NCBI GenBank assembly: GCA_028554795.2 | Contig: CM068839.1 | Coordinates: forward strand, 87,627,540 to 87,691,539 | From: Sinohyriopsis cumingii | Taxonomy: Eukaryota > Mollusca > Bivalvia > Unionida > Unionidae | Reading direction: 5' to 3' | Length of the DNA stretch: 64,000 nt | Part shown: positions 1 through 64,000 of the stretch, piece after piece | Layout: every line of letters starts with the position of its first letter | Numbering within the stretch: position 1 is the stretch's first letter | Notes under the pieces: model-generated | Told to the model about the DNA's origin: nothing | Seen by the model: only the letters and a program-made list of their open reading frames with translations | Database searches by the model: none | Made by a program: the position numbers and the translations under genes

Positions 1-780
1 CATGGAAAAGGAAAAAAATAGCCAAATAGATTCATATATTACCAAAACATAATGCAAATAGACTTTTTTTAAATATAAATTATTACAAAAAGTGCACGTG
101 TAAGATTTATAAATTCTTTGATTGATCTTTTTTATTCTGGCTGTGTCATACAGCAGTTGGATATTTAAAATCAGTTATAATCCTTATTACTGCAGCATAT
201 ATACTTGTTAATTATTCTGACCAAGCATTATGCTATGAGAATTGCATTGCATAAATGGAAATATATTGTACTGCAAACCCATTTCCTCACATCCGACCCT
301 GTTATCCGTTCAATGAATGTGTTCTACAAGTATGCTCAGTGGCATGAATATGTGTTTTCTCTGAAATGTTTCAAACTTAATGCAAAATAATGGTGAAAGA
401 CAAACGTTAATTCAAATAAAGCATCACACACATACACACGAATGCAACAAGTGTATACAGACAGGATGTCTTTCTTTGTCATACTATTTACACCGATAAA
501 TCAACAATAACTACTTAAAAGTGTTTTATTCAATTTTTAAATTCGGAAAAATGTGAGAAATACAATAAAACTCAAGAAATATTTATTTGTTGGTATTCCG
601 CAGCGTGACAAATGGAACGTAACGCTCAGTGTAATTTCGACAATTTAGAACAAATGTTCATAACCGACAAAAAGATTTCAAAGAAACTATATATGTAATC
701 TTTACTGGTTCGATCTACAAGTAAATAGCTGCAGGATTCAGCTAATGGTGTACATTTCAAAAGGGAAATGGGATGAAATT
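1..780. repeat. Monomer A spacer (unit 1): AT-rich, no gene
   Basis: This stretch is AT-rich and has no recognisable coding potential. It contains a T7 run followed by aaatataaatt (65-80), a CA-rich tract (427-440) whose length differs between units, and a short inverted repeat: tttact at 701-706 and agtaaa at 720-725, with loop ggttcgatctaca. From about 386 onward it aligns with the spacers of B (from 1766) and C (from about 4156). A short + frame at 205-390 is open here and in most A and C copies, but I do not regard it as a gene. Confidence 0.85.
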
Positions 781-1132
781 GTCTCGAAGTAATTGTAACC
801 AAAGTGTACTAAAAGATTACATAGCTCGCCTCTTTGAAGTAATTATAAACAATGTAATAAACGAGTATGTATCTCAACAATTTGATGTAATTGTAACCAG
901 AGTACTAAAGCCGAGTAAATATCTCAACTCTTTGAAGCAACTGTATAACTGTAAGAAGAGTAATAAATGAGTATATATCTCAACTCTCTGAAGTAATTGT
1001 AACCAAAGTACAATAAATGATTACATAGCTCATCTCTTAGAGGTAATTGTAACTAGTCTAATAAACTATTACATATCTCAGCTCTTCCAAGCAATTGTAA
1101 ACAAAATGTAATAAATAACAGCTTAGATGACC
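781..1132. repeat. Nested minisatellite of monomer A (unit 1), 7 copies of 48-56 bp
   Basis: Copies start at 781, 831, 879, 929, 985, 1035 and 1083 and are 50, 48, 50, 56, 50, 48 and 50 bp long. The shared pattern begins tctttgaagtaattgtaac, has a variable centre with aataaa, and ends atatctcaac. A degenerate eighth copy starts at 1133 (tcttcgatgcatttaatag) and leads into the LINE edge. Copies differ from each other far more than the same copy does between units, so the minisatellite formed before the 6.2-kb unit was amplified. The + frame over copies 1-4 is an accidental ORF. Confidence 0.93.
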
Positions 1133-1184
1133 TCTTCGATGCATTTAATAGTCTTCAGTTTACATAATAAAACTAATTATCATG

Positions 1185-1761
1185 CAGGTCAAAGGTCTTG
1201 GTGAGGTCGATGAACATCATGTAGAGTGGTTGACCTTGCTCTGTGTTCTTCTCTTGGAGTTGTCGTATGGAAAATATCCTGTCTGTCGTCGACCTGCCTG
1301 CATTAAAGCCGCACTGGGATTCCAGGTGCACACTGTCCGCCAGCAACTGCAGCCTGTTGAATATAATGCGGGCATACACGTTGCCAACGATGCTCAGAAG
1401 CGAGATCAAGCGAGATCCCTCTGTAATTATTACAGTCACTGAGGTCGCCATTGTTTTTGTAAACGGTATCTCGCGCATGTCCTGGGGATCCGCTCCTTCC
1501 TCCCAGCAGAGACAAAGTAGCTCATGCAGTGGCTGAAGCAATGTTTGTTTCCCACGTTCGATAGCTTCGGGCGGGATGATGTCACTACCTGGTGCTTTGT
1601 CGTTTGGGAGGGAGTCGATTGCTTTGCTGAGCTCCTCTAAGGTGGGCACTTTGTCGAACTCATCCATGGTGGGCAGTTTTTATGCTGCTAGGGGCCGCAT
1701 CGGTGACTGACATTTCTTGGGAGTATAGCTCTAGGTAGTGTTCCACCCATCTGGCCATCTG
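1185..1761 (-). mobile_element. LINE ORF2 fragment A1 (RT fingers, degenerate)
   Basis: Read on the minus strand, this encodes a piece of a non-LTR retrotransposon reverse transcriptase. The frame 1173-1667 (164 codons) shows DKAPGSD (residues 23-29), SQCGFNAGRST (117-127) and FIDLTKTFD (152-160), which is RT catalytic motif A with its aspartate kept. Residues about 66-88 (MREIPFTKTMATS and following) are a frame-shifted version of the conserved KNNGDLSDCNNYRGISL seen in B and C. The frame returns through a 10-bp duplication (gcgagatcaagcgagatcc, + strand, near 1400). Upstream, 1668-1761 encodes ARWVEHYLELYSQ in another frame. The YADD motif and everything after motif A are missing. It cannot be active. 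Confidence 0.9.
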
Positions 1762-1769
1762 TCATACTT
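1758..1769. other. A/B fusion point (about 1.0-kb deletion), recurrent in units
   Basis: The A LINE fragment stops after ccatctggccatctg and, through tcat, joins spacer sequence acttaatgcaaaataatgg. In monomer C the same two positions are about 1.02 kb apart (5545 and 6570 across the unit 1/2 boundary). The join is identical in every unit that has it: 1762, 7957, 14152, 20346, 26481, 32618, 43841, 49975, 56168 and 62362. Unit 7 lacks it. The deletion therefore came before amplification of the 6.2-kb unit. Confidence 0.92.
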
Positions 1770-2172
1770 AATGCAAAATAATGGTGAAAGACAAACGTTA
1801 ATTCAAATAAAGCATCGCACACATACACACGAATGCAACAAGTGTATACAGACATGATGTCTTCCGTCGTCATACTATATACACCGGCTAATCAACAATA
1901 ACTACTTAAAAGTGTTTAATTCAATTTTTAAATTCACAAAAAATGTGAGAAATACAATAAAACTCAAGAAATCTTTATTTGTTGGTATTCCGCAGCGTAA
2001 CAAATGGAACGTAACGCCCAGTGTAATTTCGACAATTTAGAACAAATCTTCATATGCGACAAAAAGATTTCAAAGAAACTATATATGTAATCTTTACTGG
2101 TTCGATCTACAAGTAAATAACTCCAGGATTCAGTTTATGGTGTACATTTCAAAAGGGAAATGGGATGAAATT
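1766..2172. repeat. Monomer B spacer (unit 1): 5'-truncated, no gene
   Basis: It begins inside the spacer, at acttaatgcaaaataatgg, which sits about 385 bp into the full monomer. The missing start was removed by the A/B deletion. It carries the same landmarks as A: the CA-rich tract, the tttggtattccgcagcg-like stretch and the ggttcgatctac inverted repeat. Two forms alternate between units in the middle of this spacer: catatgcgac (units 1, 3, 5, 6, 8-11) and the C-type cataaccaac (units 2 and 4). Confidence 0.85.
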
Positions 2173-2524
2173 ATCTCGAAGTAATTGTAAGCAAAGTGTA
2201 CTAAAAGATTACATAGCTCGCCTCTTTGAAGTAATTATAAACAATGTAATAAACGAGTATGTATCTCAACTATTTGATGTAATTGAAACCAGAGTATTAA
2301 AGCCGAGTAAATATCTCAACTCGTTGAAGTAACTGTATAACTGTAAAAAGAGTAATAAATAAGTATATATCTCAATTCTCTGAAGTAATTGTAACCAAAA
2401 TACAATAAATGATTACATAGCTCATCTCTTCAAGGTAATTGTATCTAGTCTAATAAACTATTACATATCTCAGCTCTTCCAAGCAATTGTTAACAAAATG
2501 TAATAAATAACAGCTTAGATGACC
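2173..2524. repeat. Nested minisatellite of monomer B (unit 1)
   Basis: The seven-copy block has the same order and total length (352 bp) as in A. Marks of the B type are atctcgaagtaattgtaagc at the start, ttgaaaccagagtattaaag in copy 3, and gtaattgtatctagtc in copy 6. Copy 4 reads aagtaactgtataactg, so the frame that is open in A is closed here. Confidence 0.92.
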
Positions 2525-2577
2525 TCTTCGATGCATTTAATAGTCTTCAGTTTACATAATAAAAACTAATTATCATG

Positions 2578-3640
2578 CAGGTCAATGGTCTTGGTGAGTT
2601 CAATGAACATCATGTAGAGTGGTTGACCTTGCTCTGTGTTCTTCTCTTGGAGTTGTCGTATGGAAAAGATCATGTCTGTCGTCGACCTGCCTGCTTTAAA
2701 GCCGCACTGGGATTCCAGGTGCACACGGTCCACCAGCAACTGCAGCCTGTTGAGTATAATGCGGGAATACACTTTGCCAACGATGCTCCGAAGCGAGATC
2801 CCTCTGTAATTATTACAGTTACTGAGGTCGCCATTGTTTTTGTAAACGGTATCTCGCGCATATCTTGGAGGACCGCTCCTTTCCTCCCAGCAGAGATAAA
2901 GTAGCTCATGCAGCAGCTGAAGCAATGTTGGTTTCCCACGTTCGATAGCTTTGGGCGGGATGCTGTCACTACATGGTGCTTTGTCGTTTGGGACGGAGTC
3001 GATTGCTTTGTTGAGCTCCTCTAAGGTGGGCACTTTGTGGAGCTCCTCTATGGTGGGCAGTTTTTATGCTGTTAGGGCTGCATCGGTGACTGACATTTCT
3101 TGGGAGCATAGCTCTGAGTAGTGTTCCACCCATCTGGCCATCTGTTGCTCGCAGTCAGTGATCTCCTCTCCCGTCAGAGATTTCTGGCGGACGATCCCTT
3201 TCACCATAGGGTCTAGAGCCTTCTTGATATCACAGTACATACCTTGGATGTTTCCGGATTCGGCACTGCGCTGGAGTCCTTCACATAGTTGTTACCAGTA
3301 CTCGTTCGCGCACTGTCTAGCGATGTGTTGGGTGTTGCTTCGAGCGCTTCTGAGATCAGCAAGCATCCGTTCATTAGGGCATTTTTTGTAAGCTTTGAAG
3401 GCTTTTCATTTGTCTTCGATTATTGGTTCTATCCTTGATAGATGTGCGCTGAAGTAGTGCCAAACGTGGCCATGGCTGTGCTGTAGATGACACCCTTCAT
3501 GGCGCTCCATATGACTGTGGCATCGTGATCTGGCAGGTCTTGGAGTGCCTGGTCCAGGGCTAGTATGAGAATACAAGAGTATATCACAATTATGCTCATG
3601 CAGCTCTGAGATTTTTTCAGAGACGTACGAAAATTCAATC
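2578..3640 (-). mobile_element. LINE ORF2 fragment B1 (linker plus RT fingers, degenerate)
   Basis: The minus frame at 2566-3033 encodes the RT fingers with KNNGDLSNCNNYRGISL intact and motif A changed to FIELTKTID, so the catalytic aspartate is glutamate. The conserved APGSD has become APCSD. Upstream, the linker frame reads KKCPNERMLADLRSARSN and ARQCANEYW before an in-frame TAA near 3290. B keeps this linker frame where C has lost it. Near 3450-3460, about 27 bp present in C (coding GKKERPSQDW) are deleted, which shifts the frame. The fragment ends near 3640 without a recognisable target-site duplication. Confidence 0.9.
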
Positions 3641-3770
3641 AAAATCCAATTAAACATTTTATAATTTCATTTGTATTAAATGTTCTAATTCGAGGTTATT
3701 AAAAGCTTATTACATGAATAAACTGCACAATTTTGCAGGTGCCACATTTTACTTAAATAAAAACAGACAC

Positions 3771-4572
3771 CATGAAAAAGGAAAAATCAGCCAGATATAT
3801 TCATATATTACCAAAACATAATGCAAATAGACTTTTTTTTATATAAATTATTACAAAAAGTGCACATGTAAGATTTATAAATTCTTTGGTTGATCTTTTT
3901 TATTCTGGCTGTGTCATACAGGAAATGTTTTTTAAACTAAACAGGCATTGGATATTGAAAATCAATTATAATCCTTATTATTGCAGCATATATACTTGTC
4001 AATTATTCTGGCCAAGCATTATGCTATAAGAATTGCATTGCATAAATGGAAATATATTGTACTGCAAACCCACTTCCTCACATCCGACCCTGTTATCTGT
4101 TCAATGAATGTATTCTACAAGTATCCTCAATGGCATGAATATCGGTTTTCTTTGAAATGTTTCAAACTTAATGCAAAATAACGGTGAAAGACAAACGTTA
4201 ATTCAAATAAAGCATCACACACATACACACGAATGCAACAAGTGTATACAGACATGAAGTCTTCCTTCGTCATACTATATACACCGGCTGATCAACAATA
4301 ACTACTTAAAAATGTTTTATTCAATTGTTAAATATGTAAAACATTTGAGAAATACAATAAAACCCAAGAAATTTGTATTTGTTGGTATTCCACAGCGTGA
4401 CAAATGGAACGTAATTCCCAGTGTAATTTCGACAATTTAGAACAAATCTTCATAACCAACAAAAAGATTTCAAAGAAACTATATATGTAATCTTTACTGG
4501 TTCGATCTACAAGTAAATAGCTGCAGGATTCAGTTAATGGTGTACATTTCAAAAGGGAAATGGGATGAAAAT
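3771..4572. repeat. Monomer C spacer (unit 1): full length, no gene
   Basis: This is the longest spacer version, starting catgaaaaagg. Compared with A it keeps an extra segment, ggaaatgttttttaaac and following bases (about 3921-3950), where A has only cagcagttgg. A minus-strand frame at 4328-4594 (88 codons) is open in all C copies but is broken in A and B, is made of AT-rich spacer and resembles nothing I know. The T run at about 3832 is seven or eight long in different units. Confidence 0.85.
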
Positions 4573-4924
4573 GTCTCGAAGTAATTGTAACCAAAGTGTA
4601 CTAAAAGATCACATAGCTCGCCTCTTTGAAGTAATTATAAACAATGTAATAAACAAGTACGTATCTCAACTATTTGATGTCATTGAAACCAGAGTACTAA
4701 AGCCGAGTAAATATCTCAACTCGGTGAAGTAACTGTATAACTGTAACAAGAGTAATAAATGAGTATATACTTCAACTCTCTGAAGTAATTGTAACCAAAG
4801 TACAATAAATGATTACATAGCTCATCTCTTCAAGGTAATGGTAACTAGTCTAATAAACTATTACATATCTCAGCTCTTCCAAGCAATTGTAAACAAAATG
4901 TAATAAATAACAGCTTAGATGACC
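4573..4924. repeat. Nested minisatellite of monomer C (unit 1)
   Basis: The seven-copy block is 352 bp long. C-type marks are aaaagatcacatagc in copy 1, aacaagtacgtatctc in copy 2, gatgtcattgaaacc in copy 3, ctcggtgaagtaac in copy 4 and gtaatggtaactag in copy 6. These marks make it possible to see C-type tracts in other monomers, notably A of unit 10. Confidence 0.92.
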
Positions 4925-4977
4925 TCTTCGATGCATTTAATAGTCTTCAGTTTACATAATAAAAACTAATTATCATG

Positions 4978-6065
4978 CAGGTCAATGGTCTTGGTGAGTT
5001 CAATGAACATCATGTAGAGTGGTTGACCTTGCTCTGTGTTCTTCTCTTGGAGTTGTCGTATGGAAAAGATCATGTCTGTCGTCGACCTGCCTGCTTTAAA
5101 GCCGTACTGGGATTCCAGGTGCACACGGTCCACCAGCAACTGCAGCCTGTTGAGTATAATGCGGGCATACACTTTGCCAGCGATGCTCAGAAGCGAGATC
5201 CCTCTGTAGTTATTACAGTCACTGAGGTCGCCATTGTTTTTGTAAACGGTATCTCGCGCATATCTTGGGGGACCGCTCCTTTCCTTCCAGCAGAGACAAA
5301 GTAGCTCATGCAGCGGCTGAAGCAATGTTGGTTTCCCACGTTCTATAGCTTTGGGCGGGATGCTGTCACTACCTGGTGCTTTGTCGTTTGGGTGGGAGTC
5401 GATTGCTTTGCTGAGCTCCTCTAAGGTGGGCACTTTGTCGAGCTCATCCATGGTGGGCAGTTTTTATGCTGCTAGGGGCCGCATCGGTGACTAGCATATC
5501 CTGGGAGTATAGCTCTGAGTAGTGTTCCACCCATCTGGCCATCTGTTGCTCACAGTCAGTGATCTCCTCTCCCCTCAGAGATTTCCGGGGAACGACCCCT
5601 TTCACCGTAGGGCCTAGAGCCTTCTTGATACCACAGTACATACCTTGGATGTTTCCGGACTCGGCACTGTGCTGGAGTCCTTCACATAGTTGTTACCAGT
5701 ACTCGTTCGCGCACTGTCTAGCGATTGTGTTGGGTGTTGCTTCGAGCACTTCTGAGATCAGCAAGCGTCCGTCCATTAAGGCATTTTTTTGTAACGTTTG
5801 AAGGCTTTTCGTTTGTCTTCGATTATTGGTTCCATCCTTGATAGATGTGCGTTGAACCAGTCCTGGCTGGGCCGTTCCTTTTTGCCAAACATGGCCATGG
5901 CTGTGCTGTTGATTGCACCCTTCATGGCGTTCCACATGGCTGTGGCATCGTGGTCTGGCAGGTCCTGGAGTGTCTGGTCCAGGGCTAGTATGACAATACA
6001 AGAGTATATCACAATTCTACTAGTGCAGCTCTGAGATTGTTTCAGAGACGTACGACCATTCAATC
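4978..6065 (-). mobile_element. LINE ORF2 fragment C1 (longest version, degenerate)
   Basis: From the 5' end on the minus strand there are four pieces: a linker frame at 5776-6063 with GKKERPSQDWFNAHLSR; a second frame at 5693-6001 ending ANEYW then TAA; 5444-5641 with GIKKALGP and ARWVEHYSELYSQ; and the RT fingers at 4966-5451 (161 codons). In the last, KAPGSDS is at 24-30, NNYRGISL at 80-87, SQYGFKAGRST at 114-124 and FIELTKTID at 149-157. Frames are broken by an extra T in the run at about 5784-5790, an extra T near 5726, the TAA near 5690 and a shift at about 5450. A full LINE ORF2 is roughly ten times longer than any of these frames. Confidence 0.9.
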
Positions 6066-7379
6066 AAAATGCAATTAAACATTTTATAATTTGATTGGTA
6101 TTGAATGTTCTAGTTCGAGGTTATCAAAAGCAAATTACATGAAAGAACTGCACAATTCTGCAGGTGCCACATTTTACTTATATAAACACATGTACCATGG
6201 AAAAGGAAAAAAATAGCCAAATAGATTCATATATTACCAAAACATAATGCAAATAGACTTTTTTTAAATATAAATTATTACAAAAAGTGCACGTGTAAGA
6301 TTTATAAATTCTTTGATTGATCTTTTTTATTCTGGCTGTGTCATACAGCAGTTGGATATTTAAAATCAGTTATAATCCTTATTACTGCAGCATATATACT
6401 TGTTAATTATTCTGACCAAGCATTATGCTATGAGAATTGCATTGCATAAATGGAAATATATTGTACTGCAAACCCACTTCCTCACATCCGACCCTGTTAT
6501 CTGTTCAATGATTGTATTCTACAAGTATGCTCAGTGGCATGAATATGTGTTTTCTCTGAAATGTTTCAAACTTAATGCAAAATAATGGTGAAAGACAAAC
6601 GTTAATTCAAATAAAGCATCACACACATACACACGAATGCAACAAGTGTATACAGACAGGATGTCTATCTTTGTCATACTATTTACACCGATAAATCAAC
6701 AATAACTACTTAAAAGTGTTTTATTCAATTTTTAAATTCGGAAAAATGTGAGAAATACAATAAAACTCAAGAAATATTTATTTGTTGGTATTCCGCAGCG
6801 TGACAAATGGAACGTAACGCTCAGTGTAATTTCGACAATTTAGAACAAATGTTCATAACCGACAAAAAGATTTCAAAGAAACTATATATGTAATCTTTAC
6901 TGGTTCGATCTACAAGTAAATAGCTGTAGTATTCAGCTAATGGTGTACATTTCAAAAGGGAAATGGGATGAAATTGTCTCGAAGTAATTGTAACCAAAGT
7001 GTACTAAAAGGTTACATAGCTCGCCTCTTTGAAGTAATTATAAACAATGTAATAAACGAGTATGTATCTCAACAATTTGATGTAATTGTAACCAGAGTAC
7101 TAAAGCCGAGTAAATATCTCAACTCGTTGAAGCAACTGTATAACTGTAAGAAGAGTAATAAATGAGTATATATCTCAACTCTCTGAAGTAATTGTAACCA
7201 AAGTACAATAAATGATTACATAGCTCATCTCTTAGAGGTAATTGTAACTAGTCTAATAAACTATTACATATCTCAGCTCTTCCAAGCAATTGTAAACAAA
7301 ATGTAATAAATAACAGCTTAGATGACCTCTTCGATGCATTTAATAGTCTTCAGTTTACATAATAAAACTAATTATCATG

Positions 7380-7956
7380 CAGGTCAAAGGTCTTGGTGAG
7401 GTCGATGAACATCATGTAGAGTGGTTGACCTTGCTCTGTGTTCTTCTCTTGGAGTTGTCGTATGGAAAATATCCTGTCTGTCGTCGACCTGCCTGCATTA
7501 AAGCCGCACTGGGATTCCAGGTGCACACTGTCCGCCAGCAACTGCAGCCTGTTGAATATAATGCGGGCATACACGTTGCCAACGATGCTCAGAAGCGAGA
7601 TCAAGCGAGATCCCTCTGTAATTATTACAGTCACTGAGGTCGCCATTGTTTTTGTAAACGGTATCTCGCGCATGTCCTGGGGATCCGCTCCTTCCTCCCA
7701 GCAGAGACAAAGTAGCTCATGCAGTGGCTGAAGGAATGTTTGTTTCCCACGTTCGATAGCTTCGGGCGGGATGATGTCACTACCTGGTGCTTTGTCGTTT
7801 GGGAGGGAGTCGATTGCTTTGCTGAGCTCCTCTAAGGTGGGCACTTTGTCGAGCTCATCCATGGTGGGCAGTTTTTATGCTGCTAGGGGCCGCATCGGTG
7901 ACTGACATTTCTTGGGAGTATAGCTCTAGGTAGTGTTCCACCCATCTGGCCATCTG
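7380..7956 (-). mobile_element. LINE ORF2 fragment A2
   Basis: Same layout as A1, with the 10-bp duplication and FIDLTKTFD. It differs by starting MDELDK instead of MDEFDK and by a leucine-to-phenylalanine change (QTFLQP) from gaaggaatg at about 7731. Confidence 0.9.
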
Positions 7957-8772
7957 TCATACTTAATGCAAAATAATGGTGAAAGACAAACGTTAATTCA
8001 AATAAAGCATCGCACACATACACACGAATGCAACAAGTGTATACAGACATGATGTCTTCCGTCGTCATACTATATACACCGGCTAATCAACAATAACTAC
8101 TTAAAAGTGTTTAATTCAATTTTTAAATTCACAAAAAATGTGAGAAATACAATAAAACTCAAGAAATCTTTATTTGTTGGTATTCCGCAGCGTAACAAAT
8201 GGAACGTAACGCCCAGTGTAATTTCGACAATTTAGAACAAATCTTCATAACCAACAAAAAGATTTCAAAGAAACTATATATGTAATCTTTACTGGTTCGA
8301 TCTACAAGTAAATAACTCCAGGATTCAGTTTATGGTGTACATTTCAAAAGGGAAATGGGATGAAATTATCTCGAAGTAATTGTAAGCAAAGTGTACTAAA
8401 AGATTACATAGCTCGCCTCTTTGAAGTAATTATAAACAATGTAATAAACGAGTATGTATCTCAACTATTTGATGTAATTGAAACCAGAGTATTAAAGCCG
8501 AGTAAATATCTCAACTCGTTGAAGTAACTGTATAACTGTAAAAAGAGTAATAAATAAGTATATATCTCAATTCTCTGAAGTAATTGTAACCAAAATACAA
8601 TAAATGATTACATAGCTCATCTCTTCAAGGTAATTGTATCTAGTCTAATAAACTATTACATATCTCAGCTCTTCCAAGCAATTGTTAACAAAATGTAATA
8701 AATAACAGCTTAGATGACCTCTTCGATGCATTTAATAGTCTTCAGTTTACATAATAAAAACTAATTATCATG

Positions 8773-9835
8773 CAGGTCAATGGTCTTGGTGAGTTCAATG
8801 AACATCATGTAGAGTGGTTGACCTTGCTCTGTGTTCTTCTCTTGGAGTTGTCGTATGGAAAAGATCATGTCTGTCGTCGACCTGCCTGCTTTAAAGCCGC
8901 ACTGGGATTCCAGGTGCACACGGTCCACCAGCAACTGCAGCCTGTTGAGTATAATGCGGGAATACACTTTGCCAACGATGCTCCGAAGTGAGATCCCTCT
9001 GTAATTATTACAGTTACTGAGGTCGCCATTGTTTTTGTAAACGGTATCTCGCGCATATCTTGGAGGACCGCTCCTTTCCTCCCAGCAGAGACAAAGTAGC
9101 TCATGCAGCAGCTGAAGCAATGTTTGTTTCCCACGTTCGATAGCTTTGGGCGGGATGCTGTCACTACATGATGCTTTGTCGTTTGGGACGGAGTCGATTG
9201 CTTTGTTGAGCTCCTCTAAGGTGGGCACTTTGTGGAGCTCCTCTATGGTGGGCAGTTTTTATGCTGTTAGGGCTGCATCGGTGACTGACATTTCTTGGGA
9301 GCATAGCTCTGAGTAGTGTTCCACCCATCTGGCCATCTGTTGCTCGCAGTCAGTGATCTCCTCTCCCGTCAGAGATTTCTGGCGGACGATCCCTTTCACC
9401 ATAGGGTCTAGAGCCTTCTTGATATCACAGTACATACCTTGAATGTTTCCGGATTCGGCACTGCGCTGGAGTCCTTCACATAGTTGTTACCAGTACTCGT
9501 TCGCGCACTGTCTAGCGATGTGTTGGGTGTTGCTTCGAGCGCTTCTGAGATCAGCAAGCATCCGTTCATTAGGGCATTTTTTGTAAGCTTTGAAGGCTTT
9601 TCATTTGTCTTCGATTATTGGTTCTATCCTTGATAGATGTGCGCTGAAGTAGTGCCAAACGTGGCCATGGCTGTGCTGTAGATGACACCCTTCATGGCGC
9701 TCCACATGACTGTGGCATCGTGATCTGGCAGGTCTTGGAGTGCCTGGTCCAGGGCTAGTATGAGAATACAAGAGTATATCACAATTATGCTCATGCAGCT
9801 CTGAGATTTTTTCAGAGACGTACGAAAATTCAATC
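8773..9835 (-). mobile_element. LINE ORF2 fragment B2
   Basis: B-type with FIELTKTID. Private changes are APGSD to ASCSD (acatgatgc near 9168) and ccgaagtgagatc near 8985. It has agagacaaag at about 9085, where B1, B3 and B4 have agagataaag, so it resembles later B copies in that stretch. Confidence 0.9.
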
Positions 9836-11172
9836 AAAATCCAATTAAACATTTTATAATTTCATTTGTATGAAATGTTCTAATTCGAGGTTATTAAAAG
9901 CTTATTACATGAATAAACTGCACAATTTTGCAGGTGCCACATTTTACTTAAATAAAAACAGACACCATGAAAAAGGAAAAATCAGCCAGATATATTCATA
10001 TATTACCAAAACATAATGCAAATAGACTTTTTTTTATATAAATTATTACAAAAAGTGCACATGTAAGATTTATAAATTCTTTGGTTGATCTTTTTTATTC
10101 TGGCTGTGTCATACAGGAAATGTTTTTTAAACTAAACAGGCATTGGATATTGAAAATCAATTATAATCCTTATTATTGCAGCATATATACTTGTCAATTA
10201 TTCTGGCCAAGCATTATGCTATAAGAATTGCATTGCATAAATGGAAATATATTGTACTGCAAACCCACTTCATCACATTCGACCCTGTTATCTGTTCAAT
10301 GAATGTATTCTACAAGTATCCTCAATGGCATGAATATCGGTTTTCTTTGAAATGTTTCAAACTTAATGCAAAATAACGGTGAAAGACAAACGTTAATTCA
10401 AATAAAGCATCACACACATACACACGAATGCAACAAGTGTATACAGACATGAAGTCTTCCTTCGTCATACTATATACACCGGCTGATCAACAATAACTAC
10501 TTAAAAGTGTTTTATTCAATTGTTAAATATGTAAAACATTTGAGAAATACAATAAAACCCAAGAAATTTGTATTTGTTGGTATTCCACAGCGTGACAAAT
10601 GGAACGTAATTCCCAGTGTAATTTCGACAATTTAGAACAAATCTTCATAACCAACAAAAAGATTTCAAAGAAACTATATATGTAATCTTTACTGGTTCGA
10701 TCTACAAGTAAATAGCTGCAGGATTCAGTTAATGGTGTACATTTCAAAAGGGAAATGGGATGAAAATGTCTCGAAGTAATTGTAACCAAAGTGTACTAAA
10801 AGATCACATAGCTCGCCTCTTTGAAGTAATTATAAACAATGTAATAAACAAGTACGTATCTCAACTATTTGATGTCATTGAAACCAGAGTACTAAAGCCG
10901 AGTAAATATCTCAACTCGGTGAAGTAACTGTATAACTGTAACAAGAGTAATAAATGAGTATATACTTCAACTCTCTGAAGTAATTGTAACCAAAGTACAA
11001 TAAATGATTACATAGCTAATCTCTTCAAGGTAATGGTAACTAGTCTAATAAACTATTACATATCTCAGCTCTTCCAAGCAATTGTAAACAAAATGTAATA
11101 AATAACAGCTTAGATGACCTCTTCGATGCATTTAATAGTCTTCAGTTTACATAATAAAAACTAATTATCATG

Positions 11173-12260
11173 CAGGTCAATGGTCTTGGTGAGTTCAATG
11201 AACATCATGTAGAGTGGTTGACCTTGCTCTGTGTTCTTCTCTTGGAGTTGTCGTATGGAAAAGATCATGTCTGTCGTCGACCTGCCTGCTTTAAAGCCGT
11301 ACTGGGATTCCAGGTGCACACGGTCCACCAGCAACTGCAGCCTGTTGAGTATAATGCGGGCATACACTTTGCCAACGATGCTCAGAAGCGAGATCCCTCT
11401 GTAGTTATTACAGTCACTGAGGTCGCCATTGTTTTTGTAAACGGTGTCTCGCGCATATCTTGGGGGACCGCTCCTTTCCTTCCAGCAGAGACAAAGTAGC
11501 TCATGCAGCGGCTGAAGCAATGTTGGTTTCCCACGTTCTATAGCTTTGGGCGGGATGCTGTCACTACCTGGTGCTTTGTCGTTTGGGTGGGAGTCGAATG
11601 CTTTGCTGAGCTCCTCTAAGGTGGGCACTTTGTCGAGCTCATCCATGGTGGGCAGTTTTTATGCTGCTAGGGGCCGCATCGGTGACTAGCATATCCTGGG
11701 AGTATAGCTCTGAGTAGTGTTCCACCCATCTGGCCATCTGTTGCTCACAGTCAGTGATCTCCTCTCCCCTCAGAGATTTCCGGGGAACGACCCCTTTCAC
11801 CGTAGGGCCTAGAGCCTTCTTGATACCACAGTACATACCTTGGATGTTTCCGGACTCGGCACTGTGCTGGAGTCCTTCACATAGTTGTTACCAGTACTCG
11901 TTCGCGCACTGTCTAGCGATTGTGTTGGGTGTTGCTTCGAGCACTTCTGAGATCAGCAAGCGTCCGTCCATTAAGGCATTTTTTTGTAACGTTTGAAGGC
12001 TTTTCGTTTGTCTTCGATTATTGGTTCCATCCTTGATAGATGTGCGTTGAACCAGTCCTGGCTGGGCCGTTCCTTTTTGCCAAACATGGCCATGGCTGTG
12101 CTGTTGATTGCACCCTTCATGGCGTTCCACATGGCTGTGGCATCGTGGTCTGGCAGGTCCTGGAGTGTCTGGTCCAGGGCTAGTATGACAATACAAGAGT
12201 ATATCACAATTCTACTAGTGCAGCTCTGAGATTGTTTCAGAGACGTACGACCATTCAATC
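11173..12260 (-). mobile_element. LINE ORF2 fragment C2
   Basis: C-type with FIELTKTID at the RT end. Private changes are AFDSHP for AIDSHP (gagtcgaatgc near 11591) and a gtgtctcgcgc variant near 11444. The linker breaks are the same as in C1. Confidence 0.9.
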
Positions 12261-13574
12261 AAAATGCAATTAAACATTTTATAATTTGATTGGTATTGAA
12301 TGTTCTAGTTCGAGGTTATCAAAAGCAAATTACATGAAAGAACTGCACAATTCTGCAGGTGCCACATTTTACTTATATAAACACATGTACCATGGAAAAG
12401 GAAAAAAATAGCCAAATAGATTCATATATTACCAAAACATAATGCAAATAGACTTTTTTTAAATATAAATTATTACAAAAAGTGCACGTGTAAGATTTAT
12501 AAATTCTTTGATTGATCTTTTTTATTCTGGCTGTGTCATACAGCAGTTGGATATTTAAAATCAGTTATAATCCTTATTACTGCAGCATATATACTTGTTA
12601 ATTATTCTGACCAAGCATTATGCTATGAGAATTGCATTGCATAAATGGAAATATATTGTACTGCAAACCCACTTCCTCACATCCGACCCTGTTATCTGTT
12701 CAATGAATGTATTCTACAAGTATGCTCAGTGGCATGAATATGTGTTTTCTCTGAAATGTTTCAAACTTAATGCAAAATAATGGTGAAAGACAAACGTTAA
12801 TTCAAATAAAGCATCACACACATACACACGAATGCAACAAGTGTATACAGACAGGATGTCTATCTTTGTCATACTATTTACACCGATAAATCAACAATAA
12901 CTACTTAAAAGTGTTTTATTCAATTTTTAAATTCGGAAAAATGTGAGAAATACAATAAAACTCAAGAAATATTTATTTGTTGGTATTCCGCAGCGTGACA
13001 AATGGAACGTAACGCTCAGTGTAATTTCGACAATTTAGAACAAATGTTCATAACCGACAAAAAGATTTCAAAGAAACTATATATGTAATCTTTACTGGTT
13101 CGATCTACAAGTAAATAGCTGTAGTATTCAGCTAATGGTGTACATTTCAAAAGGGAAATGGGATGAAATTGTCTCGAAGTAATTGTAACCAAAGTGTACT
13201 AAAAGGTTACATAGCTCGCCTCTTTGAAGTAATTATAAACAATGTAATAAACGAGTATGTATCTCAACAATTTGATGTAATTGTAACCAGAGTACTAAAG
13301 CCGAGTAAATATCTCAACTCGTTGAAGCAACTGTATAACTGTAAGAAGAGTAATAAATGAGTATATATCTCAACTCTCTGAAGTAATTGTAACCAAAGTA
13401 CAATAAATGATTACATAGCTCATCTCTTAGAGGTAATTGTAACTAGTCTAATAAACTATTACATATCTCAGCTCTTCCAAGCAATTGTAAACAAAATGTA
13501 ATAAATAACAGCTTAGATGACCTCTTCGATGCATTTAATAGTCTTCAGTTTACATAATAAAACTAATTATCATG

Positions 13575-14151
13575 CAGGTCAAAGGTCTTGGTGAGGTCGA
13601 TGAACATCATGTAGAGTGGTTGACCTTGCTCTGTGTTCTTCTCTTGGAGTTGTCGTATGGAAAATATCCTGTCTGTCGTCGACCTGCCTGCATTAAAGCC
13701 GCACTGGGATTCCAGGTGCACACTGTCCGCCAGCAACTGCAGCCTGTTGAATATAATGCGGGCATACACGTTGCCAACGATGCTCAGAAGCGAGATCAAG
13801 CGAGATCCCTCTGTAATTATTACAGTCACTGAGGTCGCCATTGTTTTTGTAAACGGTATCTCGCGCATGTCCTGGGGATCCGCTCCTTCCTCCCAGCAGA
13901 GACAAAGTAGCTCATGCAGTGGCTGAAGCAATGTTTGTTTCCCACGTTCGATAGCTTCGGGCGGGATGATGTCACTACCTGGTGCTTTGTCGTTTGGGAG
14001 GGAGTCGATTGCTTTGCTGAGCTCCTCTAAGGTGGGCACTTTGTCGAACTCATCCATGGTGGGCAGTTTTTATGCTGCTAGGGGCCGCATCGGTGACTGA
14101 CATTTCTTGGGAGTATAGCTCTAGGTAGTGTTCCACCCATCTGGCCATCTG
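13575..14151 (-). mobile_element. LINE ORF2 fragment A3
   Basis: Its translated product is identical to A1 over the 164-codon frame, including FIDLTKTFD and the 10-bp duplication with its frame-shifted inner segment. Confidence 0.9.
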
Positions 14152-14967
14152 TCATACTTAATGCAAAATAATGGTGAAAGACAAACGTTAATTCAAATAA
14201 AGCATCGCACACATACACACGAATGCAACAAGTGTATACAGACATGATGTCTTCCGTCGTCATACTATATACACCGGCTAATCAACAATAACTACTTAAA
14301 AGTGTTTAATTCAATTTTTAAATTCACAAAAAATGTGAGAAATACAATAAAACTCAAGAAATCTTTATTTGTTGGTATTCCGCAGCGTAACAAATGGAAC
14401 GTAACGCCCAGTGTAATTTCGACAATTTAGAACAAATCTTCATATGCGACAAAAAGATTTCAAAGAAACTATATATGTAATCTTTACTGGTTCGATCTAC
14501 AAGTAAATAACTCCAGGATTCAGTTTATGGTGTACATTTCAAAAGGGAAATGGGATGAAATTATCTCGAAGTAATTGTAAGCAAAGTGTACTAAAAGATT
14601 ACATAGCTCGCCTCTTTGAAGTAATTATAAACAATGTAATAAACGAGTATGTATCTCAACTATTTGATGTAATTGAAACTAGAGTATTAAAGCCGAGTAA
14701 ATATCTCAACTCGTTGAAGTAACTGTATAACTGTAAAAAGAGTAATAAATAAGTATATATCTCAATTCTCTGAAGTAATTGTAACCAAAATACAATAAAT
14801 GATTACATAGCTCATCTCTTCAAGGTAATTGTATCTAGTCTAATAAACTATTACATATCTCAGCTCTTCCAAGCAATTGTTAACAAAATGTAATAAATAA
14901 CAGCTTAGATGACCTCTTCGATGCATTTAATAGTCTTCAGTTTACATAATAAAAACTAATTATCATG

Positions 14968-16030
14968 CAGGTCAATGGTCTTGGTGAGTTCAATGAACAT
15001 CATGTAGAGTGGTTGACCTTGCTCTGTGTTCTTCTCTTGGAGTTGTCGTATGGAAAAGATCATGTCTGTCGTCGACCTGCCTGCTTTAAAGCCGCACTGG
15101 GATTCCAGGTGCACACGGTCCACCAGCAACTGCAGCCTGTTGAGTATAATGCGGGAATACACTTTGCCAACGATGCTCCGAAGCGAGATCCCTCTGTAAT
15201 TATTACAGTTACTGAGGTCGCCATTGTTTTTGTAAACGGTATCTCGCGCATATCTTGGAGGACCGCTCCTTTCCTCCCAGCAGAGATAAAGTAGCTCATG
15301 CAGCAGCTGAAGCAATGTTGGTTTCCCACGTTCGATAGCTTTGGGCGGGATGCTGTCACTACATGGTGCTTTGTCGTTTGGGACGGAGTCGATTGCTTTG
15401 TTGAGCTCCTCTAAGGTGGGCACTTTGTGGAGCTCCTCTATGGTGGGCAGTTTTTATGCTGTTAGGGCTGCATCGGTGACTGACATTTCTTGGGAGCATA
15501 GCTCTGAGTAGTGTTCCACCCATCTGGCCATCTGTTGCTCGCAGTCAGTGATCTCCTCTCCCCTCAGAGATTTCTGGCGGACGATCCCTTTCACCATAGG
15601 GTCTAGAGCCTTCTTGATATCACAGTACATACCTTGGATGTTTCCGGATTCGGCACTGCGCTGGAGTCCTTCACATAGTTGTTACCAGTACTCGTTCGCG
15701 CACTGTCTAGCGATGTGTTGGGTGTTGCTTCGAGCGCTTCTGAGATCAGCAAGCAACCGTTCATTAGGGCATTTTTTGTAAGCTTTGAAGGCTTTTCATT
15801 TGTCTTCGATTATTGGTTCTATCCTTGATAGATGTGCGCTGAAGTAGTGCCAAACGTGGCCATGGCTGTGCTGTAGATGACACCCTTCATGGCGCTCCAT
15901 ATGACTGTGGCATCGTGATCTGGCAGGTCTTGGAGTGCCTGGTCCAGGGCTAGTATGAGAATACAAGAGTATATCACAATTATGCTCATGCAGCTCTGAG
16001 ATTTTTTCAGAGACGTACGAAAATTCAATC
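14968..16030 (-). mobile_element. LINE ORF2 fragment B3
   Basis: Its RT-fingers product is identical to B1. Differences are confined to the linker: ctcccctcagag near 15558 (B1 has ctcccgtcagag) and agcaaccgttc near 15752. Confidence 0.9.
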
Positions 16031-17367
16031 AAAATCCAATTAAACATTTTATAATTTCATTTGTATTAAATGTTCTAATTCGAGGTTATTAAAAGCTTAT
16101 TACATGAATAAACTGCACAATTTTGCAGGTGCCACATTTTACTTAAATAAAAACAGACACCATGAAAAAGGAAAAATCAGCCAGATATATTCATATATTA
16201 CCAAAACATAATGCAAATAGACTTTTTTTTATATAAATTATTACAAAAAGTGCACATGTAAGATTTATAAATTCTTTGGTTGATCTTTTTTATTCTGGCT
16301 GTGTCATACAGGAAATGTTTTTTAAACTAAACAGGCATTGGATATTGAAAATCAATTATAATCCTTATTATTGCAGCATATATACTTGTCAATTATTCTG
16401 GCCAAGCATTATGCTATAAGAATTGCATTGCATAAATGGAAATATATTGTACTGCAAACCCACTTCCTCACATCCGACCCTGTTATCTGTTCAATGAATG
16501 TATTCTACAAGTATCCTCAATGGCATGAATATCGGTTTTCTTTGAAATGTTTCAAACTTAATGCAAAATAACGGTGAAAGACAAACGTTAATTCAAATAA
16601 AGCATCACACACATACACACGAATGCAACAAGTGTATACAGACATGAAGTCTTCCTTCGTCATACTATATACACCGGCTGATCAACAATAACTACTTAAA
16701 AATGTTTTATTCAATTGTTAAATATGTAAAACATTTGAGAAATACAATAAAACCCAAGAAATTTGTATTTGTTGGTATTCCACAGCGTGACAAATGGAAC
16801 GTAATTCCCAGTGTAATTTCGACAATTTAGAACAAATCTTCATAACCAACAAAAAGATTTCAAAGAAACTATATATGTAATCTTTACTGGTTCGATCTAC
16901 AAGTAAATAGCTGCAGGATTCAGTTAATGGTGTACATTTCAAAAGGGAAATGGGATGAAAATGTCTCGAAGTAATTGTAACCAAAGTGTACTAAAAGATC
17001 ACATAGCTCGCCTCTTTGAAGTAATTATAAACAATGTAATAAACAAGTACGTATCTCAACTATTTGATGTCATTGAAACCAGAGTACTAAAGCCGAGTAA
17101 ATATCTCAACTCGGTGAAGTAACTGTATAACTGTAACAAGAGTAATAAATGAGTATATACTTCAACTCTCTGAAGTAATTGTAACCAAAGTACAATAAAT
17201 GATTACATAGCTCATCTCTTCAAGGTAATGGTAACTAGTCTAATAAACTATTACATATCTCAGCTCTTCCAAGCAATTGTAAACAAAATGTAATAAATAA
17301 CAGCTTAGATGACCTCTTCGATGCATTTAATAGTCTTCAGTTTACATAATAAAAACTAATTATCATG

Positions 17368-18454
17368 CAGTCAATGGTCTTGGTGAGTTCAATGAACATC
17401 ATGTAGAGTGGTTGACCTTGCTCTGTGTTCTTCTCTTGGAGTTGTCGTATGGAAAAGATCATGTCTGTCGTCGACCTGCCTGCTTTAAAGCCGTACTGGG
17501 ATTCCAGGTGCACACGGTCCACCAGCAACTGCAGCCTGTTGAGTATAATGCGGGCATACACTTTGCCAGCGATGCTCAGAAGCGAGATCCCTCTGTAGTT
17601 ATTACAGTCACTGAGGTCGCCATTGTTTTTGTAAACGGTATCTCGCGCATATCTTGGGGGACCGCTCCTTTCCTTCCAGCAGAGACAAAGTAGCTCATGC
17701 AGCGGCTGAAGCAATGTTGGTTTCCCACGTTCTATAGCTTTGGGCGGGATGCTGTCACTACCTGGTGCTTTGTCGTTTGGGTGGGAGTCGATTGCTTTGC
17801 TGAGCTCCTCTAAGGTGGGCACTTTGTCGAGCTCATCCATGGTGGGCAGTTTTTATGCTGCTAGGGGCCGCATCGGTGACTAGCATATCCTGTGAGTATA
17901 GCTCTGAGTAGTGTTCCACCCATCTGGCCATCTGTTGCTCACAGTCAGTGATCTCCTCTCCCCTCAGAGATTTCCGGGGAACGACCCCTTTCACCGTAGG
18001 GCCTAGAGCCTTCTTGATACCACAGTACATACCTTGGATGTTTCCGGACTCGGCACTGTGCTGGAGTCCTTCACATAGTTGTTACCAGTACTCGTTCGCG
18101 CACTGTCTAGCGATTGTGTTGGGTGTTGCTTCGAGCACTTCTGAGATCAGCAAGCGTCCGTCCATTAAGGCATTTTTTTGTAACGTTTGAAGGCTTTTCG
18201 TTTGTCTTCGATTATTGGTTCCATCCTTGATAGATGTGCGTTGAACCAGTCCTGGCTGGGCCGTTCCTTTTTGCCAAACATGGCCATGGCTGTGCTGTTG
18301 ATTGCACCCTTCATGGCGTTCCACATGGCTGTGGCATCGTGGTCTGGCAGGTCCTGGAGTGTCTGGTCCAGGGCTAGTATGACAATACAAGAGTATATCA
18401 CAATTCTACTAGTGCAGCTCTGAGATTGTTTCAGAGACGTACGACCATTCAATC
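17368..18454 (-). mobile_element. LINE ORF2 fragment C3 with edge frameshift
   Basis: Loss of one g at the LINE edge (catgcagtcaatgg) shifts the frame right after FIELTKTID. The minus ORF therefore reads on into the spacer (17337-17840, 167 codons, ending CMIISFYYVN) instead of stopping after LHDN. The rest matches C1, including the SIAGKV variant shared by C1 and C3 only. Confidence 0.9.
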
Positions 18455-19768
18455 AAAATGCAATTAAACATTTTATAATTTGATTGGTATTGAATGTTCT
18501 AGTTCGAGGTTATCAAAAGCAAATTACATGAAAGAACTGCACAATTCTGCAGGTGCCACATTTTACTTATATAAACACATGTACCATGGAAAAGGAAAAA
18601 AATAGCCAAATAGATTCATATATTACCAAAACATAATGCAAATAGACTTTTTTTAAATATAAATTATTACAAAAAGTGCACGTGTAAGATTTATAAATTC
18701 TTTGATTGATCTTTTTTATTCTGGCTGTGTCATACAGCAGTTGGATATTTAAAATCAGTTATAATCCTTATTACTGCAGCATATATACTTGTTAATTATT
18801 CTGACCAAGCATTATGCTATGAGAATTGCATTGCATAAATGGAAATATATTGTACTGCAAACCCACTTCCTCACATCCGACCCTGTTATCTGTTCAATGA
18901 ATGTATTCTACAAGTATGCTCAGTGGCATGAATATGTGTTTTCTCTGAAATGTTTCAAACTTAATGCAAAATAATGGTGAAAGACAAACGTTAATTCAAA
19001 TAAAGCATCACACACATACACACGAATGCAACAAGTGTATACAGACAGGATGTCTATCTTTGTCATACTATTTACACCGATAAATCAACAATAACTACTT
19101 AAAAGTGTTTTATTCAATTTTTAAATTCGGAAAAATGTGAGAAATACAATAAAACTCAAGAAATATTTATTTGTTGGTATTCCGCAGCGTGACAAATGGA
19201 ACGTAACGCTCAGTGTAATTTCGACAATTTAGAACAAATGTTCATAACCGACAAAAAGATTTCAAAGAAACTATATATGTAATCTTTACTGGTTCGATCT
19301 ACAAGTAAATAGCTGTAGTATTCAGCTAATGGTGTACATTTCAAAAGGGAAATGGGATGAAATTGTCTCGAAGTAATTGTAACCAAAGTGTACTAAAAGG
19401 TTACATAGCTCGCCTCTTTGAAGTAATTATAAACAATGTAATAAACGAGTATGTATCTCAACAATTTGATGTAATTGTAACCAGAGTACTAAAGCCGAGT
19501 AAATATCTCAACTCGTTGAAGCAACTGTATAACTGTAAGAAGAGTAATAAATGAGTATATATCTCAACTCTCTGAAGTAATTGTAACCAAAGTACAATAA
19601 ATGATTACATAGCTCATCTCTTAGAGGTAATTGTAACTAGTCTAATAAACTATTACATATCTCAGCTCTTCCAAGCAATTGTAAACAAAATGTAATAAAT
19701 AACAGCTTAGATGACCTCTTCGATGCATTTAATAGTCTTCAGTTTACATAATAAAACTAATTATCATG

Positions 19769-20345
19769 CAGGTCAAAGGTCTTGGTGAGGTCGATGAACA
19801 TCATGTAGAGTGGTTGACCTTGCTCTGTGTTCTTCTCTTGGAGTTGTCGTATGGAAAATATCCTGTCTGTCGTCGACCTGCCTGCATTAAAGCCGCACTG
19901 GGATTCCAGGTGCACACTGTCCGCCAGCAACTGCAGCCTGTTGAATATAATGCGGGCATACACGTTGCCAACGATGCTCAGAAGCGAGATCAAGCGAGAT
20001 CCCTCTGTAATTATTACAGTCACTGAGGTCGCCATTGTTTTTGTAAACGGTATCTCGCGCATGTCCTGGGGATCCGCTCCTTCCTCCCAGCAGAGACAAA
20101 GTAGCTCATGCAGTGGCTGAAGCAATGTTTGTTTCCCACGTTCGATAGCTTCGGGCGGGATGATGTCACTACCTGGTGCTTTGTCGTTTGGGAGGGAGTC
20201 GATTGCTTTGCTGAGCTCCTCTAAGGTGGGCACTTTGTCGAACTCATCCATGGTGGGCAGTTTTTATGCTGCTAGGGGCCGCATCGGTGACTGACATTTC
20301 TTGGGAGTATAGCTCTAGGTAGTGTTCCACCCATCTGGCCATCTG
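19769..20345 (-). mobile_element. LINE ORF2 fragment A4
   Basis: Same product as A1 and A3, with FIDLTKTFD. A1, A3 and A4 are the most alike of the A copies in this part. Confidence 0.9.
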
Positions 20346-21161
20346 TCATACTTAATGCAAAATAATGGTGAAAGACAAACGTTAATTCAAATAAAGCATC
20401 GCACACATACACACGAATGCAACAAGTGTATACAGACATGATGTCTTCCGTCGTCATACTATATACACCGGCTAATCAACAATAACTACTTAAAAGTGTT
20501 TAATTCAATTTTTAAATTCACAAAAAATGTGAGAAATACAATAAAACTCAAGAAATCTTTATTTGTTGGTATTCCGCAGCGTAACAAATGGAACGTAACG
20601 CCCAGTGTAATTTCGACAATTTAGAACAAATCTTCATAACCAACAAAAAGATTTCAAAGAAACTATATATGTAATCTTTACTGGTTCGATCTAAAAGTAA
20701 ATAACTCCAGGATTCAGTTTATGGTGTACATTTCAAAAGGGAAATGGGATGAAATTATCTCGAAGTAATTGTAAGCAAAGTGTACTAAAAGATTACATAG
20801 CTCGCCTCTTTGAAGTAATTATAAACAATGTAATAAACGAGTATGTATCTCAACTATTTGATGTAATTGAAACCAGAGTATTAAAGCCGAGTAAATATCT
20901 CAACTCGTTGAAGTAACTGTTTAACTGTAAAAAGAGTAATAAATAAGTATATATCTCAATTCTCTGAAGTAATTGTAACCAAAATACAATAAATGATTAC
21001 ATAGCTCATCTCTTCAAGGTAATTGTATCTAGTCTAATAAACTATTACATATCTCAGCTCTTCCAAGCAATTGTTAACAAAATGTAATAAATAACAGCTT
21101 AGATGACCTCTTCGATGCATTTAATAGTCTTCAGTTTACATAATAAAAACTAATTATCATG

Positions 21162-22224
21162 CAGGTCAATGGTCTTGGTGAGTTCAATGAACATCATGTA
21201 GAGTGGTTGACCTTGCTCTGTGTTCTTCTCTTGGAGTTGTCGTATGGAAAAGATCATGTCTGTCGTCGACCTGCCTGCTTTAAAGCCGCACTGGGATTCC
21301 AGGTGCACACGGTCCACCAGCAACTGCAGCCTGTTGAGTATAATGCGGGAATACACTTTGCCAACGATGCTCCGAAGCGAGATCCCTCTGTAATTATTAC
21401 AGTTACTGAGGTCGCCATTGTTTTTGTAAACGGTATCTCGCGCATATCTTGGAGGACCGCTCCTTTCCTCCCAGCAGAGATAAAGTAGCTCATGCAGCAG
21501 CTGAAGCAATGTTGGTTTCCCACGTTCGATAGCTTTGGGCGGGATGCTGTCACTACATGGTGCTTTGTCGTTTGGGACGGAGTCGATTGCTTTGTTGAGC
21601 TCCTCTAAGGTGGGCACTTTGTGGAGCTCCTCTATGGTGGGCAGTTTTTATGCTGTTAGGGCTGCATCGGTGACTGACATTTCTTGGGAGCATAGCTCTG
21701 AGTAGTGTTCCACCCATCTGGCCATCTGTTGCTCGCAGTCAGTGATCTCCTCTCCCGTCAGAGATTTCTGGCGGACGATCCCTTTCACCATAGGGTCTAG
21801 AGCCTTCTTGATATCACAGTACATACCTTGGATGTTTCCGGATTCGGCACTGCGCTGGAGTCCTTCACATAGTTGTTACCAGTACTCGTTCGCGCACTGT
21901 CTAGCGATGTGTTGGGTGTTGCTTCGAGCGCTTCTGAGATCAGCAAGCATCCGTTCATTAGGGCATTTTTTGTAAGCTTTGAAGGCTTTTCATTTGTCTT
22001 CGATTATTGGTTCTATCCTTGATAGATGTGCGCTGAAGTAGTGCCAAACGTGGCCATGGCTGTGCTGTAGATGACACCCTTCATGGCGCTCCATATGACT
22101 GTGGCATCGTGATCTGGCAGGTCTTGGAGTGCCTGGTCCAGGGCTAGTATGAGAATACAAGAGTATATCACAATTATGCTCATGCAGCTCTGAGATTTTT
22201 TCAGAGACGTACGAAAATTCAATC
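21162..22224 (-). mobile_element. LINE ORF2 fragment B4
   Basis: Its RT-fingers product is identical to B1, and it keeps agagataaag, the last B copy to do so. The linker has the ctcccgtcagag form, as in B1. Confidence 0.9.
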
Positions 22225-23561
22225 AAAATCCAATTAAACATTTTATAATTTCATTTGTATTAAATGTTCTAATTCGAGGTTATTAAAAGCTTATTACATG
22301 AATAAACTGCACAATTTTGCAGGTGCCACATTTTACTTAAATAAAAACAGACACCATGAAAAAGGAAAAATCAGCCAGATATATTCATATATTACCAAAA
22401 CATAATGCAAATAGACTTTTTTTTATATAAATTATTACAAAAAGTGCACATGTAAGATTTATAAATTCTTTGGTTGATCTTTTTTATTCTGGCTGTGTCA
22501 TACAGGAAATGTTTTTTAAACTAAACAGGCATTGGATATTGAAAATCAATTATAATCCTTATTATTGCAGCATATATACTTGTCAATTATTCTGGCCAAG
22601 CATTATGCTATAAGAATTGCATTGCATAAATGGAAATATATTGTACTGCAAACCCACTTCCTCACATCCGACCCTGTTATCTGTTCAGTGAATGTATTCT
22701 ACAAGTATCCTCAATGGCATGAATATCGGTTTTCTTTGAAATGTTTCAAACTTAATGCAAAATAACGGTGAAAGACAAACGTTAATTCAAATAAAGCATC
22801 ACACACATACACACGAATGCAACAAGTGTATACAGACATGATGTCTTCCTTCGTCATACTATATACACCGGCTGATCAACAATAACTACTTAAAAGTGTT
22901 TTATTCAATTGTTAAATATGTAAAACATTTGAGAAATACAATAAAACCCAAGAAATTTGTATTTGTTGGTATTCCACAGCGTGACAAATGGAACGTAATT
23001 CCCAGTGTAATTTCGACAATTTAGAACAAATCTTCATAACCAACAAAAAGATTTCAAAGAAACTATATATGTAATCTTTACTGGTTCGATCTACAAGTAA
23101 ATAGCTGCAGGATTCAGTTAATGGTGTACATTTCAAAAGGGAAATGGGATGAAAATGTCTCGAAGTAATTGTAACCAAAGTGTACTAAAAGATCACATAG
23201 CTCGCCTCTTTGAAGTAATTATAAACAATGTAATAAACAAGTACGTATCTCAACTATTTGATGTCATTGAAACCAGAGTACTAAAGCCGAGTAAATATCT
23301 CAACTCGGTGAAGTAACTGTATAACTGTAACAAGAGTAATAAATGAGTATATACTTCAACTCTCTGAAGTAATTGTAACCAAAGTACAATAAATGATTAC
23401 ATAGCTCATCTCTTCAAGGTAATGGTAACTAGTCTAATAAACTATTACATATCTCAGCTCTTCCAAGCAATTGTAAACAAAATGTAATAAATAACAGCTT
23501 AGATCACTTCTAAAATGCATTTAATAGTCTTCAATTTACATAATAAAAACTAATTATCATG

Positions 23562-24649
23562 CAGGTCAAAGGTCTTGGTGATTTCGATGAACATCATGTA
23601 GAGTGGTTGACCTTGCTCTGTGTTCTTCTCTTGGAGTTGTCGTATGGAAAAGATCATGTCTGTCGTCGACCTGCCTGCTTTAAAGCCGCACTGGGATTCC
23701 AGGTGCACACGGTCCGCCAGCAACTGCAGCCTGTTGAGTATAATGCGGGCATACACTTTGCCAACGATGCTCAGAAGCGAGATCCCTCTGTAGTTATTAC
23801 AGTCACTGAGGTCGCCATTGTTTTTGTAAACGGTATCTCGCGCATATCTTGGGGGACCGCTCCTTTCCTTCCAGCAGAGACAAAGTAGCTCATGCAGCGG
23901 CTGAAGCAATGTTGGTTTCCCACGTTCTATAGCTTTGGGCGGGATGCTGTCACTACCTGGTGCTTTGTCGTTTGGGTGGGAGTCGATTGCTTTGCTGAGC
24001 TCCTCTAAGGTGGGCACTTTGTCGAGCTCATCCATGGTGGGCAGTTTTTATGCTGCTAGGGGCCGCATCGGTGACTAGCATATCCTGGGAGTATAGCTCT
24101 GAGTAGTGTTCCACCCATCTGGCCATCTGTTGCTCACAGTCAGTGATCTCCTCTCCCCTCAGAGATTTCCGGGGAACGGCCCCTTTCACCGTAGGGCCTA
24201 GAGCCTTCTTGATACCACAGTACATACCTTGGATGTTTCCGGACTCGGCACTGTGCTGGAGTCCTTCACATAGTTGTTACCAGTACTCGTTCGCGCACTG
24301 TCTAGCGATTGTGTTGGGTGTTGCTTCGAGCACTTCTGAGATCAGCAAGCGTCCGTCCATTAAGGCATTTTTTTGTAACGTTTGAAGGCTTTTCGTTTGT
24401 CTTCGATTATTGGTTCCATCCTTGATAGATGTGCGTTGAACCAGTCCTGGCTGGGCCGTTCCTTTTTGCCAAACATGGCCATGGCTGTGCTGTAGATTGC
24501 ACCCTTCATGGCGTTCCACATGGCTGTGGCATCGTGGTCTGGCAGGTCCTGGAGTGTCTGGTCCAGGGCTAGTATGACAATACAAGAGTATATCACAATT
24601 CTACTAGTGCAGCTCTGAGATTGTTTCAGAGACGTATGACCATTAAATC
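23562..24649 (-). mobile_element. LINE ORF2 fragment C4, first of the FIEITKTFD group
   Basis: The RT end switches from FIELTKTID to FIEITKTFD and from LLVDRV to LLADRV, with SQCGF in place of SQYGF. The neighbouring spacer is also different (gatcacttctaaaatgc). At its 5' end it has gacgtatgaccattaaatc, so the ORF that opens upstream in other C copies starts later here. Confidence 0.9.
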
Positions 24650-25555
24650 AAAATGCAATTAAACATTTTATAATTTGATTGGTATTGAATGTTCTAGTTC
24701 GAGGTTATCAAAAGCAAATTACATGAAAGAACTGCACAATTCTGCAGGTGCCACATTTTACTTATATAAACACATGTACCATGGAAAAGGAAAAAAATAG
24801 CCAAATAGATTCATATATTACCAAAACATAATGCAAATAGACTTTTTTTAAATATAAATTATTACAAAAAGTGCACGTGTAAGATTTATAAATTCTTTGA
24901 TTGATCTTTTTTATTCTGGCTGTGTCATACAGCAGTTGGATATTTAAAATCAGTTATAATCCTTATTACTGCAGCATATATACTTGTTAATTATTCTGAC
25001 CAAGCATTATGCTATGAGAATTGCATTGCATAAATGGAAATATATTGTACTGCAAACCCACTTCCTCACATCCGACCCTGTTATCTGTTCAATGAATGTA
25101 TTCTACAAGTATGCTCAGTGGCATGAATATGTGTTTTCTCTGAAATGTTTCAAACTTAATGCAAAATAATGGTGAAAGACAAACGTTAATTCAAATAAAG
25201 CATCACACACACACGAATGCAACAAGTGTATACAGACAGGATGTCTTTCTTTGTCATACTATTTACACCGATAAATCAACAATAACTACTTAAAAGTGTT
25301 TTATTCAATTTTTAAATTCGGAAAAATGTGAGAAATACAATAAAACTCAAGAAATATTTATTTGTTGGTATTCCGCAGCGTGACAAATGGAACGTAACGC
25401 TCAGTGTAATTTCGACAATTTAGAACAAATGTTCATAACCGACAAAAAGATTTCAAAGAAACTATATATGTAATATTTACTGGTTCGATCTACAAGTAAA
25501 TAGCTGCAGGATTCAGCTAATGGTGTACATTTCAAAAGGGAAATGGGATGAAATT

Positions 25556-25851
25556 GTCTCGAAGTAATTGTAACCAAAGTGTACTAAAAGATTACATAGC
25601 TCGCCTCTTTGAAGTAATTATAAACAATGTAATAAACGAGTATGTATCTCAACAATTTGATGTAATTGTAACCAGAGTACTAAAGCCGAGTAAATATCTC
25701 AACTCGTTGAAGTAATTGTAACCAAAGTACAATAAATGATTACATAGCTCATCTCTTAGAGGTAATTGTAACTAGTCTAAGAAACTATTACATATCTCAG
25801 CTCTTCCAAGCAATTGTAAACAAAATGTAATAAATAACAGCTTAGATGACC
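25556..25851. repeat. Contracted minisatellite in A of unit 5 (6 copies)
   Basis: One 56-bp copy (copy 4) is missing: the end of copy 3, atctcaactcgttgaagt, runs directly into the body of copy 5, aattgtaaccaaagtac. The join lies inside the shared gaagtaattgtaac-type stretch, as expected for slippage or unequal exchange between neighbouring copies. Copy 6 carries agtctaagaaac. Confidence 0.93.
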
Positions 25852-25903
25852 TCTTCGATGCATTTAATAGTCTTCAGTTTACATAATAAAACTAATTATC
25901 ATG

Positions 25904-26480
25904 CAGGTCAAAGGTCTTGGTGAGGTCGATGAACATCATGTAGAGTGGTTGACCTTGCTCTGTGTTCTTCTCTTGGAGTTGTCGTATGGAAAATATCCTG
26001 TCTGTCGTCGACCTGCCTGCATTAAAGCCGCACTGGGATTCCAGGTGCACACTGTCCGCCAGCAACTGCAGCCTGTTGAATATAATGCGGGCATACACGT
26101 TGCCAACGATGCTCAGAAGCGAGATCAAGCGAGATCCCTCTGTAATTATTACAGTCACTGAGGTCGCCATTGTTTTTGTAAACGGTATCTCGCGCATGTC
26201 TTGGGGATCCGCTCCTTCCTCCCAGCAGAGACAAAGTAGCTCATGCAGTGGCTGAAGCAATGTTTGTTTCCCACGTTCGATAGCTTCGGGCGGGATGATG
26301 TCACTACCTGGTGCTTTGTCGTTTGGGAGGGAGTCGATTGCTTTGCTGAGCTCCTCTAAGGTGGGCACTTTGTCGAACTCATCCATGGTGGGCAGTTTTT
26401 ATGCTGCTAGGGGCCGCATCGGTGACTGACATTTCTTGGGAGTATAGCTCTAGGTAGTGTTCCACCCATCTGGCCATCTG
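25904..26480 (-). mobile_element. LINE ORF2 fragment A5
   Basis: It still has FIDLTKTFD, the last A copy with the catalytic aspartate of motif A. The variant gcatgtcttgggg appears here first among A copies and is shared with A6, A9, A10 and A11. Confidence 0.9.
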
Positions 26481-27296
26481 TCATACTTAATGCAAAATAA
26501 TGGTGAAAGACAAACGTTAATTCAAATAAAGCATCGCACACATACACACGAATGCAACAAGTGTATACAGACATGATGTCTTCCGTCGTCATACTATATA
26601 CACCGGCTAATCAACAATAACTACTTAAAAGTGTTTAATTCAATTTTTAAATTCACAAAAAATGTGAGAAATACAATAAAACTCAAGAAATCTTTATTTG
26701 TTGGTATTCCGCAGCGTAACAAATGGAACGTAACGCCCAGTGTAATTTCGACAATTTAGAACAAATCTTCATATGCGACAAAAAGATTTCAAAGAAACTA
26801 TATATGTAATCTTTACTGGTTCGATCTACAAGTAAATAACTCCAGGATTCAGTTTATGGTGTACATTTCAAAAGGGAAATGGGATGAAATTATCTCGAAG
26901 TAATTGTAAGCAAAGTGTACTAAAAGATTACATAGCTCGCCTCTTTGAAGTAATTATAAACAATGTAATAAACGAGTATGTATCTCAACTATTTGATGTA
27001 ATTGAAACCAGAGTATTAAAGCCGAGTAAATATCTCAACTCGTTGAAGTAACTGTATAACTGTAAAAAGAGTAATAAATAAGTATATATCTCAATTCTCT
27101 GAAGTAATTGTAACCAAAATACAATAAATGATTACATAGCTCATCTCTTCAAGGTAATTGTATCTAGTCTAATAAACTATTACATATCTCAGCTCTTCCA
27201 AGCAATTGTTAACAAAATGTAATAAATAACAGCTTAGATGACCTCTTCGATGCATTTAATAGTCTTCAGTTTACATAATAAAAACTAATTATCATG

Positions 27297-28359
27297 CAGG
27301 TCAATGGTCTTGGTGAGTTCAATGAACATCATGTAGAGTGGTTGACCTTGCTCTGTGTTCTTCTCTTGGAGTTGTCGTATGGAAAAGATCATGTCTGTCG
27401 TCGACCTGCCTGCTTTAAAGCCGCACTGGGATTCCAGGTGCACACGGTCCACCAGCAACTGCAGCCTGTTGAGTATAATGCGGGAATACACTTTGCCAAC
27501 GATGCTCCGAAGCGAGATCCCTCTGTAATTATTACAGTTACTGAGGTCGCCATTGTTTTTGTAAACGGTATCTCGCGCATATCTTGGAGGACCGCTCCTT
27601 TCCTCCCAGCAGAGACAAAGTAGCTCATGCAGCAGCTGAAGCAATGTTGGTTTCCCACGTTCGATAGCTTTGGGCGGGATGCTGTCACTACATGGTGCTT
27701 TGTCGTTTGGGACGGAGTCGATTGCTTTGTTGAGCTCCTCTAAGGTGGGCACTTTGTGGAGCTCCTCTATGGTGGGCAGTTTTTATGCTGTTAGGGCTGC
27801 ATCGGTGACTGACATTTCTTGGGAGCATAGCTCTGAGTAGTGTTCCACCCATCTGGCCATCTGTTGCTCGCAGTCAGTGATCTCCTCTCCCCTCAGAGAT
27901 TTCTGGCGGACGATCCCTTTCACCATAGGGTCTAGAGCCTTCTTGATATCACAGTACATACCTTGGATGTTTCCGGATTCGGCACTGCGCTGGAGTCCTT
28001 CACATAGTTGTTACCAGTACTCGTTCGCGCACTGTCTAGCGATGTGTTGGGTGTTGCTTCGAGCACTTCTGAGATCAGCAAGCATCCGTTCATTAGGGCA
28101 TTTTTTGTAAGCTTTGAAGGCTTTTCATTTGTCTTCGATTATTGGTTCTATCCTTGATAGATGTGCGCTGAAGTAGTGCCAAACGTGGCCATGGCTGTGC
28201 TGTAGATGACACCCTTCATGGCGCTCCACATGACTGTGGCATCGTGATCTGGCAGGTCTTGGAGTGCCTGGTCCAGGGCTAGTATGAGAATACAAGAGTA
28301 TATCACAATTATGCTCATGCAGCTCTGAGATTTTTTCAGAGACGTACGAAAATTCAATC
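27297..28359 (-). mobile_element. LINE ORF2 fragment B5
   Basis: B-type with agagacaaag (LLCLCW instead of LLYLCW), as in all later B copies. The linker has gcttcgagcacttctg near 28060, which is the C-type base at a site where other B copies have gcgcttctg. Confidence 0.9.
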
Positions 28360-29695
28360 AAAATCCAATTAAACATTTTATAATTTCATTTGTATTAAAT
28401 GTTCTAATTCGAGGTTATTAAAAGCTTATTACATGAATAAACTGCACAATTTTGCAGGTGCCACATTTTACTTAAATAAAAACAGACACCATGAAAAAGG
28501 AAAAATCAGCCAGATATATTCATATATTACCAAAACATAATGCAAATAGACTTTTTTTATATAAATTATTACAAAAAGTGCACATGTAAGATTTATAAAC
28601 TCTTTGGTTGATCTTTTTTATTCTGGCTGTGTCATACAGGAAATGTTTTTTAAACTAAACAGGCATTGGATGTTGAAAATCAATTATAATCCTTATTATT
28701 GCAGCATATATACTTGTCAATTATTCTGGCCAAGCATTATGCTATAAGAATTGCATTGCATAAATGGAAATATATTGTACTGCAAACCCACTTCCTCACA
28801 TCCGACCCTGTTATCTGTTCAGTGAATGTATTCTACAAGTATCCTCAATGGCATGAATATCGGTTTTCTTTGAAATGTTTCAAACTTAATGCAAAATAAC
28901 GGTGAAAGACAAACGTTAATTCAAATAAAGCATCACACACATACACACGAATGCAACAAGTGTATACAGACATGATGTCTTCCTTCGTCATACTATATAC
29001 ACCGGCTGATCAACAATAACTACTTAAAAGTGTTTTATTCAATTGTTAAATATGTAAAACATTTGAGAAATACAATAAAACCCAAGAAATTTGTATTTGT
29101 TGGTATTCCACAGCGTGACAAATGGAACGCAATTCCCAGTGTAATTTCGACAATTTAGAACAAATCTTCATAACCAACAAAAAGATTTCAAAGAAACTAT
29201 ATATGTAATCTTTACTGGTTCGATCTACAAGTAAATAGCTGCAGGATTCAGTTAATGGTGTACATTTCAAAAGGGAAATGGGATGAAAATGTCTCGAAGT
29301 AATTGTAACCAAAGTGTACTAAAAGATCACATAGCTCGCCTCTTTGAAGTAATTATAAACAATGTAATAAACAAGTACGTATCTCAACTATTTGATGTCA
29401 TTGAAACCAGAGTACTAAAGCCGAGTAAATATCTCAACTCGGTGAAGTAACTGTATAACTGTAACAAGAGTAATAAATGAGTATATACTTCAACTCTCTG
29501 AAGTAATTGTAACCAAAGTACAATAAATGATTACATAGCTCATCTCTTCAAGGTAATGGTAACTAGTCTAATAAACTATTACAAATCTCAGCTCTTCCAA
29601 GCAATTGTAAACAAAATGTAATAAATAACAGCTTAGATCACCTCTACGATGCATTCAATAGTCTTCAATTTACATAATGAAAACTAATTATCATG

Positions 29696-30782
29696 CAGGT
29701 CAAAGGTCTTGGTGATTTCGATGAACATCATGTAGAGTGGTTGACCTTGCTCTGTGTTCTTCTCTTGGAGTTGTCGTATGGAAAAGATCATGTCTGTCGT
29801 CGACCTGCCTGCTTTAAAGCCGCACTGGGATTCCAGGTGCACACGGTCCGCCAGCAACTGCAGCATGTTGAGTATAATGCGGGCATACACTTTGCCAACG
29901 ATGTTCAGAAGCGAGATCCCTCTGTAGTTATTACAGTCAATGAGGTCGCCATTGTTTTTGTAAACGGTATCTCGCGCATATCTTGGGGGACCGCTCCTTT
30001 CCTTCCAGCAGAGACAAAGTAGCTCATGCAGCGGCTGAAGCAATGTTGGTTTCCCACGTTCTATAGCTTTGGGCGGGATGCTGTCACTACCTGGTGCTTT
30101 GTCGTTTGGGTGGGAGTCGATTGCTTTGCTGAGCTCCTCTAAGGTGGGCACTTTGTCGAGCTCATCCATGGTGGGCAGTTTTTATGCTGCTAGGGGCCGC
30201 ATCGGTGACTAGCATATCCTGGGAGTATAGCTCTGAGTAGTGTTCCACCCATCTGGCCATCTGTTGCTCGCAGTCAGTGATCTCCTCTCCCCTCAGAGAT
30301 TTCCGGGGAACGGCCCCTTTCACCGTAGGGCCTAGAGCCTTCTTGATACCACAGTACATACCTTGGATGTTTCCGGACTCGGCACTGTGCTGGAGTCCTT
30401 CACATAGTTGTTACCAGTACTCGTTCGCGCACTGTCTAGCGATTGTGTTGGGTGTTGCTTCGAGCACTTCTGAGATCAGCAAGCGTCCGTCCATTAAGGC
30501 ATTTTTTGTAACGTTTGAAGGCTTTTCGTTTGTCTTCGATTATTGGTTCCATCCTTGATAGATGTGCGTTGAACCAGTCCTGGCTGGGCCGTTCCTTTTT
30601 GCCAAACATGGCCATGGCTGTGCTGTAGATTGCACCCTTCATGGCGTTCCACATAGCTGTGGCATCGTGGTCTGGCAGGTCCTGGAGTGTCTGGTCCAGG
30701 GCTAGTATGACAATACAAGAGTATATCACAATTCTACTAGTGCAGCTCTGAGATTGTTTCAGAGACGTACGACCATTCAATC
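29696..30782 (-). mobile_element. LINE ORF2 fragment C5, with one frame break undone
   Basis: A T run near 30501 is one base shorter than in other C copies, so the linker frame 30436-30780 reads on for 114 codons through KKCLNGRTLADLRSARSN before the next break. It also has private coding changes: GDLIDCNN, LLNIVGKV and NMLQLL. It belongs to the FIEITKTFD group. Confidence 0.9.
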
Positions 30783-31692
30783 AAAATGCAATTAAACATT
30801 TTATAATTTGATTGGTATTGAATGTTCTAGTTCGAGGTTATCAAAAGCAAATTACATGAAAGAACTGCACAATTCTGCAGGTGCCACATTTTACTTATAT
30901 AAACACATGTACCATGGAAAAGGAAAAAAATAGCCAAATAGATTCATATATTACCAAAACATAATGCAAATAGACTTTTTTTAAATATAAATTATTACAA
31001 AAAGTGCACGTGTAAGATTTATAAATTCTTTGATTGATCTTTTTTATTCTGGCTGTGTCATACAGCAGTTGGATATTTAAAATCAGTTATAATCCTTATT
31101 ACTGCAGCATATATACTTGTTAATTATTCTGACCAAGCATTATGCTATGAGAATTGCATTGCATAAATGGAAATATATTGTACTGCAAACCCACTTCCTC
31201 ACATCCGACCCTGTTATCCGTTCAATGAATGTGTTCTACAAGTATGCTCAGTGGCATGAATATGTGTTTTCTCTGAAATGTTTCAAACTTAATGCAAAAT
31301 AATGGTGAAAGACAAACGTTAATTCAAATAAAGCATCACACACATACACACGAATGCAACAAGTGTATACAGACAGGATGTCTTTCTTTGTCATACTATT
31401 TACACCGATAAATCAACAATAACTACTTAAAAGTGTTTTATTCAATTTTTAAATTCGGAAAAATGTGAGAAATACAATAAAACTCAAGAAATATTTATTT
31501 GTTGGTATTCCGCAGCGTGACAAATGGAACGTAACGCTCAGTGTAATTTCGACAATTTAGAACAAATGTTCATAACCGACAAAAAGATTTCAAAGAAACT
31601 ATATATGTAATCTTTACTGGTTCGATCTACAAGTAAATAGCTGCAGGATTCAGCTAATGGTGTACATTTCAAAAGGGAAATGGGATGAAATT

Positions 31693-31988
31693 GTCTCGAA
31701 GTAATTGTAACCAAAGTGTACTAAAAGATTACATAGCTCGCCTCTTTGAAGTAATTATAAACAATGTAATAAACGAGTATGTATCTCAACAATTTGATGT
31801 AATTGTAACCAGAGTACTAAAGCCGAGTAAATATCTCAACTCGTTGAAGTAATTGTAACCAAAGTACAATAAATGATTACATAGCTCATCTCTTAGAGGT
31901 AATTGTAACTAGTCTAAGAAACTATTACATATCTCAGCTCTTCCAAGCAATTGTAAACAAAATGTAATAAATAACAGCTTAGATGACC
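31693..31988. repeat. Contracted minisatellite in A of unit 6 (6 copies)
   Basis: It has the same 56-bp contraction at the same place as the neighbouring unit 5, and the same agtctaagaaac variant, so the two are probably copies of one event rather than independent losses. Confidence 0.93.
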
Positions 31989-32040
31989 TCTTCGATGCAT
32001 TTAATAGTCTTCAGTTTACATAATAAAACTAATTATCATG

Positions 32041-32617
32041 CAGGTCAAAGGTCTTGGTGATTTCGATGAACATCATGTAGAGTGGTTGACCTTGCTCTGT
32101 GTTCTTCTCTTGGAGTTGTCGTATGGAAAATATCCTGTCTATCGTCGACCTGCCTGCATTAAAGCCGCACTGGGATTCCAGGTGCACACTGTCCGCCAGC
32201 AACTGCAGCCTGTTGAATATAATGCGGGCATACACGTTGCCAACGATGCTCAGAAGCGAGATCAAGCGAGATCCCTCTGTAATTATTACAGTCACTGAGG
32301 TCGCCATTGTTTTTGTAAACGGTATCTCGCGCATGTCTTGGGGATCCGCTCCTTCCTCCCAGCAGAGACAAAGTAGCTCATGCAGTGGCTGAAGCAATGT
32401 TTGTTTCCCACGTTCGATAGCTTCGGGCGGGATGATGTCACTACCTGGTGCTTTGTCGTTTGGGAGGGAGTCGATTGCTTTGCTGAGCTCCTCTAAGGTG
32501 GGCACTTTGTCGAACTCATCCATGGTGGGCAGTTTTTATGCTGCTAGGGGCCGCATCGGTGACTGACATTTCTTGGGAGTATAGCTCTAGGTAGTGTTCC
32601 ACCCATCTGGCCATCTG
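32041..32617 (-). mobile_element. LINE ORF2 fragment A6, first A copy with FIEITKTFD
   Basis: The RT edge is now the gatttcgatg form, giving FIEITKTFD as in C4-C7, but the body is still A-type with the 10-bp duplication. The change is therefore a short patch, less than about 100 bp, at the fragment edge. GRSTID and gtctatcgtcg are shared with A9 and A10. Confidence 0.9.
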
Positions 32618-33433
32618 TCATACTTAATGCAAAATAATGGTGAAAGACAAACGTTAATTCAAATAAAGCATCGCACACATACACACGAATGCAACAAGTG
32701 TATACAGACATGATGTCTTCCGTCGTCATACTATATACACCGGCTAATCAACAATAACTACTTAAAAGTGTTTAATTCAATTTTTAAATTCACAAAAAAT
32801 GTGAGAAATACAATAAAACTCAAGAAATCTTTATTTGTTGGTATTCCGCAGCGTAACAAATGGAACGTAACGCCCAGTGTAATTTCGACAATTTAGAACA
32901 AATCTTCATATGCGACAAAAAGATTTCAAAGAAACTATATATGTAATCTTTACTGGTTCGATCTACAAGTAAATAACTCCAGGATTCAGTTTATGGTGTA
33001 CATTTCAAAAGGGAAATGGGATGAAATTATCTCGAAGTAATTGTAAGCAAAGTGTACTAAAAGATTACATAGCTCGCCTCTTTGAAGTAATTATAAACAA
33101 TGTAATAAACGAGTATGTATCTCAACTATTTGATGTAATTGAAACCAGAGTATTAAAGCCGAGTAAATATCTCAACTCGTTGAAGTAACTGTATAACTGT
33201 AAAAAGAGTAATAAATAAGTATATATCTCAATTCTCTGAAGTAATTGTAACCAAAATACAATAAATGATTACATAGCTCATCTCTTCAAGGTAATTGTAT
33301 CTAGTCTAATAAACTATTACATATCTCAGCTCTTCCAAGCAATTGTTAACAAAATGTAATAAATAACAGCTTAGATGACCTCTTCGATGCATTTAATAGT
33401 CTTCAGTTTACATAATAAAAACTAATTATCATG

Positions 33434-34496
33434 CAGGTCAATGGTCTTGGTGAGTTCAATGAACATCATGTAGAGTGGTTGACCTTGCTCTGTGTTCTTC
33501 TCTTGGAGTTGTCGTATGGAAAAGATCATGTCTGTCGTCGACCTGCCTGCTTTAAAGCCGCACTGGGATTCCAGGTGCACACGGTCCACCAGCAACTGCA
33601 GCCTGTTGAGTATAATGCGGGAATACACTTTGCCAACGATGCTCCGAAGCGAGATCCCTCTGTAATTATTACAGTTACTGAGGTCGCCATTGTTTTTGTA
33701 AACGGTATCTCGCGCATATCTTGGAGGACCGCTCCTTTCCTCCCAGCAGAGACAAAGTAGCTCATGCAGCAGCTGAAGCAATGTTGGTTTCCCACGTTCG
33801 ATAGCTTTGGGCGGGATGCTGTCACTACATGGTGCTTTGTCGTTTGGGACGGAGTCGATTGCTTTGTTGAGCTCCTCTAAGGTGGGCACTTTGTGGAGCT
33901 CCTCTATGGTGGGCAGTTTTTATGCTGTTAGGGCTGCATCGGTGACTGACATTTCTTGGGAGCATAGCTCTGAGTAGTGTTCCACCCATCTGGCCATCTG
34001 TTGCTCGCAGTCAGTGATCTCCTCTCCCCTCAGAGATTTCTGGCGGACGATCCCTTTCACCATAGGGTCTAGAGCCTTCTTGATATCACAGTACATACCT
34101 TGGATGTTTCCGGATTCGGCACTGCGCTGGAGTCCTTCACATAGTTGTTACCAGTACTCGTTCGCGCACTGTCTAGCGATGTGTTGGGTGTTGCTTCGAG
34201 CGCTTCTGAGATCAGCAAGCATCCGTTCATTAGGGCATTTTTTGTAAGCTTTGAAGGCTTTTCATTTGTCTTCGATTATTGGTTCTATCCTTGATAGATG
34301 TGCGCTGAACTAGTGCCAAACGTGGCCATGGCTGTGCTGTAGATGACACCCTTCATGGCGCTCCACATGACTGTGGCATCGTGATCTGGCAGGTCTTGGA
34401 GTGCCTGGTCCAGGGCTAGTATGAGAATACAAGAGTATATCACAATTATGCTCATGCAGCTCTGAGATTTTTTCAGAGACGTACGAAAATTCAATC
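33434..34496 (-). mobile_element. LINE ORF2 fragment B6
   Basis: From this copy onward B has gctgaactagtgcc (earlier gctgaagtagtgcc), which closes one linker frame at a TAG after HVWH. The RT-fingers product equals B5. Confidence 0.9.
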
Positions 34497-35832
34497 AAAA
34501 TCCAATTAAACATTTTATAATTTCATTTGTATTAAATGTTCTAATTCGAGGTTATTAAAAGCTTATTACATGAATAAACTGCACAATTTTGCAGGTGCCA
34601 CATTTTACTTAAATAAAAACAGACACCATGAAAAAGGAAAAATCAGCCAGATATATTCATATATTACCAAAACATAATGCAAATAGACTTTTTTTTATAT
34701 AAATTATTACAAAAAGTGCACATGTAAGATTTATAAATTCTTTGGTTGATCTTTTTTATTCTGGCTGTGTCATACAGGAAATGTTTTTTAAACTAAACAG
34801 GCATTGGATATTGAAAATCAATTATAATCCTTATTATTGCAGCATATATACTTGTCAATTATTCTGGCCAAGCATTATGCTATAAGAATTGCATTGCATA
34901 AATGGAAATATATTGTACTGCAAACCCACTTCCTCACATCCGACCCTGTTAGCTGTTCAATGAATGTATTCTACAAGTATCCTCAATGGCATGAATATCG
35001 GTTTTCTTTGAAATGTTTCAAACTTAATGCAAAATAACGGTGAAAGACAAACGTTAATTCAAATAAAGCATCACACACATACACACGAATGCAACAAGTG
35101 TATACAGACATGATGTCTTCCTTCGTCATACTATATACACCGGCTGATCAACAATAACTACTTAAAAGTGTTTTATTCAATTGTTAAATATGTAAAACAT
35201 TTGAGAAATACAATAAAACCCAAGAAATTTGTATTTGTTGGTATTCCACAGCGTGACAAATGGAACGTAATTCCCAGTGTAATTTCGACAATTTAGAACA
35301 AATCTTCATAACCAACAAAAAGATTTCAAAGAAACTATATATGTCATCTTTACTGGTTCGATCTACAAGTAAATAGCTGCAGGATTCAGTTAATGGTGTA
35401 CATTTCAAAAGGGAAATGGGATGAAAATGTCTCGAAGTAATTGTAACCAAAGTGTACTAAAAGATCACATAGCTCGCCTCTTTGAAGTAATTATAAACAA
35501 TGTAATAAACAAGTACGTATCTCAACTATTTGATGTCATTGAAACCAGAGTACTAAAGCCGAGTAAATATCTCAACTCGGTGAAGTAACTGTATAACTGT
35601 AACAAGAGTAATAAATGAGTATATACTCAACTCTCTGAAGTAATTGTAACCAAAGTACAATAAATGATTACATAGCTCATCTCTTCAAGGTAATGGTAAC
35701 TAGTCTAATAAACTATTACATATCTCAGCTCTTCCAAGCAATTGTAAACAAAATGTAATAAATAACAGCTTAGATCACCTCTACGATGCATTTAATAGTC
35801 TTCAATTTACATAATAAAAACTAATTATCATG

Positions 35833-36920
35833 CAGGTCAAAGGTCTTGGTGATTTCGATGAACATCATGTAGAGTGGTTGACCTTGCTCTGTGTTCTTCT
35901 CTTGGAGTTGTCGTATGGAAAAGATCATGTCTGTCGTCGACCTGCCTGCTTTAAAGCCGCACTGGGATTCCAGGTGCACACGGTCCGCCAGCAACTGCAG
36001 CCTGTTGAGTATAATGCGGGCATACACTTTGCCAACGATGCTCAGAAGCGAGATCCCTCTGTAGTTATTACAGTCACTGAGGTCGCCATTGTTTTTGTAA
36101 ACGGTATCTCGCGCATATCTTGGGGGACCGCTCCTTTCCTTCCAGCAGAGACAAAGTAGCTCATGCAGCGGCTGAAGCAATGTTGGTTTCCCACGTTCTA
36201 TAGCTTTGGGCGGGATGCTGTCACTACCTGGTGCTTTGTCGTTTGGGTGGGAGTCGATTGCTTTGCTGAGCTCCTCTAAGGTGGGCACTTTGTCGAGCTC
36301 ATCCATGGTGGGCAGTTTTTATGCTGCTAGGGGCCGCATCGGTGACTAGCATATCCTGGGAGTATAGCTCTGAGTAGTGTTCCACCCATCTGGCCATCTG
36401 TTGCTCACAGTCAGTGATCTCCTCTCCCCTCAGAGATTTCCGGGGAACGGCCCCTTTCACCGTAGGGCCTAGAGCCTTCTTGATACCACAGTACATACCT
36501 TGGATGTTTCCGGACTCGGCAGTGTGCTGGAGTCCTTCACATAGTTGTTACCAGTACTCGATCGCGCACTGTCTAGCGATTGTGTTGGGTGTTCCTTCGA
36601 GCACTTCTGAGATCAGCAAGCGTCCGTCCATTAAGGCATTTTTTTGTAACGTTTGAAGGCTTTTCGTTTGTCTTCGATTATTGGTTCCATCCTTGATAGA
36701 TGTGCGTTGAACCAGTCCTGGCTGGGCCGTTCCTTTTTGCCAAACATGGCCATGGCTGTGCTGTAGATTGCACCCTTCATGGCGTTCCACATGGCTGTGG
36801 CATCGTGGTCTGGCAGGTCCTGGAGTGTCTGGTCCAGGGCTAGTATGACAATACAAGAGTATATCACAATTCTACTAGTGCAGCTCTGAGATTGTTTCAG
36901 AGACGTACGACCATTCAATC
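35833..36920 (-). mobile_element. LINE ORF2 fragment C6
   Basis: It is in the FIEITKTFD group, with the spacer edge gatcacctctacgatgc as in C5. Linker marks are ggcagtgtgctgg, actcgatcgcgc (giving AIEYW) and the private cttcgagc-to-ccttcgagc change near 36592. Confidence 0.9.
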
Positions 36921-38230
36921 AAAATGCAATTAAACATTTTATAATTTGATTGGTATTGAATGTTCTAGTTCGAGGTTATCAAAAGCAAATTACATAAAAG
37001 AACTGCACAATTCTGCAGGTGCCACATTTTACTTATATAAACACATGTACCATGGAAAAGGAAAAAAATAGCCAAATAGATTCATATATTACCAAAACAT
37101 AATGCAAATAGACTTTTTTTAAATATAAATTATTACAAAAAGTGCACGTGTAAGATTTATAAATTCTTTGATTGATCTTTTTTATTCTGGCTGTGTCATA
37201 CAGCAGTTGGATATTTAAAATCAGTTATAATCCTTATTACTGCAGCATATATACTTGTTAATTATTCTGACCAAGCATTATGCTATGAGAATTGCATTGC
37301 ATAAATGGAAATATATTGTACTGCAAACCCACTTCCTCACATCCGACCCTGTTATCTGTTCAATGAATGTATTCTAAAAGTATTCTCAGTGGCATGAATA
37401 TGTGTTTTCTCTGAAATGTTTCAAACTTAATGCAAAATAATGGTGAAAGACAAACGTTAATTCAAATAAAGCATCACACACACACGAATGCAACAAGTGT
37501 ATACAGACAGGATGTCTTTCTTTGTCATACTATTTACACCGATAAATCAACAATAACTACTTAAAAGTGTTTTATTCAATTTTTAAATTCGGAAAAATGT
37601 GAGAAATACAATAAAACTCAAGAAATATTTATTTGTTGGTATTCCGCAGCGTGACAAATGGAACGTAACGCTCAGTGTAATTTCGACAATTTAGAACAAA
37701 TGTTCATAACCGACAAAAAGATTTCAAAGAAACTATATATGTAATCTTTACTGGTTCGATCTACAAGTAAATAGCTGTAGTATTCAGCTAATGGTGTACA
37801 TTTCAAAAGGGAAATGGGATGAAATTGTCTCGAAGTAATTGTAACCAAAGTGTACTAAAAGATTACATAGCTCGCCTCTTTGAAGTAATTATAAACAATG
37901 TAATAAACGAGTATGTATCTCAACAATTTGATGTAATTGTAACCAGAGTACTAAAGCCGAGTAAATATCTCAACTCGTTGAAGCAACTGTATAACTGTAA
38001 CAAGAGTAATAAATGAGTATATATCTCAACTCTCTGAAGTAATTGTAACCAAAGTACAATAAATGATTACATAGCTCATCTCTTAGAGGTAATTGTAACT
38101 AGTCTAATAAACTATTACATATCTCAGCTCTTCCAAGCAATTGTAAACAAAATGTAATAAATAACAGCTTAGATGACCTCTTCGATGCATTTAATAGTCT
38201 TCAGTTTACATAATAAAACTAATTATCATG

Positions 38231-38516
38231 CAGGTCAAAGGTCTTGGTGATTTCGATGAACATCATGTAGAGTGGTTGACCTTGCTCTGTGTTCTTCTCT
38301 TGGAGTTGTCGTATGGAAAAGATCATGTCTGTCGTCGACCTGCCTGCTTTAAAGCCGCACTGGGATTCCAGGTGCACACGGTCCGCCAGCAACTGCAGCC
38401 TGTTGAGTATAATGCGGGCATACACTTTGCCAACGATGCTCAGAAGCGAGATCCCTCTGTAGTTATTACAGTCACTGAGGTCGCCATTGTTTTTGTAAAC
38501 GGTATCTCGCGCATAC
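38231..38516 (-). mobile_element. Chimeric LINE segment in A position of unit 7 (C-type)
   Basis: Flanking spacer and minisatellite are A-type (ttacataataaaactaatt), but this RT segment is C4-type: aaaagatcatgtctg, acacggtccgcc, tcagaagcgagatccctctg without the A-specific 10-bp duplication, and tgtagttattacag. It stops abruptly at about 38516, in the codons for ARD, and runs into B-type sequence. The product from 38425 down keeps FIEITKTFD. Confidence 0.9.
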
Positions 38517-38525
38517 CTTGCTCTG
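38510..38525. other. Unit 7 rearrangement breakpoint
   Basis: C-type ctcgcgcata is followed directly by B-type ccttgctctgtg. The two parent sequences (catatcttgg and ttgaccttgc) share only an imperfect cttg here, so this is not a crossover between equivalent positions. The join removes the rest of the A LINE, the B spacer and the B minisatellite. Confidence 0.9.
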
Positions 38526-39529
38526 TGTTCTTCTCTTGGAGTTGTCGTATGGAAAAGATCATGTCTGTCGTCGACCTGCCTGCTTTAAAGCCGCACTGGG
38601 ATTCCAGGTGCACACGGTCCACCAGCAACTGCAGCCTGTTGAGTATAATGCGGGAATACACTTTGCCAACGATGCTCCGAAGCGAGATCCCTCTGTAATT
38701 ATTACAGTTACTGAGGTCGCCATTGTTTTTGTAAACGGTATCTCGCGCATATCTTGGAGGACCGCTCCTTTCCTCCCAGCAGAGACAAAGTAGCTCATGC
38801 AGCAGCTGAAGCAATGTTGGTTTCCCACGTTCGATAGCTTTTGGCGGGATGCTGTCACTACATGGTGCTTTGTCGTTTGGGACGGAGTCGATTGCTTTGT
38901 TGAGCTCCTCTAAGGTGGGCACTTTGTGGAGCTCCTCTATGGTGGGCAGTTTTTATGCTGTTAGGGCTGCATCGGTGACTGACATTTCTTGGGAGCATAG
39001 CTCTGAGTAGTGTTCCACCCATCTGGCCATCTGTTGCTCGCAGTCAGTGATCTCCTCTCCCCTCAGAGATTTCTGGCGGACGATCCCTTTCACCATAGGG
39101 TCTAGAGCCTTCTTGATATCACAGTACATACCTTGGATGTTTCAGGATTCGGCACTGCGCTGGAGTCCTTCACATAGTTGTTACCAGTACTCGTTCGCGC
39201 ACTGTCTAGCGATGTGTTGGGTGTTGCTTCGAGCGCTTCTGAGATCAGCAAGCATCCGTTCATTAGGGCATTTTTTGTAAGCTTTGAAGGCTTTTCATTT
39301 GTCTTCGATTATTGGTTCTATCCTTGATAGATGTGCGCTGAACTAGTGCCAAACGTGGCCATGGCTGTGCTGTAGATGACACCCTTCATGGCGCTCCACA
39401 TGACTGTGGCATCGTGATCTGGCAGGTCTTGGAGTGCCTGGTCCAGGGCTAGTATGAGAATACAAGAGTATATCACAATTATGCTCATGCAGCTCTGAGA
39501 TTTTTTCAGAGACGTACGAAAATTCAATC
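38517..39529 (-). mobile_element. LINE ORF2 fragment B7, missing its RT edge
   Basis: B-type sequence starts at ccttgctctgtg, about 50 bp inside the usual B fragment, so its motif A is missing. Because the preceding C-type segment extends 286 bp, about 235 bp of RT sequence is present twice in a row. The minus ORF 38440-38922 crosses the join (NTEQG then MREIPFTKTM). Private marks are gcttttggcggg and tttcaggattcgg. Confidence 0.9.
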
Positions 39530-40865
39530 AAAATCCAATTAAACATTTTATAATTTCATTTGTATTAAATGTTCTAATTCGAGGTTATTAAAAGCTTATT
39601 ACATGAATAAACTGCACAATTTTGCAGGTGCCACATTTTACTTAAATAAAAACAGACACCATGAAAAAGGAAAAATCAGCCAGATATATTCATATATTAC
39701 CAAAAGATAATGCAAATAGACTTTTTTTATATAAATTATTACAAAAAGTGCACATGTAAGATTTATAAATTCTTTGGTTGATCTTTTTTATTCTGGCTGT
39801 GTCATACAGGAAATGTTTTTTAAACTAAACAGGCATTGGATATTGAAAATCAATTATAATCCTTATTATTGCAGCATATATACTTGTCAATTATTCTGGC
39901 CAAGCATTATGCTATAAGAATTGCATTGCATAAATGGAAATATATTGTACTGCAAACCCACTTCCTCACATCCGACCCTGTTATCTGTTCAGTGAATGTA
40001 TTCTACAAGTATCCTCAATGGCATGAATATCGGTTTTCTTTGAAATGTTTCAAACTTAATGCAAAATAACGGTGAAAGACAAACGTTAATTCAAATAAAG
40101 CATCACACACATACACACGAATGCAACAAGTGTATACAGACATGATGTCTTCCTTCGTCATACTATATACACCGGCTGATCAACAATAACTACTTAAAAG
40201 TGTTTTATTCAATTGTTAAATATGTAAAACATTTGAGAAATACAATAAAACCCAAGAAATTTGTATTTGTTGGTATTCCACAGCGTGACAAATGGAACGT
40301 AATTCCCAGTGTAATTTCGACAATTTAGAACAAATCTTCATAACCAACAAAAAGATTTCAAAGAAACTATATATGTAATCTTTACTGGTTCGATCTACAA
40401 GTAAATAGCTGCAGGATTCAGTTAATGGTGTACATTTCAAAAGGGAAATGGGATGAAAATGTCTCGAAGTAATTGTAACCAAAGTGTACTAAAAGATCAC
40501 ATAGCTCGCCTCTTTGAAGTAATTATAAACAATGTAATAAACAAGTACGTATCTCAACTATTTGATGTCATTGAAACCAGAGTACTAAAGCCGAGTAAAT
40601 ATCTCAACTCGGTGAAGTAACTGTATAACTGTAACAAGAGTAATAAATGAGTATATACTTCAACTCTCTGAAGTAATTGTAACCAAAGTACAATAAATGA
40701 TTACATAGCTCATCTCTTCAAGGTAATGGTAACTAGTCTAATAAACTATTACATATCTCAGCTCTTCCAAGCAATTGTAAACAAAATGTAATAAATAACA
40801 GCTTAGATCACCTCTAAAATGCATTTAATAGTCTTCAATTTACATAATAAAAACTAATTATCATG

Positions 40866-41953
40866 CAGGTCAAAGGTCTTGGTGATTTCGATGAACATCA
40901 TGTAGAGTGGTTGACCTTGCTCTGTGTTCTTCTCTTGGAGTTGTCGTATGGAAAAGATCATGTCTGTCATCGACCTGCCTGCTTTAAAGCCGCACTGGGA
41001 TTCCAGGTGCACACGGTCCGCCAGCAACTGCAGCCTGTTGAGTATAATGCGGGCATACACTTTGCCAACGATGCTCAGAAGCGAGATCCCTCTGTAGTTA
41101 TTACAGTCACTGAGGTCGCCATTGTTTTTGTAAATGGTATCTCGCGCATATCTTGGGGTACCGCTCCTTTCCTTCCAGCAGAGACAAAGTAGCTCATGCA
41201 GCGGCTGAAGCAATGTTGGTTTCCCACGTTCTATAGCTTTGGGCGGGATGCTGTCACTACCTGGTGCTTTGTCGTTTGGGTGGGAGTCGATTGCTTTGCT
41301 GACCTCCTCTAAGGTGGGCACTTTGTCGAGCTCATCCATGGTGGGCAGTTTTTATGCTGCTAGGGGCCGCATCGGTGACTAGCATATCCTGGGAGTATAG
41401 CTCTGAGTAGTGTTCCACCCATCTGGCCATCTGTTGCTCACAGTCAGTGATCTCCTCTCCCCTCAGAGATTTCCGGGGAACGGCCCCTTTCACCGTAGGG
41501 CCTAGAGCCTTCTTGATACCACAGTACATACCTTGGATGTTTCCGGACTCGGCACTGTGCTGGAGTCCTTCACATAGTTGTTACCAGTACTCGTTCGCGC
41601 ACTGTCTAGCGATTGTGTTGGGTGTTGCTTCGAGCACTTCTGAGATCAGCAAGCGTCCGTCCATTAAGGCATTTTTTTGTAACGTTTGAAGGCTTTTCGT
41701 TTGTCTTCGATTATTGGTTCCATCCTTGATAGATGTGCGTTGAACCAGTCCTGGCTGGGCCGTTCCTTTTTGCCAAACATGGCCATGGCTGTGCTGTAGA
41801 TTGCACCCTTCATGGCGTTCCACATGGCTGTGGCATCGTGGTCTGGCAGGTCCTGGAGTGTCTGGTCCAGGGCTAGTATGACAATACAAGAGTATATCAC
41901 AATTCTACTAGTGCAGCTCTGAGATTGTTTCAGAGACGTACGACCATTCAATC
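40866..41953 (-). mobile_element. LINE ORF2 fragment C7
   Basis: The last copy of the FIEITKTFD group among C monomers. Private coding changes are EEVSKA, GTPRYARDTIYK and GRSMTD, more than in most copies. Confidence 0.9.
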
Positions 41954-43263
41954 AAAATGCAATTAAACATTTTATAATTTGATTGGTATTGAATGTTCTA
42001 GTTCGAGGTTATCAAAAGCAAATTACATGAAAGAACTGCACAATTCTGCAGGTGCCACATTTTACTTATATAAACACATGTACCATGGAAAAGGAAAAAA
42101 ATAGCCAAATAGATTCATATATTACCAAAACATAATGCAAATAGACTTTTTTTAAATATAAATTATTACAAAAAGTGCACGTGTAAGATTTATAAATTCT
42201 TTGATTGATCTTTTTTATTCTGGCTGTGTCATACAGCAGTTGGATATTTAAAATCAGTTATAATCCTTATTACTGCAGCATATATACTTGTTAATTATTC
42301 TGACCAAGCATTATGCTATGAGAATTGCATTGCATAAATGGAAATATATTGTACTGCAAACCCACTTCCTCACATCCGACCCTGTTATCTGTTCAATGAA
42401 TGTATTCTACAAGTATGCTCAGTGGCATGAATATGTGTTTTCTCTGAAATGTTTCAAACTTAATGCAAAATAATGGTGAAAGACAAACGTTAATTCAAAT
42501 AAAGCATCACACACACACGAATGCAACAAGTGTATACAGACAGGATGTCTTTCTTTGTCATACTATTTACACCGATAAATCAACAATAACTACTTAAAAG
42601 TGTTTTATTCAATTTTTAAATTCGGAAAAATGTGAGAAATACAATAAAACTCAAGAAATATTTATTTGTTGGTATTCCGCAGCGTGACAAATGGAACGTA
42701 ACGCTCAGTGTAATTTCGACAATTTAGAACAAATGTTCATAACCGACAAAAAGATTTCAAAGAAACTATATATGTAATCTTTACTGGTTCGATCTACAAG
42801 TAAATAGCTGTAGTATTCAGCTAATGGTGTACATTTCAAAAGGGAAATGGGATGAAATTGTCTCGAAGTAATTGTAACCAAAGTGTACTAAAAGATTACA
42901 TAGCTCGCCTCTTTGAAGTAATTATAAACAATGTAATAAACGAGTATGTATCTCAACAATTTGATGTAATTGTAACCAGAGTACTAAAGCCGAGTAAATA
43001 TCTCAACTCGTTGAAGCAACTGTATAACTGTAACAAGAGTAATAAATGAGTATATATCTCAACTCTCTGAAGTAATTGTAACCAAAGTACAATAAATGAT
43101 TACATAGCTCATCTCTTAGAGGTAATTGTAACTAGTCTAATAAACTATTACATATCTCAGCTCTTCCAAGCAATTGTAAACAAAATGTAATAAATAACAG
43201 CTTAGATGACCTCTTCGATGCATTTAATAGTCTTCAGTTTACATAATAAAACTAATTATCATG

Positions 43264-43840
43264 CAGGTCAAAGGTCTTGGTGATTTCGATGAACATCATG
43301 TAGAGTGGTTGACCTTGCTCTGTGTTCTTCTCTTGGAGTTGTCGTATGGAAAATATCCTGTCTGTCGTCGACCTGCCTGCATTAAAGCCGCACTGGGATT
43401 CCAGGTGCACACTGTCCGCCAGCAACTGCAGCCTGTTGAATATAATGCGGGCATACACGTTGCCAACGATGCTCAGAAGCGAGATCAAGCGAGATCCCTC
43501 TGTAATTATTACAGTCACTGAGGTCGCCATTGTTTTTGTAAACGGTATCTCGCGCATGTCCTGGGGATCCGCTCCTTCCTCCCAGCAGAGACAAAGTAGC
43601 TCATGCAGTGGCTGAAGCAATGTTTGTTTCCCACGTTCGATAGCTTCGGGCGGGATGATGTCACTACCTGGTGCTTTGTCGTTTGGGAGGGAGTCGATTG
43701 CTTTGCTGAGCTCCTCTAAGGTGGGCACTTTGTCGAACTCATCCATGGTGGGCAGTTTTTATGCTGCTAGGGGCCGCATCGGTGACTGACATTTCTTGGG
43801 AGTATAGCTCTAGGTAGTGTTCCACCCATCTGGCCATCTG
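43264..43840 (-). mobile_element. LINE ORF2 fragment A8
   Basis: A-type body with the 10-bp duplication and the FIEITKTFD edge. It has gtctgtcgtcg and catgtcctgggg, as in A1-A4, so only the edge has been replaced. Confidence 0.9.
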
Positions 43841-44656
43841 TCATACTTAATGCAAAATAATGGTGAAAGACAAACGTTAATTCAAATAAAGCATCGCACA
43901 CATACACACGAATGCAACAAGTGTATACAGACATGATGTCTTCCGTCGTCATACTATATACACCGGCTAATCAACAATAACTACTTAAAAGTGTTTAATT
44001 CAATTTTTAAATTCACAAAAAATGTGAGAAATACAATAAAACTCAAGAAATCTTTATTTGTTGGTATTCCGCAGCGTAACAAATGGAACGTAACGCCCAG
44101 TGTAATTTCGACAATTTAGAACAAATCTTCATATGCGACAAAAAGATTTCAAAGAAACTATATATGTAATCTTTACTGGTTCGATCTACAAGTAAATAAC
44201 TCCAGGATTCAGTTTATGGTGTACATTTCAAAAGGGAAATGGGATGAAATTATCTCGAAGTAATTGTAAGCAAAGTGTACTAAAAGATTACATAGCTCGC
44301 CTCTTTGAAGTAATTATAAACAATGTAATAAACGAGTATGTATCTCAACTATTTGATGTCATTGAAACCAGAGTATTAAAGCCGAGTAAATATCTCAACT
44401 CGTTGAAGTAACTGTATAACTGTAAAAAGAGTAATAAATAAGTATATATCTCAATTCTCTGAAGTAATTGTAACCAAAATACAATAAATGATTACATAGC
44501 TCATCTCTTCAAGGTAATTGTATCTAGTCTAATAAACTATTACATATGTCAGCTCTTCCAAGCAATTGTAAACAAAATGTAATAAATAACAGCTTAGATG
44601 ACCTCTTCGATGCATTTAATAGTCTTCAGTTTACATAATAAAAACTAATTATCATG

Positions 44657-45719
44657 CAGGTCAATGGTCTTGGTGAGTTCAATGAACATCATGTAGAGTG
44701 GTTGACCTTGCTCTGTGTTCTTCTCTTGGAGTTGTCGTATGGAAAAGATCATGTCTGTCGTCGACCTGCCTGCTTTAAAGCCGCACTGGGATTCCAGGTG
44801 CACACGGTCCACCAGCAACTGCAGCCTGTTGAGTATAATGCGGGAATACACTTTGCCAACGATGCTCCGAAGCGAGATCCCTCTGTAATTATTACAGTTA
44901 CTGAGGTCGCCATTGTTTTTGTAAACGGTATCTCGCGCATATCTTGGAGGACCGCTCCTTTCCTCCCAGCAGAGACAAAGTAGCTCATGCAGCAGCTGAA
45001 GCAATGTTGGTTTCCCACGTTCGATAGCTTTGGGCGGGATGCTGTCACTACATGGTGCTTTGTCGTTTGGGACGGAGTCGATTGCTTTGTTGAGCTCCTC
45101 TAAGGTGGGCACTTTGTCGAGCTCCTCTATGGTGGGCAGTTTTTATGCTGTTAGGGCTGCATCGGTGACTGACATTTCTTGGGAGCATAGCTCTGAGTAG
45201 TGTTCCACCCATCTGGCCATCTGTTGCTCGCAGTCAGTGATCTCCTCTCCCCTCAGAGATTTCTGGCGGACGATCCCTTTCACCATAGGGTCTAGAGCCT
45301 TCTTGATATCACAGTACATACCTTGGATGTTTCCGGATTCGGCACTGCGCTGGAGTCCTTCACATAGTTGTTACCAGTACTCGTTCGCGCACTGTCTAGC
45401 GATGTGTTGGGTGTTGCTTCGAGCGCTTCTGAGATCAGCAAGCATCCGTTCATTAGGGCATTTTTTGTAAGCTTTGAAGGCTTTTCATTTGTCTTCGATT
45501 ATTGGTTCTATCCTTGATAGATGTGCGCTGAACTAGTGCCAAACGTGGCCATGGCTGTGCTGTAGATGACACCCTTCATGGCGCTCCACATGACTGTGGC
45601 ATCGTGATCTGGCAGGTCTTGGAGTGCCTGGTCCAGGGCTAGTATGAGAATACAAGAGTATATCACAATTATGCTCATGCAGCTCTGAGATTTTTTCAGA
45701 GACGTACGAAAATTCAATC
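44657..45719 (-). mobile_element. LINE ORF2 fragment B8
   Basis: B-type RT-fingers product equal to B5 and B6. At the linker boundary it has tgtcgagctcctc (shared with B9), the base found in A and C. Confidence 0.9.
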
Positions 45720-47055
45720 AAAATCCAATTAAACATTTTATAATTTCATTTGTATTAAATGTTCTAATTCGAGGTTATTAAAAGCTTATTACATGAATAA
45801 ACTGCACAATTTTGCAGGTGCCACATTTTACTTAAATAAAAACAGACACCATGAAAAAGGAAAAATCAGCCAGATATATTCATATATTACCAAAAGATAA
45901 TGCAAATAGACTTTTTTTATATAAATTATTACAAAAAGTGCACATGTAAGATTTATAAATTCTTTGGTTGATCTTTTTTATTCTGGCTGTGTCATACAGG
46001 AAATGTTTTTTAAACTAAACAGGCATTGGATATTGAAAATCAATTATAATCCTTATTATTGCAGCATATATACTTGTCAATTATTCTGGCCAAGCATTAT
46101 GCTATAAGAATTGCATTGCATAAATGGAAATATATTGTACTGCAAACCCACTTCCTCACATCCGACCCTGTTATCTGTTCAGTGAATGTATTCTACAAGT
46201 ATCCTCAATGGCATGAATATCGGTTTTCTTTGAAATGTTTCAAACTTAATGCAAAATAACGGTGAAAGACAAACGTTAATTCAAATAAAGCATCACACAC
46301 ATACACACGAATGCAACAAGTGTATACAGACATGATGTCTTCCTTCGTCATACTATATACACCGGCTGATCAACAATAACTACTTAAAAGTGTTTTATTC
46401 AATTGTTAAATATGTAAAACATTTGAGAAATACAATAAAACCCAAGAAATTTGTATTTGTTGGTATTCCACAGCGTGACAAATGGAACGTAATTCCCAGT
46501 GTAATTTCGACAATTTAGAACAAATCTTCATAACCAACAAAAAGATTTCAAAGAAACTATATATGTAATCTTTACTGGTTCGATCTACAAGTAAATAGCT
46601 GCAGGATTCAGTTAATGGTGTACATTTCAAAAGGGAAATGGGATGAAAATGTCTCGAAGTAATTGTAACCAAAGTGTACTAAAAGATCACATAGCTCGCC
46701 TCTTTGAAGTAATTATAAACAATGTAATAAACAAGTACGTATCTCAACTATTTGATGTCATTGAAACCAGAGTACTAAAGCCGAGTAAATATCTCAACTC
46801 GGTGAAGTAACTGTATAACTGTAACAAGAGTAATAAATGAGTATATACTTCAACTCTCTGAAGTAATTGTAACCAAAGTACAATAAATGATTACATAGCT
46901 CATCTCTTCAAGGTAATGGTAACTAGTCTAATAAACTATTACATATCTCAGCTCTTCCAAGCAATTGTAAACAAAATGTAATAAATAACAGCTTAGATGA
47001 CCTCTTCGATGCATTTAATAGTCTTCAGTTTACATAATAAAAACTAATTATCATG

Positions 47056-48143
47056 CAGGTCAATGGTCTTGGTGAGTTCAATGAACATCATGTAGAGTGG
47101 TTGACCTTGCTCTGTGTTCTTCTCTTGGAGTTGTCGTATGGAAAAGATCATGTCTGTCGTCGACCTGCCTGCTTTAAAGCCGCACTGGGATTCCAGGTGC
47201 ACACGGTCCACCAGCAACTGCAGCCTGTTGAGTATAATGCGGGCATACACTTTGCCAACGATGCTCCGAAGCGAGATCCCTCTGTAGTTATTACAGTCAC
47301 TGAGGTCGCCATTGTTTTTGTAAACGGTATCTCGCGCATATCTTGGGGGACCGCTCCTTTCCTTCCAGCAGAGACAAAGTAGCTCATGCAGCGGCTGAAG
47401 CAATGTTGGTTTCCCACGTTCGATAGCTTTGGGCGGGATGCTGTCACTACCTGGTGCTTTGTCGTTTGGGTGGGAGTCGATTGCTTTGCTGAGCTCCTCT
47501 AAGGTGGGCACTTTGTCGAGCTCATCCATGGTGGGCAGTTTTTATGCTGCTAGGGGCCGCATCGGTGACTAGCATATCCTGGGAGTATAGCTCTGAGTAG
47601 TGTTCCACCCATCTGGCCATCTGTTGCTCACAGTCAGTGATCTCCTCTCCCCTCAGAGATTTCCGGGGAACGGCCCCTTTCACCGTAGGGCCTAGAGCCT
47701 TCTTGATACCACAGTACATACCTTGGATGTTTCCGGACTCGGCACTGTGCTGGAGTCCTTCACATAGTTGTTACCAGTACTCGTTCGCGCACTGTCTAGC
47801 GATTGTGTTGGGTGTTGCTTCGAGCACTTCTGAGATCAGCAAGCGTCCGTCCATTAAGGCATTTTTTTGTAACGTTTGAAGGCTTTTCGTTTGTCTTCGA
47901 TTATTGGTTCCATCCTTGATAGATGTGCGTTGAACCAGTCCTGGCTGGGCCGTTCCTTTTTGCCAAACATGGCCATGGCTGTGCTGTAGATTGCACCCTT
48001 CATGGCGTTCCACATGGCTGTGGCATCGTGGTCTGGCAGGTCCTGGAGTGTCTGGTCCAGGGCTAGTATGACAATACAAGAGTATATCACAATTCTACTA
48101 GTGCAGCTCTGAGATTGTTTCAGAGACGTACGACCATTCAATC
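47056..48143 (-). mobile_element. LINE ORF2 fragment C8 with a B-type tract
   Basis: It is back to FIELTKTID. Within a C body (KERSGPPRYARD, cttgggggaccg) it has B marks: gctccgaagcg (LRSIVGKV) and cacgttcgatagc, where C normally has gctcagaagcg and cacgttctatagc. The linker is C-type. Confidence 0.9.
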
Positions 48144-49049
48144 AAAATGCAATTAAACATTTTATAATTTGATTGGTATTGAATGTTCTAGTTCGAGGTT
48201 ATCAAAAGCAAATTACATGAAAGAACTGCACAATTCTGCAGGTGCCACATTTTACTTATATAAACACATGTACCATGGAAAAGGAAAAAAATAGCCAAAT
48301 AGATTCATATATTACCAAAACATAATGCAAATGGACTTTTTTTAAATATAAATTATTACAAAAAGTGCACGTGTAAGATTTATAAATTCTTTGATTGATC
48401 TTTTTTATTCTGGCTGTGTCATACAGCAGTTGGATATTTAAAATCAGTTATAATCCTTATTACTGCAGCATATATACTTGTTAATTATTCTGACCAAGCA
48501 TTATGCTATGAGAATTGCATTGCATAAATGGAAATATATTGTACTGCAAACCCACTTCCTCACATCCGACCCTGTTATCTGTTCAATGAATGTATTCTAC
48601 AAGTATGCTCAGTGGCATGAATATGTGTTTTCTCTGAAATGTTTCAAACTTAATGCAAAATAATGGTGAAAGACAAACGTTAATTCAAATAAAGCATCAC
48701 ACACACACGAATGCAACAAGTGTATACAGACAGGATGTCTTTCTTTGTCATACTATTTACACCGATAAATCAACAATAACTACTTAAAAGTGTTTTATTC
48801 AATTTTTAAATTCGGAAAAATGTGAGAAATACAATAAAACTCAAGAAATATTTATTTGTTGGTATTCCGCAGCGTGACAAATGGAACGTAACGCTCAGTG
48901 TAATTTCGACAATTTAGAACAAATGTTCATAACCGACAAAAAGATTTCAAAGAAACTATATATGTAATCTTTATTGGTTCGATCTACAAGTAAATAGCTG
49001 CAGGATTCAGCTAATGGTGTACATTTCAAAAGGGAAATGGGATGAAATT

Positions 49050-49345
49050 GTCTCGAAGTAATTGTAACCAAAGTGTACTAAAAGATTACATAGCTCGCCT
49101 CTTTGAAGTAATTATAAACAATGTAATAAACGAGTATGTATCTCAACAATTTGATGTAATTGTAACCAGAGTACTAAAGCCGAGTAAATATCTCAACTCG
49201 TTGAAGTAATTGTAACCAAAGTACAATAAATGATTACATAGCTCATCTCTTAGAGGTAATTGTAACTAGTCTAATAAACTATTACATATCTCAGCTCTTC
49301 CAAGCAATTGTAAACAAAATGTAATAAATAACAGCTTAGATGACC
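49050..49345. repeat. Contracted minisatellite in A of unit 9 (6 copies)
   Basis: The 56-bp contraction is identical to units 5 and 6, but copy 6 reads agtctaataaac, the common form. Either the block was transferred from a unit-6-like source and partly converted back, or the same contraction happened twice. Confidence 0.92.
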
Positions 49346-49397
49346 TCTTCGATGCATTTAATAGTCTTCAGTTTACATAATAAAACTAATTATCATG

Positions 49398-49974
49398 CAG
49401 GTCAAAGGTCTTGGTGATTTCGATGAACATCATGTAGAGTGGTTGACCTTGCTCTGTGTTCTTCTCTTGGAGTTGTCGTATGGAAAATATCCTGTCTATC
49501 GTCGACCTGCCTGCATTAAAGCCGCACTGGGATTCCAGGTGCACACTGTCCGCCAGCAACTGCAGCCTGTTGAATATAATGCGGGCATACACGATGCCAA
49601 CGATGATCAGAAGCGAGATCAAGCGAGATCCCTCTGTAATTATTACAGTCACTGAGGTCGCCATTGTTTTTGTAAACGGTATCTCGCGCATGTCTTGGGG
49701 ATCCGCTCCTTCCTCCCAGCAGAGACAAAGTAGCTCATGCAGTGGCTGAAGCAATGTTTGTTTCCCACGTTCGATAGCTTCGGGCGGGATGATGTCACTA
49801 CCTGGTGCTTTGTCGTTTGGGAGGGAGTCGATTGCTTTGCTGAGCTCCTCTAAGGTGGGCACTTTGTCGAACTCATTCATGGTGGGCAGTTTTTATGCTG
49901 CTAGGGGCCGCATCGGTGACTGACATTTCTTGGGAGTATAGCTCTAGGTAGTGTTCCACCCATCTGGCCATCTG
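49398..49974 (-). mobile_element. LINE ORF2 fragment A9
   Basis: A-type body with the FIEITKTFD edge, GRSTID and gtctatcgtcg as in A6. Private changes are MNEFDK and LLIIVGIV (from acgatgccaacgatgatcag). Confidence 0.9.
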
Positions 49975-50790
49975 TCATACTTAATGCAAAATAATGGTGA
50001 AAGACAAACGTTAATTCAAATAAAGCATCGCACACATACACACGAATGCAACAAGTGTATACAGACATGATGTCTTCCGTCGTCATACTATATACACCGG
50101 CTAATCAACAATAACTACTTAAAAGTGTTTAATTCAATTTTTAAATTCACAAAAAATGTGAGAAATACAATAAAACTCAAGAAATCTTTATTTGTTGGTA
50201 TTCCGCAGCGTAACAAATGGAACGTAACGCCCAGTGTAATTTCGACAATTTAGAACAAATCTTCATATGCGACAAAAAGATTTCAAAGAAACTATATATG
50301 TAATCTTTACTGGTTCGATCTACAAGTAAATAACTCCAGGATTCAGTTTATGGTGTACATTTCAAAAGGGAAATGGGATGAAATTATCTCGAAGTAATTG
50401 TAAGCAAAGTGTACTAAAAGATTACATAGCTCGCCTCTTTGAAGTAATTATAAACAATGTAATAAACGAGTATGTATCTCAACTATTTGATGTAATTGAA
50501 ACCAGAGTATTAAAGCCGAGTAAATATCTCAACTCGTTGAAGTAACTGTATAACTGTAAAAAGAGTAATAAATAAGTATATATCTCAATTCTCTGAAGTA
50601 ATTGTAACCAAAATACAATAAATGATTACATAGCTCATCTCTTCAAGGTAATTGTATCTAGTCTAATAAACTATTACATATCTCAGCTCTTCCAAGCAAT
50701 TGTTAACAAAATGTAATAAATAACAGCTTAGATGACCTCTTCGATGCATTTAATAGTCTTCAGTTTACATAATAAAAACTAATTATCATG

Positions 50791-51853
50791 CAGGTCAATG
50801 GTCTTGGTGAGTTCAATGAACATCATGTAGAGTGGTTGACCTTGCTCTGTGTTCTTCTCTTGGAGTTGTCGTATGGAAAAGATCATGTCTGTCGTCGACC
50901 TGCCTGCTTTAAAGCCGCACTGGGATTCCAGGTGCACACGGTCCACCAGCAACTGCAGCCTGTTGAGTATAATGCGGGAATACACTTTGCCAACGATGCT
51001 CCGAAGCGAGATCCCTCTGTAATTATTACAGTTACTGAGGTCGCCATTGTTTTTGTAAACGGTATCTCGCGCATATCTTGGAGGACCGCTCCTTTCCTCC
51101 CAGCAGAGACAAAGTAGCTCATGCAGCAGCTGAAGCAATGTTGGTTTCCCACGTTCGATAGCTTTGGGCGGGATGCTGTCACTACATGGTGCTTTGTCGT
51201 TTGGGACGGAGTCGATTGCTTTGTTGAGCTCCTCTAAGGTGGGCACTTTGTCGAGCTCCTCTATGGTGGGCAGTTTTTATGCTGTTAGGGCTGCATCGGT
51301 GACTGACATTTCTTGGGAGCATAGCTCTGAGTAGTGTTCCACCCATCTGGCCATCTGTTGCTCGCAGTCAGTGATCTCCTCTCCCCTCAGAGATTTCTGG
51401 CGGACGATCCCTTTCACCATAGGGTCTAGAGCCTTCTTGATATCACAGTACATACCTTGGATGTTTCCGGATTCGGCACTGCGCTGGAGTCCTTCACATA
51501 GTTGTTACCAGTACTCGTTCGCGCACTGTCTAGCGATGTGTTGGGTGTTGCTTCGAGCGCTTCTGAGATCAGCAAGCATCCGTTCATTAGGGCATTTTTT
51601 GTAAGCTTTGAAGGCTTTTCATTTGTCTTCGATTATTGGTTCTATCCTTGATAGATGTGCGCTGAACTAGTGCCAAACGTGGCCATGGCTGTGCTGTAGA
51701 TGACACCCTTCATGGCGCTCCACATGACTGTGGCATCGTGATCTGGCAGGTCTTGGAGTGCCTGGTCCAGGGCTAGTATGAGAATACAAGAGTATATCAC
51801 AATTATGCTCATGCAGCTCTGAGATTTTTTCAGAGACGTACGAAAATTCAATC
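50791..51853 (-). mobile_element. LINE ORF2 fragment B9
   Basis: B-type, product equal to B8, with the same tgtcgagctcctc mark and the TAG after HVWH. Confidence 0.9.
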
Positions 51854-53189
51854 AAAATCCAATTAAACATTTTATAATTTCATTTGTATTAAATGTTCTA
51901 ATTCGAGGTTATTAAAAGCTTATTACATGAATAAACTGCACAATTTTGCAGGTGCCACATTTTACTTAAATAAAAACAGACACCATGAAAAAGGAAAAAT
52001 CAGCCAGATATATTCATATATTACCAAAAGATAATGCAAATAGACTTTTTTTATATAAATTATTACAAAAAGTGCACATGTAAGATTTATAAATTCTTTG
52101 GTTGATCTTTTTTATTCTGGCTGTGTCATACAGGAAATGTTTTTTAAACTAAACAGGCATTGGATATTGAAAATCAATTATAATCCTTATTATTGCAGCA
52201 TATATACTTGTCAATTATTCTGGCCAAGCATTATGCTATAAGAATTGCATTGCATAAATGGAAATATATTGTACTGCAAACCCACTTCCTCACATCCGAC
52301 CCTGTTATCTGTTCAGTGAATGTATTCTACAAGTATCCTCAATGGCATGAATATCGGTTTTCTTTGAAATGTTTCAAACTTAATGCAAAATAACGGTGAA
52401 AGACAAACGTTAATTCAAATAAAGCATCACACACATACACACGAATGCAACAAGTGTATACAGACATGATGTCTTCCTTCGTCATACTATATACACCGGC
52501 TGATCAACAATAACTACTTAAAAGTGTTTTATTCAATTGTTAAATATGTAAAACATTTGAGAAATACAATAAAACCCAAGAAATTTGTATTTGTTGGTAT
52601 TCCACAGCGTGACAAATGGAACGTAATTCCCAGTGTAATTTCGACAATTTAGAACAAATCTTCATAACCAACAAAAAGATTTCAAAGAAACTATATATGT
52701 AATCTTTACTGGTTCGATCTACAAGTAAATAGCTGCAGGATTCAGTTAATGGTGTACATTTCAAAAGGGAAATGGGATGAAAATGTCTCGAAGTAATTGT
52801 AACCAAAGTGTACTAAAAGATCACATAGCTCGCCTCTTTGAAGTAATTATAAACAATGTAATAAACAAGTACGTATCTCAACTATTTGATGTCATTGAAA
52901 CCAGAGTACTAAAGCCGAGTAAATATCTCAACTCGGTGAAGTAACTGTATAACTGTAACAAGAGTAATAAATGAGTATATACTTCAACTCTCTGAAGTAA
53001 TTGTAACCAAAGTACAATAAATGATTACATAGCTCATCTCTTCAAGGTAATGGTAACTAGTCTAATAAACTATTACATATCTCAGCTCTTCCAAGCAATT
53101 GTAAACAAAATGTAATAAATAACAGCTTAGATGACCTCTTCGATGCATTTAATAGTCTTCAGTTTACATAATAAAAACTAATTATCATG

Positions 53190-54277
53190 CAGGTCAATGG
53201 TCTTGGTGAGTTCAATGAACATCATGTAGAGTGGTTGACCTTGCTCTGTGTTCTTCTCTTGGAGTTGTCGTATGGAAAAGATCATGTCTGTCGTCGACCT
53301 GCCTGCTTTAAAGCCGCACTGGGATTCCAGGTGCACACGGTCCACCAGCAACTGCAGCCTGTTGAGTATAATGCGGGCATACACTTTGCCAACGATGCTC
53401 CGAAGCGAGATCCCTCTGTAGTTATTACAGTCACTGAGGTCGCCATTGTTTTTGTAAACGGTATCTCGCGCATATCTTGGGGGACCGCTCCTTTCCTTCC
53501 AGCAGAGACAAAGTAGCTCATGCAGCGGCTGAAGCAATGTTGGTTTCCCACGTTCGATAGCTTTGGGCGGGATGCTGTCACTACCTGGTGCTTTGTCGTT
53601 TGGGTGGGAGTCGATTGCTTTGCTGAGCTCCTCTAAGGTGGGCACTTTGTCGAGCTCATCCATGGTGGGCAGTTTTTATGCTGCTAGGGGCCGCATCGGT
53701 GACTAGCATATCCTGGGAGTATAGCTCTGAGTAGTGTTCCACCCATCTGGCCATCTGTTGCTCACAGTCAGTGATCTCCTCTCCCCTCAGAGATTTCCGG
53801 GGAACGGCCCCTTTCACCGTAGGGCCTAGAGCCTTCTTGATACCACAGTACATACCTTGGATGTTTCCGGACTCGGCAGTGTGCTGGAGTCCTTCACATA
53901 GTTGTTACCAGTACTCGATCGCGCACTGTCTAGCGATTGTGTTGGGTGTTGCTTCGAGCACTTCTGAGATCAGCAAGCGTCCGTCCATTAAGGCATTTTT
54001 TTGTAACGTTTGAAGGCTTTTCGTTTGTCTTCGATTATTGGTTCCATCCTTGATAGATGTGCGTTGAACCAGTCCTGGCTGGGCCGTTCCTTTTTGCCAA
54101 ACATGGCCATGGCTGTGCTGTAGATTGCACCCTTCATGGCGTTCCACATGGCTGTGGCATCGTGGTCTGGCAGGTCCTGGAGTGTCTGGTCCAGGGCTAG
54201 TATGACAATACAAGAGTATATCACAATTCTACTAGTGCAGCTCTGAGATTGTTTCAGAGACGTACGACCATTCAATC
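53190..54277 (-). mobile_element. LINE ORF2 fragment C9 with a B-type tract
   Basis: It has the same B-type marks inside a C body as C8 (gctccgaagcg, cacgttcgatagc). The linker adds ggcagtgtgctgg and actcgatcgcgc, as in C6, so this copy combines tracts from three sources. Confidence 0.9.
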
Positions 54278-55186
54278 AAAATGCAATTAAACATTTTATA
54301 ATTTGATTGGTATTGAATGTTCTAGTTCGAGGTTATCAAAAGCAAATTACATGAAAGAACTGCACAATTCTGCAGGTGCCACATTTTACTTATATAAACA
54401 CATGTACCATGGAAAAGGAAAAAAATAGCCAAATAGATTCATATATTACCAAAACATAATGCAAATAGACTTTTTTTAAATATAAATTATTACAAAAAGT
54501 GCACGTGTAAGATTTATAAATTCTTTGATTGATCTTTTTTATTCTGGCTGTGTCATACAGCAGTTGGATATTTAAAATCAGTTATAATCCTTATTACTGC
54601 AGCATATATACTTGTTAATTATTCTGACCAAGCATTATGCTATGAGAATTGCATTGCATAAATGGAAATATATTGTACTGCAAACCCACTTCCTCACATC
54701 CGACCCTGTTATCTGTTCAATGAATGTATTCTACAAGTATGCTCAGTGGCATGAATATGTGTTTTCTCTGAAATGTTTCAAACTTAATGCAAAATAATGG
54801 TGAAAGACAAACGTTAATTCAAATAAAGCATCACACACATACACACGAATGCAACAAGTGTATACAGACAGGATGTCTTTCTTTGTCATACTATTTACAC
54901 CGATAAATCAACAATAACTACTTAAAAGTGTTTTATTCAATTTTTAAATTCGGAAAAATGTGAGAAATACAATAAAACTCAAGAAATATTTATTTGTTGG
55001 TATTCCGCAGCGTGACAAATGGAACGTAACGCTCAGTGTAATTTCGACAATTTAGAACAAATGTTCATAACCGACAAAAGATTTCAAAGAAACTATATAT
55101 GTAATCTTTACTGGTTCGATCTACAAGTAAATAGCTGTAGTATTCAGCTAATGGTGTACATTTCAAAAGGGAAATGGGATGAAAAT

Positions 55187-55538
55187 GTCTCGAAGTAATT
55201 GTAACCAAAGTGTACTAAAAGATCACATAGCTCGCCTCTTTGAAGTAATTATAAACAATGTAATAAACAAGTACGTATCTCAACAATTTGATGTAATTGT
55301 AACCAGAGTACTAAAGCCGAGTAAATATCTCAACTCGTGGAACCAACTGTATAACTGTAAGAAGAGTAATAAATGAGTATATATCTCAACTCTCTGAAGT
55401 AATTGTAACCAAAGTACAATAAATGATTACATAGCTCATCTCTTAGAGGTAATTGTAACTAGTCTAATAAACTATTACATATCTCAGCTCTTCCAAGCAA
55501 TTGTAAACAAAATGTAATAAATAACAGCTTAGATGACC
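55187..55538. repeat. Mosaic minisatellite in A of unit 10
   Basis: The first two copies carry C-type marks (gaaaatgtctcg at the upstream edge, aaaagatcacatagc, aacaagtacgtatctc), while copy 3 returns to the A-type sequence (caacaatttgatgtaattg). The C-type tract is therefore bounded between roughly 55150 and 55285. Copy 4 has private changes, ctcgtggaaccaac. Confidence 0.9.
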
Positions 55539-55590
55539 TCTTCGATGCATTTAATAGTCTTCAGTTTACATAATAAAACTAATTATCATG

Positions 55591-56167
55591 CAGGTCAAAG
55601 GTCTTGGTGATTTCGATGAACATCATGTAGAGTGGTTGACCTTGCTCTGTGTTCTTCTCTTGGAGTTGTCGTATGGAAAATATCCTGTCTATCGTCGACC
55701 TGCCTGCATTAAAGCCGCACTGGGATTCCAGGTGCACACTGTCCGCCAGCAACTGCAGCCTGTTGAATATAATGCGGGCATACACGTTGCCAACGATGCT
55801 CAGAAGCGAGATCAAGCGAGATCCCTCTGTAATTATTACAGTCACTGAGGTCGCCATTGTTTTTGTAAACGGTATCTCGCGCATGTCTTGGGGATCCGCT
55901 CCTTCCTCCCAGCAGAGACAAAGTAGCTCATGCAGTGGCTGAAGCAATGTTTGTTTCCCACGTTCGATAGCTTCGGGCGGGATGATGTCACTGCCTGGTG
56001 CTTTGTCGTTTGGGAGGGAGTCGATTGCTTTGCTGAGCTCCTCTAAGGTGGGCACTTTGTCGAACTCATCCATGGTGGGCAGTTTTTATGCTGCTAGGGG
56101 CCGCATCGGTGACTGACATTTCTTGGGAGTATAGCTCTAGGTAGTGTTCCACCCATCTGGCCATCTG
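55591..56167 (-). mobile_element. LINE ORF2 fragment A10
   Basis: A-type body, FIEITKTFD edge, GRSTID and gtctatcgtcg as in A6 and A9. A private cactgcctggtgc change near 55989 does not alter the protein. Confidence 0.9.
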
Positions 56168-56982
56168 TCATACTTAATGCAAAATAATGGTGAAAGACAA
56201 ACGTTAATTCAAATAAAGCATCGCACACATACACACGAATGCAACAAGTGTATACAGACATGATGTCTTCCGTCGTCATACTATATACACCGGCTAATCA
56301 ACAATAACAACTTAAAAGTGTTTAATTCGATTTTTAAATTCACAAAAAATGTGAGAAATAAAATAAAACTCAAGAAATCTTTATTTGTTGGTATTCTGCA
56401 GCGTAACAAATGGAACGTAACGCCCAGTGTAATTTCGACAATTTAGAACAAATCTTCATATGCGACAATAAGATTTCAAAGAAACTATATATGTAATCTT
56501 TACTGGTTCGATCTACAAGTAAATAACTCCAGGATTCAGTTTATGGTGTACATTTCAAAAGGAAATGGGATGAAATTATCTCGAAGTAATTGTAAGCAAA
56601 GTGTACTAAAAGATTACATAGCTCGCCTCTTTGAAGTAATTATAAACAATGTAATAAACGAGTATGTATCTCAACTATTTGATGTAATTGAAACCAGAGT
56701 ATTAAAGCCGAGTAAATATCTCAACTCGTTGAAGTAACTGTATAACTGTAAAAAGAGTAATAAATAAGTATATATCTCAATTCTCTGAAGTAATTGTAAC
56801 CAAAATACAATAAATGATTACATAGCTCATCTCTTCAAGGTAATTGTAACTAGTCTAATAAACTGTTACATATCTCAGCTATTCCAAGCAATTGTAAACA
56901 AAATGTAATAAATAACAGCTTAGATGACCTCTTCGATGCATTTAATAGTCTTCAGTTTACATAATAAAAACTAATTATCATG

Positions 56983-58045
56983 CAGGTCAATGGTCTTGGT
57001 GAGTTCAATGAACATCATGTAGAGTGGTTGACCTTGCTCTGTGTTCTTCTCTTGGAGTTGTCGTATGGAAAAGATCATGTCTGTCGTCGACCTGCCTGCT
57101 TTAAAGCCGCACTGGGATTCCAGGTGCACACGGTCCACCAGCAACTGCAGCCTGTTGAGTATAATGCGGGAATACACTTTGCCAACGATGCTCCGAAGCG
57201 AGATCCCTCTGTAATTATTACAGTTACTGAGGTCGCCATTGTTTTTGTAAACGGTATCTCGCGCATATCTTGGAGGACCGCTCCTTTCCTCCCAGCAGAG
57301 ACAAAGTAGCTCATGCAGCAGCTGAAGCAATGTTGGTTTCCCACGTTCGATAGCTTTGGGCGGGATGCTGTCACTACATGGTGCTTTGTCGTTTGGGACG
57401 GAGTCGATTGCTTTGTTGAGCTCCTCTAAGGTGGGCACTTTGTGGAGCTCCTCTATGGTGGGCAGTTTTTATGCTGTTAGGGCTGCATCGGTGACTGACA
57501 TTTCTTGGGAGCATAGCTCTGAGTAGTGTTCCACCCATCTGGCCATCTGTTGCTCGCAGTCAGTGATCTCCTCTCCCGTCAGAGATTTCTGGCGGACGAT
57601 CCCTTTCACCATAGGGTCTAGAGCCTTCTTGATATCACAGTACATACCTTGGATGTTTCCGGATTCGGCACTGCGCTGGAGTCCTTCACATAGTTGTTAC
57701 CAGTACTCGTTCGCGCACTGTCTAGCGATGTGTTGGGTGTTGCTTCGAGCGCTTCTGAGATCAGCAAGCATCCGTTCATTAGGGCATTTTTTGTAAGCTT
57801 TGAAGGCTTTTCATTTGTCTTCGATTATTGGTTCTATCCTTGATAGATGTGCGCTGAACTAGTGCCAAACGTGGCCATGGCTGTGCTGTAGATGACACCC
57901 TTCATGGCGCTCCACATGACTGTGGCATCGTGATCTGGCAGGTCTTGGAGTGCCTGGTCCAGGGCTAGTATGAGAATACAAGAGTATATCACAATTATGC
58001 TCATGCAGCTCTGAGATTTTTTCAGAGACGTACGAAAATTCAATC
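56983..58045 (-). mobile_element. LINE ORF2 fragment B10
   Basis: B-type, product equal to B5. It has tgtggagctcctc (the early B form) and ctcccgtcagag, shared with B1, B4 and B11, while keeping the later TAG after HVWH. Confidence 0.9.
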
Positions 58046-59382
58046 AAAATCCAATTAAACATTTTATAATTTCATTTGTATTAAATGTTCTAATTCGAGG
58101 TTATTAAAAGCTTATTACATGAATAAACTGCACAATTTTGCAGGTGCCACATTTTACTTAAATAAAAACAGACACCATGAAAAAGGAAAAATCAGCCAGA
58201 TATATTCATATATTACCAAAACATAATGCAAATAGACTTTTTTTTATATAAATTATTACAAAAAGTGCACATGTAAGATTTATAAATTCTTTGGTTGATC
58301 TTTTTTATTCTGGCTGTGTCATACAGGAAATGTTTTTTAAACTAAACAGGCATTGGCTATTGAAAATCAATTATAATCCTTATTATTGCAGCATATATAC
58401 TTGTCAATTATTCTGGCCAAGCATTATGCTATAAGAATTGCATTGCATAAATGGAAATATATTGTACTGCAAACCCACTTCCTCACATCCGACCCTGTTA
58501 TCTGTTCAATGAATGTATTCTACAAGTATCCTCAATGGCATGAATATCGGTTTTCTTTGAAATGTTTCAAACTTAATGCAAAATAACGGTGAAAGACAAA
58601 CGTTAATTCAAATAAAGCATCACACACATACACACGAATGCAACAAGTGTATACAGACATGATGTCTTCCTTCGTCATACTATATACACCGGCTGATCAA
58701 CAATAACTACTTAAAAGTGTTTTATTCAATTGTTAAATATGTAAAACATTTGAGAAATACAATAAAACCCAAGAAATTTGTATTTGTTGGTATTCCACAG
58801 CGTGACAAATGGAACGTAATTCCCAGTGTAATTTCGACAATTTAGAACAAATCTTCATAACCAACAAAAAGATTTCAAAGAAACTATATATGTAATCTTT
58901 ACTGGTTCTATCTACAAGTAAATAGCTGCAGGATTCAGTTAATGGTGTACATTTCAAAAGGGAAATGGGATGAAAATGTCTCGAAGTAATTGTAACCAAA
59001 GTGTACTAAAAGATCACATAGCTCGCCTCTTTGAAGTAATTATAAACAATGTAATAAACAAGTACGTATCTCAACTATTTGATGTCATTGAAACCAGAGT
59101 ACTAAAGCCGAGTAAATATCTCAACTCGGTGAAGTAACTGTATAACTGTAACAAGAGTAATAAATGAGTATATACTTCAACTCTCTGAAGTAATTGTAAC
59201 CAAAGTACAATAAATGATTACATAGCTCATCTCTTCAAGGTAATGGTAACTAGTCTAATAAACTATTACATATCTCAGCTCTTCCAAGCAATTGTAAACA
59301 AAATGTAATAAATAACAGCTTAGATGACCTCTTCGATGCATTTAATAGTCTTCAGTTTACATAATAAAAACTAATTATCATG

Positions 59383-60470
59383 CAGGTCAATGGTCTTGGT
59401 GAGTTCAATGAACATCATGTAGAGTGGTTGACCTTGCTCTGTGTTCTTCTCTTGGAGTTGTCGTATGGAAAAGATCATGTCTGTCGTCGACCTGCCTGCT
59501 TTAAAGCCGCACTGGGATTCCAGGTGCACACGGTCCACCAGCAACTGCAGCCTGTTGAGTATAATGCGGGCATACACTTTGCCAACGATGCTCAGAAGCG
59601 AGATCCCTCTGTAGTTATTACAGTCACTGAGGTCGCCATTGTTTTTGTAAACGGTATCTCGCGCATATCTTGGAGGACCGCTCCTTTCCTTCCAGCAGAG
59701 ACAAAGTAGCTCATGCAGCGGCTGAAGCAATGTTGGTTTCCCACGTTCTATAGCTTTGGGCGGGATGCTGTCACTACCTGGTGCTTTGTCGTTTGGGTGG
59801 GAGTCGATTGCTTTGCTGAGCTCCTCTAAGGTGGGCACTTTGTCGAGCTCATCCATGGTGGGCAGTTTTTATGCTGCTAGGGGCCGCATCGGTGACTAGC
59901 ATATCCTGGGAGTATAGCTCTGAGTAGTGTTCCACCCATCTGGCCATCTGTTGCTCACAGTCAGTGATCTCCTCTCCCCTCAGAGATTTCCGGGGAACGG
60001 CCCCTTTCACCGTAGGGCCTAGAGCCTTCTTGATACCACAGTACATACCTTGGATGTTTCCGGACTCGGCACTGTGCTGGAGTCCTTCACATAGTTGTTA
60101 CCAGTACTCGATCGCGCACTGTCTAGCGATTGTGTTGGGTGTTGCTTCGAGCACTTCTGAGATCAGCAAGCGTCCGTCCATTAAGGCATTTTTTTGTAAC
60201 GTTTGAAGGCTTTTCGTTTGTCTTCGATTATTGGTTCCATCCTTGATAGATGTGCGTTGAACCAGTCCTGGCTGGGCCGTTCCTTTTTGCCAAACATGGC
60301 CATGGCTGTGCTGTAGATTGCACCCTTCATGGCGTTCCACATGGCTGTGGTATCGTGGTCTGGCAGGTCCTGGAGTGTCTGGTCCAGGGCTAGTATGACA
60401 ATACAAGAGTATATCACAATTCTACTAGTGCAGCTCTGAGATTGTTTCAGAGACGTACGACCATTCAATC
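59383..60470 (-). mobile_element. LINE ORF2 fragment C10
   Basis: FIELTKTID with C-type gctcagaagcg and cacgttctatagc, but cttggaggaccg, the B form, near 59672. The linker has actcgatcgcgc, and a private ggtatcgtgg gives DHDTTAMW. Confidence 0.9.
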
Positions 60471-61784
60471 AAAATGCAATTAAACATTTTATAATTTGAT
60501 TGGTATTGAATGTTCTAGTTCGAGGTTATCAAAAGCAAATTACATGAAAGAACTGCACAATTCTGCAGGTGCCACATTTTACTTATATAAACACATGTAC
60601 CATGGAAAAGGAAAAAAATAGCCAAATAGATTCATATATTACCAAAACATAATGCAAATAGACTTTTTTTAAATATAAATTATTACAAAAAGTGCACGTG
60701 TAAGATTTATAAATTCCTTGATTGATCTTTTTTATTCTGGCTGTGTCATACAGCAGTTGGATATTTAAAATCAGTTACAATCCTTATTACTGCAGCATAT
60801 ATACTTGTTAATTATTCTGACCAAGCATTATGCTATGAGAATTGCATTGCATAAATGGAAATATATTGTACTGCAAACCCACTTCCTCACATCCGACCCT
60901 GTTATCTGTTCAATGAATGTATTCTACAAGTATGCTCAGTGGCATGAATATGTGTTTTCTCTGAAATGTTTCAAACTTAATGCAAAATAATGGTGAAAGA
61001 CAAACGTTAATTCAAATAAAGCATCACACACATACACACGAATGCAACAAGTGTATACAGACAGGATGTCTTTCTTTGTCATACTATTTACACCGATAAA
61101 TCAACAATAACTACTTAAAAGTGTTTTATTCAATTTTTAAATTCGGAAAAATGTGAGAAATACAATAAAACTCAAGAAATATTTATTTGTTGGTATTCCG
61201 CAGCGTGACAAATGGAACGTAACGCTCAGTGTAATTTCGACAATTTAGAACAAATGTTCATAACCGACAAAAAGATTTCAAAGAAACTATATATGTAATC
61301 TTTACTGGTTCGATCTACAAGCAAATAGCTGCAGGATTCAGCTAATGGTGTACATTTCAAAAGGGAAATGGGATGAAATTGTCTAGAAGTAATTGTAACC
61401 AAAGTGTACTAAAAGATTACATAGCTCGCCTCTTTGAAGTAATTATAAACAATGTAATAAACGAGTATGTATCTCAACAATTTGATGTAATTGTAACCAG
61501 AGTACTAAAGCCGAGTAAATATCTCAACTCGTTGAAGCAACTGTATAACTGTAAGAAGAGTAATAAATGAGTATATATCTCAACTCTCTGAAGTAATTGT
61601 AACCAAAGTACAATAAATGATTACATAGCTCATCTCTTAGAGGTAATTGTAACTAGTCTAATAAACTATTACATATCTCAGCTCTTCCAAGCAATTGTAA
61701 ACAAAATGTAATAAATAACAGCTTAGATGACCTCTTCGATGCATTTAATAGTCTTCAGTTTACATAATAAAACTAATTATCATG

Positions 61785-62361
61785 CAGGTCAAAGGTCTTG
61801 GTGATTTCGATGAACATCATGTAGAGTGGTTGACCTTGCTCTGTGTTCTTCTCTTGGAGTTGTCGTATGGAAAATATCCTGTCTGTCGTCGACCTGCCTG
61901 CATTAAAGCCGCACTGGGATTCCAGGTGCACACTGTCCGCCAGCAACTGCAGCCTGTTGAATATAATGCGGGCATACACGTTGCCAACGATGCTCAGAAG
62001 CGAGATCAAGCGAGATCCCTCTGTAATTATTACAGTCACTGAGGTCGCCATTGTTTTTGTAAACGGTATCTCGCGCATGTCTTGGGGATCCGCTCCTTCC
62101 TCCCAGCAGAGACAAAGTAGCTCATGCAGTGGCTGAAGCAATGTTTGTTTCCCACGTTCGATAGCTTCGGGCGGGATGATGTCACTACCTGGTGCTTTGT
62201 CGTTTGGGAGGGAGTCAATTGCTTTGCTGAGCTCCTCTAAGGTGGGCACTTTGTTGAGCTCGTCCATGGTTAGCAGTTTTTATGCTGCTAGGGGCCGCAT
62301 CGGTGACTGACATTTCTTGGTAGTATAGCTCTAGGTAGTGTTCCACCCATCTGGCCATCTG
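61785..62361 (-). mobile_element. LINE ORF2 fragment A11
   Basis: A-type body with the FIEITKTFD edge. Private changes cluster at the linker boundary (gagtcaattgc, tttgttgagctcgtcc, catggttagcag), giving MDELNK. Confidence 0.9.
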
Positions 62362-63176
62362 TCATACTTAATGCAAAATAATGGTGAAAGACAAACGTTA
62401 ATTCAAATAAAGCATCGCACACATACACACGAATGCAACAAGTGTATACAGACATGATGTCTTCCGTCGTCATACTATATACACCGGCTAATCAACAATA
62501 ACTACTTAAAAGTGTTTAATTCAATTTTTAAATTCACAAAAAATGTGAGAAATAAAATAAAACTCAAGAAATCTTTATTTGTTGGTATTCTGCTGCGTAA
62601 CAAATGGAACGTAACGCCCAGTGTAATTTCGACAATTTAGAACAAATCTTCATATGCGACAAAAAGATTTCAAAGAAACTATATATGTAATCTTTACTGG
62701 TTCGATCTACAAGTAAATAACTCCAGGATTCAGTTTATGGTGTACATTTCAAAAGGAAATGGGATGAAATTATCTCGAAGTAATTGTAAGCAAAGTGTAC
62801 TAAAAGATTACATAGCTCGCCTCTTTGAAGTAATTATAAACAATGTAATAAACGAGTATGTATCTCAACTATTTGATGTAATTGAAACCAGAGTATTAAA
62901 GCCGAGTAAATATCTCAACTCGTTGAAGTAACTGTATAACTGTAAAAAGAGTAATAAATAAGTATATATCTCAATTCTCTGAAGTAATTGTAACCAAAAT
63001 ACAATAAATGATTACATAGCTCATCTCTTCAAGGTAATTGTAACTAGTCTAATAAACTGTTACATATCTCAGCTATTCCAAGCAATTGTAAACAAAATGT
63101 AATAAATAACAGCTTAGATGACCTCTTCGATGCATTTAATAGTCTTCAGTTTACATAATAAAAACTAATTATCATG

Positions 63177-64000
63177 CAGGTCAATGGTCTTGGTGAGTTC
63201 AATGAACATCATGTAGAGTGGTTGACCTTGCTCTGTGTTCTTCTCTTGGAGTTGTCGTATGGAAAAGATCATGTCTGTCGTCGACCTGCCTGCTTTAAAG
63301 CCGCACTGGGATTCCAGGTGCACACGGTCCACCAGCAACTGCAGCCTGTTGAGTATAATGCGGGAATACACTTTGCCAACGATGCTCCGAAGCGAGATCC
63401 CTCTGTAATTATTACAGTTACTGAGGTCGCCATTGTTTTTGTAAACGGTATCTCGCGCATATCTTGGAGGACCGCTCCTTTCCTCCCAGCAGAGACAAAG
63501 TAGCTCATGCAGCAGCTGAAGCAATGTTGGTTTCCCACGTTCGATAGCTTTGGGCGGGATGCTGTCACTACATGGTGCTTTGTCGTTTGGGACGGAGTCG
63601 ATTGCTTTGTTGAGCTCCTCTAAGGTGGGCACTTTGTGGAGCTCCTCTATGGTGGGCAGTTTTTATGCTGTTAGGGCTTCATCGGTGACTGACATTTCTT
63701 GGGAGCATAGCTCTGAGTAGTGTTCCACCCATCTGGCCATCTGTTGCTCGCAGTCAGTGATCTCCTCTCCCGTCAGAGATTTCTGGCGGACGATCCCTTT
63801 CACCATAGGGTCTAGAGCCTTCTTGATATCACAGTACATACCTTGGATGTTTCCGGATTCGGCACTGCGCTGGAGTCCTTCACATAGTTGTTACCAGTAC
63901 TCGTTCGCGCACTGTCTAGCGATGTGTTGGGTGTTGCTTCGAGCGCTTGTGAGGTCAGCAAGCATCCGTTCATTAGGGCATTTTTTGTAAGCTTTGAAGG
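63177..64000 (-). mobile_element. LINE ORF2 fragment B11, cut by the window edge
   Basis: B-type, with the RT-fingers product equal to B10. Private linker changes are gggcttcatcgg and cgcttgtgaggtcagc. The 5' part of the fragment lies outside the window. Confidence 0.88.

Follow-up and report, generated by a model that had tools for sequence, protein, structure and literature searches.

Higher-order repeats (HORs) have been studied mostly in satellites with short monomers. The established case is alpha satellite, with its 171-bp monomers, its zones of multimers and its monomeric edge. Tandem units of kilobase size are known from the macrosatellites D4Z4, which carries a gene, and DXZ4, and neither is known to have higher-order layering.

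Other satellites are related by content. According to the available part of a review (PMC9659126), LINE-ORF2-derived satellites include chicken HinfI/SCR1 (from CR1), Phodopus PROsat (L1) and Phoca Pvc20 (L1), the Drosophila 18HT satellite comes from HeT-A/TART, and centromere arrays of potato are derived from retrotransposons. Ogre elements of plants are LTR retrotransposons whose short 3' UTR repeats gave rise to satellites, and higher-order repeats are noted for FabTR-2, a different family from the Ogre satellites (PMC7004042, in the portion available).

The array described here, from the freshwater mussel Sinohyriopsis cumingii, occupies all of the stretch of DNA that was analysed (64,000 bp, the window). 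It resembles alpha-satellite HORs in having diverged monomer types within a repeating multimer, multimer copies much closer to each other than the monomers are, and zones of differing multimers with a monomeric edge. It differs from them in that its monomers measure 2.4 kb (vs 171 bp), more than ten times as long, and are composite and not of nucleosomal length, and in that its unit carries a deletion across a monomer junction. With D4Z4 and DXZ4 it shares kilobase tandem units at few loci, but these are not known to have its higher-order layering of diverged monomers. A non-LTR retrotransposon fragment in the repeat unit is common to the mussel array and HinfI/SCR1, PROsat, Pvc20 and 18HT, being a segment of ORF2 in the first three; host and LINE differ, and none of the four is described in the available part of the review as a layered array of 2.4-kb composites (PMC9659126). 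The Ogre satellites and the potato arrays are likewise tandem arrays derived from retrotransposons, the former from short 3' UTR repeats of an LTR element, whereas the mussel array is LINE-based (PMC7004042, same portion). A staged higher-order architecture, with edge monomers, zoned multimers and closer neighbours, appears here with 2.4-kb monomers. Among the open-licence papers listed for satellites of S. cumingii, for bivalve higher-order repeats and for TE-derived satellites, we found no prior description of this family.

Units and monomers in the window

The whole window (1..64000) is a head-to-tail tandem array in a single orientation. Copies of three monomer types, M1, M2 and M3, cover 64,000 of its 64,000 bases, non-array sequence amounts to zero, and the search for inverted copies found no reverse-complement 16-mer in the forward strand of the window. 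The order M1-M2-M3 is present ten times, in 10 of 10 units (in one of them a hybrid replaces M1 and M2), and is followed by one M1 and a partial M2; the first base is missing from the first unit. Repeats are most often 6195 or 6194 bp apart, minor modes lie at 6134-6138, 2399-2404, 1392 and 5033 bp, and the reference unit (6195 bp, M1+M2+M3) lies at 6195..12389. The first-pass annotation had claimed a three-monomer unit of 6,195 bp repeated at least 10.5 times; the composition and the count agree with the decomposition, while the length holds as the commonest period only, nine of the ten units measuring 6133-6195 bp and one 5033 bp.

Three units are 57-62 bp shorter than 6195 bp because their M1 differs in its minisatellite part. 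They lie at 24779..30911 (6133 bp), 30912-37049 and 48273-54406, so that length variants are interleaved along the window. The 5033-bp unit (37050..42082), recognised by decomposition and monomer clustering, contains one hybrid M1/M2 monomer and, at the hybrid junction (38279..38756), a 236-bp tandem duplication (97%) which we take to be the trace of an exchange out of register.

M1, M2 and M3 are versions of one 2.4-kb composite, made of a spacer, a minisatellite with a unit of about 50 bp and an antisense, frame-broken fragment of a LINE reverse transcriptase. In the reference unit M3 (2425 bp, 9965..12389) is complete, with modules a, b and c; M1 (1763 bp, 6195..7957) has modules a and b without c, and M2 (2007 bp, 7958..9964) has b and c without a. 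Aligned to M3, M1 stops at position 1777 and M2 begins at position 394, and at their junction (7957..7958) about 1041 bp, i.e. module c and the module a of the next monomer, are absent. The unit is therefore three 2.4-kb monomers minus 1 kb, and its odd length of 6.2 kb is due to this single deletion of about 1.04 kb. The earlier description of the monomers as 1.8-2.4 kb long is right in its figures, the two shorter ones being truncations of the third. The minisatellite, with units of about 48-50 bp, lies at 10773..11103 in M3; its homologues are at 6981-7310 in M1 and at about 8370-8703 in M2, where the limits are partly set by eye.

The ten units differ from each other by 0.19-0.95% (mean 0.58%, 45 pairs). 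For the 30 monomers of the window, the hybrid excluded, mean divergence over the shared 1.38-kb part is 0.49-0.77% for monomers of the same type and 5.23-5.54% for those of different types; with the hybrid included, the within-type mean of the full-monomer group is 1.52%. Clustering of 109 monomers, from the window and from other loci, gave three clusters (1.0-1.4% within, 5.3-5.5% between the three) and one outlier. Multimer copies (0.58%) are thus far closer than monomer types (5.2-5.5%), which makes the array a higher-order repeat, and its long head-to-tail runs of homogenised non-coding units make it satellite DNA; near identity between units with bigger gaps between monomers had been noticed at first reading. 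Unit divergence is 0.46% at lag 1 and climbs to 0.69% by lag 6, and the trend with distance is not monotonic because it drops again to 0.59% and 0.63% at lags 7-8, long-lag values being based on few pairs each.

Units more than 99% identical might also be produced by false concatenation of one or a few units during assembly. We consider this highly improbable, because the units hold distinct variants and the three monomer types recur on five other sequences; no identical pair exists among the ten units, and the variant units are interleaved. A typical HiFi read covers more than one such unit. HiFi reads were used for the published assembly, according to the available part of its description (PMC10969987).

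The LINE relic and the search for other functions

In M3 the LINE relic, comprising a connector and the N-terminal part of a reverse transcriptase, lies on the minus strand at 11174..12184 (approximate limits, set by eye from Pfam, phmmer and the reading frames). One of three translated pieces of M3 has an RVT_1 match above the Pfam cut-off (3.6e-8), spanning only profile positions 5-77 of 205, and phmmer matches the relic to LINE-1 ORF2p at about 2e-5. A stop codon and frameshifts are present in the relic of both M2 and M3, and no intact coding frame was found in the unit. The relic, with its partial RVT_1 and broken frames, is not an active LINE, which would have an intact ORF and a complete reverse transcriptase; the array, having recognisable transposable-element sequence in its repeat unit, is a TE-derived satellite. 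Together with the monomer clustering, these matches and broken frames support the original reading, in which the array is a three-monomer higher-order satellite and every monomer contains a LINE relic. The clade of the LINE can be guessed to be RTE-BovB, the source of the guess being the expansion of RTE-BovB in other Unionida, given in the available part of PMC10294476.

The 2.4-kb monomer might instead be a mobile element itself, which captured a LINE piece and was then multiplied in tandem. It has internal repeats, a typical trait of Helitron- and pearl-type elements in bivalves. The structure of one of these, CvA, is described in the available part of PMC5874043. However, no convincing terminal inverted repeat was found in the monomer, the best near-terminal pair being 16 nt at 81%, and among the matches listed the copies lie in arrays, which leaves this origin improbable.

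Hammerhead ribozymes are common in some satellites. Rfam gave four matches on one unit, all under their gathering scores and none of them a hammerhead; the lowest E-value was that of asponA (0.017, 19.3 bits against a gathering score of 113). No tRNA gene was found in the 64-kb window, and a 44-mer from the array had no match in the viral collection.

Extent, zones and possible chromosomal role of the array

Around the window the array was sampled across 0.88 Mb of C16, the 100.2-Mb sequence to which the window belongs: of 15 probes inside 87.25-88.11 Mb, 14 were entirely array and the 15th was interrupted by one insertion. The array is present on C16 at 87.2-88.1 Mb, around the window, and at 82.8-83.2 Mb; this second locus, about 4 Mb from the first, is known from pattern matches, from the distances between these and from a small number of BLAST matches. 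Among the matches listed, exact pattern matches are on C16 only, and the best DNA matches are on C16 and five short sequences, whose probes contain all three monomer types. The family is estimated to total about 4-5 Mb of the genome, and this fills a gap, the available part of the S. cumingii assembly paper listing just one satellite element, 413 bp long (PMC10969987).

Starting from an edge of full 2.4-kb monomers, the array passes through zones of trimers, of 3735-bp dimers, of 9988-bp units, again of trimers and finally of 3790-bp dimers. The trimer is just one among several higher-order forms. At the one edge that was read, three full-length monomers are consecutive, with exact matches spaced 2403 bp. 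In two of them the first 400 bp resemble M1 and positions 601-1000 and 1401-2400 resemble M3. Being mosaics of the higher-order types, these two may be recombinants and not ancestral survivors. The remaining edge monomer is the one outlier in the 109-monomer clustering.

From its size and form alone, the array is likely to have a role as structural heterochromatin, pericentromeric, centromeric or of a knob. An interstitial or subtelomeric knob or macrosatellite on one chromosome, having no kinetochore role, has in our judgement about even chances. The unit is of kilobase size, few loci were seen among the matches listed, and the two positions on the 100.2-Mb sequence suit it; however, if the assembly used here is the published one, its order rests on genetic maps and the position on C16 is soft, and a higher-order structure in zones is seen more typically in centromeric satellites.

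Another possibility is that linkage group 16 has its functional centromere (CENP-A site) in this array, whose layered core and monomeric edge would correspond to a centromere core with an older flank. In favour of this, the array was sampled over 0.88 Mb or more in a single place, and its higher-order forms are layered, full-length monomers lying at the sole edge read. Against it, a satellite shared by the centromeres ought to be present on every chromosome and the listed matches are limited to C16 and five short sequences, the same C16 sequence has a second array about 4 Mb off, and the window has no match to the CENP-B-box core motif (0.08 expected by chance), although a CENP-B box is missing from many centromeres. 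On balance we regard the centromere as unlikely, and slightly more doubtful still is the claim that a kinetochore forms here, on one mussel chromosome, upon higher-order units built from 2.4-kb LINE-composite monomers. If true, a mussel centromere would pass through the same stages as primate alpha satellite, from monomer to multimer to layered array, without nucleosome-sized monomers. Contigs consisting of array only cannot be placed by genetic maps, which softens the restriction to C16 as an argument against a centromere.

Proposed origin of the multimer

Very probably the array is a LINE-composite satellite whose higher-order organisation was layered by unequal exchange. A 2.4-kb segment, in which an AT-rich spacer and a 50-bp minisatellite accompanied the antisense relic of a LINE ORF2, would first have been duplicated in tandem. 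Its copies diverged into the three types which are now about 5-6% apart. The deletion of about 1.04 kb presumably joined two neighbours over their junction and so gave the 6.2-kb trimer. Unequal sister-chromatid exchange and gene conversion, of which footprints are visible, would have spread and homogenised the multimer and not the monomer, and the same exchange may have given rise to the dimers (3735 and 3790 bp) and the 9988-bp forms of adjoining zones. The hybrid monomer, the 236-bp duplication and the minisatellite-length variants can be read as what is expected of unequal exchange.

Since 2.4-kb monomers hold many markers, single exchange events are directly readable, including the 1.04-kb deletion, the hybrid monomer with its 236-bp duplication, the mosaic edge monomers and the minisatellite length variants. 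Models of HOR formation can therefore be tested here without arguments from nucleosome length or CENP-B. The full-length 2.4-kb monomers at the array edge have the form that is posited for the ancestral segment.

Unit structure and monomer anatomy

The whole window is a single tandem array of three related monomers, M1, M2 and M3, which in a BLAST decomposition cover 64,000 of its 64,000 bases. The monomers occur ten times in the order M1-M2-M3, the first unit being without its first base, and are followed by one more M1 and 1638 bases of M2. The commonest distances between recurring 16-mers in the window are 6195 and 6194 bp, with further spacings of 6134-6138, 2399-2404, 1392 and 5033 bp, and the same comparison found no reverse-strand 16-mers in the forward strand. 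The lengths of units 1 to 10 are 6194, 6195, 6194, 6195, 6133, 6138, 5033, 6190, 6134 and 6193 bp. Pairwise the ten units differ by 0.19-0.95% (mean 0.58%), no pair being identical. Divergence is 0.46% at lag 1, 0.69% at lag 6, 0.59% at lag 7 and 0.63% at lag 8; adjacent units are thus slightly closer to each other, with lags 7 and 8 falling below lag 6. Between monomer types the window shows 5.23-5.54%, against 0.49-0.77% within types (hybrid monomer of unit 7 excluded). The first-pass annotation had described a three-monomer unit repeated at least 10.5 times, with near-identical units and clearly more different monomers, which agrees with these data; its unit length of 6,195 bp holds as the commonest spacing but not for every unit, as the range is 5033-6195 bp.

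M3 (2425 bp) is the full monomer, with a module a of 393 bp, a module b of about 1384 bp and a module c of 648 bp; M1 (1763 bp) carries a and b, and M2 (2007 bp) b and c. A deletion of about 1041 bp took out module c of one monomer and module a of the next, and the unit therefore corresponds to three 2.4-kb monomers minus this single deletion. Module b contains an AT-rich spacer, a minisatellite with units of about 48-50 bp and the start of a LINE segment on the minus strand, which extends into module c. Of three translated pieces scanned against Pfam, one matched positions 5-77 of the 205-position RVT_1 profile with an E value of 3.6e-8, and also LINE-1 ORF2p structures (E about 2e-5); the other two gave no LINE match in Pfam. 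The remainder of the reverse-transcriptase domain is absent from the segment, and a stop codon and frameshifts break it in M2 and M3, the two monomers translated. The LINE segment is a relic, as first proposed, and the composite of retrotransposon, minisatellite and spacer claimed for the monomers is found in module b and, for the retrotransposon part, on into module c.

Monomer types and zoning along C16

The shared b module was clustered by average linkage using 109 segments from the window and from the fetched loci (L009-L048) of at least 5 kb, leaving out one segment not longer than 1000 bases. Three clusters (40, 29 and 39 segments) were obtained, with distances of 1.0-1.4% within and 5.3-5.5% between them, plus one outlier, an edge monomer 5.1-6.7% from every cluster. 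All three types are present on C16, the sequence carrying the window, and in the probes of five short sequences (C34, C262, C308, C352 and C646). Both flanks were readable in 102 of the 109 segments, and three show a flank type at odds with their cluster. One is the window monomer at 37421, which is the fused M1/M2 hybrid of the 5033-bp unit (37050..42082); the others, from L015 and L016, are each the fifth monomer of a 9988-bp unit and have an M3-type b behind the M1/M2 junction. We read these three as exchange products.

Multimers are zoned along C16, as judged from the probes and from the matches listed, where holes between matches carry no weight as absence. At the edge (87.250-87.257 Mb) there are three consecutive full monomers, and exact matches are spaced 2403 bp apart at 87.246-87.256 Mb. 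Two of the three are mosaic, their first 400 bp being M1-like (0-1% from M1) and positions 601-1000 and 1401-2400 M3-like (0-1% from M3). The third begins with 400 M1-like bases and is elsewhere 3.5-10% from whichever of M1 and M3 is comparable. Trimers follow at 87.258-87.277 Mb, then dimers of 3733-3736 bp at 87.290-87.396 Mb with one 5071-bp interval among them, four intervals of 9987-9989 bp at 87.402-87.442 Mb, and again trimers from there to beyond the window. Probes at 87.78-88.11 Mb carry dimers of about 3790 bp, whose second monomer is M2-like or mosaic.

Three diverged types, a deletion junction, low divergence between multimers and several zoned multimers are the facts bearing on origin; the hybrid with its 236-bp duplication, minisatellite-length variants and mosaic edge monomers look like footprints of recombination. 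A 2.4-kb locus was probably duplicated in tandem and its copies diverged, after which a deletion whose break shows little homology or none (as judged by eye) and then recurrent unequal exchange, with the multimer as unit of exchange, would have produced the array.

Extent, amount and possible role

The assembly (G000) has 1138 sequences and 2,904,868,851 bp (2.905 Gb), C16 accounting for 100.2 Mb and carrying the window at 87627540-87691539. Among the sequences whose lengths were checked, C1, C2, C12, C15-C17 and C19 measure 72-193 Mb, and C21, C24, C27, C29-C31, C33, C34 and the remaining ones at most 13 Mb. All fifteen probes within 87.25-88.11 Mb of C16 are array, fourteen of them completely; none of the seven 3-6-kb probes taken at 86.600, 87.000, 87.200, 88.200, 88.600, 90.0 and 95.0 Mb contains it. 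The left limit lies at 87.203-87.226 Mb by pattern matches and the right limit between 88.110 and 88.200 Mb. The family has another array about 4 Mb away, at 82.785-83.174 Mb of C16 as judged from pattern matches and the few BLAST matches listed. There the matches listed show runs of 2402-2408 bp among irregular spacings at 82.838-82.904 Mb, which give way to regular 2404/1392/2398-2400 trimers over 82.949-82.996 Mb. The 10-kb probes of C34, C262, C308, C352 and C646, one each, are fully array; the 3-kb start probes of 13 other sequences, one being all N, hold no array. Among the matches listed, exact ones fall on C16 only, and the best DNA matches belong either to C16 or to one of the five short sequences. 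Contigs made up of array alone would lack genetic markers to place them on chromosomes.

A 51-mer of the satellite has 861 exact copies genome-wide, and a reverse-transcriptase 41-mer and a spacer 40-mer have 2776 and 2311 copies with up to three mismatches. In a non-random sample of 234 kb of array the three sequences recur once in 4680, 1918 and 2000 bp, respectively, and with this calibration the counts correspond to about 4.0, 5.3 and 4.6 Mb of satellite, the second figure possibly including dispersed LINE copies.

Size and form make a heterochromatin role likely. The array is also a possible candidate centromere, a reading which the layered structure favours. Against it speak the apparent confinement of the family, among the matches listed, to a single chromosome and the presence of another array on C16 at a distance of about 4 Mb.

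Higher-order satellites and satellites containing LINE ORF2 are known kinds, according to a review (PMC9659126), and the repeat table of the S. cumingii assembly paper gives one satellite element of 413 bp (PMC10969987). In the open-licence literature searched, mostly at listing level, the family is undescribed and there is no account of layered higher-order arrays with kilobase LINE-composite monomers. The satellite is real, well preserved and useful, and its mechanism is not foreign to the known kinds.

Insertion and side observations

An insertion of about 16.1 kb, a length taken from the spacing of flanking matches, breaks the array from about 87484870 (L017, C16:87480000-87489999; L050, 87500700-87501300). 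It has a terminal inverted repeat of at least 246 bp (99.6% identity), a 6-bp target-site duplication and, by eye, open frames for an integrase, a packaging ATPase, a PLA2-like protein, a helicase and a DNA polymerase B, features that resemble those of a young element of the Polinton/Maverick (or adintovirus-like) type. The window holds the empty version of the site. The insertion point is a few bases beyond the junction left by the M1/M2 deletion, which may be coincidence.

The start of C12 (L031, positions 1-3000) carries unrelated minisatellites with units of 51, 63, 25 and 36 bp. G000 has two distinct types of COX1, a gene that is translated here by the invertebrate mitochondrial code and whose protein resembles that of unionid mussels. 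C807 carries it twice, 15,961 bp apart, an arrangement like that of a concatenated mitochondrial genome. A more divergent, lower-scoring COX1 with more TGA codons is found on C1106 and could represent a male-type mitochondrial genome, as under doubly uniparental inheritance, or else a copy in the nucleus or contaminating DNA.
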